64,000 nt of DNA, taken from Climacium dendroides. Lineage: Eukaryota; Streptophyta; Bryopsida; Hypnales; Climaciaceae. This document shows positions 1 through 64,000 of this stretch, one piece after another (position 1 is the first letter of the stretch; each line of letters starts with the position of its first letter). The notes below the pieces were generated by a model that was given only the letters and a program-made list of their open reading frames with translations, was not told where the DNA came from and made no database searches. The translations under genes were made by a program, and so were the position numbers. Location: the NCBI GenBank assembly GCA_950106755.1, contig OX467090.1, positions 930,001 to 994,000 of the forward strand. Direction: 5' to 3'.

Positions 1-426
1 TCGTCTTGAAGCAAATGGTCTCATCCGACTCACGAACATGTCCACTTTTGTAATCACGTGCGTGAAGGCTTCATCATCAATGCGATGAACCTTACCAAAT
101 TTTTCGACGGTCCCTTTCGCATTCCATAGTGCATCATGCGCCCGTTTGTCCAACCAACTAGTGAAATCCTTCTTTTCCATTTCTTGATACCACCCTCCCA
201 CCCGCAACGCTTCATGCATCATGTCCTTTATATCGCCTTTGAACTTCTCAATGCCCTCCTCTTGATAACGAACATACTTAGAGTCAAGAGACATGGTAGT
301 TTCTCTCTCATAGAATTCAACAATGCATTTTCTCAAAAATGCGGTACAAGTGTGCGAGGGGTTGTCCATGATATCGACCTCAGTAGATTCCTCCACAAAC
401 TTCGTTTTCTTCTTCGCCCTTGGCAT
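1..426 (-). CDS. Partial unknown reading frame running off the window
   Basis: Reading leftwards from an ATG at 426, an open frame runs to the window edge without a stop (about 142 codons). The product starts MPRAKKKTKFVEES and is rich in Lys, Glu and Asp, with a mixed-charge helical look (for example WYQEMEKKDFTSWLDKRAHD). It has no signal peptide and no membrane segment. I do not recognise the family. A GC-rich CGTCCG array lies immediately upstream (600-1010), as if it were the promoter side or a transposon end. Given the mobile-element surroundings it may be part of a transposon protein. The frame is long enough to be unlikely by chance, but the function is unknown. Confidence 0.4.
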   Translation of the reverse strand, partial: MPRAKKKTKFVEESTEVDIMDNPSHTCTAFLRKCIVEFYERETTMSLDSKYVRYQEEGIEKFKGDIKDMMHEALRVGGWYQEMEKKDFTSWLDKRAHDALWNAKGTVEKFGKVHRIDDEAFTHVITKVDMFVSRMRPFASRR

Positions 427-599
427 CTTGATGAATGTCGCACGATTCCAGAAAAAAAATGGCAAGGGTCCCCCAAGATTTCACCTTTACCCTCCCGAGG
501 AGAGGAGGCAATAGGGCCCAAAGGCACTAAGCTTCTCCGCTCTCTCTTGCAAGCAAGGGGGAAGGTAAAAGTGAGAGGCAGACGGCCCGACGCCTCTTT

Positions 600-1010
600 T
601 GTATGAGGCGGACGGCCGATCGGGCGCCCTGTCGGGTCTGTCCGATTCGACTGCCGACCGATCGGACGGGCCACCCGATCAGTCGACCGATCGGTCGGCC
701 CCGTCTTCTCTGTCCGTCCGCGCGGTCGGCCCCGACCGCCCCGTGGTCCGCGTCTGTTCGATCGGTCAGCTCCGTCTGCCCCGTCCGCACGGTCGGCTCC
801 GTCCGCCCCGTGCTCCGCGATGGTCCGCTCGGTTGGTCCCGTCTGCCCCGTCCTTGCCGTCCGACCGCTCGGTCGGCTCATTGAACCGGCTGACCGCCCG
901 TCCACTAGACGGACGCGAGTCCGAAATTTCTATATCCCCGGACACTCGAAAACCCGCGGACGCGGACGTTGGACGTCCGGGCATCCCAGCATCCGTGCAA
1001 CCCTGTCGAG
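600..1010. repeat. GC-rich CGTCCG / GACCGATCGGTC array
   Basis: This is about 400 bp of very GC-rich, CpG-dense DNA. It is made of short irregular units such as CGTCCG, CCCCGTC and GGTCGG, with local palindromes such as CGACCGATCGGTCG near 690. Frames are open on both strands only because the repeat lacks A/T-rich stop codons, so I do not call them genes. A similar but shorter array lies at 8,280-8,550. Both are followed by a CCGCGGACGC stretch (near 955 and 8,508). Confidence 0.7.
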
Positions 1011-1029
1011 TTCCGTTCCCACGAAGATC

Positions 1030-2340
1030 GAATTTCTAGGTTCACAATTATCGGAAAATGGTAGAGTGATGGTCACAAAACACAAAACCCCAAGCAAAAC
1101 AATAGACCGGAACTTCCACTTGGTCTCCTTGTTTTCTTGGACGAACACGACCGGATCCCTCCAGTCCAATAATTACTAACAACACTGACCAGATTGAATC
1201 CGGTTTAACACCCACTTGTTTATCACACAGACTCTCTAACTGGTTAGTTTACTACCCCACAGCTTTACACTACCCTATAACTCTCCCAACACTTCTATTC
1301 ACATACCTTTAGTAGTTACCTATATTTACATTTTACAGATCGTAACCGGGATCCGCGTTTCCACCGATCTAACCTTAACCTCTAGTATTCACATTCGGTC
1401 TAGATCTCTATTTGTAACCATGTCAAGTTTAACCTCTGAACGAAGAGGGATCTGCTAATTGGGATTCAGGAAGGAAGCTTAACTCCTACCCTTCGATTTT
1501 AAAGTGTCAGAAGTTTCACTATGTGATCAAACTTTCAAAAATAAACTTTTAAATCCTACAAATGAGAAACAAACCATCCTCACAACTGGAAAGGAAACGC
1601 AGTCGTGTCCAGAAGGTCACGCAAGCCGGTCTAATTCCTCCTAACCAATGCTACAACGACAGCCTACTGAGTTAGTCCTAAATCCGGTCAGAACTAGCGG
1701 GGATAATAAGGGGAAACGAGCGCTATGGAGGCATGCTAACCCTTACTCTTTCCGGAGAGTACCCCTCCTCCATACTCCTTCCGAGTCCATTCCTAGTCCA
1801 CACTAGAGATCCCTTTTGCCTCCATCCACACGCACTAATTCAATACTGGACCGGATAAACTCAGCATCCAGGTACACCTTGTATCCACTTACACTCACTT
1901 TCTAGCCTGGACTTCCAAAACACGGACAAGTGTCAAGTACACACAACTATAATTTGTTTCAATCACGCCAAGAGCGAACTCCCAGGTACTTATGAATATA
2001 AGAAAATAAAATAAAGATGCACACCGGGACCAAAGAAGTCCTGGATTTAAATACTAAACTACTCCCTCAAAATCCTAACCTAAAAGTAACGCTCCAGCCA
2101 ATCAAGCCAAACACGTTTCATTCCCTTACTAATTTCTAGCCTTGTGACTTTCACTCAAACTCCCACTACTTCCGCTAAAAGTGGATCTCAGATTCTATAA
2201 TTATGGACCCGGTCACTTTCCAACTGCTAGTGGCCGTGTCACTCAAAAAGTAAACTTCCTAATTATATACAACTATCCCAAAACTTTAGATTTTCACCAC
2301 CCTATCCTCAGAAATTTACCCTACGTAACTTTCTAAGTTC
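1030..2340. other. Non-coding stretch, nothing recognised
   Basis: No convincing reading frame, RNA gene or clear repeat is seen. Scattered CCGG/CCGGT words resemble those at 4.9-5.1 kb, so this may be the flank (for example a long terminal or 3' region) of the decayed element at 2.3-4.5 kb. Confidence 0.4.
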
Positions 2341-4470
2341 TTAACTTCTTCGTGGCCGACTTCTTTCCGGTTCCGGTCTTCTGTCCTTGGCGTACTTTAC
2401 CCCGAGCGGCAAGCTTCTTTTTCTTGGATGCTGTAGCCTTCGTTGCCCGAGTCTCTGCCAATGTTTGATCCGGGTCAGAATACGGCTCCGAGTCCTCCTC
2501 AGTACCGGATTCTTCATCCTCGTCCTCTTCTTCTTCTTCTTCCTCCTCGTCATCGTCCTCTAGAATCGTCCTCTAGAATCGTCCTCTTCTTCTGTGCTAA
2601 CATAATTGGAGGCTTCTTCTTCTGCGTGGTTGGTGTGGGCGGAACATTGGCCCTAGCACTCTAAGAAGTGGTTTCCTCAATCGTTCTACCCTTCCCGGAT
2701 CCTTGCCCCTGTGATCCAGTCTTCCTTTCCTCCATTGACCCAGTTTCGCTTCCCAAAGCTAAGTTGAGTGGGGTGGAAGGAAATACCTTTTCTATCTTTG
2801 TAGGAGGAGTTGGAGAAATTAGAGATAACTCACTTAGGTCGATAAACTTGTTGCTCAGCCCTGGTTTGGGCACGTTCTTCTTCTCGGACGGTTCCGGTCC
2901 AGATCTCGTCTTCTCTTCAGCTACGGCCTTCATCTCCTCCGACGTTTCCTTTGCCTTGCTTGCTGTCTCCACTTCTCTGGTCTTCTCTTCCTCAGCAGCC
3001 TCTACTGCTCTCGCTGCATTAAGAGCAACGTCAGTTACTTCCTCCAGTAGGAAAGTCATTTCTCCTTTAGGCTCCGACCGGACGGAAGAACTTGGCACGT
3101 CCTCCATCTATCCTTCGCTTGTACTTCTTCTTTGGTGACCGCAAGGGGTGTTGGTGCGAGTTCCGGTTCCGTTTCCGGTCCCTGCTCCCGCTCTCTTCGT
3201 TCTTCTACCTCCTTCATCACCTTGCGCAGTGGCTCCACTATTGCCTCCATCTTGCGGTGGTAGGACACTAGCGCCATCATTAGGTTGGCTGAATTTGCTT
3301 TCTGGTCTCCATCACCTTCTCGTCAAACAACATTGCTTTGTTGATAACTTCGCCCGGATTACCGATGAACTCCCGGATCGCCTGAAGGTTCTTTGCAGCT
3401 GTTTTGGAGAATTTCTTCTGCTGGTCCAATTCTTCTCTCTTCTCCTCCAACTCCCTCGTTAGCTGGTCCACCTTACTCGTGGCTTCGCTCAGCTCTTTCT
3501 TCACCGCTTCCTTCATCTTCCGGTCCAGTTGGGAAACGAGCTGTTGCGGCTGACTGATCTTTAGCAGCTGACATAGTTCTTGAATGGTCTCCTGGCTCTT
3601 CCCGTACTGGACCCGGAACTCACTGAGTTCTTTCACAATCCGACCCAAGGGGTCCTGGTTCTAGACCGGATCGACTCCCTTACTACCTTCTCCTATTTCT
3701 GAGTCTCTCTCCTTCCGATCCTGCCTCCTCCACTGAGACTTAGCTTCCTCGACCGGTATAGTGTCTGCCTTTGAATCTTCCTCTTCCTGCCCGGCTTCCT
3801 CATCCGAGTCTTCTATTTCGAATTCTGACATGGCTTTGGCCGTATCGTATGAATCTAACTCTCTATTTGTAAGCCAGCCATGTGCTTGGTACAAGTGGTA
3901 GAGAAAAGGGGTTATAGGGGAAGGTTTAGACTTCCCTATACCTCCTACCAACCTCTTTATCTGATCTCTCATCACTATGCCCCAATCTACTTTCCGGTCA
4001 CCGGACAGTGTACTGAAAAGAGTGTTTGTCAAGGTGACCGTAATCCTGTTTGGCCGCTCTGGACTAAGGATGGCTGCTAGATACTTCATTAATTGTTTCT
4101 CCCTATCATTTATGCATTCTGCCACAGGGAAACCATCCTTCTTCGTTGGGGGATTCTGGAACTTACCCACAAAGAAGCGATTCGTCGGGGAAGTCGGTCC
4201 TTTGTTCGTCTTCTTGAAATCGTACATCTCCCGCCACAGTGTTGGAGTCCAGTCCTCGGGCCGGCTCCTCGACGTCCCCTTCCACTTCCTCAATGGCGCG
4301 CCGATTACCTCCCTATTAATCTCCTCGTCTTTCAAATTACAAGGCCGGGCTAGAAACCCCTCACACCCCATCTGTCGGAGGTCTTCTTCTAGCTCCGCTT
4401 TCTCTCGTGGATCAGTTGGTACCACCGACTTCACTACGCGTAAGGATACAGCTACCTCTTCTCTCACCAT
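2341..4470 (-). pseudogene. Decayed coiled-coil, acidic element-type protein
   Basis: A chain of leftward reading frames looks like one ancient gene. The first (4470-3661) encodes about 269 residues with a folded N-terminal part and an acidic tail (EFEIEDSDEEAGQEEED). A single TAG at 3661 separates it from an in-frame continuation (3648-3280) with strong heptad-like coiled coil (SQLDRKMKEAVKKELSEA). Frameshifts then lead to 3280-3056 and 3107-2661, which are Glu/Lys/Ala-rich. The last piece (2553-2341) is Arg/Lys-rich. This architecture fits a structural or accessory protein of a retroelement or other large plant transposon, but I recognise no diagnostic motif. The frames are clearly broken. 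Confidence 0.45.
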
Positions 4471-4899
4471 CGTGGACTGTTTCCTCTAACCCTCTCAGTG
4501 ACCGGAAACACTCTTTGGAGTCTCACAATCACTAGCGCTCTAGTCTTCCTATTCCGCTCAAGGATCGTCCTCAAGAGTCGCCTCACCAGTACACTTCTAA
4601 TTCTACACTCATACGTGAACTTCTAAGCGAACTCTCCTCTTGAGACTTGTCTGTCCTTAATTTAGTCCGTAAACTGAGCCCGTAACTCTTCTCTTTGGTT
4701 GACATATAAGTACACCACGAATGCTCCTCACCAGCCTCTTCTTAAGATAGGTTCCTAGCAAAAGGAGGTCTCAGCCACATGCCCCTTTTATTTCTAGGGC
4801 TTCACTCACCGGGGTCGTTACAGGTGACCGTTTTCCTCAAAATAGACCCGCTCTCGAGTGTTGTCTAGAACTAGGTAGGCACCCGTTACACCCAGATTG

Positions 4900-5090
4900 C
4901 CTGCCATCCGTTTCCGGTCTCCGGTCCTTTATTTTCTTCCAGTTTCCGGTTTCTAATCAAAAATCCTTCTGACCTACTCCTAACCTATCTATGCCGTTTC
5001 CAAGCTTTCGGTTTCCAGTTTCCGGTTACTTTTGTTAACACTATTATCTATTCTAAAGTAACCCTATTCCGGTATCCGGTTCCTAACTAC
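4900..5090. repeat. TTTCCGGT-type short repeats
   Basis: Irregular repeats of (C)GTTTCCGGT, TCTCCGGTCC and GTATCCGGTTCC occur about eight times between 4,905 and 5,085. They lie upstream of the leftward coiled-coil gene, like the subterminal motif clusters of DNA transposons. No gene is seen in 4,500-5,200. Confidence 0.5.
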
Positions 5091-5204
5091 TTACGGTCTA
5101 CTTTTCTAACGAAAAACGAAAAAAAATAGGGAGTAAGGAGCTCTAGTCCCCTTATTTTCCTTCTAAACCAAAAGACTGGATTTCTGTGCTCCCACAATAG
5201 TATC

Positions 5205-6567
5205 AGAAAGTTTGGAGCAACCTTGTCTATTAATAGATGGAGTTCGGTTACAAATCGGCCATTGGTGAATTGCATGCTTGTATCTTCTACAGGGGAGCAA
5301 TTTTTGGGATCGGTGGACACAAGTGGGTTTGTAAAAAACGTAGAGTACTTAGCCTCTATTTTGGACAAATTCATATAAGAGGTGGGTCCGCATAATGTGG
5401 TGCAAATAACAACGGACAATGCTCCTGTAAACTCTCGAGCATGTAGATTCATAAAAGACAAATATCCTCACATTTCTTTTCAAGGTTGTGTGGTGCACGC
5501 CTTGAATTTGTTGCTAAAAGATTGGGGGAAGGAAGCATGGGTGGCGGATGTCGTGGCCAAAGCTCGTATCGTTCTTACGTTTTTTAGAAAGCGGCACATG
5601 CCGCTTGTAATATTTCGTTCATACGAAAAAGAGCACAGCTTAGTGATGCCGGGCAAAACAAGATTTGCTTCAAATTTCATTGCGCTTGAACGCTTGTTGA
5701 AAGTGAAGGGAGCACTTCAACAAAGTGTGACAGATCTGCGTTGGGAACAATATGTGAGGACGTTGGATGACAAGAAAAAGAAGAACCGTACAAAGTCTTG
5801 GTATACAAAGAAGATAATAAACAGTGAGCATTTCTGGAGGCGTTGCACAAATTTTGACATTTTGTGCAGTTGATGGGCGTTGTTGTGTATGGCCTTCGTG
5901 ATTTAGATGCAAAGACACCATGTTCAGGGAAAGTTTTGCATATTATGAGGAAGATACGGTCGCATGTGGGGGGGGGGGTAGAAAATCCGCCTTTTCTATT
6001 GAGCCCCGAACTTGCCAAACCATTGAAGGAGGCGTTCAACGCTAGATGGGTAATGGTAGAGACCAATCTCCAATATGCAAGAGTTCTTTTGAATCCCTAT
6101 CTTTTGCACGATAAAGAACTAGCCGACGATTCAGAGGCCACCGAGGCATGCAAGCGTGTTCTCATGTGAATATGTAAACCTACGGACTACGCGGACGTCG
6201 TCAAGGAATTCATGGCGTTTCAACATAGGGAGCCTCCCTTCCACAACATGTTGGATCCAAGTGAACAAAAATTATCGGCACACACTTGGTGGGATTTTGA
6301 AGGCGCATGTGGGAAGTTCATTGCTCCAATTGTAAGGAGAATATTGGGCCAACCGGTATCTTCATCTTCATGTGAATGGAATTGGAGTAGCTATTCTTTT
6401 GTTCACAACAAATCTCGAAACAAGTTGAGAACAAAGAGAGCTGCGGATTTGGTGTATGTGTACACTAATTCAAGAGTGTTGGCCGCATCCAAGGAGAGGG
6501 ATGAGAAGAAGTGGTACCTTGAAAATGTAGATTCAGAAGAATCGGAGGGGGCCAAACGAAGATGACG
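5205..6567 (+). pseudogene. hAT-family transposase, DUF659 plus C-terminal dimerisation region, broken
   Basis: The rightward frame starts without a visible N-terminus. The DUF659-type core is clear: TNRPLVN near 5,250, VDTSGFVKNVEYLA near 5,310, and a TDNAP motif at about 5,410. The C-terminal hAT dimerisation region follows at 6,280-6,470 (WWDFEGACGKF, then SSCEWNWSSYSFVHNKSRNKL). hAT transposases cut and paste DNA elements in the nucleus. This copy is dead: there is an in-frame TAA near 5,374, a frameshift near 5,857 and a TGA at 6,167. The upstream BED finger is not visible. The frame continues, after another shift near 6,560, into an acidic tail. Confidence 0.85.
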
Positions 6568-7916
6568 AGAGCAGCGAAGATGAAGAAGAAGGTGTTTGTG
6601 TGAACGGAAATGAAGCACATGGATAAGAAGCAAATTGGGACGACCCAATATTCAATGAAGAAGAAGATTTTGATGGCAACACATACAATTTTGGAGGTGA
6701 ACTGTTTGGAAGAGTAAATATGGATGATGATGACATGGGCAACAATGACCGAGACGAGTACGACTTTCCAATGGACGATAATGATTGTGGAAACGACGAA
6801 GGCGTACCTTCCATAGCAAGGTTTGTTGATGGAAAACGATTTCTAAGTAGCGACAAGGTCCTCAATCTAAACAAAGTAGACGCAAATGTCCAAGTCCTGG
6901 CTTCTAATGGAACCATAGCATCCAATGCTGGAACTTCCGAAATAGATGAAGTGATTGGAAGCGGTAGGTCTCCATCCATAGTGGTGGGCCAACTAGAAAA
7001 GAATGACAACGTTGAGGACCACGAGCAAATGAATGTGGACAAGATAAGCGTGGAGTCTCTAGGAGGATTGGCAAGCAAAAGTAATGGGGAACCAAGTAGC
7101 CTAAACCATGAAGCGAGTGGGACACAAGACAATGTACGTTCACGTTTGATAGAATGTGGAAGTCCGAACTTGCTTCACAATAGCCAAGGTACAAAGGAAA
7201 ACATGACAAGTTTTGTACGTCCACCGCGTAGCATTCCTCCAATAAGTACATGCTCACTATTTAATAGTGTAAGCACTACTTTGGTGGGTTCAGGAAGTTC
7301 TCAACGTCCAACATGAGCTTTCATCATTTCGAAAGAAATAGAACGTACCAAAAATCGAAGATTGAAGATTTCTTCATTCACCGATGATGAGGAAGATGAG
7401 ACGTTGGCCTCAATGTTAAAGAAGCAAGGAAACCGCCTACCAGCATCTTAGACAAGGCTAGCGGACCCGACATTAGAATCTTCAAATGCTATAGAGGCAT
7501 TCACTGAAGAAGGGAGAAAGGCAGGGATGGCAATGATGATGGAAGAACCCTTTAAAGCAAAGAACAAACGAGTAATGGAGCCGTTTGCTACCTCTCCAAC
7601 AAAGAAAGTAAATGCAGGAAAATCCCCCCTTGATAAGCGTCCGTCTATTCCAAAACTTCCGTTGAAAAAAGGAAAAGCGGTTGATCGCCTCCGTGAACGT
7701 GTAGGGAAAACCTTGATGAAAGCAAAGAACGAGCAAATGATGGGCAAGCCTAAGAAAGCTCGTGTATCATCAACAGTACAAGAGAAAAGAGGGGGAAATC
7801 AAACACTTTCATTAGACGATGAAGAGAATTCCATGAGTGATGAAGATGATGGATTCCAATCAAGAGAGTACAGTAGCGAGGCAGAGGTGAAAAGAGATAG
7901 TGATTACCACCCCTAG
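6568..7916 (+). pseudogene. Acidic/basic low-complexity C-terminal extension of the hAT frame
   Basis: After a frameshift the hAT frame continues as a long, disordered tail. An Asp/Glu/Asn-rich stretch (6,570-6,830, MDDDDMGNNDRDEYDF) is followed by Ser/Asn-rich sequence. A Lys-rich part (7,527-7,760, PFKAKNKRVMEP) and an acidic end (7,810-7,916) follow. Stops in the same phase occur near 6,625 (TAA), at 7,314 (TGA) and near 7,449 (TAG). Such tails are known on plant hAT-like proteins. No catalytic motif is seen here, and it could be a separate small gene. Confidence 0.45.
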
Positions 7917-8275
7917 GCATTCAAATTTAGAAAGGGTTTGAATCAAGAACATTTACAGAACTTGGTGCTCAAATGCTTACGATTTAGAGAGATGAATAGC
8001 TAAGATTTATTAGTTCTCGGAGCATTTCTTAGTAGTACAAGGTTGCCAAATTATCTTGAAAAAATTAATAAAACTATTATTTTTGGAGGATTTTGTCCCA
8101 AGTGATATTGAAGAAATCTTCATTGTATTATTTTTTGTTCTCAATTTCAAGTATGTAGTACGTAAAAATTTCTGAAGCGCCAAAACTCACAAATATGTAA
8201 GAAGAACCCTAAAACAAACTGAAAACCATGCAAAATTGCAAAATGCAAAGTTACAAACCTTCACTCACTCAGTCG
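7917..8275. other. AT-rich spacer
   Basis: No gene or repeat recognised. It is probably the 3' untranslated/terminal part of the hAT remnant. Confidence 0.4.
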
Positions 8276-8279
8276 GTCA

Positions 8280-8550
8280 CTCCCTAAACTCCTTGAACCG
8301 TTCGCCCGTCCGCCTGTCCACCAATCCGTCCACTCGCCTGTCCGCCCGTCCGCCAATAAAACCACCCGTCCACCAGTCTGACCGGCCCATCCGCCAATCC
8401 GTCCGCCCAACTGCCCGACCGCAGGACGGCGACCGAGGACCGTCCGTCTGCGTCCGTAAGGTCCAGACGTGCAGACGTCAGGACGTTCGATTTTGGACGC
8501 AATTTCGCCGCGGACGCACGTCCACGACAACCCTAGTTGCAAGACGTGCC
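8280..8550. repeat. Second CGTCCG-rich array
   Basis: Pyrimidine-biased repeats of CCGTCC, CCGCCTGTCC and CGTCCGCC are followed by GACGT-rich sequence and a CCGCGGACGC stretch. It resembles the array at 600-1010. The two arrays flank the coiled-coil and hAT remnants and could be subterminal repeats of one element. Open frames here are repeat artefacts. Confidence 0.6.
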
Positions 8551-8559
8551 CGAATTCTC

Positions 8560-9124
8560 GATTGTTGGAATTTCCTGTAGAACAGAGTCAAAGCCCCGGC
8601 GCAAGCCCAAGAGAGTACAAGGAAATCCACCCAGTCGACAGGAGGCTCAGTGCCCGGTTAAGGTTAGAATGTCGTTGTAGTCCTCAACCGTCCCTGCGTG
8701 ACCAAATCCGAAGAGCCTTCCGGATTTGTGAGGTGACGAAATAGGAGGACACTTCCGATCCCTGAAGAGTTAGGTTAGTACTAGTATTAGAGAGAGAGAG
8801 GGAGAGAAACAGAGCGTGTTTCCGGACACGGTAAGCATCTAGATGGTGGATCTGGCCACTCGTCACCTAAACCCAGGGATCCCGGAAGGGGCACTGAACG
8901 GTTTCCAGATTCTTCCAGAACCCATCCGGCACTAGTGGTCGGACCGGACCTATAGTCCGGAGTAGTCTGACGGAGAAAAAGTGAGTGCTTAGATTGGGTT
9001 ATCCTATAGATCTATAAACCTCAAGTCCTCGTGGGAACAATTCCGGAGCGGTTTACTCTAAGTGGGCCTTTGGTGTGAATTAAGGGCTAACTAGAGGAAT
9101 ACTGGTCCGACTAATCGCTACAAC
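8560..9124. other. Spacer with no gene
   Basis: No coding potential is seen. A short purine run (GAGAGAGAGAGG) lies near 8,790, with several CCGG words around 8,820-8,960. Confidence 0.4.
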
Positions 9125-9711
9125 TTCCTTCGACCTAGGACGGGGGGTCTACCGAATACCACAGAGAGTACTATAGAAGGGGTTGGTCTCCCTCCTCACT
9201 CCCTCTTGAAGCCTTGGTGAGTCCCGGTGTCTCATGGTTGGTGGTGGTGACTTCACCACTACTTCAAGGCACCATAGGACACTTGTGTGTGTCCCGTTGC
9301 ATCGGTTGGGTGGAGTCCCGCTCCTTGCTAGGCCTCCTTGGATGTGTCCCGAGTTGTGAGCGCCGGTTACCTCTAGTGGATGAGTAGCAAATGCAAAAAG
9401 GGTTAGCATGGAGTGGAGTGACACTCAAAGGCGGTTAGGACCATGGTGAATAGTGCCACCATGGGTCTTTGCACATTAAGGTGGAAGTGCCGCCCCATGT
9501 TATTAAATGACATGCCCGGTGTCACGAGGGGAATGTGTGCTAGTAGTCTTGGTGATTGGGACTTGGCAAACTGAGTTGGAAATGGGGACTAACACTGTGT
9601 GTGCTTGGTATGTGTAGTGTTAGGCAGTTGGTGACCAAGTGATGCTGTAAGTAGATTGAAGTGAACCTAGTGAACTGTTGGAAGCTGTTAGGTGTCATTT
9701 GGGTCGCGACA
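9125..9711 (+). mobile_element. Truncated Ty3 LTR (3' part)
   Basis: This matches the 3' 590 bp of the complete LTR at 48,746-50,039, beginning at ACTTCCTTCGACCTAGG and ending GCGACA. It is directly followed by a primer-binding site. The 5' part of the LTR is missing. Confidence 0.9.
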
Positions 9712-9712
9712 T

Positions 9713-9727
9713 TTGGTATCAGAGTAG
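9713..9727 (+). other. Primer-binding site (initiator Met tRNA)
   Basis: TTTGGTATCAGAG follows the LTR end, as in plant elements primed by tRNA-iMet. One base differs just downstream from the copy at 50,042. Confidence 0.75.
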
Positions 9728-9759
9728 GGTTACATTGGTGTGTAGTGAGTCTTGGAGCC

Positions 9760-10245
9760 ATGGTGAGAGCCAAGACAGGTGAAGCTGGAGCTTCAAGACA
9801 AGGGCGCCAAACACATAGTCAAGGTTTGGAGGCTAATGAACCTTCCTTGGAGGAAACTCAAGGAGGGGATTCTCTTCATTTGGAGCAAATGGAACAAGAA
9901 TTGACTCCCATTGAGGAAGAGAATGTGGAAACTAGTACCAAGGAAGGTGATACCACCACTAGTCCCGGGAAACCCCAACGTGATCGCAAACGGAAAGGGC
10001 GTGACTTCATGTTTGAAGAACTTGTCAAAACACTTCAGGTGATGCAAGGTGAAATTAAAGAGCTAAAGGAGAAGGGTTCTACCTCTTCCTCTCATAAATT
10101 GTACAAAACCAACATGCCATCTTCTTTCACAGGCATTGGCAAGGCCCACAAAGTGAAAGACTTTTTGGTGGAATTGGAGTTGTACTTTGAAGCTCAAAGA
10201 GCACCTGAAAAAAACAAGATCACCATCGCGGTGACCTTTCTCAAG
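9760..10245 (+). pseudogene. Ty3 gag, N-terminal fragment
   Basis: From the ATG at 9760 the product ([17 protein letters not shown]) is closely similar to the start of the complete gag-pol at 50,088. It runs through the nuclear-targeting-like basic patch [10 protein letters not shown] to the segment ITIAVTFLK. At 10,245 it stops abruptly and joins DNA that is the reverse complement of a downstream part of the same element family. The fragment therefore cannot make a functional Gag. Confidence 0.9.
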
Positions 10246-11106
10246 CAAAGCATCAGGCAACTCTGTTGTCAAAACATCCATAAACTTATGGATTACACTT
10301 GTTACACACTTTGGAAGGGAATTGGCCCTACTAGCCAACTTCTTTTCCCCTCCAACCACACCAGCACGCATAACAATCAAGAACTTAGTATCACTAAGTT
10401 CTTCCAAAACTACTAGATGGATTTGAATCCCCAACATCTTGGGTGACTTGGTTATTTCTAACTCTATCTCTTCTCCATCTACATTGGCAACCACCTTCAA
10501 AGATGGCCGCCTTCTTATGTCTACTTCATAAGTATCTAGGAAAGTATTTCCTAGGATGAGGTCTACCCCATCCATATCACACACCGTGAAGTCCTCCACA
10601 AAGGTGACCTCCCCACACTTGACTTCCACATTTGTTGCCACCTTGCTTGTCTTGTGCAGCTTGCCCTTGGCAAACTGCACTTTGATGGGCTTGCAAGACT
10701 CCTTGATTTGCAAGCCCAACTCTTTAGCAAGTCTTGGGCTCACGAATGAGTGAGTTGCACTTGTATCCACCAGGAGTGAAACATCATGCTTACTGATGGA
10801 TCCTTTTAAGAACAACAAGCGGGGACTCAACTTGGGTTGATTTGCCTTAGCCAAAAAGCCACCTTGAAGAACATACTCTCCAATGTGAGAGCATGCATTT
10901 TGAACACTCACCTTAGGTTTGGTGCAACCCCGGGACAAGTGGCCCTTCTCTCCACAACTGTAACAAGTCATTTGGTTCACATCCTTTTTGATTTTGTCAC
11001 CCCCTTTGTCAATGCCCTTAGCTTGTCCTTCTTTTGGCCCACTTGACTTGGCTCCATCCCCACCATGCTTGCTCTTCATCCAAACATGACGCCTCAACTT
11101 ACACTT
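10246..11106 (-). pseudogene. Ty3 gag C-terminus and protease, left half of an interrupted element
   Basis: Read leftwards, this is the gag C-terminal region and protease of the same Ty3 family (equivalent to 50,986-51,849). Visible features are a CCHC zinc knuckle (CYSCGEKGHLSRGC, near 10,965) and an aspartic protease region whose active-site Gly is changed (LLVDTSATHSFVS; the complete copy has DTGA). The upstream gag portion is not missing from the genome. It resumes on the same strand at 47,286, so the two pieces are one element split by the 36-kb insertion at 11,107-47,281. Confidence 0.88.
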
Positions 11107-11134
11107 AACACTATATTCATTAAAATGAGAGTTT
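11107..11134 (+). repeat. Left terminal inverted repeat of the giant insertion
   Basis: It starts AACACTATATTC and pairs with 47,254-47,281. The first 12 bp match at 11 positions, and the remainder is weaker up to GAGTTT. The adjoining ACTT at 11,103-11,106 is the presumed target duplication. Confidence 0.75.
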
Positions 11135-11326
11135 TCCAAGGAAATGAGAGGTTCTAAATACATAGTTTTCTTTAAACATAGGTGATTTTGTTCTATACGG
11201 AGAGAGAAAAGCAATGCATCATTAGAAAAGAGTGTAAATATTGCAAGTCCATTATGAGAAGAATGGAATTTACCAATAATATTCATCAAATATACAAGTA
11301 ATAGTGTGTACACTATGGAATGACAC

Positions 11327-11426
11327 TTTGGATTCTAGACTTTACAATAGCCTTTTATAAGGAACCCAAAATTACATTTGGATTCTAGACTTTACAGTAG
11401 CCTTTTATAAGGAACCCAAAATGTTA
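11327..11426. repeat. Two tandem copies of a 50-bp unit
   Basis: Units start TTTGGATTCTAGACTTTACA at 11,327 and 11,377 and are nearly identical. They lie 220 bp inside the left end of the giant insertion, and no gene is seen in 11,135-11,516. Confidence 0.85.
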
Positions 11427-11516
11427 TCATGGTCAACAATTGTTGATGTTCAACTCTACATCTACATTGTATCGAATGATGTAACTCATGCTCCGTAATA
11501 AGCATAATGTGCTCTA

Positions 11517-12236
11517 CTACTGTGACATACTCTTCAACTTCTCATATGCCTTCAATATTTCCGGTCCTCTACTGTACTCAGTACAAATTGCGGACCGTTC
11601 TTGAATGATGTCCCACCTTTGCTTCTCCAAGGACCTTTTTTCCGCAACATCCCATAAACAACGGCTCCCTTCTAGTCGGGACTCTCCACTAAGATTTGAG
11701 CGTTGACGTTTTGGAACATTCAAGTATCTGCGTCTATGAATTGGAGGTAGTGGAACCTCCGGTGTGGTCGCCTCTGCAATATACATGGAAGAGCTCCGAG
11801 ATCGCTTCGTTTGGGCACCTTCCGTCAGTGGAGGAAGGTGGGGAAGAGAGGAAGCAATATCTCGACGCACTTGGCAAATCTCACTTGGAATGCCTAAAGT
11901 TACATTTGTTCCAATGCCTGGACAACCTTCCTCCCCGTAAAGCTTTCTTTGAGTCATTCGATCAGAAGTAGACGACAAAGCACGTTGGCCAACGAATCGC
12001 AGCGGTGACGGGGAGCAAAAAAGCCGCAGACGCATCCTACCACTCGGAGGACTGTCGACCACGTTGTCCTCAATAGGCTTCGTCGAGAAATCCATGGTGG
12101 AATTTGCAGTAGCAGCCAAACACAGTAAATTTCCAGTGCTGAGAATGATGTATTGCCCATAGTCTAAGATGGAGTCAGCAGAAGCTGCACAAGCCAATCC
12201 ACCTTTCGGAACATAGGCCTCTGAAGTTCTCATCAT
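11517..12236 (-). CDS. Hypothetical protein in the left arm
   Basis: An open frame of 239 codons starts at ATG ATG (12,236). A splice-acceptor-like TTGATAG lies directly upstream, so this may be a second exon. The product has no recognised domain. The N-terminal part is Ala/Ser-rich, the middle is basic and Pro-rich (PEVPLPPIHRRRYLNVPKRQR), and the C-terminus is helical and charged (EILKAYEKLKSMSQ). It is the leftward gene nearest the left end of the giant insertion. Two palindromes of the TTTAGGG family (12,397 and 12,575) lie in the interval between it and the FCP1-like gene. It is intact over this length, unlike its neighbours. Confidence 0.5.
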   Translation of the reverse strand: MMRTSEAYVPKGGLACAASADSILDYGQYIILSTGNLLCLAATANSTMDFSTKPIEDNVVDSPPSGRMRLRLFCSPSPLRFVGQRALSSTSDRMTQRKLYGEEGCPGIGTNVTLGIPSEICQVRRDIASSLPHLPPLTEGAQTKRSRSSSMYIAEATTPEVPLPPIHRRRYLNVPKRQRSNLSGESRLEGSRCLWDVAEKRSLEKQRWDIIQERSAICTEYSRGPEILKAYEKLKSMSQ

Positions 12237-12396
12237 CTATCAAGCAAAGAAAGCCACAAATTGAAGAAGAACATAATTCAAATTGAGAAAACACTGCTGC
12301 GCAATACACAGACCTAACAATATAAGAACTAAAACAAAAGACAACACCCAGCAAAAAGCTCAAAAGAACTTTGACATGTATATAAGCCAAGGATGT

Positions 12397-12603
12397 GCTG
12401 TTTAGGTCATACCGACCTAAACTGCACAAGTTGAAACGAATGAAGTGGATCACACAACATACTGGAACAAAGCAGTTCAAACATATCACACACAAAACTG
12501 ATATCGCTTAAACGTTCTGAATGGATTCATTCAATCCACTAGTCTACCAGTATCAATTAAAAAATAAGTATATACAATTTAAGGCGGACCGAGCTAAAAT
12601 GCG
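12397..12603. repeat. Two TTTAGGG-family palindromes
   Basis: Imperfect palindromes at 12,397-12,425 and 12,575-12,603 have the pattern TTTAGG-T/GC..(A)CCGA-CCTAAA. They lie between two leftward genes. These are the most diverged members of the family. Confidence 0.7.
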
Positions 12604-12652
12604 CCAGTCTTGCACTCGAACTACACTTCCCTAGGAAACCATAGACCATGAC

Positions 12653-13766
12653 CTAATTCAAACTAGAGGAAGCGCGAACTACTTCCATTAGCACTTCGTA
12701 CTCCTTGCGGTTCCTTTCGTCGCAAAGCATTCGTCGCCCAATTCTTCCAGGACCATTTTCCTTGAATGCCTTCAAACCTTGGTCTCGAGCTATGTGTAAA
12801 CGTTGAAACCAAGGAAGCAAAACATCGAAAAGAAAAGAGTCCCGTGAACCATTCCCTCTATAACTCCACGAATCAGGTAGTATGACATTATGAGGCCTGT
12901 TCATTATATGCTTCACAGGACTGTCATCTACAATGACAGTATTGTCAGACGAGAAGCTTCCTCTTCTATCTTTAAATAACCGGTCTAGATTTTTGAGGAA
13001 TAAGTCCTTGTCCGTTCCTGGTACTTTGAAATAGGTCAACCTTCCCAATCTATCTCTTTATTTTAGTGTTTGGCATGAGTCCTGCCCAAGTATTTGGGAA
13101 GGCGGCAGTCCGTCTCGGAAAAGATATTGAGAAATCAGTTCAGTGGTAGACTTCTTTATAGAACTCCACACTAAAACTGTTGCAAATTTTTGAAGCTCTG
13201 TAAGGAAATTAGAGCAATGAGGCCGCATCCACACAGCCTTGGATCTGACTAGCGCGGGCTCAGTTGCGGAGTGCGGCTGCGAGAAGTCTCTCAATTTTTT
13301 GTGTGACAATCCCTTGGACTTCCAATCTTCGCAGACACATAGAATTCCATTTAGGTCTAGGACAACATTGATCCACTTATCCGCCACCCTAGACCTGAAT
13401 GGACGAACGACGCCCTCCGAAGTCCCTCCACGACGACATGGAGGACCGGATTCCTGCTGTCAAAAGGAATAGAGCGAGGACAGTTAACATTCTGCACCTC
13501 CTCTTCTTGTCGACACTAGAATGATACGAATTCGAGAACCCGTGGACAATAGGGAAATGAACATACCTGCCGCTGAGAGGACTCAGCAGGAACATCAGGT
13601 TTAGTCTCAGGTTGAATGTCAGTCGTAACCACCTTCTTTGATTCACTTTGAGGAGGTCCTAGCACCAGCATTTCATCAAGGGCAACAAGCTCATTTTCCA
13701 ACACAGGAATTGATGGTGCTACAGAAGAAGCGCAAGTTGTACAAACATTGAAAACATTCTGAAGCC
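12653..13766 (-). pseudogene. FCP1/SCP-like HAD phosphatase-domain protein
   Basis: Two leftward exons are visible. Exon 13,766-13,567 lies between an acceptor (TTGCAG) and a donor (GTATGT). The second runs 13,456-12,653 after TTTGACAG. The second carries a C-terminal-domain-phosphatase fold: motif I reads VVLDLNGIL near 13,360, motif II is WSS near 13,155 (ATVLVWSS), and motif III reads VIVDDSP near 12,930, followed by PHNVILPDSW. Family members dephosphorylate serine residues, classically of RNA polymerase II. Motif I has Asn where classical enzymes have the second Asp, a variant also common in plant FCP-like proteins. A TAA at 13,060-13,058 interrupts the domain in frame. The 5' exon structure beyond 13,766 is uncertain, and it may be joined to the methyltransferase gene upstream. 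Confidence 0.7.
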
Positions 13767-15097
13767 CTGCAATAGAAGAATTAAGATAGAATGTTATGTA
13801 AGACAACGATATATTACAGCCTCAACAAATGAGTGTTAAAATACAAAAATGATTACAAAATTTGGAACTCCATGGTTTAGTCCACTAGAAGTTTCCGTGT
13901 CCATAAAAAAACTATGTACACTATATCTACAAATGCAGCTCTAGAATACACATCAGCTCGAGTCGAGCTACAACAAATGACATCGAGTGATTACTTGGCA
14001 CAACCTATTGGTGGATCATTGGCGCGGTCGGTGGTACTTCCGGGCACTACCCCTTCTGGATCCACAGACAAGATCTGCCCACTATCACACTGCTGATCTC
14101 CCTTGGATATCCCCTCGCTTGCAGCTTGTGCGCCCTCCAAAGTCGATGTGACGTTCTTGGGCGATGAGGAACTCTGACCTCCACGTGTTTCTCTCACAGG
14201 AATAAGTGGAGGGATAAAATCCGGAGGCCCCGGTGGAAGACGCGGAGGCGTAGCAGCAGCCCTCTACGGAACGGAGACAGCACTATCATTGGATCCTGAT
14301 GGGTTGTTTCCGATGAAGAGTTGCTGCGAAGCTATTGGTGGTGGAAGCGTGGCAACCGGTTGGGCTTGATTTCTGTCCAAGTACGCTTGCCACATTACCC
14401 AATTATGTTCACGCTCCTCCCTATTCAACCTTTGTTCCTCTAGGAAGGCCTGCGCTAGACCCGCAAAGTTTTTAGTTGATTCCTTTTGGAACTCTAAATT
14501 TTCCTCCCGGTCTTTCTTTTGTTCGCGCCTGATTTCCTCTTGCTACTTCAAGACCACCACCAGCGACATCGACAAGGCCTGCATATGGTGCACTTTCTTT
14601 TTCTTAGCAGGCCTAGTTCTGGAAACCGGAGTTTCAGCATCCATAGGTTGAACTGCCGTGTTCTGCAGCCCTGTTGAGCTTGACGACCCTAAATTGGTCT
14701 GCGATGCACGAGCACCTGGCGTGGTGATTTCGTCAAACACGTCGTAATCCACCGCAATGTCTTCTACGTCGAAGTCATCCTCTTCCTCCTCATTTTCATC
14801 TTCCTCGACGTCTTCCTCTATACCCCTCTTCCCCCGGTTTTGGCCAAGCGAGGCAGCAGTCTCCGAGCGACCCCTTGGTCTGGTCGAATCAGGGTTGGAC
14901 TGTGACTCACGTTGAGTCGATACAATGTCTTCGTCAACAGCATATGAGGAGTCGAGGAAGTCATCCTTGTCCAACGATAAACCGACCGTGGCAATATTTT
15001 GCCAGATGTCTGTTTCGCAATCCGGGACAGCAGCGAAAACATCTACCCAACTCATCTGCAACCAAACATAGCATGCAGAATCTCAGAGTTATTGACT

Positions 15098-15324
15098 TGC
15101 AATTTAGGACGGTCCGACCTAAACAGCATCTAAGGAACACAGGCTAGGATAGGAAAATAACGTCGACTATTATGACAATTAATCATTGAGTTCCAGACTA
15201 TCTATGCATTTTAGGGCGGTCCTCCCTAAACTGCAACCAAGATCTAGAAATTGTTCATTTACTACAAGTAAGCAGTAAGCGTCAAGTACAAGTTTGCAGT
15301 TTAGGTCGGTCCGACTTAAATTGT
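15098..15324. repeat. Three TTTAGGG-family palindromes in intron 2
   Basis: Palindromes at 15,098-15,128, 15,205-15,234 and 15,295-15,324 all lie in the intron 15,338-15,056. The first, in transcript direction, begins 14 nt after the donor. The last ends about 42 nt before the acceptor. Confidence 0.85.
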
Positions 15325-16790
15325 AGCGATGTACTTACCAGTGCAGCACATGTCAATTTGCTCCCAGCAAAAACAGAGAATACGCTTGAACCCGGATGGT
15401 AGAACTTCTTGATGATCCCAAGGTAGAATTCCATTCGCAGCTCCTTAATATACATTCTAAACGGTAGCTCATTGTACCTCTTAGATTCTTTGTTAGTGAT
15501 TGTATCCGGAGCTCGAAATTCCGGTTCAATCCGGATCTGCATTGGCAGGTCTCTGCTTTGGAGAAAAATGAGTGGTATTTTCCTCAGCGCCCTTGCCGAA
15601 TTCGCTGGGAGATCATAAAGCCTCTCATTTTTCGCTGGGTAGTAATCGGAGAAACTCCGATTATATGTGCATAAGACCTCATTTTTCTCAACGAACCCGA
15701 GGACTTGAGATAAGTCGGTCTCGTCCTCGATGATGAACAACCAGGTCTTGACTTCTTCAAGCAAAGGTTCCTTCATTTGTTGCTGAGACATTAGTACTTC
15801 CAGGAAGAACGGCTTCTCCATCGTGGAGCTCTCCTTCTCCAACACTCCGGGAATCGATCGAAAATCGATCACTCCCAAACCGATCAAGCTCATTGTCTCT
15901 GGCGTCCAAACATCCGCCGGCCAGTTCTCGTGCGTGTTGTAACGTATGCTGTAAGGACGCAAATGTGCGACCGACGAAGGAATGCAAAATTGGTTCTTTT
16001 TTTCCAAAAACACTTTGAAGAAGGCCTCTATCTTGGGATCGATGGTTGCTGCTGTCTTATTTCTCCCTCGGGTTTGCTTGGTCATCGAAAAATATGCCTC
16101 ACCCGGCCTTTCGAGCAACAGATTCATCGTTGCACTAGTGAAGCAGCGGCTCCTCTTGAACTGTCGCCAGTTCTCCGGAATGAACTAATTCCTTGCATTG
16201 AACAAGTTGAGTTCTGGATAGATCAGGTGAAACTCTTTTTTCACCTTCTTCTCCCGCTTCACTCTCTCCACCCATTCCTTGGCGCTGTAGCAGTCTTGTA
16301 CAACCGTGGACACCGGTTTGATTGTCACTTTCGGATATGGGTGGTGGCGACTTGGGCCGGAGCGATTGAGAATGTGCTTCGCCAATCTCTTCATATCGTC
16401 GTAGCTGAGATTTCCAAGGGGCCTGAAGAAGTCCCTGCTCATTGCGCAACTTTCTTGTTTCCAGTTTTCCTTCTCATTGAACGTCACCTTCGTCTCTGGA
16501 TCGATGAGCTCCCCGTGTGCAGCACTGATGATAACTTCACTCCAAACCTCGTAAACGTCGTCGGGCGCAGAAATTATTTTCAGTTCGTTTGTAAGCTTTA
16601 GCTTTTTGTCTGCACCCTTCTTCTTTGAGATCGTGAAGCTTTTATTTACATCAATCATGGCGAATCTGAGATTAACTGCCTTTTCAAAACTCTGCATAAG
16701 GATTGACTAGATTCATTAACTTGTGATCTTATCATAAACTACACTACAGAAGGAGCTCTCTCAGAGAGCAAGTACAAAACTGTAAGCATA

Positions 16791-16820
16791 TGCAGTTTAG
16801 GGCGGTCCGCCCTAAAATGC
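16791..16820. repeat. TTTAGGG-family palindrome in intron 1
   Basis: Near-perfect palindrome around core TTAGGGCGGTCCGCCCTAA, in the intron 16,824-16,692. It starts 4 nt inside the splice donor. Confidence 0.9.
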
Positions 16821-18298
16821 TTACCTTATACTTTTGCGTTAGCGCAATATGGGCTTTTCCTCGTTCTGAGGGTCCACTAGTTTTGTCTCCTTTTGGTGGT
16901 GCCGGTCTTCCCATGGAAACTCACACAGTCCTTGCTCCCAAGATATTTGTTGCCCAAGATGGCGTAGCGGGCTGAAAGTAGTTGGTCCGATTATAGTATG
17001 CGGAGATTGTCCTCAACATCTCCTTATCGAGTGACCAAACCACGTAGCATTTCCAGGTTCTGAAGTGTTTTTTCACTTCTTCGTTCACCATGCTTTCCTC
17101 TTGCATCATCAAGTGGCTTGCAGCTACGCTATGCTAGCCATTGATGATGTAGAAGTCTTTGTCCATCACCTCCTCCCATCGAGGTAGATCTCTTTTGCCT
17201 TTTGGCAAGACCGATGTGACGCAAAGAGTCTGCTTCACACTCTTGTCCGGCATGTTGACAAGATAATGGAGCATTTCTTTAACAATTTTGTCCTCCTTCA
17301 CGCGTATGTTGAGTTCGGCAGGTGCCTCCTTCAACTTTCCAATTGGCAGCTCTTTCTTCTCACCAACTCCGTAGATAAACGCGGTGGAGTACTTCTCCCA
17401 TAAGTTCTTGTACAGAGCGCTTATATCTTTGTAGTTTGGCTTCCGCTCCATCTTGAGGGCTTCCGGAACGACATTCATTTCTTCGAGATAGCTTGCCGAC
17501 TCCACGCCTGACTACTCCGATGTCCTCTCGACTGCCTTCCTTACTGACCCGGATGCCAGCAGACTGCTTTGAGGTGCTGTCGCTGGAGATGGTGGGGGCT
17601 TCCTGTTTTTCTTACCTTTACTTTGTGACCAACCAGCCTTTTTCCCCGTTGATGGCTGACCTTCATCTTGAGTAGTTGTCTCCACGGATACCGTTTGTAG
17701 AGCCATGAAGGATCTTTGCATTGCCATCCTCTCCTTGATGACTACAAAGGAGTTCATCAGGAGCGTGATCTTCGTGCATAGTTTGCTTCCCGTCAGTGGA
17801 CTTCCGTCCATGTTGTGGTACTCGCCATTGTCTATTTTGCGCTCCAACTCTTTGATCTCCGAACTGTATGGCGTTGGCTCTAGACTCTCCAAGAATGGCG
17901 ATATGTTGAACCAAATCTTCTCTGAGTTCAAGAGTAATGTGAAGTGGTACTGATTGCCCGCTGGGAATGCGTTGTTCGTGGTGACGTAGTGAATTTTGAT
18001 GTTTGGGAATTTCTCCGAAGACACCCGCTTCACTTTCTCGTCGAATGAGATTGGGAGATACGCCTTGGAATTTCGGTACTTCATGTTGAAGTGCATGTTG
18101 TCTGTATGGGGCACCATCTTCAAACACCACGCGTCCACCTCTTTTGGGTTTTCAAACTCCCACCAGTCCCCTTCTATCATATCCTCGTCTACATTTGGAC
18201 TTTCTTCTTCGACATCCTCTACTCTTTTGAAGTGCGCCTTGAGTTGATCCATGTATTCCTCCATTTTGAGCATGGACAACTACAATTCAGTCTATTGT

Positions 18299-19091
18299 TG
18301 CGGTTTAGGACGGACCGAGCTAAACTGTTGCTAGACGTAGACGCACATTTTTCTTGTTGATCTTTATTAAGTCAATTTTGATTGCGCCCTTATTTATTTT
18401 TGATTTGGTAGTCTTCTGTTTGTTGCCTACGTTTCTCTATTAGTCTGCAGATTAGGGCGGTCCGCCCTAAACTGCTGGGATTATTCTTTGGTTTGTAAGC
18501 ATTATTGTTTAATTAGTAGAAGAGGCATTGAGTTTTAGAAGTATTTTATCTACCAATCATCACTGAAATTGTTTAATGTGTCTGATTTCTTTAATCATTT
18601 TATGGTAATGTCTATGCTTCTGTCGTTAGTGTAGTGCTTTGGAGTGCAGTTTAGGGCGGTCCGTCCTAAATTGCGCGTGGTCTAAATTCTCGATTTTTAT
18701 ATGTAGCATATATATAGGGTTGATCAATTCTGAATATCAACAGAAAGGCAGTTTAGGGCGGTCCATCCTAACTTGCACATGGACTATATTTTTTATTTTT
18801 CAACGTAGCATATGCATAGGGTTCATCAATTCTCATGATTTACAGAAATGCAGTTTAGGACGGTCCGCCCTAAATTGTGCATGGACTACATTTTTGATTC
18901 CTTACCAAGTTAGCGTAGCTTATATGTAGAGTTGATCAGTTCTCATTATGAACAAAAATTCAGTTTAGGATGGTCCGCACTAAATTGCGTATGGACTACA
19001 TTTTTTATTTCTCAGCGTAGCATACATATAGGATTGATCAATTCTCATGATCTACAGAAATGCAGTTTAGGACGGTCCGCCCTAAATTGCA
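18299..19091. repeat. Array of seven TTTAGGG-family palindromes, left arm
   Basis: Palindromes start at 18,299, 18,446, 18,645, 18,748, 18,849, 18,961 and 19,061. Each is about 30 bp, with arms TGCAGTTTAGGRC and a GGTCCG centre. The last five are spaced about 100-112 bp, and their intervening DNA is itself repeated (AGCATATATATAGGGTTGATC-like). The array lies directly upstream of the ParB-methyltransferase start at 18,273, in the promoter or 5' leader position. Confidence 0.95.
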
Positions 19092-19099
19092 GACGTTCT

Positions 19100-19180
19100 A
19101 TTTCTGACTTTGCACTCAATACCCGCTTGATACCCGGGGATATTTAGGTGATACCCGCCTAAGACCCGGAGATATCATGG
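19100..19180. repeat. TACCCG-rich stretch
   Basis: TACCCGCTTGATACCCGG, GATACCCGCC and AAGACCCGGAGA follow the palindrome array. AGACCCGGA is found inverted at about 42,347 beside the right-hand array. The pair may mark an insertion boundary, but the match is short. Confidence 0.4.
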
Positions 19181-19240
19181 TCATATCCATCAAATTCTAT
19201 GCGAGGGTTCACACGTTCTTCAACTGTAAAGCATGATAAT

Positions 19241-19305
19241 TAGAACCCTAAACCTCAAATCCTAAACCCTAAACCCTAAATCCTTAAACCCTTAAACCTG
19301 AACCA
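19241..19305 (+). repeat. Interstitial telomere-like repeats (CCCTAAA)
   Basis: About eight degenerate plant telomere units (AACCCTAAA, AAATCCTAAA, CCTTAAACCC) run in one direction. They are similar to the tract at 24,397-24,462. Confidence 0.85.
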
Positions 19306-19619
19306 TTTATTAACATCCAATGCAAAAGTCCTGACCTGCCAAATAACACAATGATAGGTTTTTGATACTTGTCTCCTTCTACAAATGAAAAAATCCTCAA
19401 AGCTGCTACCACAAACGTATCCAAATCACACTGCTGCAAATCCAAGAGTGCAAAATAAGGAGTGAGAAAACAAAAAAAGTACAATTGCAACTAGTTAGTC
19501 ACATGTAATTTGGGAGACAGGCAATTGATTCATCCCCAAGTTCAACAGAATTGCAACATCCAGATGCAATTGAAACCAGTGCTTCCAATTGTTTTCCACC
19601 ATTCTATAAATAAAAATGA

Positions 19620-20330
19620 AACCCATGCAGACACACCTTGATCTCACGTTTTGTGGCAAACAATCATAATAACCAAATCTCACGATTTCTCACGGTTTCT
19701 CACAGTGTCAAGTCGGTGGGCGTGTACAAATGCCCTAAACTACACAAGCACACCGCAAACTGACCGAACACGTCCGCCTCTTTGGCAAATTAAAATCAGT
19801 AGCTTCAGCATGACCAAAACTGACAGACGCAGATGCACATGAAGTGAAGAAAGAGGTGAACCTCAATGAATGATGCTGAAGCAGGTGAGCTTCTTAACCC
19901 TAACGTCAATGTCCCTCGGCCTTTGGGTCGCCTGCAGACCTGATCCGCAAATCCGCCACCAAACACCTTGTTTTTGAATTGCATGCAAACACATCCTGAT
20001 CTAAGTTTTGTGGCAAACAATCATAATAACCAAATCTCATGGTTTCTCACGGTTTCTCACAGTGTCAAGTCGGTGGGCGTGTACAAATGACCTAAACTGC
20101 ACAAGCACACCGCAAACTGACCGAACACGTCCGCCTCTTTGGCAAACTAAAATCAGCAGCTTCAACATGACCAAAACTGACAGACGCAGATGCACATGAA
20201 GTGAAGAAAGAGGTGAACCTCAATGAATGATGCTGAAGCAGGTGAGCTTCTTAACCCTAACGTCAATGTCCCTCGGCCTTTGGGTCGCCTGCAGACCTGA
20301 TCCGCAAATCCGCCACCAAACACCTCCTTT
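19620..20330. repeat. Tandem duplication, 357-bp unit, two copies
   Basis: Sequence beginning TTTTGTGGCAAACAATCATAATAACC near 19,650 recurs 357 bp downstream (near 20,007) with few differences. The unit ends in AATCCGCCACCAAACACC. Open frames within it are duplicated and look incidental. Confidence 0.9.
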
Positions 20331-20579
20331 CTGGTGAAGTGAACAATGAAGTGAACAAAGACGTGAACCTCAATGAATGATGCTGAAGGAGGCGAAAGGA
20401 AAGACAACAACAAGAAGCGAAGTACAACGCCAATAGAAGGCGGAGCAAAATACGAGCACAAAGTAGAAACAAAGACTCGAAGTAGGAGCACAAAACAGCA
20501 GCAATGAGGAAGAAGAGGAGCTGGAAGAAAAGGAGAGGCAGCAGCGACGACAAAGAGCACTCGACGTCAACCTCCCCGC

Positions 20580-20700
20580 CCTGCACGCACCCCCCCCCCC
20601 ACTTGCCCCGTACCCGCCCCATATCCGCCTCGTACCTGCCCCCTACCCGCCTTGTAAACCGCCCCCTACCCGACTTGTAACCCTCTCATATTCACCCAAT
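20580..20700. repeat. C-rich minisatellite
   Basis: Irregular units such as CCCGTACCCGCC, CCCTACCCGCCTTGTAA and CCTACCCGACTTGTAA, preceded by a run of about ten C. The unit resembles the TACCCGCC stretch at 19.1 kb. Confidence 0.7.
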
Positions 20701-23700
20701 GCCCGACCATACCTAATCAAGTTCCCACTTGTAGCTAATACCCACAAAATTGGAAAACTGGTTTGTCACCATGTGAATTGTTAGATTAAAATAATGCAGA
20801 AATACTCATTGCAAGAGTAAAATACTATAGATGACCTTTTTGTTTTCACATAGAATTGGAAGGATGAATAGTGGCACTTCCATCATGTGCATGAAGTTTT
20901 CTTGTCATCCATCGGACAAAAAACATCTGCCTCGTCATTTGAAGGTTAATCCATAAACACACAACATATATTTGTCGTCTAAGGAGTGATGAAGGAATCT
21001 TTTGTATAGGACAAAAGTACAATTATTCATCCACATAATGAAGGGTGGAAAAGAAAAAAAATCGTATAGTAGTTTTACTCCGAATAAGTTTTTTAGGTCT
21101 AGTTAAAGTAGATGATGACACATGGTTCCATAATCAATGATTTCAACGATGACTAGCTCGATGTCCAAAGAATTAGAAATTGATGCACATTTGACCATTG
21201 AGATACTTGAGGTCTCAATATATGGAGTCACTTGATTAAATTTTATTATTTGTAACTTTGAACCTCAAAATTTTAAACATCATCTATTATATTAAGTATT
21301 TTTAGTCTTCTTGAAGTTCACAAAGTTCCAGAGTCAATGATTTTCACATTGACCAGCTCAGCATACAAAAATTCAAAGTTCATGCATATTTTAGCATTAG
21401 AGAATTTGAGGTCTTAATATAATTATTAATGCTAAGAATAGTGAGGTTTAGGGTTACAAACATAATAAACTAATCTAGTGGTTTGCAAATCACTTGAATC
21501 CCAACAATCATTTTTCAGTCTGTTTTGAAGCTTCGGATATGGTGGTGGAACAGTTTAGTTAATTTTCTTGACAAAACCAAATCATGTATACCATAGCCAT
21601 AGAAAATACATTTATATTTAGAAGTTGGCTTAATTTTTTTGAAAGAAAGCAATAAGGATCTTGAAATGTTATTTTTTGTACCCTAAATCGTGAACTAAGT
21701 AAAAGTTTCCTCTTGTATGAAGTCTTTGCACTCTTTTGTGCACAAGTGCTTTGTATTCATGCTAATTTTGTAGCATTTGGAATTACCATTTGAAATGTAA
21801 GGCTTAGAAAAATTAAAGATTTAAATTCAATTATCTTTTATTTTTGAAACAAAAATAACTTTCACAATGCATTCACAAACAAAGCCCTTGCACTATGTAG
21901 GGCATTGAACTTTCAATTTATACCAAAAATATCACTTCTTTACACTATAAAAATTCTTTATTGAATTCCAAAGATTTATGGAGTGAAATTCTTTTTAAAA
22001 ATTTTAAATTATGATAATGGCACACATCACAATAGTGCTACTTCATGTCATCTTTGTTGAGTGATGAAGTTGATTCAATTATACAAGCAAAGAGAAGAAA
22101 GAACTATTGATAAACCTGAAATTCAAAGAATAAAGAAGGAGCTTTCATGAAGAGGAATGAAAGCTTTCCATGCAGATGATTATACAAAATCTATGATAAA
22201 AAAGAATTCAAATATATATTGAATTTCTTTTTTAGGAGGATGGATTCTCCACCAAACTTTAAAAAGGAGCTTTTGTACAATAATTTTTGTGCCCATGGCA
22301 TAGTGATTGAAAAAAATTTATATTCTCAAAAAGGTAGTGTATTTTCTATCTCTACAAGAAGTTTCCAAAAATCATAAATAGATGAATATTGAGTCCATAA
22401 GAGCCTACCTAAAATCAATTCAAGTTACAATGGAACTTTGAGGTTTACGAAAATATCAAATCTAAGCACATTCATTGGTTAAGAGCAAAAAAATTGTCTT
22501 TGGTTTAGAAGAAATTACTGTGACTGTAAAATGGTAACATTTATTGTCCCTTTTTAAATCATTGACAACCTATAATTTCCTAAGGACTTAAAAATTCAAT
22601 CTCTAAAACATAAAGATGTATTGTAAATTGCAACTTAACTTAGCAGTGACTTTCAACACTTCTAATCTATAATCCATACTCATCCTCTATATGTTTACAT
22701 CTTCCATTGCATTAACCAATATTTATTAGTGAAATAGATATAAAAATATTTTTGAAATTGATGAAATATTGGGTATTAGTTATGTTTTGAATTAATTAAA
22801 AAAATTTACAAGATCAAAATGCAATATTCTAACTATTCTCATTCTCTAAAATTACTATCTTCATTGATAATCAAATTTGTTTTTCTAATAACTGTTTTAT
22901 AAATTTGATGCTTAAAGATTTTGAATTCACAATTTTCTAATATTCTTTGAACTATACAAACCCTAAATACTAATATTTTATAAATGACTAAAGGTTGGCG
23001 CTTGGTACACTACTCATTTGCCATAATATTGTATTAAAAAATTATTATTATTTTTTTAAACTAACAAAATTTTCAAATCAATTGATAATAATAAAACATT
23101 CAAGTCACAAAAGTTTAAAACTCAAAAAATCACCAAATTATGAAAGTGCAATGAAGTTTGAAGCCAAAAAGGGCAATGAAATGTCAATTCTTTTATATCA
23201 CCCTATTCATATTTTTTAACTTCCACCTCTCTTCAATGACCATCGTACTTTTGTAATTTTGTAGAGTTTAGAGGTCTGATATTGTAAAAGCCATTGTATT
23301 TCTATAATATCACAAATTTTGAAAAATGTGATATTACATAGGTGGCGCTTGTTTTGCTAAGCAAAAATTAAAATAGTTTATTTATTATTATACTATTATA
23401 TTTAAAGGAAAACTTTGTAAATCTCAAAAACTTCGTGAACAATTTAATTGTTGTGAAATCCAAAATCAATTCAATCTAATAAATTTCTCAAATCATGTGG
23501 TAATAGCAATACATAATTCAAATGAGAAGCTCAAAGCTCAAAAAAGCACAGCATCATAGAAATGCAAAAGAAGTATAAAACCAACAAAAGCAATGGAATT
23601 GCTACCTTTATAATATCACCATATTGATCCTCTTTAATATCACTTCAATTGCAACGACTATATTATTTCTATAATATCACCCTCTATACAAAGTGATATT

Positions 23701-24390
23701 ACAAAGGTGATTGTGAACTACTATTGTATTTCAATAATATCACATTGTTTGAAAATATGATTTCTATGTATGCATGATTGGAAATATTTTAATAAAATAA
23801 TTAAAATTATTATTATTAAGACTTATCAAAATCATTATCATGCATTCTATTCAAATATATCAAATTTCTACTAATATGTGATACAATGAATACGTAGTAT
23901 AGTAAGTACGAGCCTCTAATATTAATGATAGCATTTGTGATATTACAAAGGGACTTATGATTTTAATAGTATGATGAACTTTGATTCCAAGTGAATGGGT
24001 AATTATTTGGGTAATATTTTTGGCTTTGCCAAGGATACTAATTGATTTATTGTATGTCTTTCATAATGTTCTATTATTTTAAACAAAAAGAGTAATTCCA
24101 AAAAATCATGATTAGTCGATTTTGAAAGAATTTCAAGCTTGTACCTATTTTTTTCTTTGGTATTAGGTTGAAGTCCACGACTTTTGCATGAGCAGTCCAT
24201 AAAAGTACATGGACTTTTACATTTTTTTAACTACTCAAACCCATTTGAAGAAGTATCAATTAATTTTTTTAAGTTCATTTGTAAGGCTTTGGTTTATACC
24301 AAAGTGTTAAAACTTTTTTTTTCCGGTTTTTTCAATGTTTATGTATGTACTCTTTTTTTGAATGTTGAACATTTAATCCAAATTTTTTAC
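20700..24390. other. AT-rich, gene-free stretch
   Basis: No convincing coding sequence or RNA gene is seen. Frames are short and AT-driven. Between about 23,100 and 23,950 a diverged repeat recurs: ATTTCTATAATATCAC followed within about 20-30 bp by GTGATATTACAWAGGTG. It forms short hairpins near 23,295 and 23,665, with partial copies near 23,735 and 23,935. Confidence 0.6.
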
Positions 24391-24396
24391 ACTGGA

Positions 24397-24462
24397 CCTT
24401 GAACCCCAAACCCTAAACCCTAAACCCTTAAACCCTAAACCCTAAACCCTAAATCCTAAAGC
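24397..24462 (+). repeat. Interstitial telomere-like repeats (CCCTAAA)
   Basis: About eight units of AACCCTAAACCC with small variations, in the same orientation as the tract at 19,241. This is the best telomere-like match in the window. Confidence 0.9.
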
Positions 24463-24721
24463 GTTGTTTACATTTTGTACACCAAAATTCATAAACAAAG
24501 AGATTTTATTTTGCAACGACGCTAGCGTGCGAGCAGGAGCGTGGAGCTTGTGAGCATGGAGCCCCCAAACCCCCAAAAATGGAAATTTGTACTCCCAAAT
24601 TTTTTTTTTCTCCAATTTTTTTGTAAAAAAAGAGGAGAAATGTCTAATTTCTGACCTATTACCGTGTACCCTATAACCGTGGATTAGATGAAAATTTATT
24701 GGACATTGGGGGGCGAATTCC

Positions 24722-24905
24722 ATCACTCACCATATTTTTTTCCTAGAGGTTGTGGAAGTCAAGCACCACCGGTGAACACAAATTCATCCACTAATTTTAA
24801 TGGGGGGGGGGACAATGCTATCACTCACCATATTTTTTTCCCTAAAGGTTGTGGAAGTCAAGCACCACTAGTGAACACAAATTCATCCACTAATTTTAAT
24901 TTGTA
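24722..24905. repeat. 98-bp tandem duplication
   Basis: ATCACTCACCATATTTTTTT at 24,722 recurs at 24,820, with downstream GTTGTGGAAGTCAAGCACCA also repeated. A run of ten G separates the copies. Confidence 0.85.
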
Positions 24906-25306
24906 GGCAACTCCAGCACTTACCATTTCCTCGCCCAAATATGGAGTTGCTTAAATACAAAGTACATATGATATAATCAATCCTGAACAAAAAGCTAAAG
25001 AACCGTTGGGAATATAATATGCCACACAATTACGGCCAATCAGAGCTCGCCTAGCGGTCCTCTAGCTATGACTATTTCAAGAACGTGACAACTTATATAG
25101 TGATTCATTTTGAAATGCCTATCGTTATGGGACAAGTGAAGACTGAAAAGTGACCTCAAAATATGTGTTGTGGAACACATGAATACAAACCCTGGAACAT
25201 TGGTCTTGTCACTCTTTCTGGGAAAAATAATGCATCAAATCATTTCAATTGTCATATACAAAATGAGCGCATTACAATTGAAATACATTGCAAATTGTGG
25301 ACATGG

Positions 25307-28300
25307 CTATTCTGGAAGTGTAATCATTCCAGCTTGTACTAGGAGTTCTTTCAACTCATTGAAGCTATAACTTGGTGCATGAATGAATTTGTCTTTGTTG
25401 ACATCCATCTTGCAAAAGTACCTGTACAAGTAGTACAAGTGCTTGCAATTAACGTATTGTTGCCGACCTCCAATGGTGGACACTGCCATATTCACGAAAT
25501 CTAGGCACGTGCACGTGGGAAATTGGCCCATTGTAACTCGATATGCATTTCTGTTGGAGTCAGGCCCTGTCTCTAATTCCACAATTGCACCAAGGCCTGG
25601 AAGAGGGAGCAGTGTTACTCCTACAATTTGCCCTGTAATATTATCTGCACTTTCCCACTTATTCCGCTGTTCGGCAGTAGGTGCATTTGCAATCCTTCGA
25701 ATGGCCCTACTGTTCCTCACTATTGGATACACGTCCGAGTTCTTTGATAAAGGGTGGTCATACAAAATAGGACTAAAAATCTTTGACATGTTGAACAAAT
25801 GACGTGGTGACAAGACTGGGCGTTCTTGGAGGCGAAATCCTGCATGCTGTAGCAACAATGTCTCCTCTCGGCTTAAGTTCGTTCCAGACAGGACAGGCCA
25901 AACTTTCGGCACCTCCGGCCAATCAAGAACCTACTTCCGCTTTGTTCCTTTCACGCATCGTTCGATGTCATCCCAACAAAACCAGAAATCAGCCACCACC
26001 TCTCACTTACTCCCGTACTCTTCTTTCCGACCGCGGTAAGTAGGAACTGGAGTACCCTTCTTCCATTTTGCAATCTTGCTAGTGCACTTGATGTTTGATC
26101 TATGTTGTTGGGCTTGGCATCTTGCGTTGGATTTGTGGCTGATTCTAGCAATGTGCCATCTAGATGTGTCGCAATTGCTTTCAAACGCCACCACAACATG
26201 TCGAGAAGTATTTGGGTGAGATTGTTTATCCTTGTCTTCAAAAGATTGAGAGGCACTTGTGGTGGACCTCGTTCTCACGCGGGGTTGAGAAAAGTTGATC
26301 TTATTCGGTCTATGGGAGTCTCCTGCATCACCAATGGGCACGTCCAATTTCTTCTTAGTGCTCCCAAAAATTTCTTCTCCTTCCAAGTGTGGCACTCTAG
26401 TTCCCACACCCTCTACTCCAGGCAATGTGTTCAGTGCCTCTGCAATTTTTTTGGGATCTCCACTTCTCCTAGCAATTCTCAACCTCAGTTCCCCCTTTGA
26501 TGGCCCTGATCCTGATGCATATCCCTTCAAGTATGCCCGGTAGTTTGTCATTTGCATCCAAGCCCGGGTACTATCATCACATGTGGCGTCAAACAAGTTG
26601 TTTCCTCGCTTTCCAGACATTTGTAGCCACTTGTTATGCACCGTTTCAAATAAATTACATGATGGCAAGTCCAACATCTCCTCCAAGTTTAATTTCTACA
26701 AATTCCACGCAAGATAATCAGAGAGTTAGTAATTCATATGTAGAATTGTGGGAACTTGCAAATTCCTTACAATGTATCTTGGTTGCTTGTGTAATTCCAG
26801 AAGGTGACACCCTTGTAATCACTCATATGGGTAGGAATATAATTATGGCTGTAGACATAATGAAGTTATTTCTTCCAATGCGGCCTTCTTATTAAAAAAA
26901 TATTAAGCATTTGCTATTACCAGAACTCAAATTTTCATTACTTTTAACAAAAATGATGGGGTCATGATGACACCTCCAAAACGTCAGTCGGAGGCATGTT
27001 TCTATGGTGTTTGGAGGACCCCCCAATTTCGGTAGTCTGGAAGAAAATATTCCAAAATTTTAATAAAAATTAAAGACTAAATTAAAATCCTATCAAGAAT
27101 GTAGAGTTCTCTTACTTTTCTATAACAAAATGAACTTCAAAACCTTTAGCCCTTGTACAAATTAAAATTCAGAATTCACTTACCATGTCCATGAAGCCTC
27201 CCCATTGACGGTATCGGAAATGCCAAAAAGCTAGCTAGTGGTCTAGGTGATGTACACCTTCTTCTACAGCAACTCCAGAGGACAACCACCAAGACTGTAT
27301 TGCGAGGTAGTGGACCTGCGCTTGGTCCATGTTCTCCGAATCTTTGTATTGTTTACACAAAGTAATATGTTGCTGTTGGAATGCTTCCTTGATGTACTTT
27401 TGCGTATGCTTGTGAAGAGAGGTACTCCAATGCAACAAACATGTCCTCTCGCGATTCTCCATTTCATCATTGGCGGAGCCACTACCATACACAATGCGGA
27501 CCGCATTCCAGTTGGCCATGGCGCTATCTGCCATAAATCCCTTAAAGTTAGGGTTAGCCACTCCATGGCGATGCATGACAGCATTCAAACTCCGCCAAAA
27601 TTGTACTTGAACTTTCGTATCTTCGGATTGCATATCGCACATTGCAATAGTCATCACCTTCTTGTACTCCGTATCATAGATGTGGCAGGCCATTGTGGTC
27701 CAGTCCTTCACGCGCTTCACATGGTCAAACATCAACCATGCATTTTGCAGGTTCCCTGCCGGCTGCATCCGTCTCACGAGGTCCACTCCACTTCCGGATC
27801 CTTCTGTAAGCATCTTGAAAATGTATACCTTTTCCTTGCCTTGACCTGGGAAGACGCTGTCATGTATGAACTCAAACTTCGATTCTCTCTTCATGGTCAT
27901 TATGTTGTTGATTATCCCTCCATGATTGTTAGAACGAAAAGAAGAGATGACGTTGCGAATACTTAGACTACTCAAATATTGGAAGCGATCCATGACCTCT
28001 TCCATTTCCTCTGCTTTCAACATCTTCTTCTCCCCCTCTCCATTGTGAAATAGATAGTTTCCGAGAAAGCCTTTACTAGCAGAGAGAGTTATTGCGGAGT
28101 TTGTGGCTGTGGGTGTTTTGTCCACTTGCTCCGCGATCAGTTCGCAAATCACTTGAGTAGAATCTCTGTACATACCTCTAGCAATAGGGTGGCCATGCTC
28201 TCCAAGGTGAATAGCAGCCCTACTCATTTCTGGATTCTCAGTATACGCAAAGTATATCCTAGCCTTGCATGTGCCAAAACATGTTGGTGGCATCTTGCAA

Positions 28301-29343
28301 ACCTTGCAAACTAGGCTAGACTCTTTTGGGGGACACTTGCCAATAGTGAAAGGAAACACAGTGTAGCCACTTCACTCAGTTTCATTTTGCCGTGAGGCTC
28401 TTTTCAAATACTGACAATTGGCATTCTTACAAACGAGATGGCCAGCACAATAGGACTTACGGAATTTGAGGTTGTCGGAGTTGTGGATGTTTGTGGTCAT
28501 GAGCTTGCACCACGGATGTCCATTGTAGCGCTTGTCTATTCCTTCCAAGTGCTTGGCCCCCGTTGAAGATGAAGATGTTCCACAAGGAGGCAATTCGAAG
28601 ATGACATCCCCGTCGTATACAGGTGGGAGAAACGGAACCCTTTGGTGCTTCACAGTGTTCAGATCCATTGTTGACAATTCATTTCGAGAGCGATGCATAC
28701 TGGCAAGTCTTTTCAGACACTCCATGATGCTTGCTTTTGCTAGTACATGTGTTTGTATTGGAGGTAGTGATGGTGACGAATTAGAGAGACTTCTTGACGG
28801 GGTACTAGACAGTGATTTCCCAATGCCTGTCTCTCTAGATGCAATCTGGATAGAACCACTTTGCTTTCGAGCAATGACATTGGGAGACTCTCCTTCAGAT
28901 TCGGTAGACAACTCTATAATTGGATCTAATCTCTCCACTTTCACATCAGGAAGTATTGGAGGCATGTGTGGGACTCATAGAGCTTCTCTACTTGGGGTAG
29001 GTGACAGGGTAGGAGGACTACATGGCATATCAACTGTAGAATTATCTGACTGTCGACTTTGGATTTCTGTTGATGCAACTAGCATGGACAATGGAAGTCC
29101 ATACGCTCTGTAATTCCTAGGAGTAAGAAACCAACAATACGTTCCATCCTCCGCCGACTTCACTACCGGAATAGACTGAAGCACTTCACCTGATTCCGAC
29201 CTTTTTTCTTCCTTGACATAGATGGAGGACTCTACAAATTTGAATTGAACGTGTAGAAGGTGACAAGGGACTCTAGCATGCCCATCATCACCAACCGGGA
29301 ATACCAGAGGAATGTCATAACCATCAACTCTCATCAACGCCAT
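25307..29343 (-). pseudogene. MULE-like transposase with SWIM zinc finger, broken
   Basis: A leftward two-exon gene starts at the ATG at 29,343. Exon 1 ends at donor GTAAGT (27,183) and exon 2 begins at 26,695 after TTTGTAG, with phase kept. Exon 1 has a Cys-rich region (CKVCKMPPTCFGTCKARIYF, near 28,300). It then has a Mutator-type catalytic region with WLMFDHVKRVKDW near 27,715 and FKGFMADSAMANWNAVR near 27,520. Exon 2 ends with a SWIM finger (CTCLDFVNMA then NCKHLYYLYRYF, near 25,450-25,530), typical of MULE transposases. In-frame stops at 28,975, 28,372, 27,235, 26,003 and about 25,945 show that it is dead. No TIRs could be assigned. It lies inside the giant insertion and may be nested there. 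Confidence 0.75.
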
Positions 29344-29364
29344 TGTTGCAACTGGAGGAGGCAC

Positions 29365-32000
29365 TCAAAGAATGCCGAAAATCCAAATGCAAGCAAGGAG
29401 AAGAGGTACACAACAATTGAGCTCTGGCTTTTGAATGATTAAGATTCTTTTTTGGTTCGCCTAGGGTAGTCTTACAGACTCAGGGTTGAACCAAATAATT
29501 GAGCCGTATTCTTCTTCCGAAGACATTTATTGCCATTTTATGGCAATTGCCTTAAAGAAATAATGTCTTCCATGTACATCAAATTCGGAAAACTACGTGA
29601 CTGTTAAACCTAGTGAAGCTTCCCTAAAAATCAATTAATTATATCCTAACGAATCCATAGGGTTTGAGTGTGATTAATAACTAAATATTTTAAGGATTTC
29701 TCTTCTCAATTAAAATGAATGCTCATTACAAAGGCACACACAGAATGTCCTTGTCATCCGTAGGTATAAACAAATTCTCAAAAGTCTATTCCATGTGATC
29801 ACACTTTACCACTACTCTACTCTAATTTCTTTCAGCATCTCCAATATACATCAAAATAGAAAATGAAAAGCAAAGAGAACTCCTCATCTCAGAATCCAAT
29901 AAGTGAACTTAGAAAATTGCATTAAGTAATTAGTTGAACAGTCAATTAGACTATTCATTACTAACAGTCCATATTTCTAAGAGAAACATGCGAAGTCTGG
30001 AAGTCCTATTCTCATTAAGAAAAACTTAGAATCAGAACTCTGACAATCTACTATATTTTGTTTTTTAATACATAGGATTGTGCTCAAGCTTTGGCATGTG
30101 CGAGTATTGAAGCCTATGCATAAGGAATTATACCCCTCTTGAATAGCTTACTCGTCATTTTGGATTGGCGGCATCATCTTCAATGTAGGCTCCGCCACCA
30201 TTGTCAGTGTACTTGTAGATTTCAAATATTGGACACATTAAGGAACCTGCCATGCGCCGACTTATGCATCCTCTTGTCATTCGTATTAGTCTTATTAAAT
30301 GAGGATGTGACGGCGCACGCAAGCATACTATAGAATATAAGGACCACCATTTGTATTCTTTGTCTTCATTCAAATGGTTTGGCTTTTAGTGTTGGTGTTG
30401 TAGTTGAGAGCGTTGATGAATAGGCTATTTGAGCTCCCTTCATGCTTGTAGACAACTCAGTGAAGGAGTTCATTAGTTTGAGACCTAGAAAAAGAGGAAG
30501 GAGACGAGGTTCCATATATTTTTCATCATCCAAGGCACTGAGGCGATCCAGAATGACGAGAAGAGGGAGAGCGGTGCCAAAGACTGCCGAATCGGCACCT
30601 ACGGATTTGCGGAGAGTTCTTCGATATGAAGTGGGAGTACTGCTCGTGAGGAGGATGTGCATGCTGTCGATGTTGAGGCAGCGCTAGAGGTGTTCTTAGA
30701 AAATCCAAGTTCCCAACGTGGCAGACGGACAACGGACGCCATGGTACGAAGCTTTCAGAGTACTCATTTAGTATCCCTTTTTTCTTTCCTCTTCGTGGTT
30801 TAGCAGGAACGCCAAAAGATAGAAGATTTCTGTGCCAAGCTCTAGTACGTCATTGTAACTGTATTAGTGTATACGTAGTAGGAATATGTGGATTGGAAGA
30901 CACGTCTATCTAAGAACCTTCTATTCATTAAAACCCTCTCAGTTTGTTTGTAAGTGAAGTCCTGTATTTTGAGATGGTTTGGTAGAACAGTTAGCAGGAG
31001 GATACTACCATTTTCACAGGAAATACTGGTTGCACACTATCTTCGCATACTTGTAATAAAGCAAATAGATGTTAAAGTTTGAGAACTTCTTTTCTTCGTG
31101 AATAGAGTTATGCTTTCAAAATCTTAGTTAGCCCCTAAGTAAATCAGTAAAAGTGTCAAATATTGAAGTGTGAATTTGGTCAAATTTTCTATCCTTTTAT
31201 AAGAGCAGTTGCACTCCATCAACTTGATGGTGCTATGTATAGTGAATTTCACAGCTTTTCATACAACAATAACTTCAATGAAAGCGCATTTCAATGTGCT
31301 AGCACTATACGTAGTTCTTCATGTCACCTCCAATCCTAGAGAACATTGATTTCCAAATTTCAAAAAAATTGTGGTGATTGATAGGATTTATAAAAAGAAA
31401 CATTTGCTTCATTTGTAATAATGAAAGTATTCCTTCAGATTTACAAACTCAACATTGGTTTAGGAAAGAAGCTCTTTCAACACCTTCATTGTCAGACATC
31501 AAAATGAAAAAACTTTGTTTTATTGAAGACAATGATAACCCCTCACGCTTTTGGTCTAGGACAAACATCTTTAGGGTGCCTTAGGCATTTAGGGGTGAAT
31601 AAAATAAATGTCTCCTTCAAATAGACAAAGGGGCTATTTTTCATTCCAATTGCTTATATTATATTGCAATTTCCAAATCGCTTAGGATTAGAAAAACATC
31701 TCTTCGTGACTTCTTCTAAGACTTCAACTCGTCTTCAGAGACCATGTGGCAACATCTCAAGCTATGCCACCTACAATGGATCCAAATTTAATCTGGACCA
31801 TTGATTCCCAAGACTAATCCACGGTTCCAGATGTAGGCCTTATCTACAAATGCAAGAGGGGATGGATTTTTTGTTTTTTCAAAATTCTTGCAGCGATGCA
31901 AATGGAAATGCTCTCTGTGCATTGTACTTTTGAATGTCCGGTGACCTTAGTGCACCGCAGCGTCCCCGTAGGACTATTTTTTTTTAATTTGAAGATTCCC
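29365..32000. other. No recognised gene; a few short frames
   Basis: Short frames at 30,140-30,690 (both strands) have no recognisable motifs. An AT-rich stretch with a 68-codon frame at 31,378 is also unassigned. I see no RNA gene. Confidence 0.4.
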
Positions 32001-32230
32001 TACTATTCTTGCGAATTTCTGGAACAAGAACTGTAGGGTCATTTGATCTGAATCGCGGCTCATTTGATCTGGAATTTCAAATTCCCTCGGAGGTGATATA
32101 TCTCCACTCGCATGACGGTCTTGGTGATCCGGAGGTGATGGTGGGAAATCCTATCCGCAGCCGCGGAGAATTTCCAAAAGCGGCCTTGTTTCTAAAATTG
32201 GAGTTCCCATGCTCAAGTTGCAGTGCATGC

Positions 32231-32431
32231 AACATGGCGCGCTGTACTTTCTTCGTTGCGAATTCAGTGGCCATAGGAACTTACAAACCTCACAGCGTCT
32301 TCACATTTTGTCTTTTGATTTGCTTGTGCACGTTTTGGGCAGCTGCGGGAGACGACAAGGACCACTCGGAGTCGGTCGGGCGAAGTTCCAGAAGAAGTGG
32401 TTGTTCCTCCGATGGAGACAAGAATTGCTAA
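32231..32431 (+). CDS. Small hypothetical protein with hydrophobic segment
   Basis: A frame from an ATG at 32,231 encodes about 66 residues: MARCTFFVAN, then a hydrophobic stretch (FTFCLLICLCTFWAAAG), then a charged Ser-rich tail. The frame is open further upstream to 32,009. The hydrophobic part could be a membrane anchor or signal peptide. No family is recognised, and it may not be a gene. The palindrome-bearing repeats of the GGATCC family begin 130 bp downstream. Confidence 0.25.
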   Translation, partial: NMARCTFFVANSVAIGTYKPHSVFTFCLLICLCTFWAAAGDDKDHSESVGRSSRRSGCSSDGDKNC

Positions 32432-32536
32432 GGTACTCTCTCAATTCTTGCATCTCTCGCCTTCCCAATTCCCTCTGAGTCAACCTTCACCGGTTTCCTT
32501 TCTCGGTGTCATCTTCTCGTTTTGTCCAACCCTATT

Positions 32537-33500
32537 GACATCTCGAAGGCGCTTCTTCTGATTCTCGGAGGCCCCTCTGGGTTCGAGGAGACCACCCTCG
32601 GATCCGAGGCACAGTTAGTGGCTCCCGTGGGGACCCCTCAATTTGATATTTTTTTTTAAAAGTTCCGCCTACTTCACAAGCTGAACTGGATCGTTGGTTT
32701 AGAATTTGTAAATACGAAGTCAATGTTGGGCAGTTGAAGCTGCACTTGGACACTATCATCTCCAACTCCTGGGGAGTAGAATCTTGAAGGCATTCTCAAA
32801 TGCCAAGCATCCCTGCAGTTGTGAAAGCCAAGCATTCGCAATGAATCTTTAAATATTCACCATTTCCTATTTTTTTGGGCAGTGTCTTTTCATCTTGTAT
32901 CTTGCTTTTGTGACATCTCGAAGGCGCTTCCTCTGATTCTCGGGGGTCCCCCTGGGTTCGAGGAGACCACCCTCGGATCCGAGGCACAGTCAGTGGCTTT
33001 CGTGGGGACCCCCTCAATTTGAAAAGAAATTTCGAAGTTCCGCTTTCTTGACAGGCCGAACTGGATCGATGGTTTAGAATTCTTAGATTTTGGAGATGCA
33101 GAGTTGGTGTTGGGCAGTTGAAGCTGCACTCGAACGCTATCATCTCCAACTCCTGGGGAGTAGAATCTTGAAGGCATTCTCAAATGCCAAGCATCTCTGC
33201 AGTTGTGAAAGCCAAGCATTCGCAATGAATCTTTAAATATTCACCATTTCAAATTTTTTTTGTCGGTGTCTTTTCATCTTGTATCCTGCTTCTATGACAT
33301 CTCGAAGGCGCTTCCTCTGATTCTCGGGGGTCCCCCTGGGTCGGAAGAGACCACCCTCGGATCTAGGTTTTTGGATTTGTCCAGTTTTTGTGACGTCGCA
33401 TGGGCGAACATATTGATTGTTTGGGGTCCACCTCAGTTGGAAGAATTCACCCTCGGATCGAGGCACAATCAGAGGCCCTCCTGGGGCCCCCTTGAAATTG
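32537..33500. repeat. Three to four tandem units carrying GGATCC-family palindromes
   Basis: GACATCTCGAAGGCGCTTC starts units at 32,537, 32,912 and 33,296 (periods 375 and 384 bp). Each holds a GGGGTCC...CCTCGGATCCGAGG...GGACCCC palindrome or part of one (32,566-32,638; 32,941-33,012; partial 33,324-33,367). A further related copy lies at 33,420-33,491. Frames in this region are repeat artefacts. Confidence 0.9.
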
Positions 33501-33565
33501 GATACAATTGGAAAGAATTTCGAAATTTCCTAGATTCTGAGTCAAGAATGCATATTCTTTATAAG

Positions 33566-33911
33566 CCAAAATGCCCCTATTCCACCGAGTTTGTTATTGA
33601 GTACTTAACCAGTGCTCAACATTCATTGGATCTGAATGCCAAAAATGTTTTAAGAATGAATGGGTGCTCCAGATCATAAGCAGTCTTGTAGTTTTGGGAA
33701 TGTGGATTAAAGCAGTATTGAAGTTTTGGAAGAGTAAACCAAAATGCCCCTATTCCACCGAGTTTGTTATTGAGTACTTAACTAGTGCTCAACATTCATT
33801 GGATCTGAATGCCAAAAATGTTTTAGGAATGAATGGGTACTCCAGATCATAAGTAGTCTTGTAGTTTTGGGAATGTGGATTAAAGCAGTATTGAAGTTTT
33901 GGAAGAGTAAA
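33566..33911. repeat. 173-bp unit, two tandem copies
   Basis: CCAAAATGCCCCTATTCCAC at 33,566 recurs at 33,739. The two units differ at only a few bases, so the duplication is recent. Confidence 0.95.
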
Positions 33912-34235
33912 CCTTCTAAGCCGGTTTCCGGTGGATGGTGACCGGTGATAAGTGCCCTGTGTCCGGTGAATTCTTGGGATTGATGGTTATCATCAAGATT
34001 TCTTTGCTATTTGGTGATCTCACTTATCCTTATAGGGTTTGGTGATTCTTAAGATTCATGTAGTGTTTGGTGATCCTATTGATCTTTATAGTGATTGGTC
34101 ATTTTCTTGATCCATTTAGTGTATTGTGCTTGGTGATTGTTGATTTCTACAGTGTTTGGCAATGTTGAAAGTATATGCTTTGACGGTGCTTAGCCTTGGA
34201 CTTTGCCTTAGGATTATTCTTATTTCAAAAACAAA

Positions 34236-34631
34236 GGGGTCCCCGACAGTGCCACCAAACAAGCCTCGGATCCGAGGCTTGTTTGGTGGCACTCACTGGG
34301 ACCCCCCTTATTTTCTAGGAATCGTATGGGTCATACTTACTTTAGCCTTTTATTACTTGTGGACCATGCCTTAGGTTTAATCTTATTTCAAAAATGAGGG
34401 GGTCCCTGTGAGTGCCACCAAACAAGCCTCGGATCTGAGGCTTGTTTGGTGGCACTCACGGGGACCCCCTTATTTCATAGAAATCGTGAAAATCATACTA
34501 TATTTTGTCATTGATTAGTTTTGGAACATGCCATCGGATTTATCTTATTTCAAAAATAAGGGGGTCCTAGTGAGTGCCACCAAAGAAGCCTCGGATCCGA
34601 GGCTTGGTTGGAGGCACTCACTAGGACCCCC
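34236..34631. repeat. Three long GGATCC-family palindromes
   Basis: Near-perfect palindromes of about 72 bp lie at 34,236-34,307, 34,398-34,469 and 34,560-34,631, spaced 162 bp. Each runs GGGGTCC, GTGCCACCAAACAA, centre GCCTCGGATCCGAGGC, then the mirror arm to GGACCCC. They would extrude strong hairpins. They lie upstream of the rightward genes at 35.2 and 35.95 kb. Confidence 0.95.
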
Positions 34632-35204
34632 TTATTTTCAATGAATTCAAATTATTATGATTATCTGTGATGCTCCTTAGCCTTGAAAGGTGTACTTTGA
34701 TTCTTCTTTTTCTTGAAATAATTTGTTTTTGTTCTAAATGTGATAGTGTTTAGAGATCCTAATAATGGTCAGGATGTAATAAAATCTCTTGGATTGTAGA
34801 GGAGTTTCCTAAATCCTGGTAATTCGTTCTGTGTTCAGTGATCCTGATGTTTCTATTTACAGTGTTTGGTAACTGTGCTTATTCTTAGTGGTTTGGGTGG
34901 TCCTCATGATTCCTCTAATGTATGATGATCTTGTTGGTCCTTACAGTGTTTGGTAATCTTTGATACTCTTACTATGATTTATGTTCCTTATCATTGTCTA
35001 GAAAGCATAAAGAAATTGATTGGATCGATTGCACTGTACCTTCTATGTCCAAAACCATGTACGTCTCTACGTGCGTTGGTGGAACTCTTTTATTTCTTTT
35101 GGACTTTAAAAATGTACTTTCATTTGTAGATCTCCTCAAGCACTATGTGGCATTAGATGATTTTGAGCATGCATTTCTAACTTCAAAAATGTTGCAATCC
35201 ACAG

Positions 35205-35738
35205 AAGGTTAGACGTGGCCAAAATGTCTCTTCATCGACCTCGGTACCTCCTCACGTCACGGGCACCCATGAGGCAGGACCATCTCAGGCTCTCACACCA
35301 CTGAAGGAGACTCTAGAGGTTCTTCACGATTCTGATGAAGACAAAGACACTGAGGAGGATCAAGTTCATGATGAGGACTTGGTAAGTTTTGATGATGTCA
35401 TGGACGCAGCTGATCACGCTGTGGATGCCTTTGAGAGTTCTAAACTCAGTCGGGTGAGTGACACCTGAGCACCGAGATATGCACGCCACTTTACGCCCGT
35501 ACAGAAACGTAGACGTCTTCAAGTTATACTTGAGATGGCTAGAAACCGTCCGCTGCAGTGTATGTCTCCCGAGAGTTCGGACACGGAGTATTCCTCGAAG
35601 ACGTAGGGGTCCATCACCATTGACGGGCCACCGATGGAGGAGACCCGCGATTGTGCACGTAGTTCATTCCAAGGTTTAGAAGAAATTGTCATCATCCATC
35701 TGAGCTCTGACTCAGAGGAAGATGTGGACATTGAGTGA
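35205..35738 (+). pseudogene. Small acidic spliced gene, unknown
   Basis: Two exons can be read: 35,205-35,453 (after TCCACAG, ending at donor GTGAGT) and 35,505-35,738 (after CGTACAG, ending TGA). Phase is kept. The product is acidic and Ser-rich (HDSDEEDKDTEEDQVHDED-like and SSDSEEDVDIE-like stretches) with a basic patch at the start of exon 2 (KRRRLQVILEMARNR). One TAG near 35,604 interrupts exon 2. An upstream exon may exist in 34,994-35,200. It may be a partner of the gene that starts 200 bp downstream. Function unknown. Confidence 0.35.
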
Positions 35739-35951
35739 TCCCATTGTATTGGATTTCCTTTAAAGGCACATCGCTTGTGAGCGTTTCTTATACAATGCAT
35801 GTCCTTTGATCCTAAATCTTTTGCCTCTGTTGTGTCATTTCTCATGCAATAATTTTTTACAAAATCCTAGTATATTTTAGTTTCTAGGGGAATTTGGATC
35901 CATTGATGAGAGTCCAGGGCTATTGCTCAATTTCATGGTTGAACCTCGCAG

Positions 35952-38900
35952 ATGGATGGGACTCCTACAAACCTGTGCCACGAGGAGACTATTTTGGAAA
36001 CGTCGAACACCGATGATTCAGTGCAACCACCCATTGCAGGTGAAGATGAAGGTGAAGAGGAGGGAGACGCAATGGAGGAGGACGTTCTCGATGACCTATT
36101 GAGGGCTGATGACAAAGACTCGTTGGAGGACGATCTCCGACAATATCACAAGGTAGACTCTGTGAATACCATTGCTTCGCTGAGGATGAAGCCACCTCAC
36201 CTCTTTCAACTCCAAATTTCGCTTTGCCGAATGGTTCCCATGCCCATGGTGAGGCCTACCCTCTCGTGTGATCTTGATTTCATGGAGCATGAGTTCAGCA
36301 AGGGTTACAGAGAAGGAGCGGCAGTTTTCTACGTCACTACTACAGATGAGGCTGGAGAGAGCTCAAAGTTCACAGAAGAGGAGATAGCGAAGTGGGATCC
36401 ATTATGGAAGTCAAAAAATGACGCCTTCAATGCTAGTGTCGAATCCAAACCCAAGTTGAGGTTTTTGAAGAACATTAAATTCTATGTTTGTGATGGTAAT
36501 CACAGACTCATCTCGTGGATGAATTACATTACCAAAAAACACTCGAAAGACGAGGAGTGGCATTACGCAGTGGATTCCATTGTACTAGATACCAAGGGCA
36601 AGACCGAGCTAGTCATGCATGTCATGCATGACATTAACAAGTAAGTGTGTAATCTCCCTCTTTGGAATTCTAATGCCTCAGTTGATTTCTCAGGAGGGGG
36701 CACTCTGTGACATCCATTTATTTATGTTCAAATTCCATATGTTATCCATTGTTGTTAACTCAACATTATCATTTATTTTCTTCACATCCTTTCTTGGAAA
36801 ATTTATTTGTATGTTGCGTAACACTAAGTGAACATTTTCTTTGTCAACTCTATAACATGCATTTCTTCATATTCAAATTGTTTATGTTTTATGGATTTAC
36901 CTTTTCAAAGGTCTACATTTTCTTTTTAAAAATAGACACACTTAATAAAATGCTATTATTACATACCCTATAGTTGTTAGAAGACATAGAATGGTATTTT
37001 AGGACCCTGGAGCATTAAAGGACAAATTATACTGCTTATCTCAAATGTTTTTTAGGCACCCTATCAGTTGATTGCATGTAGTATTTGACTGTTGCCGCTC
37101 ACTTCAGCCCCCAAGTTAGGTTGTTCTTATAGTTTGTGATATGTTGCAGTTTGTGGGTACAACAATAACTGAAATCGCTTCTGTGCATATCAGGTCCACG
37201 GAAGACTCACACGTAAAGACCAATTTGGTGTACACGTTATACAGGGTTCAAAAATATGGTCTCCTTACTATTGAGCGGTTCAAAGAGATGCTCAGGCCAT
37301 TGGAGGTCCGACTGTGTGGGGCACACAAAGCTAAAAAGACTTGGTATTCTATGCCACTACAAGTCTTCACGTCGTTTGTTTTCAGGGTAAGAATCTTTGT
37401 GAATGCTTCTCCCTTCGTTTCTATTGTATTTGTCTGTACCATTTTATTATACAATCATATATGTGTAATTCTTTTCTATCACACCTTTGCAGCAAGAAAT
37501 TGCCCAGTCAGCAGATGCAACAAGGCGGAGGTACAATGAGATGACATCGGAGGACGACAGAACTCCTGAGGAACTGGCGCATGCCATAAGATCCGGAGCT
37601 CATGAGAAGACCAGTAAACTCAACGTCAAAATGTCTAAGTTGGTTGCGGTGGCGAATCTAGCTAACAAGCAAGGTTTTCTAGATCATGAGGTGATTTCAT
37701 GACCTACATCATAAACTGAATCTATTGATGTCATGCAAACCTCAGAATCTAACATCCTCTGCTTTCCTTTTGTTGACCAGATTGAGAAACATTGGAGTTC
37801 CAATGAGGTTCCGGAGATGACTCTAGAGAAGCTCCAAATGGTGGCTACTTGCAATACCACGGTAGATCACAAGATCAAATTCCTGAAGTGGTGGAACTCT
37901 TCTACACCATCACGTGATGCTAGACGTTTTCCGCCTAGGCCAGTGTCAGAGACACTACTTGGTCCTTTCTTGAATCGTTGTGTTTGGTACGCAAGGGTAA
38001 GTGATTACCTATTCATGTAATTCAACTTGAAAGCCATCATAATTCATATTCACTAGGATATTGAGAAATTAGAATTCTTGGAAGGCAGTGCATATCATAT
38101 GATTTTGGTTTTGGCATCTCTTTCTACAGATTGAAGATGCAGTTGTACAATACTTTGAGGAAGTTGTCAAGCAAGACAACATCATCATCAATATGAATGT
38201 TCCGCTTCAACCAGAAACCTTATCGGAATACTTGGAAGGGTGGAGGAGGAAAATTTGGGATCACGGGTTCTTGGCTCATCTTAGAGGAGCTAAGTACTTC
38301 AAGAAAAGCAACAACTTCAACACTTATGAGGGGTCCCAACAGGCAGTGAAGAGGGTCCTTTATCGGTATGTCTTCAACTGGATAAAAAAATATTCATTTG
38401 GAAGTGACTATTTGAATTAAAAATCTCTTGTCATTTGGCTAAAAATACATTGTTGAAGCAGGAAACCTATTAGAGATGAACGAAGGGAAAAAATAGGGGG
38501 TCCTTAGGCTACCTGTAGAACATGCCTCGGATCCGAGGCATGCTCTAGAAGTAGTTGGGGGACCCCCATTTCTGTCCTTTGAAAGGTCTACAATTTAATT
38601 TTTTGATCTTCTATTTCTTGAGCCATAAGAAATGTTGCTTTGAAGCACATGTATACGAGATTGAAATTCGTCTTCTGTCTAATTTGATTTTTACAATTCG
38701 TGCTTACCATTCTTTGTTTATCATGATGCAGCTACTTCAAGTTTGAACTAGAAGGAAAAGGAGCCATCCAGAGGGCAGACCTTCTTCCATTCCTTTCGGT
38801 CTTCCTAGATCACAATTCCGCAAGTTGCATGTACACGGCAAATCAGCTCAAAACATTTACCACGGCTCATCTAAATGGCGGTGGATGGTACATTGATTGC

Positions 38901-40939
38901 CCTATATCGTACACGCATCCATCGGAGGTACAACTCCGCGATTCTTTGAAGGACATTGGAGCGGTGGACATGGATGTTGATGAGTTTGCGGGCCTCACCG
39001 AAGATCAAAGGAGCAAGGCAATTGAAAGGAGGAACAACGTTGACAAGAAGAAAGCGAATCGTCTACAAATTGCTTTGGATAACAAGCAAAAAAAGGAGGC
39101 ACAGCGTTTGGCAAAGATAGAAGAGAAGGAGAAGGAAAAGGAGAAGGAGAAGGAGGAGAAAGCAAAGGCAAAGGGGAAGAAAAAAGATGATGGTGATATC
39201 GTCGTTCCTACATCATCAGCGGTCGATCAGAGCTCGCAGTTGGTGTAGGGAAGTCATAGTGGGATGAAGAGGAAGGCTGTGCTTGCCGAGTGGACGGAGG
39301 ATATGGTGACACAAGGCACGCAGGTGGTTATATTAGATGATGACGACGTCAAGTCGGAGGAACTAATCTTGAATGTATCCATTGTTGACATCATGGACAA
39401 TTTGGAGAGTTCACCACCTAATTCTTATATTGAGGTCATGGACTTCATTCGAAAGGTGTGTGGCAACATGAAGTTCAGTTTGTAACTTCATAGGATTTCT
39501 TGATGAACAAATAGTTTCATTTTTTATCTTCTAATAACATGTACAATCACTGGACTGTAGGCAAATGCAGGAAAACCTCGTTCATTGAACGGTAGGGTGA
39601 GCCAAGAGCCTTTGGTGGATCTTATTATTTTTGATTGCCCAGAGAACCTGCCCGTACCACTCATCTCTGAAAAGCATGTTTCGGCATGGAACTCGGACCC
39701 AACGTGTGCGGGAATGCAAAATGCATTTCACTTTGCTGAGGAGAGCTTACAAGACAACGGCTGCGTTCTTGTATTTCACTCATATAGCCTTCAATCGCGG
39801 CGTATGTTTGCGGGACTGAAGAACGTCTTCAAGAAGTTGTTGATGAAGAAAGAGTGGTTGGCATTCAACCAATTGGACCTAGTGTCGGGTATTACACTTG
39901 GTCAGACGGTAAGTTTTTCTAAATGTATAGCGCGCATGTCATTTGGTTTAGCGGCATTCTCCCTTGCACTAAACCATTTTTTGCCTTTTTGCAGACTGTG
40001 AAGTTCGGAGTCACCCTTTTTGTGAAGGATTTGGGTGAGAAAAAAAAATCAGCCTTCACATTCAGGCAAACTGAGGCCATGACGAAAGCAAAGTGGAATC
40101 TTCAGAGGAAGGACATGGTCATCAATTATATCACCGAGGAGACAATGTTAGTCAACAAGGAATCAAAAAAGCCTTGGCGCGGGCCGCGAGAGAAAGATGC
40201 AAAGTTCCTACAATTTTTCATCGAAGGTTGCTCGGATGAAGAAGATGTAGTTTTGGACTGCACCACTGCTACAGGTGATTTAATACTTTGAAATGAGAGT
40301 CCTAAATTAAAATGTTTGTGTGTATGTAAAATCTGTGAACTTCTAATGCTCGCATGGTTGTACTATAGGTGCATCGATTCTTGCATGTCGTGGCACTGGA
40401 CGGCATATTGTGGCTTTGGAGGAGGATGAGAATATCTTCAAGGGGGTTCTCTTGCCAATGAAAAAAGCCGCTCCAGTGCAAGAAATGACACAAGCTCCGG
40501 CAAAAGTTTTTGCCGCTCTTGATCTGGATGCCGTGCACGTGGAACCAATGGTGTTTACACGCAACATTAGACCTAGTAAGTAAGTTTCACTTTTGGAAGA
40601 CATGTAGATTTTTGTATTCAACAAGTATTGCATTTCATAAATCAATATAACTAACGTTGCATTGTTTGTTTTTGAAGGAACAAAAGAGTGATGGATGAAC
40701 ATTGTGTGAAGAAGATTAGAAGACTTATTTTGAGTCCCGAGAAGTCTTACGATCTTCCAGTGTATACCGAGAAGATGGCATCACAGTATGAACGACATGG
40801 TTGTAGAGAGCCTAAGCCTTCCAAACCCAAGTATGCTACAAACGTAGTGAATTTTCTAGACGTTTCAGCTTCTGAAGGTGAGGAGACTCTAGAGTCATCC
40901 TCGAGTGAGGTTTCTATGGCCAACTCCACCGGCACTTAG
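35952..40939 (+). CDS. ParB-like plus permuted amino-methyltransferase-like protein, nearly intact
   Basis: About ten exons join in phase: 35,952-36,640; 37,194-37,385; 37,493-37,692; 37,783-37,996; 38,131-38,367; 38,733-39,455; 39,561-39,909; 39,995-40,274; 40,369-40,579; 40,678-40,939 (ends approximate). The N-terminus is acidic. A ParB/sulfiredoxin-type motif, IKFYVCDGNHRLISW, lies near 36,490. A Lys/Glu coiled coil is at 39,020-39,190. Then DLIIFDCPEN (39,622) sits where the DPPY-type motif IV would be, and VVLDCTTATG followed by GRHIVALEEDENIF (from about 40,250) matches the SAM-binding motif I region. This is the permuted beta order of N4/N6 amino-methyltransferases. Catalytic DPPY and FxGxG residues are altered, so DNA methylation is possible but unproven. 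The only stop is a TAG at 39,246. A GGATCC-family palindrome lies in the intron at 38,496. It appears related to the gene at 13,991-18,273. Confidence 0.65.
38496..38567. repeat. GGATCC-family palindrome in an intron
   Basis: GGGGGTCC...CATGCCTCGGATCCGAGGCATG...GGACCCCC lies in the intron 38,368-38,732. The central 20 bp are a perfect palindrome, and the outer arms are more diverged than at 34 kb. Confidence 0.95.
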
Positions 40940-42390
40940 ACTCATAAGATTGACGTATCTTATGAGTTGAATTATGTGTATTGATTTCTATGTTGATTTG
41001 ATTTTGTGTGTTTTATGGCTACAAGCTGCAAGCATTGTGCTTCTCGTTTGATATTCAATGTACATGAGAAATGAAGTAAAGAAAAATGATCTTTAATGGT
41101 AAACAATCAATAGTTGATAAAAAAAAAGATGCTAGATCTTGGGCTCATTCATTTTCCTTCCCATTCTTAGACCACTTCATGTGTGACAACAAATTAATTC
41201 TTATTTATGTGAATAATGTTCTCCACAATAATGGTAGTGCCTCTAAGAGTCCACAAATGACCCTTAACTTACATACATATAATTATGAATGACATCCACG
41301 GTCATAGAACCTCGGTTGACTCCAAGTCCACGGTCATGGGTTAATCACAACTTCCCCCTATCATATACAAATTTTTCCACAAGTTTTCTCATCAAAAAAA
41401 CTTCCCGCTCATAGGCTCACAGGCTCACAGGCTCCTGCTCCAGGCTCTCACAATAGCAACCCTGTTTTATTCTGAAACGCAAAGTCAATTTCTTTACAAA
41501 AGTTCAATACATTCTTTGCACATGCATTGTTGCGTGGTCAGGAAAAGGAAGGAGAGAATGTCTCACCTACTTCTGGAAATCATTAATGTTAGACAAAAAA
41601 TCGCGCGCAAAATTTGCTTTGTCAACATTGTGATTTGTGAAAAAAAATTCCAATAGTTGACTTTGCAAATCCACAAACACCTGAAATAGGCTTGAATCTG
41701 AAGTAAGCACTGTCAAGTGGACGACTATTTTTCTAATGAAAGACTGCACGAACTTCTTCCAAAGATCTTGTGGCCTGAAAAAGTGCTACAAAGTGGAAAA
41801 TGAATCTCCCGAAAAAAAATTTGAAATTTGAATTCATTTTGTTTTGGCGCGGCCCTCCTCCAGCACCAAAATTTTGTTCCCCCCTGCGCCAAAACTTTGC
41901 TCCCCCCGGCGCGGGTGCTTTTTGTATACGTGTTGAGATTGTTAGTGTTGTTCTCATTCTCATTTGGCTTTTCTTATGTGATCGTGAACCTGTTCAAGCT
42001 CTCTGTTATTCATTGTTGTCATTTTTTTCTGTTGTGGTTTGAAGACTTTAAATGCGGCACAGTTGGACGAGGCGTTCTGCAGTTCAAGGTGCACTTTGCG
42101 TACAACCAACAGATGAAAGCATTTTCTTTGTCCAGACATTTCTAGCACTCCAGTACTTTGTGCATAGTCATGTAACGCAACAGATTTCAAGTTTGACAGA
42201 GTTCTCCTCTTCTTGTACATTTCAGTTTCGTATTGAGGAATTTGCAATATGCTCATACATTTTCAAGTACATGTTCAGTTTTAAGTCATCATACTGAATT
42301 CAATTTCGGCGGTGTGAATAGGTACCCTGGTTTGTAGCCGTAAAATCCGGGTCTATATTTAGAAACTTCTTGGGCTACATGTTTTTGAAG
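40940..42390. other. Spacer without a gene
   Basis: No coding sequence is supported. A two-copy, 24-bp GC-rich repeat (GGGGGGARCAAARTTTTGGYGC on the minus strand) lies at about 41,853-41,906. Confidence 0.45.
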
Positions 42391-42393
42391 ACG

Positions 42394-43535
42394 TGCAATT
42401 TAGGACGGTCCGTCCTAAAACGCAAGTAGACCATGTCATGATTTGTATTTCATGTCGAGCATATTACGTTTTTGTAAGAAGTGCAGTTTAGGTCGATCCG
42501 ACCTAAACTGCATTGCGATCGGAAATAATTTTATGAATATTACAACAAAATACACTAACACTGAATCCAATTTCCTTGACCCTATTCATGCAGTTTAGGG
42601 CGGTCCGCGCTAAATTGCAGATTGACAAACCTAAATATTTTCTAAAGACTTAAATAAGTCGGGTTTTTTAATAAATAATCACAAAATCAATAGTTTGGAT
42701 ATGCACTTTAGGGCGGTCCACCCTAAAATGAAATGCATCAATGCCTTAATTTATATTCTATATAGCGAAATTTTTACTAGTGGGACGAACAGTTTAGGTC
42801 AGTCCGCCCTAAATTGCAATGCATCATTTACCCACTGAAATAAAGACAATTTATAACTATGCTATATATACTGTCATTGCAGTTTAGGGCGGTCCGTCCT
42901 AAACTACATATTGACAAACCTAAATGTTTTAAAAGCATTAACTAGGTGGGTATTGCTATATCTTCAATACACAGAGAGTCCGGACATACACTTTAGGACG
43001 GTCCGCCCTAAATTGCATTGCAACAGTTTCATTACTTGCACAACAGTGAACAAAGCAGGTTCTTGTTCAATTTGGAAAGGACTTCGACAACCCTCACGCA
43101 GTTTTTACCGGTCATGTAGTTTAGGGAGGTCCGCCCTAAAATACACTTCTTCCATGTTCAATTTATAGGATTTCAGGATGTCGAGTCTGAAATATTTCAC
43201 ACTATGTTCATACAGTTTAGGTAGGTCCGCCCTAAATTGAAATGCCACAATTTTAGTACTTAAGAAAGAAAATATGAGGGGATGTCTTATTTAGTTTCTA
43301 AAATCTGACAAAGTGGTCATGTTATTCGCCTAAAACCGCCACACCATTGATATTGACAGATTAAGAAAATGAATGAGGTCTACGCCATCTGCGTTCAGAA
43401 AACTTCACACTATTGTGAAGCAGCTAAGGGTTGTCAGCCGTACAATGATCATTAATTTCTATCAGATTGGTCTTCATTGATCTAGAACTTTGTTTGTCTA
43501 GTTGTGCAGTTTAGGGAGGTCCGCCCTAAACTGCA
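42394..43535. repeat. Array of ten TTTAGGG-family palindromes, right arm
   Basis: Palindromes start at 42,394, 42,482, 42,589, 42,702, 42,789, 42,878, 42,987, 43,114, 43,211 and 43,504. Spacing is about 87-127 bp except for the last gap. The core matches the left array (TTTAGGRNGGTCCGNCCTAAA), but the spacer DNA differs. The array lies immediately upstream of the DUF7869-like gene, mirroring the left arm, where the array lies upstream of the ParB-methyltransferase gene. Confidence 0.95.
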
Positions 43536-43632
43536 TTTACATAAATTAATAAATTACATTAAATAAAATTTGACAGGTCTTTCTTCATCTATTAATTTTC
43601 TATTCGGATTGTGGTTTATGTTTACAGACAAT

Positions 43633-46470
43633 ATGGGCTCCGTTGATGTCCCACTTGACCTTATGGACTCATTTGACGATGAGCTCCAAGTACTTCAAGA
43701 AATGAGTGCTGGCGTTCCTGAGTGTGAAGGGCTTCCTCGACAAAAATGGAATACAAGGTTTGTTACTTTGTATAATGGAGAGGGTGTTTTTGTTGGAGAA
43801 GGTACTTGTCATAGTATGAATTCAAATCTTGTACTTGGTGTCACTAGACCTCTTGGAGACACTCATGTGTCAGTGCACATTTCAAAATCACATTCTGAAG
43901 TGGACATTTCTGAAGAAAATGTCTTTTCATTAGTAGCTTGGCCTATTGAGCTCGTGCACTGTCGTGGTGCTAGTTTACGCGATCATGAACAGAGAGACAA
44001 ATTCAACCGTCTGCAAGCAAGTCTAATGAATCCACCATCATCCAAATCTGCTAGGCCCTATGCAAGTGCCAACCGAAATCCGCCTCGTGAAACTGTTGTC
44101 AAAGCAAAAGACCTCCTTACACAAGAGTCAATCAACATGGTATCTAGCAAGGTGTGTTGCAATAAGAATTGTGTCCAACCGTTCCCGAGGGAGAAAATTC
44201 GGGCATTTCGAGAAAGAATGTACAAAAATTCAACATTTAAACACCGTGCCTTCATGAAGACTGATATGCACAAACAAATTCATGAAGGTGCACATCGAAG
44301 GAAGATGGTTACAATTGAAGGCATAAATGTGTGTTTGCGCGCATTGGGCCTTATTGTGGGGGTTGTTGAGTCTACATTCTATCGCTACTCAAAATACATG
44401 AAGCTCGATCGAGAAGCAAGGGATCATGGTAATATAGGATTGTTGAAGCCTAGAGAACATACCCTACAAGCAATAGCTTCTTTAAAGTGCATCCTTGACA
44501 GGAAAGCCAATCATATGCCGCATCGCACCCGGAGTTTGAAGGCAAGTGAGAAGGTCGTCTCGAAGATTCTTCCGGACTCATTTCAATGGAAGGACCAATT
44601 GAAGAAACTCAATGATTTCAATGTGGCTTTCGGATTGAAGGAGATCTCCACTTCGAACTTGAGTAAAATAAGGTCCACAAAGTTCTCAGAGTTCGATGTG
44701 AAGAAGCCAGGGGATAATTTTGCTCAGTGTGCTACTTGTGACAAGCTAAATGAGCTTGTTAAGGGTGCTATCAGTGGATCTCAAACTGCTTTGAAATGAG
44801 CAAGAAGATTGGATAGGCATCTTACCATTGCTCGTGCCCATAGGGATGTATATTACATCAATCGAGAGTTGTCATTCAAGTCTCCGCATGAATGTCTTAC
44901 AATCATACACGACAAAATGGATCACTCGAAAACCGCTTGTCCTGTGTTCTCTCACAAGAGTAAAGAACTCCATGGCCTCATGAAGCTACCAGTTTCTGTG
45001 ACGGGCATGCTTGCACATGGTCATGCAGATGTACGCTACGCGCATTATAGCTTGGATGTCTACTCCCATGACTCCAACTATACCGTTGAATCAATGGCAA
45101 AGTTGTTGCGAGATTTAGAGTTAGTTTCGAAGTCTTCTTCTCGAGAGTTGTTCAAAAATTCAAAGTCCACTAATTTGTTTAAGGCTGTGTTAGAGGGTGC
45201 AGACATGTGCAACATGTCACTACCACCGTTGCCAAATACTTTAGCTCCAGCCATGCGGCTACCGCCCATTTTGAACGTGCAGATGGACAATGCAACTGGA
45301 GACAACAAGAATAGATATGTTTTCTGTTTTTGGTCTTTACTTGTTGCAAACAAAATCTTCCGGGAAGTGTACGTGAACTTCATGATTGTGGGTCACACAC
45401 ATGACAACATAGATGCGTTGTTTGGAAGATGGAGCATGGATTTGAAGAAAGACAACTTCTCAACATTACCAGCACTAATGAAGTCGTTCATGGATGTGGA
45501 TTCCATCCCCGTTATCCCTCACCTTATTGAAGAAGTGCCCGATTTCAAGGGTTTTATAGCAGGGTCACTTGTTGATGGTGATGACATCCTCATTGGACAC
45601 ACAAAACCACATCAATTGAAGTTCTACCTGGACTCAACGGGGTGCCCTGTCATGAAGTACAAACTTCTTTGCACTGATGCAGAGTGGTTAGAAGAAGACG
45701 GAAGAGGCATCAAATTATGGAAAGAAGATGTTGAAGGGCGAAGTTTGTAGCCACGGGGTGAACCGCTGCCTGTTCCGTTGAAGCCTATGAAAGGCTTAGA
45801 TGACATCGTCAAAGGTGTGTCGGGGTTCGTGAAATATTGGAATAATTTATGCAATGCAGACGTCATCGGGGATTACCTAAGGCGTTACGAGTACATAGTG
45901 AGGTACTGGCGTGGCGTCAAGGCAGCGTTGATGGAACCATTACCTACCTTTGGTGTTTTGAGAGATGGTTTTTGTCCAACTTCACGAGTAGTAGCAGATC
46001 AAGCGGATGAATTGAACGAGGATGGTGAAGAACGTGAAGAGTTTGGGGAAGATGACCCGTACGTTGGGCCGTTGAGTGGTCGTCCAAATCCATCCTTTCG
46101 GGTAGCTCGAGATTTGTTTGAAGGCTATTTTGTTGCGGTTCGCCCCGCAGATGGTGACACTCATCCGGTATAGATTGCAAGGGCATTGTCTGATCCGAAC
46201 AACAGCCCAGAAAATCCGAATTGTGTCCTTATTCAATATTTCCATCTAACATCAAGGAATCAAGATGTTATAGATTTCTACACCGGATGGGACAGCGAAA
46301 GAGGTCTGCGTTGGAAGGTCGATGAAACTGAACCTCCTGTTTGGCAACACACTGATACTCTTATGACAGCGTGGAAGTCGAGGATCAAGAAAGACACTCA
46401 GGAGTGCATGATTAAGATCCCTGCTATACAAATTGAAGTCATCAACGAGAGCTTGACTTCCTATAATTGA
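43633..46470 (+). pseudogene. DUF7869-like large protein, candidate transposase of the giant element
   Basis: A single rightward frame of about 945 codons starts at the ATG at 43,633, just after a TTTACAG acceptor, and ends at TGA 46,470. In-frame stops at 44,797 (TGA), 45,748 (TAG) and 46,171 (TAG) break it, with the frame kept throughout. A Cys pair region (KVCCNKNCVQPF) lies near 44,150. The DUF7869-type core has QMDNATGDNKNRYVF (45,280) and NFMIVGHTHDNIDALFGRW (45,378). Such D...HTH-D spacing suggests an RNase H-like, DDE-type fold, but this is inference. The C-terminus has FGEDDPYVGPLSGRP-type and GWDSERGLRWKVD motifs. It is the only large protein in the right arm, next to the terminal repeat, so it is the best transposase candidate. 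Confidence 0.65.
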
Positions 46471-47253
46471 GAAGCCATATGTACATAAGGGTATATGTGG
46501 TATGCTTTATTTTGTATTTCCCATCCACATATTGTGTGTAATGGATGGAATTTATATATTGCAGTAGATGGCATATACTTTAATTTTGTTGGTTTGGATT
46601 TATAGTTTGGTATTGTTTATATGCTTTGAAATGTAGCTTTTGTTTTTACAAAACAAGAGTATTCACTTTCAATTATAATAAATTGCTTCTAAGTACATTT
46701 GAGTTTTATTTTTTTTCTATGTTTTAATTTATTTTTGTTGAAGCACTTATGTTATAATATCTATGACGAATATTATTGATAATTTGAAGCAACTGGAAAA
46801 AATGGATAGTGGTTATAATCACTATGTGTTTGATAATTGTGTTAAGTAATTGTCACAATTCGAATAGGGGGCCGATTGATTGTTACAACTTTCCTAGCTG
46901 CATGTATAGGTCATTAGGCAGCACCAAGTCATGCCTATCCCTCAACTGCTTATTCATATTCAATGGGAATTGAATTCGGACCATTTGAATGACATGAACA
47001 ATCCTTTACAACCAACTTCAAAGCTCATGACTTGGTGTTCAAAAAGTAAAGATTTTTTGTATATTAATGTTAGCATTAGTGCTTGAAATTTGACCTAATG
47101 TTCGAATTAGAGACTTTGTATGTCACTACACTCTAATTTTAATGGAAATTACATTAAAAAATTAGTACCTCTAATATTTGTCAACCTAAATTATATACAA
47201 AACATCCATTCGTATTGGTATCAAAATCGACAATATTATTTTGGGCGAGTCCT
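46471..47253. other. AT-rich subterminal spacer
   Basis: Nothing coding is recognised between the DUF7869-like gene and the right terminal repeat. Confidence 0.5.
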
Positions 47254-47281
47254 AAACTCCCAAAATTTTGAATATAGCGTT
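47254..47281 (-). repeat. Right terminal inverted repeat of the giant insertion
   Basis: Read from the right it begins AACGCTATATTC and is inverted relative to 11,107-11,134. It is followed at 47,282-47,285 by GCTT, the second copy of the presumed 4-bp target duplication. Confidence 0.75.
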
Positions 47282-47285
47282 GCTT

Positions 47286-48180
47286 GGAGTGTTTGCTTGA
47301 CTCACTTGTTGAAGGCCCATCTTTAGCCTTCTTGTTTTGGCCCTCATAATCACCAATCTTTTCAGCCAGCTTCAACAACTCCGTACAAGTCTCTGGAAGT
47401 TGGGGCATTCTAAACAATGCACGTTCTACCCAACTTTGCAACTCATTAAAGAAAATGATTTTCTTGGCTAGCTCATCTAGCCTTGGAAGCACATTCAAGT
47501 GTGCATTAAACTCCCGCACATACCCCCTTAGACTCCATGTTTGCTTGAGTCTTACAAGTGCCACTCCATCACGAATGTCTTGGTATTCTGGGGTGAAGCG
47601 ATCGCTAATGCGTTCCTTGAAACCAGTCCAAGTTAAGTTGTCCACCACCTCAGGACTTTCCCCACGAAAGTGAGTCCACCAAAGCAAAGCATGATCCTTG
47701 AGGAAGGTCACTGCGATGGTGATCTTGTCTTTTTCAGGTGCTCTTTGAGCTTGAAAGTACAACTCCAATTCCACCAAAAAGTCTTTCACTTTGTGGGCCT
47801 TGCCAATGCCTGTGAAAAAAGATGACATGTTGGTTTTGTACAATTTATGAGAGGAAGAGGTAGAACCCTTCTCCTTTAGATCTTTGATTTCACCTTGCAT
47901 CACTTGAAGTGTTTTGACAAGTTCTTCAAACATAAGGTCACGCCCTTTCCGTTTGCGATCACGTTGGGGGTTCCCGAGACTAGTGGCAGTATCACCTTCC
48001 TTGGCACTAGTTTCCACATTCTCTTCTTCAATGGGAGTCAATTCTTGTCCCATTTGCTCCAAATGAAGAGAATCCCCTCCTTAAGTTTCCTCCAAGGAAG
48101 GTTCATTAGCCTCCAAACCTTGACTACATGTTTGGCGCCCTTGTCTTGAAGCTCCAGCTTCACCTGTCTTGGCTCTCACC
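47286..48180 (-). pseudogene. Ty3 gag, right half of the interrupted element
   Basis: Read leftwards from about 48,180, this encodes the same Gag as at 50,088-50,985 ([39 protein letters not shown]) and stops exactly where the insertion begins, after SSKHSK. A TAA near 48,082 breaks the N-terminal part. It continues, after removing 11,107-47,285, into the zinc knuckle and protease at 10,246-11,106. Confidence 0.9.
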
Positions 48181-48230
48181 ATGGCTCCAAGACTCACTGC
48201 ACACCAACGTAGCCCTGCTCTGATACCAAA

Positions 48231-48745
48231 TGTCGCAACCCAAGTAACACCTAACAGCTTCCAGCAGCTCCCTAGATTCACTCCAACCCACTTACAGCGT
48301 CACTTGGTCACCAACTGCCTAACACTGCACATGCCAAGCACACACAATGTTAGTCCCCATTTCCAACTCAGTTTGCCAAGTCCCAGTTACCGGGACTACT
48401 AGCACACACTCCCCTCGTGACACTGGGCATGTCACTTAGTAACATGGGGCGAAACTTCCACCTTAATGTGCAAGGACCCATGGTGGCACTATTCACCATG
48501 GTCCTAACCACCCTTGAGTGTCACCCCACTCCATACTAGCCCTTTTTGCATTTGCTATTCATTCACTAAAGGTAACCGGCGCTCACAACTCGAGACACAT
48601 CCAAGAAGGCCTAGCAAGGAGCGGGACTCCACCCAGCCGATGCCACGAGACACACACAAGTGTCCCATGGTGCCTTGAAGTGGTGGTGAAGTCACCACCA
48701 CCAACCATGAGTCACCGGGACTCACTAAGGCTTCAAGAGGGAGTG
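48231..48745 (-). mobile_element. Truncated LTR of the interrupted Ty3 element
   Basis: The reverse complement of the last 515 bp of the Ty3 LTR, with the primer-binding site at about 48,217-48,229 (GCTCTGATACCA). It is cut at GAGTG exactly where the complete element begins at 48,746. Confidence 0.92.
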
Positions 48746-50039
48746 TGTCACGCCCTTATCTACTTGGGGTGCCCAAATGAACCTTAGTGCGCAAGGGGGG
48801 ACCTTAGGGGTGACTTCCCAAGCCTTGCAATAGACTAGATAGGGAGAATGAAGAGACTCCCGATCAAACAGGGCGCAATAGCACCCTGGATTTGAAGTGA
48901 ACATGAGAGTTTCACACACGCTTAGAAATCTCTTGACAATATGCTTCTAATGGCGCAAAGAACGCACAATTTGGAGTTGTGAGCGAAAAGTTATGGCTGC
49001 TCAAAGTTGACTGGGTCCCGGTGGCGCCGGGACACTTGAGGGCTAGGTGTGAGGGGTTTTCAATGAAGCCCACAACAAAGTATGGCATGTGGCATATCAT
49101 TGGAAAGCTATGAATACAAGGAACCTAGAATGACAAGCATTACGAGGTTCTAAGACATGAGTCAAAAGTTATGGCCAAAAGAAGAGCCGTGGTGAAGGCG
49201 TGACGCCTCCCCCAGTGCATCCGAATCTTTAGAGGGCCATAACTTTGTGAGAACTTTTCCAAATGGGACGAGTGAGCAGTTCATCGGCATCTACTCGTTG
49301 CGTAGATGTCTAAAATTGGCTCGCATGTTGAATTTGGAGCTCTGAGCGTAAAGTTACGCCGGTTGGAAGTTCGGGAGTCCAAACGGTGACGTAACTTGGC
49401 GATCTGGGTTGGAAGTGGGTGGTCTTCCACAACCCAAAGTTATCCAAGGACTTCCTTCGACCTAGGACGGGGGGGTCTACCGAATACCACAGAGAGTACT
49501 ATAGGAGGGGTTGGTCTCCCTCCTCACTCCCTCTTGAAGCCTTAGTGAGTCCCGGTGACTCATGGTTGGTGGTGGTGACTTCACCACCACTTCAAGGCAC
49601 CATGGGACACTTGTGTGTGTCCTGTGGCATCGGCTGGGTGGAGTCCCGCTCCTTGCTAGGCTTTCTTGGATGTGTCCCGAGTTGTGAGCGCCGGTTACCT
49701 TTAGTGAATGAATAGCAAATGCAAAAAGGGCTAGTATGGAGTGGGGTGACACTCAAGGGCGGTTAAGACCATGGTGAATAGTGCCACCATGGGTCCTTGC
49801 ACATTAAGGTGGAAGTTTCGCCCCATGTTACTAAGTGACATGCCCAGTGTCACGAGGGGAGTGTGTGCTAGTAGTCCCGGTAACTGGGACTTGGCAAACT
49901 GAGTTGGAAATGGGGACTAACATTGTGTGTACTTGGCATGTACAGTGTTAGGTAGTTGGTGACCAAATGACGCTGTAAGTGGGTTGGAGTGAATCTAGGG
50001 AGCTGCTGGAAGCTGTTAGGTGTTACTTGGGTTGCGACA
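48746..50039 (+). repeat. 5' LTR
   Basis: Begins TGTCACGCCC and ends GCGACA, 1,294 bp. It contains about 70 bp (near 49,080-49,150) absent from the 3' LTR. Frames inside are not genes. Confidence 0.95.
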
Positions 50040-50041
50040 TT

Positions 50042-50058
50042 TGGTATCAGAGCAGGGC
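50042..50058 (+). other. Primer-binding site, initiator Met tRNA
   Basis: TGGTATCAGAGCAGGGC begins 2 nt after the LTR end and is complementary in pattern to the 3' end of plant tRNA-iMet. Confidence 0.9.
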
Positions 50059-50087
50059 TACGTTGGTGTGCAGTGAGTCTTGGAGCC

Positions 50088-53000
50088 ATGGTGAGAGCCA
50101 AGACAGGTGAAGCTGGAGCTTCAAGACAAGGGCGCCAAACACGTAGTCAAGGTTTGGAGGCTAATGAACCTTCTTTAGAGGAAACTCAAGGAGGCGATTC
50201 TCTTCATTTGGAGCAAATGGGACAAGAATTGACTCCCATTGAGGAAGAGAATGTGGAAACTAGTGCCAAGGAAGGTGACACCGCCACTAGTCCTAGGAAA
50301 CCCCAGCGTGATCGCAAACGGAAAGGGCGTGACCTCATGTTTGAGGAACTTGTCAAAACACTTCAGGTGATACAAGGTGAAATTAAAGATCTAAAGGAGA
50401 AGGGTTCTACCTCTTCTTTTCACAAATTCTGCAAAACCAACATGCCATCTTCTTTCACAGGTATTGGCAAGGCCCACAAAGTGAAGGATTTTTTGGTGGA
50501 ATTGGAGTTGTACTTTCAAGCTCAAAGAGCACCTGAAAAAGACAAGATCACCATCGCAGTGACCTTCCTCAAGGATCATGTTTTGCTTTGGTGGACTCAC
50601 TTTCGTGGGGAAAGTCCTAAGGTGGTGGACAACTTAACTTGGACTGGTTTCAAGGAACGCATTAGCGACCGCTTCACCCCAGAATACCAAGACATTCGTG
50701 ATGGAGTGGCACTTGTAAGACTCAAGCAAACAGGGAGTCTAAGGGGGTATGTGCGGGAGTTTAATGCACACTTAAATGTGCTTCCAAGGCTAGATGAGTT
50801 AGCCAAGAAAATCATTTTCTTCAATGGGTTGCAAAGTTGGGCAGAGCGTGCATTGTTTAGAATGCCGCAACTTCCAGAGACTTGTGCGGAGTTGTTGAAG
50901 CTGGCTAAAAGAATTGGTGATGATGAGGGCCAAAACAAGAAGGCTAAAGATGGGCCTTCAACAAGTGAGTCAAGCAAACACTCCAAGCGTAAGTTGAGGC
51001 GTCATGTTTGGATGAAGAGCAAGCATGGTGGGGATGGAGCCAAGTCAAGTGGGCCAAAAGAAGGGCAAGCTAAGGGCATTGACAAAGGGGGTGACAAAAT
51101 CAAAAGGGATGTGACCCAAATGACTTGTTACAATTGTGGAGAGAAGGGCCACTTGCCTCGGGGTTGCACCAAACCTAAGGTGAGTGTTCAAAATGCACGC
51201 TCTCACATTGGAGAGCATGTTTTTCAAGGTGGCTTCTTGGCTAAGGCAAATCAATCCAAGTTGAGTCCCCGCTTGTTGTTTTTAAAAGGGTCCATAAGTA
51301 AGCATGATGTTTCACTCCTGGTGGATACAGGTGCAATTCACTCATTCGTGAGCCCAAGATTTGCTAAAGAGTTGGGCTTGCAAATCAAGGAGTCTTGCAA
51401 GCCCATCAAAGTGCAGTTTGCCAAGGGCAAGCTACACAAGACAATCAAGGTGGCAACAAATGTGGAAGTCAAGTGTGGGGAGGTCACCTTTGTGGAGGAC
51501 TTCACGGTGTGTGATATGGATGGGGTAGACCTCATCTTAAGAAATACTTTCCTAGATACTTATGAAGTAGACATAAGAAGGCGGCCATCTTTGAAGGTGG
51601 TTGCCAATGTAGATGGCAAAGAGATAGAGTTAGAAATAACTAAGTCACCCAAGATGTTGGGGACTCAAATCCATCTAGTAGTTTTGGAAGAACTTAGTGA
51701 TACTAAGTTCTTGATTGTTATGCGTGCTGGTGTGGTTGGAGAGGAAAAGAAGTTGGCTAGTAGGGCCAATTCCCCTCCAAAGTGTGTAACAAGTGTAATC
51801 CATAAGTTTATGGATGTTTTGACAACAGAGTTGCCTGATGCTTTGCCTCCTAAAAGAGAAGTGAATCACAAAATTGAGGTGGTGCCTGGGTTACAACTAC
51901 CATCCAAGGCACCTTACCGGTTGAATCAAAGGGAGTTGAAAGAGTTGAAACACCAACTCAATGAGCTCTTGGCTAAAGGATACATTCGCAAGAGCAAGTC
52001 ACCTTATGGAGCGCCAGTCTTGTTTGTAGACAAGAAGGATGGAAAACTTTGCATGTGTGTTGATTATAGGGCGCTCAATAAGATCACTATTAAGAACAAC
52101 TATCCTTTACCTCGAATTGATGATCTCTTTGATAGGTTGGCAGGGGCGGTGTACTTTAGCCGCATTGATTTGAAGTCAGGTTATTACCAAATTCGAATTG
52201 CACTTGGAGACATTGAAAAGACGGCATGTAGGACCCGATATGGGTCCTATGAATTTTTGGTGATGCCTTTTGGTCTATGCAATGCCCCTTCAACATTCAC
52301 CACCCTTATGAACACCGTGTTCCATCAAGAGATGGATGAATTTGTCATTGTGTACATTGATGACATCTTGGTGTACTCCAAGACGGCGGAGGAGCATGCC
52401 AAACACCTTGAGATTGTGTTGGGAAGGCTTAGGGAACACAAGTTGTATGCAAATGGGGAGAAAAGTGAATTTGGTTTGATGGAGATTGACTTCTTGGACC
52501 ACATGTTGTCTGGATCGGGGATCAAGCCAGATACAAAGAAGGTAGAAGCAATCAAAGAGTGGAAACCACCTACCACCCAAAAAGGTGTAAGGTCATTTCT
52601 TGGACTTGCTAATTATTATAGGAGGTTCATTAGAGACTTCTCTAAGATTGCCAAACCTTTGTCTGACTTGTTGAAAAAGAACCAAGCCATAGTGTGGACT
52701 AAGCCATGTAAGCAAGCTTTTGAGGAGCACAAGGCCAAACTTTCTTCTCATCCAGTGTTGAAGTTTTTTGAGTTTGATCAACCTTTTGAGGTACATACGG
52801 ATGCAAGTGATTTTGCAATTAGGGAAGTGTTGATGCAAGCTAGGTGGGAGGCCCATTGCTTTTGAAAGCAAGAAGTTGGATGGGACCCAAACCAAGTGGC
52901 CAACACATGAAAAGGAGATGTTTGCAGTGGTGCATTGTTTGAAGACATGGCAACATTACCTTGGTCTTCATCAAACCAAGGCGTTCACCGATAATGTGTC

Positions 53001-54669
53001 GTTGAAGTATTTTGACAGCCAGACTAAAATAACAGCCAAGCAGTTGAGGTGGTATGATACCTTGGCTCTTATAAATGTGGACTTAATTCACAAACCGGGC
53101 AAAGAAAATGTGGTGCCTGATGCCCTTAGCCGAAAGGATGAGTTCAAACCAAGTTCTATTCAAATACTAAGGTTAATGTATGAGGGAGAAAGTGACTTAG
53201 TTAGGAGAATAAGGGAGGCTTACATGAAAGACCCAGAGGCTCAAAAGTTCCTAAGTGATTTGAGGGTTGGCAAGAAAGTGAAGGGGATTCGATTACACCA
53301 AGGCCTAATCAAATTCAAGCAAGATAGGATGTATGTTTCCAAGGGCAAGTTGAGGTTGCAAGTCTCGAAGGAGGAGCATGACAAGCCTCTTGCAGGACAT
53401 AGAGGTGAGAAAGCCACCATAAGTTTTGTAGCTAAGAGGTTCTATTGGCCTAGGATGAAAGAAGACATTGCACATTATGTAAAGACTTGTGTCACTTGTC
53501 AAGCCAACCGAGCTTCATATCAAAAACAAGTTGGGTTCCTTAAGTCTTTGCCTATTCCAAATGGTCCATGGGAATGTATTTCCATGGACTTCATCACTAG
53601 CTTACCGGAGTCAGAAGGATTTGATGCCATCTTCGTGGTAGTAGATCGGTTTAGCAAGTTGGCTAGGATGGCGCCAACAACAGGAGTGGCAAATGCATTT
53701 CAAACAGCTACACTCTTTTTCAACACTTGGTGGAGGCACAGTGGGTTGACTAGGGTGATTGTCTTTGATAGAGATCCTAAATTCACAAGTGCATTTTGGA
53801 GACACTTGTTTAGGAAAATGAAGACCAAGCTTTCATTTAGCACGACGTTTCATCCTCAAACAGATGGGCAAACAGAGAGGGTGAATGGGGTCTTGAATCA
53901 ATACCTTAGAAACTATGTGAGTGTTGACCAAAGTGATTGGACGGAGTATTTGGCTTAGGCTGAGTTTAGTTACAACAAAGCCAAACATGTAGCTATAGGA
54001 GAATTGCCATTCAAAGTGGCTTATGGTGTGGAGCCACTTATGCCTACTGACCTTGCCTTGGAAGGGTTGCAATCAGAGTTTGAAAGAAGCCAAGTTGCAG
54101 AAGACTTTGTTGTTCATAGAGAAGCTATGCTTGAGAAGATCAAGTTGCATTTAGACAAAGCACAAAAGAGATATATCAAACAAGTGAACAAAGGGAGACG
54201 CCATGTGGAGTATGCTGTGGGACAAAAGGTGTGGTTGAATGTGAAGAACTTCACATTGCCAGAAGGACTAACACCTAAGTTCATGGCCAAATATGCAGGT
54301 CCCTTTGTCATCGCTGAGCGGTTGTTTGAGGATGTTTATAAGTTAGAATTGCCACAGGAAATCAAGGTGCACCCAACTTTTCATGTTTCATTGTTGAAGC
54401 CATATCATGAGGATACCTTGAGGCCGGAACGTAAGCAAGTGTTGCGGCCTCTCCCTGAATTAGTTGGAGAACACCTTGAGTATGAGGTGGAAGGGATTCT
54501 CAAGAGTAGAAACACTAAGAAGAGGGGCAAGGAATACTTAGTGAAATGGCGGGGGTATCATGAAAAGGAAGCAACTTGGGTGAATGCCAAAGATATGGTT
54601 CATGCAAAGGAGGTGGTGGATCGATTTGAACAAAGTAGACAATCCAACAAAAAGTCGCGTAGGAGTTGA
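50088..54669 (+). pseudogene. Ty3 gag-pol polyprotein with chromodomain, two lesions
   Basis: The start is the ATG at 50,088, in one frame with upstream sequence. In order: Gag; CCHC knuckle [14 protein letters not shown] (51,128); aspartic protease [13 protein letters not shown] (51,320); reverse transcriptase with [17 protein letters not shown] (52,035) and [11 protein letters not shown] (52,353); RNase H; integrase with HHCC zinc site (53,395-53,505), MDF (53,585), DRDPKF (53,766) and HPQTDGQTERVNG (53,850). The chromodomain at 54,478-54,610 (LEYEVEGIL ... YLVKWRGYHEKEATW) places it in the chromoviruses, which target chromatin marks. A single-base shift at about 52,840-52,860 in RNase H and a TAG at 53,956 in integrase make this copy non-autonomous. 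A full-length relative could supply proteins in trans. Confidence 0.95.
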
Positions 54670-55520
54670 TGAGGACATCAACCTTTGTTAGTGGGGGAGA
54701 AATACAACACTTGTGTAAGCAGTGCATTTATGCGCTTGTCTATTGTGTACTTGTTTTGAAATAAAGTTGCAATATTGGAAATGAATCCTTGTATGTGAGT
54801 TAACTCTTGATTGACATTAGCACTATGAGATGAGTCCTAGTCTCATTGATGTTTGGTTTAGTAGAAGAGGATGGAATGATACGTAAATCAATTTTGAGAA
54901 TGCTGCAAAATAGGGGCCTTGGCTTGATAGTTGCAAGGGACTAAACCCTTTTGACTTTCAAGCTTAGGACTTGCTCGAGCGGGAACAAGATACTAGCACG
55001 GGCTTCCAAAAGTGCCCTATTGGGGGTGGCCCATTGTCTACACATGGATTGATCATCCATGCCTTGGGAGAGTACTCGAAGGACAAGTCGGGCGGGACTT
55101 GGCACTATCTCTAGGCTTGTAAAGTTCATCACTTGATAACTTAAGTGTTTGAGAGGGGTCTTGGTGTTGCTACCAAGTAGAAATTGATGAACCTTGAGTT
55201 TTTCTTAATCAAGTAAGTAAGATAGGCTAGTTGAGCCTAACTCGGAGCCAAAAGAAGGCAAACCGGGGGAGTCTCAAAGTAGATAAGTTCCTTTAGTGTA
55301 GGTCTAGGTCCTTGGAGGTTTGCCATCTAGAGTGCCAAAACCATGGACTTATCTAATGTCACCTTTGGAGACTTAGCCATTTGAACCAAGTAAATGAGTA
55401 CTTGGATCATTGCAGGGTTAGTTACCCAGAATGCAATGAAAGTGTTGAGGGGGATGGCTACCTTTTCTAATTCAATGCTTCCGACGAGAAGTAATGTCGA
55501 TGAGGGCATCGACCCTATTT
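54670..55520 (+). other. Non-coding 3' part of the Ty3 element
   Basis: About 850 bp between the gag-pol stop and the polypurine tract hold no supported coding sequence. Confidence 0.6.
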
Positions 55521-55532
55521 GGTGGGGGTGAG
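55521..55532 (+). other. Polypurine tract
   Basis: GGTGGGGGTGAG immediately precedes the 3' LTR, the expected primer site for plus-strand DNA. Confidence 0.85.
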
Positions 55533-56753
55533 TGTCACGCCCCTATCTACTTGGGGTGCACAATGAACCTTAGTGCGCAAGGGGGGGACCTTGGAGGTGA
55601 CTTCCTAAGCCTTGCAATAGACTAGGTAGAGAAAATGGAGAGACTCCCGATCAAACAGGGCGCAATGGCGCTCTAGTTTTGAAGAGGACGAGAGAGTGTC
55701 ATATATGCTTGGAAAGCTCTTAACAATACGCTTCTAATGGCGTAAAGAACGTGCAATTTGGAGTTGTGAGCTTAAAGTTATGGCCGTTCAAAGTTGACTG
55801 GGTCCCGGTGGCGCCGGGACACTTGAGGGCTAGGTGTGAGGAGTTCTCAATGAATCCCACAAGTTCTAAGACATGAGTCAAAAGTTATGGCCAAAAGAAG
55901 AGTTGTGGTAAAGGCGTGACGCCTCTCTCGATGAATTCGAATGTTTAGAGGGCCATAACTTTGCGAGATATTGTCCAAATGGGACAAGTGAGTAGTCTAT
56001 CAGCATCTAATCGTCTTGTAGATGTTTAAATGAAATCGCATGTCGGATTCGGAGCTCTGAGCACAAAGTTACGTCGGTTGGAAGTTTGGGAGTCCAAACG
56101 GTGACGTAATTTGGCGATCTGGGTTGGAAATGGGTGGTCTTCCACAACCCAAAGTTATCCAAGGACTTCCTTCGACCTAGGACGGGGGGGCCTACCGAAT
56201 ACCACAGAGAGTACTATAGGAGGGGTTGGTCTCCCTCCTCACTCCCTCTTGAAGCCTTGGTGAGTCCCGGTGATTCATGGTTGGTGGTGGTGACTTCACC
56301 ACCACTTCAAGGCACCATGGGACACTTGTGTGTTTCCCGTTGCATTGGTTGGGTGGAGTTCCGCTCCTTGCTAGGCCTCCTTGGATGTGTCCTGAGTTGT
56401 GAGCGCCAGTTACCTTTAGTGGATGAGTCGCAAATGCAAAAAGGGCTAGCATAGAGTGGGGTGACACTCAAGGCGGTTAGGACCATGGTGAGTAGTGCCA
56501 CCATGGGTCCTTGCACATTAAGGTGGAAGTTTCGCCCCATGTTACTAAGTGACATGCCCGGTGTTACGATGGGAGTGTGTGCTAGTAGTCCCGGTAATTG
56601 GGACTTGGCAAACTGAGTTGGAAATGGGGACTAACACTGTGTGTGCTTGACATGTGCAGTGTTAGGTAGTTGGTGACCAAGTGATGCTGTAAGTGGATTG
56701 AAGTGAACCTAGTGAACTGCTAGAAGCTGTTATGTGTTATTTGGGTTACGACA
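55533..56753 (+). repeat. 3' LTR
   Basis: 1,221 bp, TGTCACGCCC...ACGACA. It differs from the 5' LTR by many single-base changes and one deletion of about 70 bp near 55,862, so the insertion is not recent. Confidence 0.95.
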
Positions 56754-58065
56754 AAGCTAGCTTATTTGGCGAGTTTTGCAGACTCAAGTTGGATGCAACA
56801 TGTACATCCATCAAATGAAGACAACTGACCACCTCTTCTGGCAGTGCCCAGTCACCCTGGACTTACAAAAAAAAATATAATAATTTGGCATCTTCAACCA
56901 AAATTCCCAACATCAAAAATATTCAACAGTCATTACTTAGTCATTTCAATACACCGACTAGTAGAGTCTTTAACAGATATGTCCACAAACATCAGCCACA
57001 GGACCTTATAAGAATTTTTTTCCGTTTGGCACATTTGGACAGATAGATGTAGCAAGAAATATGTAGCTTAGGAGATTTGTATAAATAGAATCAGTAGCTC
57101 TACTTGAATCTCTACTCTTCATATAGGGATGGCTATTTGGAAGCAATTCCATTCAGTTATCAAAAACAAAGAAACTCTAGCAAGCATTGAATCTCTTTTT
57201 TCTACAGAATGGATAATGTTGTTCTACAATTCTGGAGGTGGGACTTGGCACTTCACTATGCCTCCCATTCTCCTACATTTTCTTGTAACTTGTACTCTAT
57301 TTTTGTTTTTAATGTGAGGGGACTTTTGCCCTCGTCCCTTCCTCCCTTTCCATATGGTCTCACTCTCAGATAGGCCAAAGTAGGACAATAGCTTTAAAGT
57401 GATGATGTCGTCTGTTAAAATTACAAGCTTTGTACAATACAATAGTCATAACTGTTCTTGTTTTTTTTCTATCTTTAATCCTTTGTGATTGACCACTAAG
57501 CTTACTTCAGTTTATAATGTAAGCCAATCTTATTAGCCATTCGTTCTAGAGCTAAGCATCTCCAACTTAATGGAATTTATCATTTATTTTTAATTAAAAA
57601 AATCTCTAGATCTCAATGAAGTTTTCACACAACTATAATTTATGAGAAAACTTGAGTGGAAGACTATGATTAATTTTCTAGGTTTAATAGTTAATTTATT
57701 AAAAATCTTTACTTTAATAGAATTTGTTTGTTTGTTATTGTAAGATCTTTGAAACTAATCGTCTCTCAGTCACACTCTTGGTAATGTTGGAAAGTTCTCT
57801 CCAAGGAGGGATGCACAAATTTTGTTTTTTGGCATTTCACCTATGGTGTGCAAGTTGTGCAAGATAATGAATTTCAAATCTATTAATTAAAAAAATTAGA
57901 AAATTATTTTTCTTTTTTTTTTGGTGGTGGCAACAAAACATGGCATATTGCTTATTCTAAAATAATACTCCTTTTGTTTCTGGAAAAGACCCATCTTTCT
58001 TTAATAAAATACAAAGGAAACCCAGGTCTTTTTTAGAAACAAGGGGAGTATGATGTAATTTTTCA
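56754..58065. other. AT-rich DNA without recognised genes
   Basis: Only short frames are seen (62 codons at 57,129). I see nothing diagnostic. Confidence 0.45.
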
Positions 58066-58067
58066 TG

Positions 58068-58740
58068 ACAACCCTAAACTCCCATTGTACCCGCAAGGGA
58101 CAAAATGTATTTCAAGTAGGCTCTTGTAGTTTGAGTTTGTGTGGTGGTTTTTTGAAACTTTTTGTGAAGATAGGAAGTCACATAGGCTTTCTAGGAATAT
58201 AATTTTTATTTCAATTGGTACCCATAATTCTATAAGTAAAAGTTGTGTCATTGGAAGTCCAAAATGGAGTTTGCTTGCTAACACAAAAAAAAATCAAAGA
58301 AAGTCAAATTAAAATTTTAAAACATTTATTTGTCATAGAAAGTGATTTTGTCTACATGGAAAGGTTTGATTCATTCTATTTAGAGTATTGATGAGAAATT
58401 TAAGGAAAATTTTGTTTTTTGGACACTTTAAGCATCTTCTTGATAAAATAACTTGTAGGATTCATTTTTCAATGCAATTTTCACAACTCAAAAAAAGAAG
58501 TTGTGTCGAGTATAGTTAGCTTTCTAAAGCAATCTCACCATTGGAATTCGTGATTTTCAATTCCATCTTAGAGCTATTTTTTTCCAACACTTTCAATTCC
58601 ATTCTTCAATATAAAAAATCATAAATTCTATATGTGCATTACAAAAATTTTAAGCTATGAAGATTTAAAGTCTTAAAAAACTAGTAAGGCAAGGTCTAAA
58701 AAAACTAGATTCCATTCATCACTTTAAACACAAATTCCTT
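58068..58740. mobile_element. Diverged, inverted partial copy of the 60.4-61.4 kb TIR element
   Basis: From ACAACCCTAAACTCCCATTGT onward this is similar to the reverse complement of 60,700-61,360. Shared blocks include TTTTTTGAAACTTTTTNTGAAGATA, GGAATATAATTTTTNTTTCA and CAATCTCACCATTGG. The second end is not clear, so the copy looks truncated. Confidence 0.65.
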
Positions 58741-58749
58741 ACAATCCAC

Positions 58750-60411
58750 CAGATCAAAGTTTTTGAAACTTCTTCCGCACATTTATACAAGTCTAAAGTA
58801 GAGACACCCATTACCAATCAAGATTCCATTGGCAATCTATAGATCTTAGAAAATTCAATAGAGGCTGGGACTAATTATTAACCGTCAGTTTTTTATTTCC
58901 GACCATCTTTTGACCATTAGTGTCTAGTACATGTCCTTGGTTTTGAGAGCCAAAATTGTCTTTGAATGAGTGGTTGTGGAACACTTTAGACATTGATTAT
59001 GGGTTTGGACCAACTTTAGACTTCGAAAATTCAAGATAAATTCAATTCAAGGAATAAAGTTATTGAAAAAACTGAAGTCCCCATAATTTCTATCTATTTA
59101 CTTGGGAAAAAATTACATCACTTTATTACCTATTATATATCAAAGTAGATTTGCTTAAGTGATTGGTTGTTGAAGGGTCTACCTTAGTTGAAGATTCTAT
59201 GGTTAGATATATAAAAAAACAAATTCTAAATATTCACTTTGCAATAGAAATGGTAAATTTCAGTGTTTTTTGATGAAAAAAAATGCGTAGGGAGTTTAGG
59301 GGTTGATGATTCAAGGTATAAAATTATATCCAAAAATATATATTATTATTATAGCTTAGCAAAAGAAAAAAAAATGAAATTTTTATTGAAATGGATTGAT
59401 TGGTTATATCAAGATATTAGAATAATAAAACAAATTTATAGTTCAAATACATTGAATATGCTATAAGTAGCCTATGTCACTTGTTGATTTCAAATCTAAT
59501 GAAATCATACTGGCATATAAGACTGTATGTAGACATAGTAAAAATTAATGATTTGAATTTTTTCAAAGAAAATGGTGGCCTATTAAATATAAAATAGGTG
59601 ATGAAATTGGAATTTGCATATACACATTTATGAAAATTAACCTTGTAATCACACAACATCACAAATTGTCAAAAAAAAAAAAATAATTGCATCCCACATT
59701 CTAGAAATTAAAATACTTTGAAGGATGTAATAATTTTCTACAAAAACTATCAGGGGAGACTAATAAATCAATTGCATTCAATTATGTACTAGATTAAATA
59801 CCTTCAAATGTTCAATGAAAAATATCTCTTTACTCAATGATTTATCAATATGATTTTTTTCCTTCATTAATACTAAAGGATTTAATATTTTATTTTAATA
59901 TAAAAATATTCTAATTATTATTATTTTCATCTACCATTAAATTGAAAAAATTGTTTAGAGTATTTCATTTTTATAATTTTTAATCATGTTAAATATTTAT
60001 TTAATTATTTAGAGAATATGAAATTGATTCATGAATTGAATTTACAACTTTCCTTCTTCAAGATTTTTTTGTTATTATCTTTTTTAAATTTCAGATTAAT
60101 GTAATTTTCTTAAGTTTGACTAATAAACAATTGCTTCTGTGATTTTCCTATGTATTCTTTTCATTTTTCATTTTAGAATAATTTATCTATAATTAAATTA
60201 AATTTATAGAAACAAACTTCAATTGAAAACCTACAACTTTCATATTTAAGAATATAAAGTGCAAAACAACTTTGGTGCATTTCTTTTCATTGAAAGCTTT
60301 TTGGCAATGCCAAAAAGACATAAAAAATTCTTATATTCTATTTTCTATAATTCAATTCAATTTATGGTCTTAAAAATTGCTTACAAATCCATTATATGTC
60401 CAATAACAATG
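58750..60411. other. AT-rich DNA without recognised genes
   Basis: No coding sequence, RNA gene or clear repeat is supported. Frames at 59,263 and 59,477 are short and AT-driven. Confidence 0.45.
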
Positions 60412-60420
60412 ATACAACTT

Positions 60421-61360
60421 TAACCCCTAAAGGACCAAGGCCTTATTTCTACCAAAAAACACTCAAAACTGTCATTTCTGTAGCAAAGAGTAAAAAAATT
60501 TGAAAATTATTTTTTTTGCACATCCAACTATAGGACCTTATACCTTACTAGTATGGAAATGTGTGGAAAAAATTTCAGAAATTTTGACCACATAGATTAA
60601 AAGATATTTGCGTTTAAAGTGAGAAAAACAATTTTTTCAGCACCTTGCAGGACTGGATTATTTGACTTTGAACTTTTTTAACTTAAATTTTTTGCACTAC
60701 AAAGTTTTGAGCTTTAAATCCTTATTGTGGGAAATTGAGTTGAGAATCTAGGAAAAAAGAAAATTTTAAGAAAAAACTTAATTTTCATGCTTAAAAAATT
60801 TGTTAAGTAGAAGTAGGTATGAGAATGAAGGAAAATCTAAATTATTAATATCTTTAAGATGGAATTAAAATGCACTAATCCCAATGGTGAGATTGTTCTA
60901 GCAAGCAAACAAAATCATGTAAAACTTTTTTTTCAGAAAAATTGTAAAAATTGCATTCAGAAATGAATTCTATAAGTTATTTTTTCAAGAAGATGCTCTA
61001 ACTGACTGATAAACAAGATTGTCCATAACTTTCTCATAATAAGTCCAAATGGAATGAATCAAAGCTTCTCATGTAGACAAAAATATAATCTACAAGAAAA
61101 AAAATCCAAAAAAGAAAAATTCAAATTTTTGAAACTTTTTTTTTGCTGCCTGGACTGCCCCCCGTCCCCTACTTTGAGCTTATTTGGTCATAACTTTTGT
61201 TTTCGGGCACCAAATGTGAAAAAAATTATATTCCCACAAAGCTCATCAGTTTTTCTATCTTCAAAAAAAGTTTCAAAAAATCATGACAAAATTTCAGCCC
61301 GTAGGTACCTGCCCAAAATCCAATTTGTCCCCCGAAGGGACAATGGTCTTTTAGGGGTTA
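60421..61360. mobile_element. 940-bp non-autonomous TIR element with 9-bp target duplication
   Basis: Inverted ends TAACCCCTAAARGACCA lie at 60,421 and 61,360. Flanks are ATACAACTT (60,412-60,420) and ATACAATTT (61,361-61,369), a 9-bp direct repeat with one mismatch, the size typical of Mutator-like elements. It holds no transposase and is AT-rich. A related inverted partial copy lies at 58,068. Confidence 0.8.
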
Positions 61361-61669
61361 ATACAATTTTCATTGAATCAGACTTTGTAATGGTGTAAAG
61401 AGTATGATTGGTGAGTGCACAATTGGGGATATTTCAACATTACATACAAAACAAACTAGAACAAATGTTATCATTATATATTTATTTTTACTTTTATTCA
61501 ACTTTTACTTTGCATATACATGGATGTAAAGGATGCAAAGCCTCTACTCTCGTGATTGACAATGAAGAGGTCAAACTCTCTTCTTTAAAGTATCCACATA
61601 CAGTTTTTTTTTAATTGATTTAAAAGCTCAATTCTTCTTCTTCTTTCTCTTTTTTTCCTTTTTTTTTCC

Positions 61670-62655
61670 TTTTTTCCCTCCCCCTCCCCCTCTTTTTACC
61701 TTTTTATCTTATACTAAGTCCGGCGACTTCCCCGCCTCGTTGAATACCGGGCAGGGTTCCACCCAGGCTGAAGGGCTGCTCTGCTTCTTCTTCTTGCCTT
61801 GAATCCCCTGCTCCTTGTTTGCTGCGTCCATTAGTTTCTGGGATTCTCGTCGCAAGGAATCGCTGGTACTACACACATTCTCTGAACGTTTGTTGCAAAG
61901 GGCGAGTATGCTTTCATTTGGGGATGATTCTTGGGATCCAGATTGCTTTCCGTTTTGAAATTGTGAATCGAATGCACGCTTGGTTCTTGGAAGTTCTTGT
62001 GGCCAAACCTAGACTATTACGCAGGGTTGGTGATGATAGCGCGAGGAGCTTTGCGGTTTGCGCGGATCATGTGCACTTTCCTCTGTTTGTGGTTAGTTGC
62101 TCACCCAATTTGGTCCCGAATTCTCGCCACTGGGTTGCAGGGGGGAGAGATTTCTCTGTTGCAAGGACGAGCGAAAGCTCAAATCAAGCTGGCACTAGCT
62201 GTAACTGTCCCTGCTGCGTGCAGTGGCCTCTCGTTGTAGATTGCTCACCGTAGTAGTAGAAGCTGTAGTTGTAGTAGTACTGCAGATTTTTGTGTGATCT
62301 CTGTTGCTCCTTTTGAGGATTTGATTCGTACTGTGGGGGCTTGTAAATTGGGCAAGCGTTTGGGGCAATGATCTTGTGTGGGATCCTGTTTGTAGCTAAT
62401 TTGTAGCTAAAATTAAGTGCGTGAGGGTAGAGAGTTGCTTTGGGGATAAGGCATGTTGGAATCTTAGAATATTTGTGCCTTCGAAGCTTATAGACTATGT
62501 GGAGTAGCAAAGTGTTAGAAGAAGACGGGCGTCTCGTATCTCAGATAGGGTAAAAAGTAGAAGGGGGGTTCCATTTGGTGCTTGAAATCTGTCTGGGTAT
62601 GTTGCTCTCGTAGGATTGCGCTAGAGTAGCAATTCAAACTCAGGTGAAGCTTTCC
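61670..62655 (+). other. Gene-like 5' region, not resolved
   Basis: Composition changes from AT-rich to mixed at 61,660 after a pyrimidine-rich tract. Frames at 61,819-62,253 and 61,997-62,239 overlap, and the longer one lacks a convincing ATG. This may be the leader and first exons of the gene whose later exons lie at 62.9-63.9 kb. I do not recognise the product. Confidence 0.3.
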
Positions 62656-62658
62656 TCT

Positions 62659-62859
62659 TCACACTTTGGTTTCTAGCAAATTCATGGCAGAAATAATTGT
62701 TGTTACAGGGTCAAAAACGACTCCGCCATCACCTTTGCTTGCGTTACATTTGAATAATGTGCTGGGAACGGCCAAATCGGTGCCATATATGCTGATTCCA
62801 GTCATATTCACCCAATACAAGGTATCGTCATATGTCAGAATAGGGGTGTGACAAGTCAA
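62659..62859 (-). pseudogene. Fragment of a plant A1 aspartic protease (nepenthesin-like)
   Basis: Read leftwards, 60 or so residues match the region before the second catalytic motif of nepenthesin-like secreted or plastid aspartic proteases: DDTLYWVNMTGISI, then LAVPSTLF, then GDGGVVFDPVTTI. The family consensus at the last position is a DSGTT-type motif, and here DPVTT has lost the Ser and Gly beside the Asp. The rest of the enzyme is absent, and the fragment lies antisense to a presumed intron of the rightward gene. Catalytic function is excluded; it is a captured or decayed piece. Confidence 0.6.
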
Positions 62860-62873
62860 TTGACTGACTGGGG

Positions 62874-63891
62874 TTGTATGCTAATCAATGGGTGGATCTT
62901 GAATTCTTGCCTCAGCAATTGATTGATCCTGTGGACGGAGCTGCTCCTCGTGAAGCTGCAGTGGAGGTTTGCCGTCCTTGGGCAGCTTGTCTTGCTTCAT
63001 TTGGCCGTCGGAAGTGTAAGGTATGCGGTTTTGTTTGTGGATTTATTGTGTGTTCGGGATTTAAGGATTTGGAGTTCGTAGCAGATTTTTCACTCCCTTA
63101 ATTTTCTTCTCAATTTGATGAGTTTCTCTTCACAGGTCCATTCCGGCGTTAGTCTTTGTGAGTTCTTCTTAGTAACAGTCAATGAGTGGTCTCTGTAATG
63201 CAGGCAGATAGTGATGGGATTGCCAGCTCAATTGGTGTTGCGGGATTTAGATTGTAAACAATTGCAGTTTGGGAGAGAACAGAGAAGCTTTTTGTTGGTG
63301 CGTGGACCAGCTGGTGCTCAGGTGAGTAAATTAAGCGCTTGGATGACTTGTGACATGGATTACTGTCGTCATGTTGGCAACAGATGTGTCGAAATGTGGG
63401 TTCTCCTTTACAGCAATGTTCGATATAGACGTAGTCACATTTTTCCAAACGTAACCGGGTATGAACATGGTTCACCGAACCCTAAGCCCCGGTATTGATG
63501 GGGAGAGTGTGCTTTAAATGGTACGAAGTTGCTCATTGACAGAGTGTTGACATTTGTGTGCCCAGGACGTCTGTGCAATCACAGGCTTCAGGTCTCCATG
63601 GCCACTCTACCTTTCTTTATCCTTGCCCTTGTCCTCTCCCATACAAAGGAGTGGACCAAATAGGTGTTCATCATTTTCATCAGTTTGGAAGAGACCACCT
63701 TCGAATTCGAATGCTTCAGGTATGCATCACATGCCCATTTTCACAGAAAGAGTTTGCCCCTCTTGGTGAGCATGTGATTGACATGGACGAAGCATGTTGC
63801 GGTGGATTCAGGTGAACCAGAGTCGGTTGAAGAAGTTTGGGAAGAGTATTTTGCGGATCCTACGCAGTGGTGGGACAATAGAGGCGATAAG
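62874..63891 (+). CDS. Spliced gene with OSB-type tail motif, partial
   Basis: Several exon-like frames lie between GT..AG signals: 62,874-63,018 (ending AAG before GTATGC), about 63,208-63,321 (ending CAG before GTGAGT), about 63,566-63,719 (ending CAG before GTATGC) and 63,812-63,891 (after GATTCAG, ending AAG before GTTTGA). The last encodes SVEEVWEEYFADPTQWWDNR. This looks like the C-terminal PDF-type motif of plant OSB proteins, which bind single-stranded DNA in mitochondria or plastids and restrain recombination. The earlier exons do not show a clear OB fold to me, so the gene may be diverged, fused or decayed. It continues beyond the window. Confidence 0.4.
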
Positions 63892-64000
63892 GTTTGACTA
63901 TTTGATAAATGAAAGTGGATACAATGCTCGGGTCAACAAGTGACGGGGATATTTCTTGCGTGTACAAGGCCATGGGCACTTAGTAAAGCACCAAGTGCGA

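Follow-up and report, generated by a model that had tools for sequence, protein, structure and literature searches.

Does the 36,175 bp of DNA lying between the two halves of a broken Ty3 gag gene constitute a single transposon? The insert occupies positions 11,107-47,281 of the analyzed window (64,000 nucleotides), and the original prediction described it as one giant element whose gene set comprised ParB-methyltransferase, FCP1-like and DUF7869-like genes. With high confidence, we interpret the locus as three stacked insertions: (i) Ty3, (ii) an outer DNA transposon of approximately 19.2 kb and (iii) a Mutator-like element of 17 kb. The coordinates of all features are presented in Table 1.

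Table 1. Features of the Ty3 target site and of the two nested elements (positions within the window).
Feature	Position	Strand	Basis
Ty3 gag/protease fragment left of insert	10,245-11,106	-	97% match to 50,985-51,846
Left 4-bp target duplication, outer element (ACTT)	11,103-11,106	+	empty-site comparison
Outer element, left arm (ends with left 10-bp duplication of inner element)	11,107-24,513	.	collinear with C15 copy, with gaps
Left terminal inverted repeat, outer element (AACACTATATTCA)	11,107-11,119	+	copies elsewhere
Outer ORF A (239 aa, without a Pfam family)	11,520-12,236	-	equal length in C15 copy
Outer FCP1/NIF-like phosphatase gene (interrupted by one in-frame stop)	12,656-13,459	-	PF03031
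Outer ORF C region (no convincing Pfam family)	13,994-15,082	-	open reading frames
Outer ORF D region (several open stretches, no convincing Pfam family)	15,285-18,279	-	open reading frames
Palindrome array upstream of ORF D (21-bp core TTTAGGNCGGTCCGNCCTAAA, 7 sites)	18,304-19,086	.	
Left 10-bp target duplication, inner element (TTTTATTTTG)	24,504-24,513	+	copy comparison
Mutator-like inner element (length 16,951 bp; inverted ends imperfect, ~45 bp by eye)	24,514-41,464	.	no counterpart in C15
Putative Mutator-like transposase gene of inner element (with in-frame stops; D..D..CxxH core and SWIM-like CxC..CxH)	25,310-29,364	-	
Fold-back repeats within inner element (CCTCGGATCCGAGG cores)	32,596-34,638; a further one at 38,483-38,580	.	
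Inner ParB-like + N6/N4 DNA methyltransferase gene (multi-exon; exon limits set by eye)	35,943-40,580	+	PF01555
Right 10-bp target duplication, inner element (TTTTATTCTG)	41,465-41,474	+	copy comparison
Outer element, right arm	41,465-47,281	.	collinear with C15 copy
Palindrome array upstream of DUF7869 gene (same core, 10 sites)	42,399-43,530	.	
Outer DUF7869 protein gene (three in-frame stops)	43,567-46,467	+	PF25273
Right terminal inverted repeat, outer element (AACGCTATATTCA on minus strand)	47,269-47,281	-	copies elsewhere
Right 4-bp target duplication, outer element (GCTT)	47,282-47,285	+	empty-site comparison
Ty3 gag fragment right of insert	47,282-48,745	-	96% match to 49,525-50,988
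Empty target site (GCTT) in second Ty3 copy	50,985-50,988	-	fragment matches, letter comparison

The Ty3 target site and the outer insertion

The window contains a second, uninterrupted copy of Ty3, in which the matches of the two minus-strand fragments overlap only at the 4-bp empty site. This site reads CTCAACTTAC-GCTT-GGAGTG, while the broken copy reads CTCAACTTAC-ACTT/AACACTATATTC...GAATATAGCGTT/GCTT-GGAGTG (slashes mark the ends of the insert). The comparison bears out the predicted end-to-end junction of the fragments, the coordinates of the insert and its 4-bp duplication. The interrupted frame is Ty3 gag, with a Ty3_capsid match (1.7e-13) to the right of the insert, and a zinc knuckle and protease to its left. 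CpG decay is a possible source of the ACTT/GCTT difference. The same explanation for the A/G difference between the outer inverted ends was dropped, since A is present in all 20 other left ends.

The outer termini (AACAC...GCGTT) form inverted repeats of 12-13 bp, whose local alignment score was equaled in 1 of 1000 shuffles. They were correctly predicted to be foreign to Ty3: the empty site lacks them, and the 20 left ends fetched from elsewhere all begin AACACTATATTCATTA next to different flanks. Many other copies, as the original prediction had proposed to look for, were present in the 412.6-Mb genome, where a 34-mer from position 11,107 (up to 3 mismatches) gave 163 matches to the left terminus, and a reversed control gave none; the first-look candidate numbers of the genome searches (495, 726, 205 and 499) are not copy counts. 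Of 16 other right ends that a script located, 13 carry GAATATAGCGTT unchanged and 3 carry one-base variants; the right end of the C16 copy is AAATATAGCGTT.

All 19 outer insertions examined are flanked by 4-bp duplications (e.g. ATTT, TTGG, GCAT, AGGT), 15 of them perfect and 4 with one transition; when ends were swapped among 18 of these insertions, 2/306 combinations were perfect and 20/306 had at most one mismatch. The piggyBac and Kolobok types, whose target is TTAA, do not fit the outer element, as TTAA occurs in none of the 19.

The internal structure of the insert was revealed by another outer copy, that on contig C15 (18,600 bp, ATAC/ATAC duplication), which lacks the 24.5-41.5 kb part of the window and so contradicts a single insertion of 36,175 bp. 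The two arms in the window (11,107-24,513 and 41,465-47,281) give a family length of ~19.2 kb, and sizes of 18.5-19.6 kb were found for 13 of 18 end pairs, and of 18.4-19.8 kb for 7 of 15 further pairs. What stands of the prediction is that giant transposon DNA, bounded by termini of its own and a 4-bp duplication, lies in Ty3 gag; it is not one element, but two of different kinds, one nested in the other.

Genes and palindromes of the outer element

Nested elements mean that the gene set is not the cargo of one transposon: the FCP1-like and DUF7869 genes belong to the outer element and the ParB-methyltransferase gene to the inner one. The phosphatase halves match PF03031 at 7e-8 and 1e-5 (5.8e-15 in C15), and seven NIF matches lie 1,637-1,687 bp from the left ends of other outer copies. 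In other subfamilies, no clear excess of FCP1-like/DUF7869 linkage was detected within 45 kb among the best 150 matches of each; among the matches listed, 3 pairs have the expected arrangement and 5 have others, with 1.26 (largest 5) expected-arrangement pairs by chance. The TTTAGGNCGGTCCGNCCTAAA palindrome gave 46 strand matches in the window, i.e. 23 sites, versus 0.02 matches expected; besides the two arrays, 6 sites are located at 12,401-16,816, and C15 has similar arrays. Seven coding stretches compared between the window and C15 contain 98, 95 and 130 differences at codon positions 1, 2 and 3, respectively; this third-position excess is only mild, and the differences therefore mostly reflect decay.

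The DUF7869 protein (PF25273; 2e-44, 152 bits against a cut-off of 26) has 71 homologues, and in the genome all 150 scored places exceed the cut-off (first-look candidates: 1,821). Four acidic residues, D418, D421, D543 and D585 (P0003 numbering), are kept in 24, 25, 25 and 25 of 25 aligned sequences, respectively, and the protein is likely to be a DDE/D-type transposase. No significant match to it was found among solved structures, so this catalytic role rests on motifs. The termini of diverged relatives of the DUF7869 region in L003 and L007, at 68-73% identity, are GAATATAATGTT and GAATATTGTGTT, which indicates that such termini accompany the DUF7869 gene family. Unless the outer family is the Repbase-named Lanisha (see below), defined ends and a target duplication are new for DUF7869 proteins; neither the DUF7869 name nor the outer family was described in the literature searched, a scope that left aside most subscription papers and Repbase.

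The inner Mutator-like element

Mutator-like elements (MULEs) are marked by target duplications of 9-11 bp and by a transposase with a D..D..C(2)H core and a SWIM motif. The inner element is flanked by 10-bp duplications in all four copies examined (2 perfect, 2 with one transition). Its left end is supported by a probe from position 24,506: of 69 further matches, 24 start at probe base 8 or 9. Its right end was attained in 40 of 40 scored places. Local alignment of the 250-bp ends scored 25, whereas none of 200 shuffles exceeded 22. An inverted-repeat search of 19-32 kb yielded nothing usable. Inner copies are collinear, in that the distance from the ParB gene to the right end is 5,431-5,489 bp in 20 of 24 pairs (5,465 bp in the window), and 7 of 9 paired copies are 15-18 kb long.

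The putative transposase has 31 homologues, with D547, D613 and C642xxH645 present in 20 of 20 aligned sequences; the SWIM-like CxC..CxH was read by eye at the 3′ end of the gene and in homologue P0079. None of 20 members matched the Pfam Mutator transposase or SWIM models at E≤10, one matched zf-Tnp_2 at the chance level (6.9), and the pieces from the window gave no convincing Pfam transposase match. The element has the duplication, inverted repeats and transposase motifs of a MULE, without the Pfam match. Vandal MULE families are described as encoding their own anti-silencing protein (PMC12730594, PMC10398659). The inner element shares with MULEs a long duplication, a SWIM-like motif and the D..D..CxxH core, and with the Vandals an epigenetic accessory gene, but differs in its size of 15-18 kb, its Pfam-divergent transposase and the ParB-methyltransferase in the accessory role.

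The methyltransferase domain matches PF01555 at 7.3e-6 (26.5 bits, cut-off 26.7), and the sole Pfam match of the ParB-like part is a weak one to DUF1015 (0.0043). No protein-database homologues were found with a query exon-joined by eye, for which the 7,999 most word-sharing candidates were scored, and this negative carries little weight. The gene product is a probable DNA-marking enzyme. Such a gene is not novel in a giant transposon: the 21.5-kb DNA transposon Sola1-1_Ec32 of Ectocarpus encodes a ParB-like + N4/N6 methyltransferase protein, and the same account mentions similar proteins in green and red algae (PMC12477816). In both cases the protein is carried by a DNA transposon, but the carrier described here is Mutator-like, with 10-bp duplications, rather than Sola1, and its host is probably a land plant, likely a moss, rather than a brown alga.

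Alternative explanations and a possible mechanism

It might be argued that the inner part was acquired long ago and that all 36 kb now move as a unit. Giant algal families often contain nested unrelated elements and have moved onward with such inserts (PMC12477816), and outer copies of 44, 48.6 and 55 kb persist with perfect 4-bp duplications. However, the typical outer copy is ~19 kb, members of the inner family are flanked by separate 10-bp duplications at other places, and among the matches listed none of 39 other outer left ends has a same-strand inner left end within 30 kb. Given C15 and the size distribution, we rejected this very improbable reading. Even less credible is the integration of a large virus, either of the Maverick type or descended from a giant virus. 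The size, mixed gene content and prokaryotic-type methyltransferase are virus-like, but no polymerase, capsid or packaging domains occurred among the frames scanned with Pfam (part of all frames), IMG/VR viral contigs contained no relative of the DUF7869 protein (the one protein searched), and transposase-like genes with duplications fit transposons.

That another protein, e.g. that of ORF D, moves the outer element, with DUF7869 as an accessory gene, seems improbable. The proposed role of DUF7869 is deduced from its sequence, and ORF C and ORF D have no convincing Pfam family; against this stand the transposase-like acidic residues of DUF7869 (the sole outer protein aligned) and the same kind of right terminus retained with its diverged relatives. 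Somewhat more weight, though still unlikely, may be given to a place in the CMCT/EnSpm-like clade, e.g. in the Lanisha superfamily already named in Repbase. The DUF7869 homologues include Ceratodon, which fits this link: two Lanisha authors work on this moss, and Lanisha may come from a moss. The outer ends are AA..TT. No Pfam match to EnSpm-type transposases was found. As described, CMCT elements have 2-5 bp duplications, a range that includes the outer 4 bp, but in most cases CA..TG termini, and a signature in which C(2)C and H(3-4)H are placed after the second D and before the last E (PMC12730594). In DUF7869, CxxC (357/360) and HxxxxH (417/422) precede or coincide with the first apparent catalytic D, an apparently different motif order; Lanisha was compared by description only. 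Red algae have giant EnSpm elements (16-20 kb, 4-5 ORFs; PMC6431247) that resemble the outer element in size and multi-gene layout, but not in its DUF7869 transposase-like protein and 4-bp duplication. The KDZ group, with the 8-bp duplication of Zisupton (PMC12730594), fits neither element (4 and 10 bp). Unless it proves to be Lanisha, the outer family is a candidate unclassified superfamily.

Under the preferred reading of three insertions, an outer transposon of the cut-and-paste type entered Ty3 gag, generating the 4-bp duplication, and the inner one later entered the outer element, generating the 10-bp duplication. The data directly demonstrate the nesting, the termini, both duplications and the multiple copies of either family. 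The DUF7869 protein is probably the enzyme that moves the outer element; it would use an RNase-H-type DDD/E site to join the AACRCTATATTC ends to the target with a 4-bp stagger. The SWIM/CxxH protein is probably the transposase of the inner element. Since both putative transposase genes contain in-frame stops, the copies in the window would need proteins supplied by other copies. An altered genetic code was rejected, as all three stop kinds are present and relatives are uninterrupted there. No tRNA genes, or Rfam families at the gathering threshold, were found in the window. More speculatively, (i) the palindrome arrays could bind a protein of the element, close to the promoters of two transcription units in the outer transposon, (ii) the FCP1-like phosphatase could target the host transcription machinery, and (iii) the ParB-methyltransferase could bind and mark its own element against silencing.

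A broader proposal, which we put forward tentatively and hold as somewhat less than an even chance, is that DUF7869 proteins mobilize, as transposases, an undescribed superfamily of giant, multi-gene DNA transposons (with AACRCTATATTC-type ends, 4-bp duplications, an FCP1-like phosphatase and operator-like palindrome arrays), and that the ParB-methyltransferase is an anti-silencing module common to giant transposons of unrelated superfamilies, from algae to mosses. Two gene sets would have been merged had the window been read as one 36-kb element, which calls for caution. DUF7869, a large orphan protein family, gains a concrete role that can be tested, together with defined ends and a target duplication. 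The ParB-methyltransferase, known from giant algal transposons, is now placed in a Mutator-like element of a probable land plant, and this placement makes element-encoded DNA marking against silencing testable.

Target site and composition of the insertion

The window contains a second, uninterrupted copy of the Ty3 element, which served as a reference for the broken one. Both Ty3 fragments are contiguous on this intact copy, with a shared overlap of exactly 4 bp. The insert, which hits the gag-pol reading frame, is flanked in the broken gag by ACTT on the left and GCTT on the right, while the intact copy has GCTT once. The inverted termini (AACACTATATTC / AACGCTATATTC) are part of the insert and not of Ty3, and their alignment was equalled in 1 of 1000 shuffles. 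The original prediction, that the two Ty3 fragments fit end to end with a 4-bp duplication and enclose DNA with foreign inverted ends, is thus borne out. The host Ty3 is itself rearranged relative to the intact copy, the insertion site being unaffected; forward LTR/gag sequence meets a backward gag piece head-on, and this palindromic structure is possibly a product of self-integration.

The enclosed DNA (about 36,175 bp) had also been regarded as one insertion, a claim that had to be abandoned. A complete outer copy on another contig of the same genome (C15), 18,600 bp long with ATAC at both flanks, is collinear, with gaps, to window positions 11,107-24,460 and then 41,465-47,281, and skips the middle. 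At the break point this copy reads GAGATTTTATTTTTGAAACGC, where the window has GAGATTTTATTTTG, an insert and TTTTATTCTGAAACGC; the difference is a 16,951-bp insertion with a 10-bp duplication. Outer right ends mostly lie nearer than 36 kb: among the matches listed, a partner at most 60 kb away exists for 18 of the 39 other left ends, and 13 of these pairs span 18.5-19.6 kb. Comparison of 65 more left ends (one in the earlier probe set) with the 22 listed right ends, paired by distance alone, gave 15 pairs within 80 kb, seven of them at 18.4-19.8 kb and the rest from 4.3 to 72 kb; the long spans may be chance pairings. In 20 stretches taken from the positions at which a 36-kb copy should terminate, no right end was found; one of them (L009) contains the start of the right arm, after another insert. 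The outer copy in L009 contains a diverged inner-type element (mostly 65-71%), which stops about 1.4 kb short of the matching outer part, and inner-type elements may therefore hit outer copies repeatedly.

Positions of the features (window coordinates unless a contig or stretch is named)
Feature	Position	Remark
Host Ty3	9123-11106 + 47282-48745	9,123-10,245 forward; 10,245-11,106 backward; junction at 10,245
Overlap on intact Ty3	50,985-50,988
Outer element	11,107-24,513 + 41,465-47,281
ORF D	15285..18279 (-)	outer coding region
CCCTAAA runs	19245-19304, 24389-24477	border AT-rich 21-25 kb part (26-30% GC)
Inner element	24,514-41,464
Inner left-end probe	24,506-25,305
Inner right-end probe	40,665-41,464
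Fold-back repeats	32596-34638 + 38483-38580	inside inner element; based on CCTCGGATCCGAGG
AT-rich inverted arms	58072-61356	two nested sets, 72-76%; perhaps an old inverted-repeat element
Outer duplications with one transition	window; C37:19828067; C41:28451016; C2:9027313
Second inner right end	C39:923434-924233	same strand, some 6 kb to the left of the window
Outer copy with inner-type element	L009 798-5583 + 6943-10000

The outer family

The genome totals 412.6 Mb, and the contig that includes the window measures 29.5 Mb. All 40 scored places of the left-end probe (994 bp), the window's own included, match at least 96% over its full length, and of the 42 matches of the right-end probe, 40 are full-length or nearly so, at 97% or higher. 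The left-terminus 34-mer occurs, with up to three mismatches, at 163 places genome-wide (reversed control, 0); assuming a complete copy at every place, the family would occupy approximately 3.1 Mb, or 0.8% of the genome. The same termini with different flanks do recur at other loci, as predicted: all 20 further left ends that were read begin with AACACTATATTCATTA. Of 19 insertions examined (that on contig C16 read by eye from the sequence), 15 have a perfect 4-bp duplication, and in four its two copies are one transition apart. When ends were exchanged among 18 of these insertions, 2 of 306 pairs matched perfectly, because ATAC occurs twice.

The outer element encodes (i) a DUF7869 protein, the likely transposase, with 71 relatives in the protein database, of which the seven named ones are all from mosses (Physcomitrium patens, Ceratodon purpureus), making a moss the likely host, (ii) an FCP1/NIF-like phosphatase, which in the C15 copy spans nearly the whole domain (5.8e-15), and (iii) three further coding regions with no convincing Pfam match. 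Long, open DUF7869 frames are present elsewhere in the genome. When 11 of 150 scored NIF places were compared with 40 left ends, seven lay 1,637-1,687 bp from an outer left end and four were not close. Genome-wide, 963 first-look NIF/FCP1-like candidates were noted; the open frames of the 150 scored ones cluster in several large size classes (about 266, 268, 276 and 283 aa), suggesting many transposon-borne phosphatase families.

Palindromes (46 strand matches, i.e. 23 sites; 0.02 matches expected) are confined in the window to the outer element and are present also in the C15 copy. ORF D and the DUF7869 gene each have such an array directly upstream, and six other sites are present. CCCTAAA, the plant telomere unit, forms two runs in this element, the second having a longer counterpart in the C15 copy.

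In-frame stops interrupt both transposase genes, the phosphatase gene and one exon of the ParB-methyltransferase gene of the window. Relative to C15, 561 of 13,676 aligned sites differ (429 transitions, 112 of them in CpG context). Differences at codon positions 1, 2 and 3 of seven coding stretches number 98, 95 and 130, a mild third-position excess that points mostly to post-insertion decay and leaves room for no more than a faint sign of selection.

The inner family and relation to described elements

Each of the two inner end probes matched many places in the genome. Nine of 39 other left ends were paired with a right end among the matches listed (seven at 15.2-18.5 kb, two at 35 and 49 kb). 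Both ends were read in three of these pairs, giving CTACCCACAC twice, AGGCTGCAAC/AGGCCGCAAC, and GCCGGGATAG twice; in two, the last element base was judged, from the common end CCCTG, to lie one past the midpoint of the fetched stretch. Including the window, 10-bp duplications thus flank 4 of 4 copies. The ParB part has a right end within 20 kb at 24 of 39 other places among the matches listed, 20 of them at 5,431-5,489 bp (window, 5,465 bp), and this constant spacing makes the ParB-methyltransferase gene a fixed part of the family. The neighbouring right end on C39 is reported as 100% identical to that of the window (1425 versus 1443 bits), its ParB part being 97% identical; local hopping or gene conversion is suggested.

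The inner transposase has 31 relatives in the protein database, and D547, D613 and CxxH are kept in 20 of 20 aligned sequences. It is on the duplication and these motifs that the putative assignment of the element as Mutator-like is based. The methyltransferase scored just under the Pfam cut-off (26.5 versus 26.7 bits), and the stretch preceding it is called ParB-like by judgement of motif, its only match being a weak one to DUF1015. A protein-database contig of 348,180 bp is given for both a DUF7869 relative (P0020) and a Mutator-like relative (P0102), and the equal size suggests that they lie on the same contig.

A ParB-methyltransferase has already been reported in giant transposons (PMC12477816), and giant elements with several genes are known in algae (PMC6431247). 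As regards the outer element, no mention of DUF7869 was found in the literature searched. Among existing names, that of the proposed superfamily Lanisha (cited in PMC12730594) is the likeliest candidate, and the outer element may belong to it.
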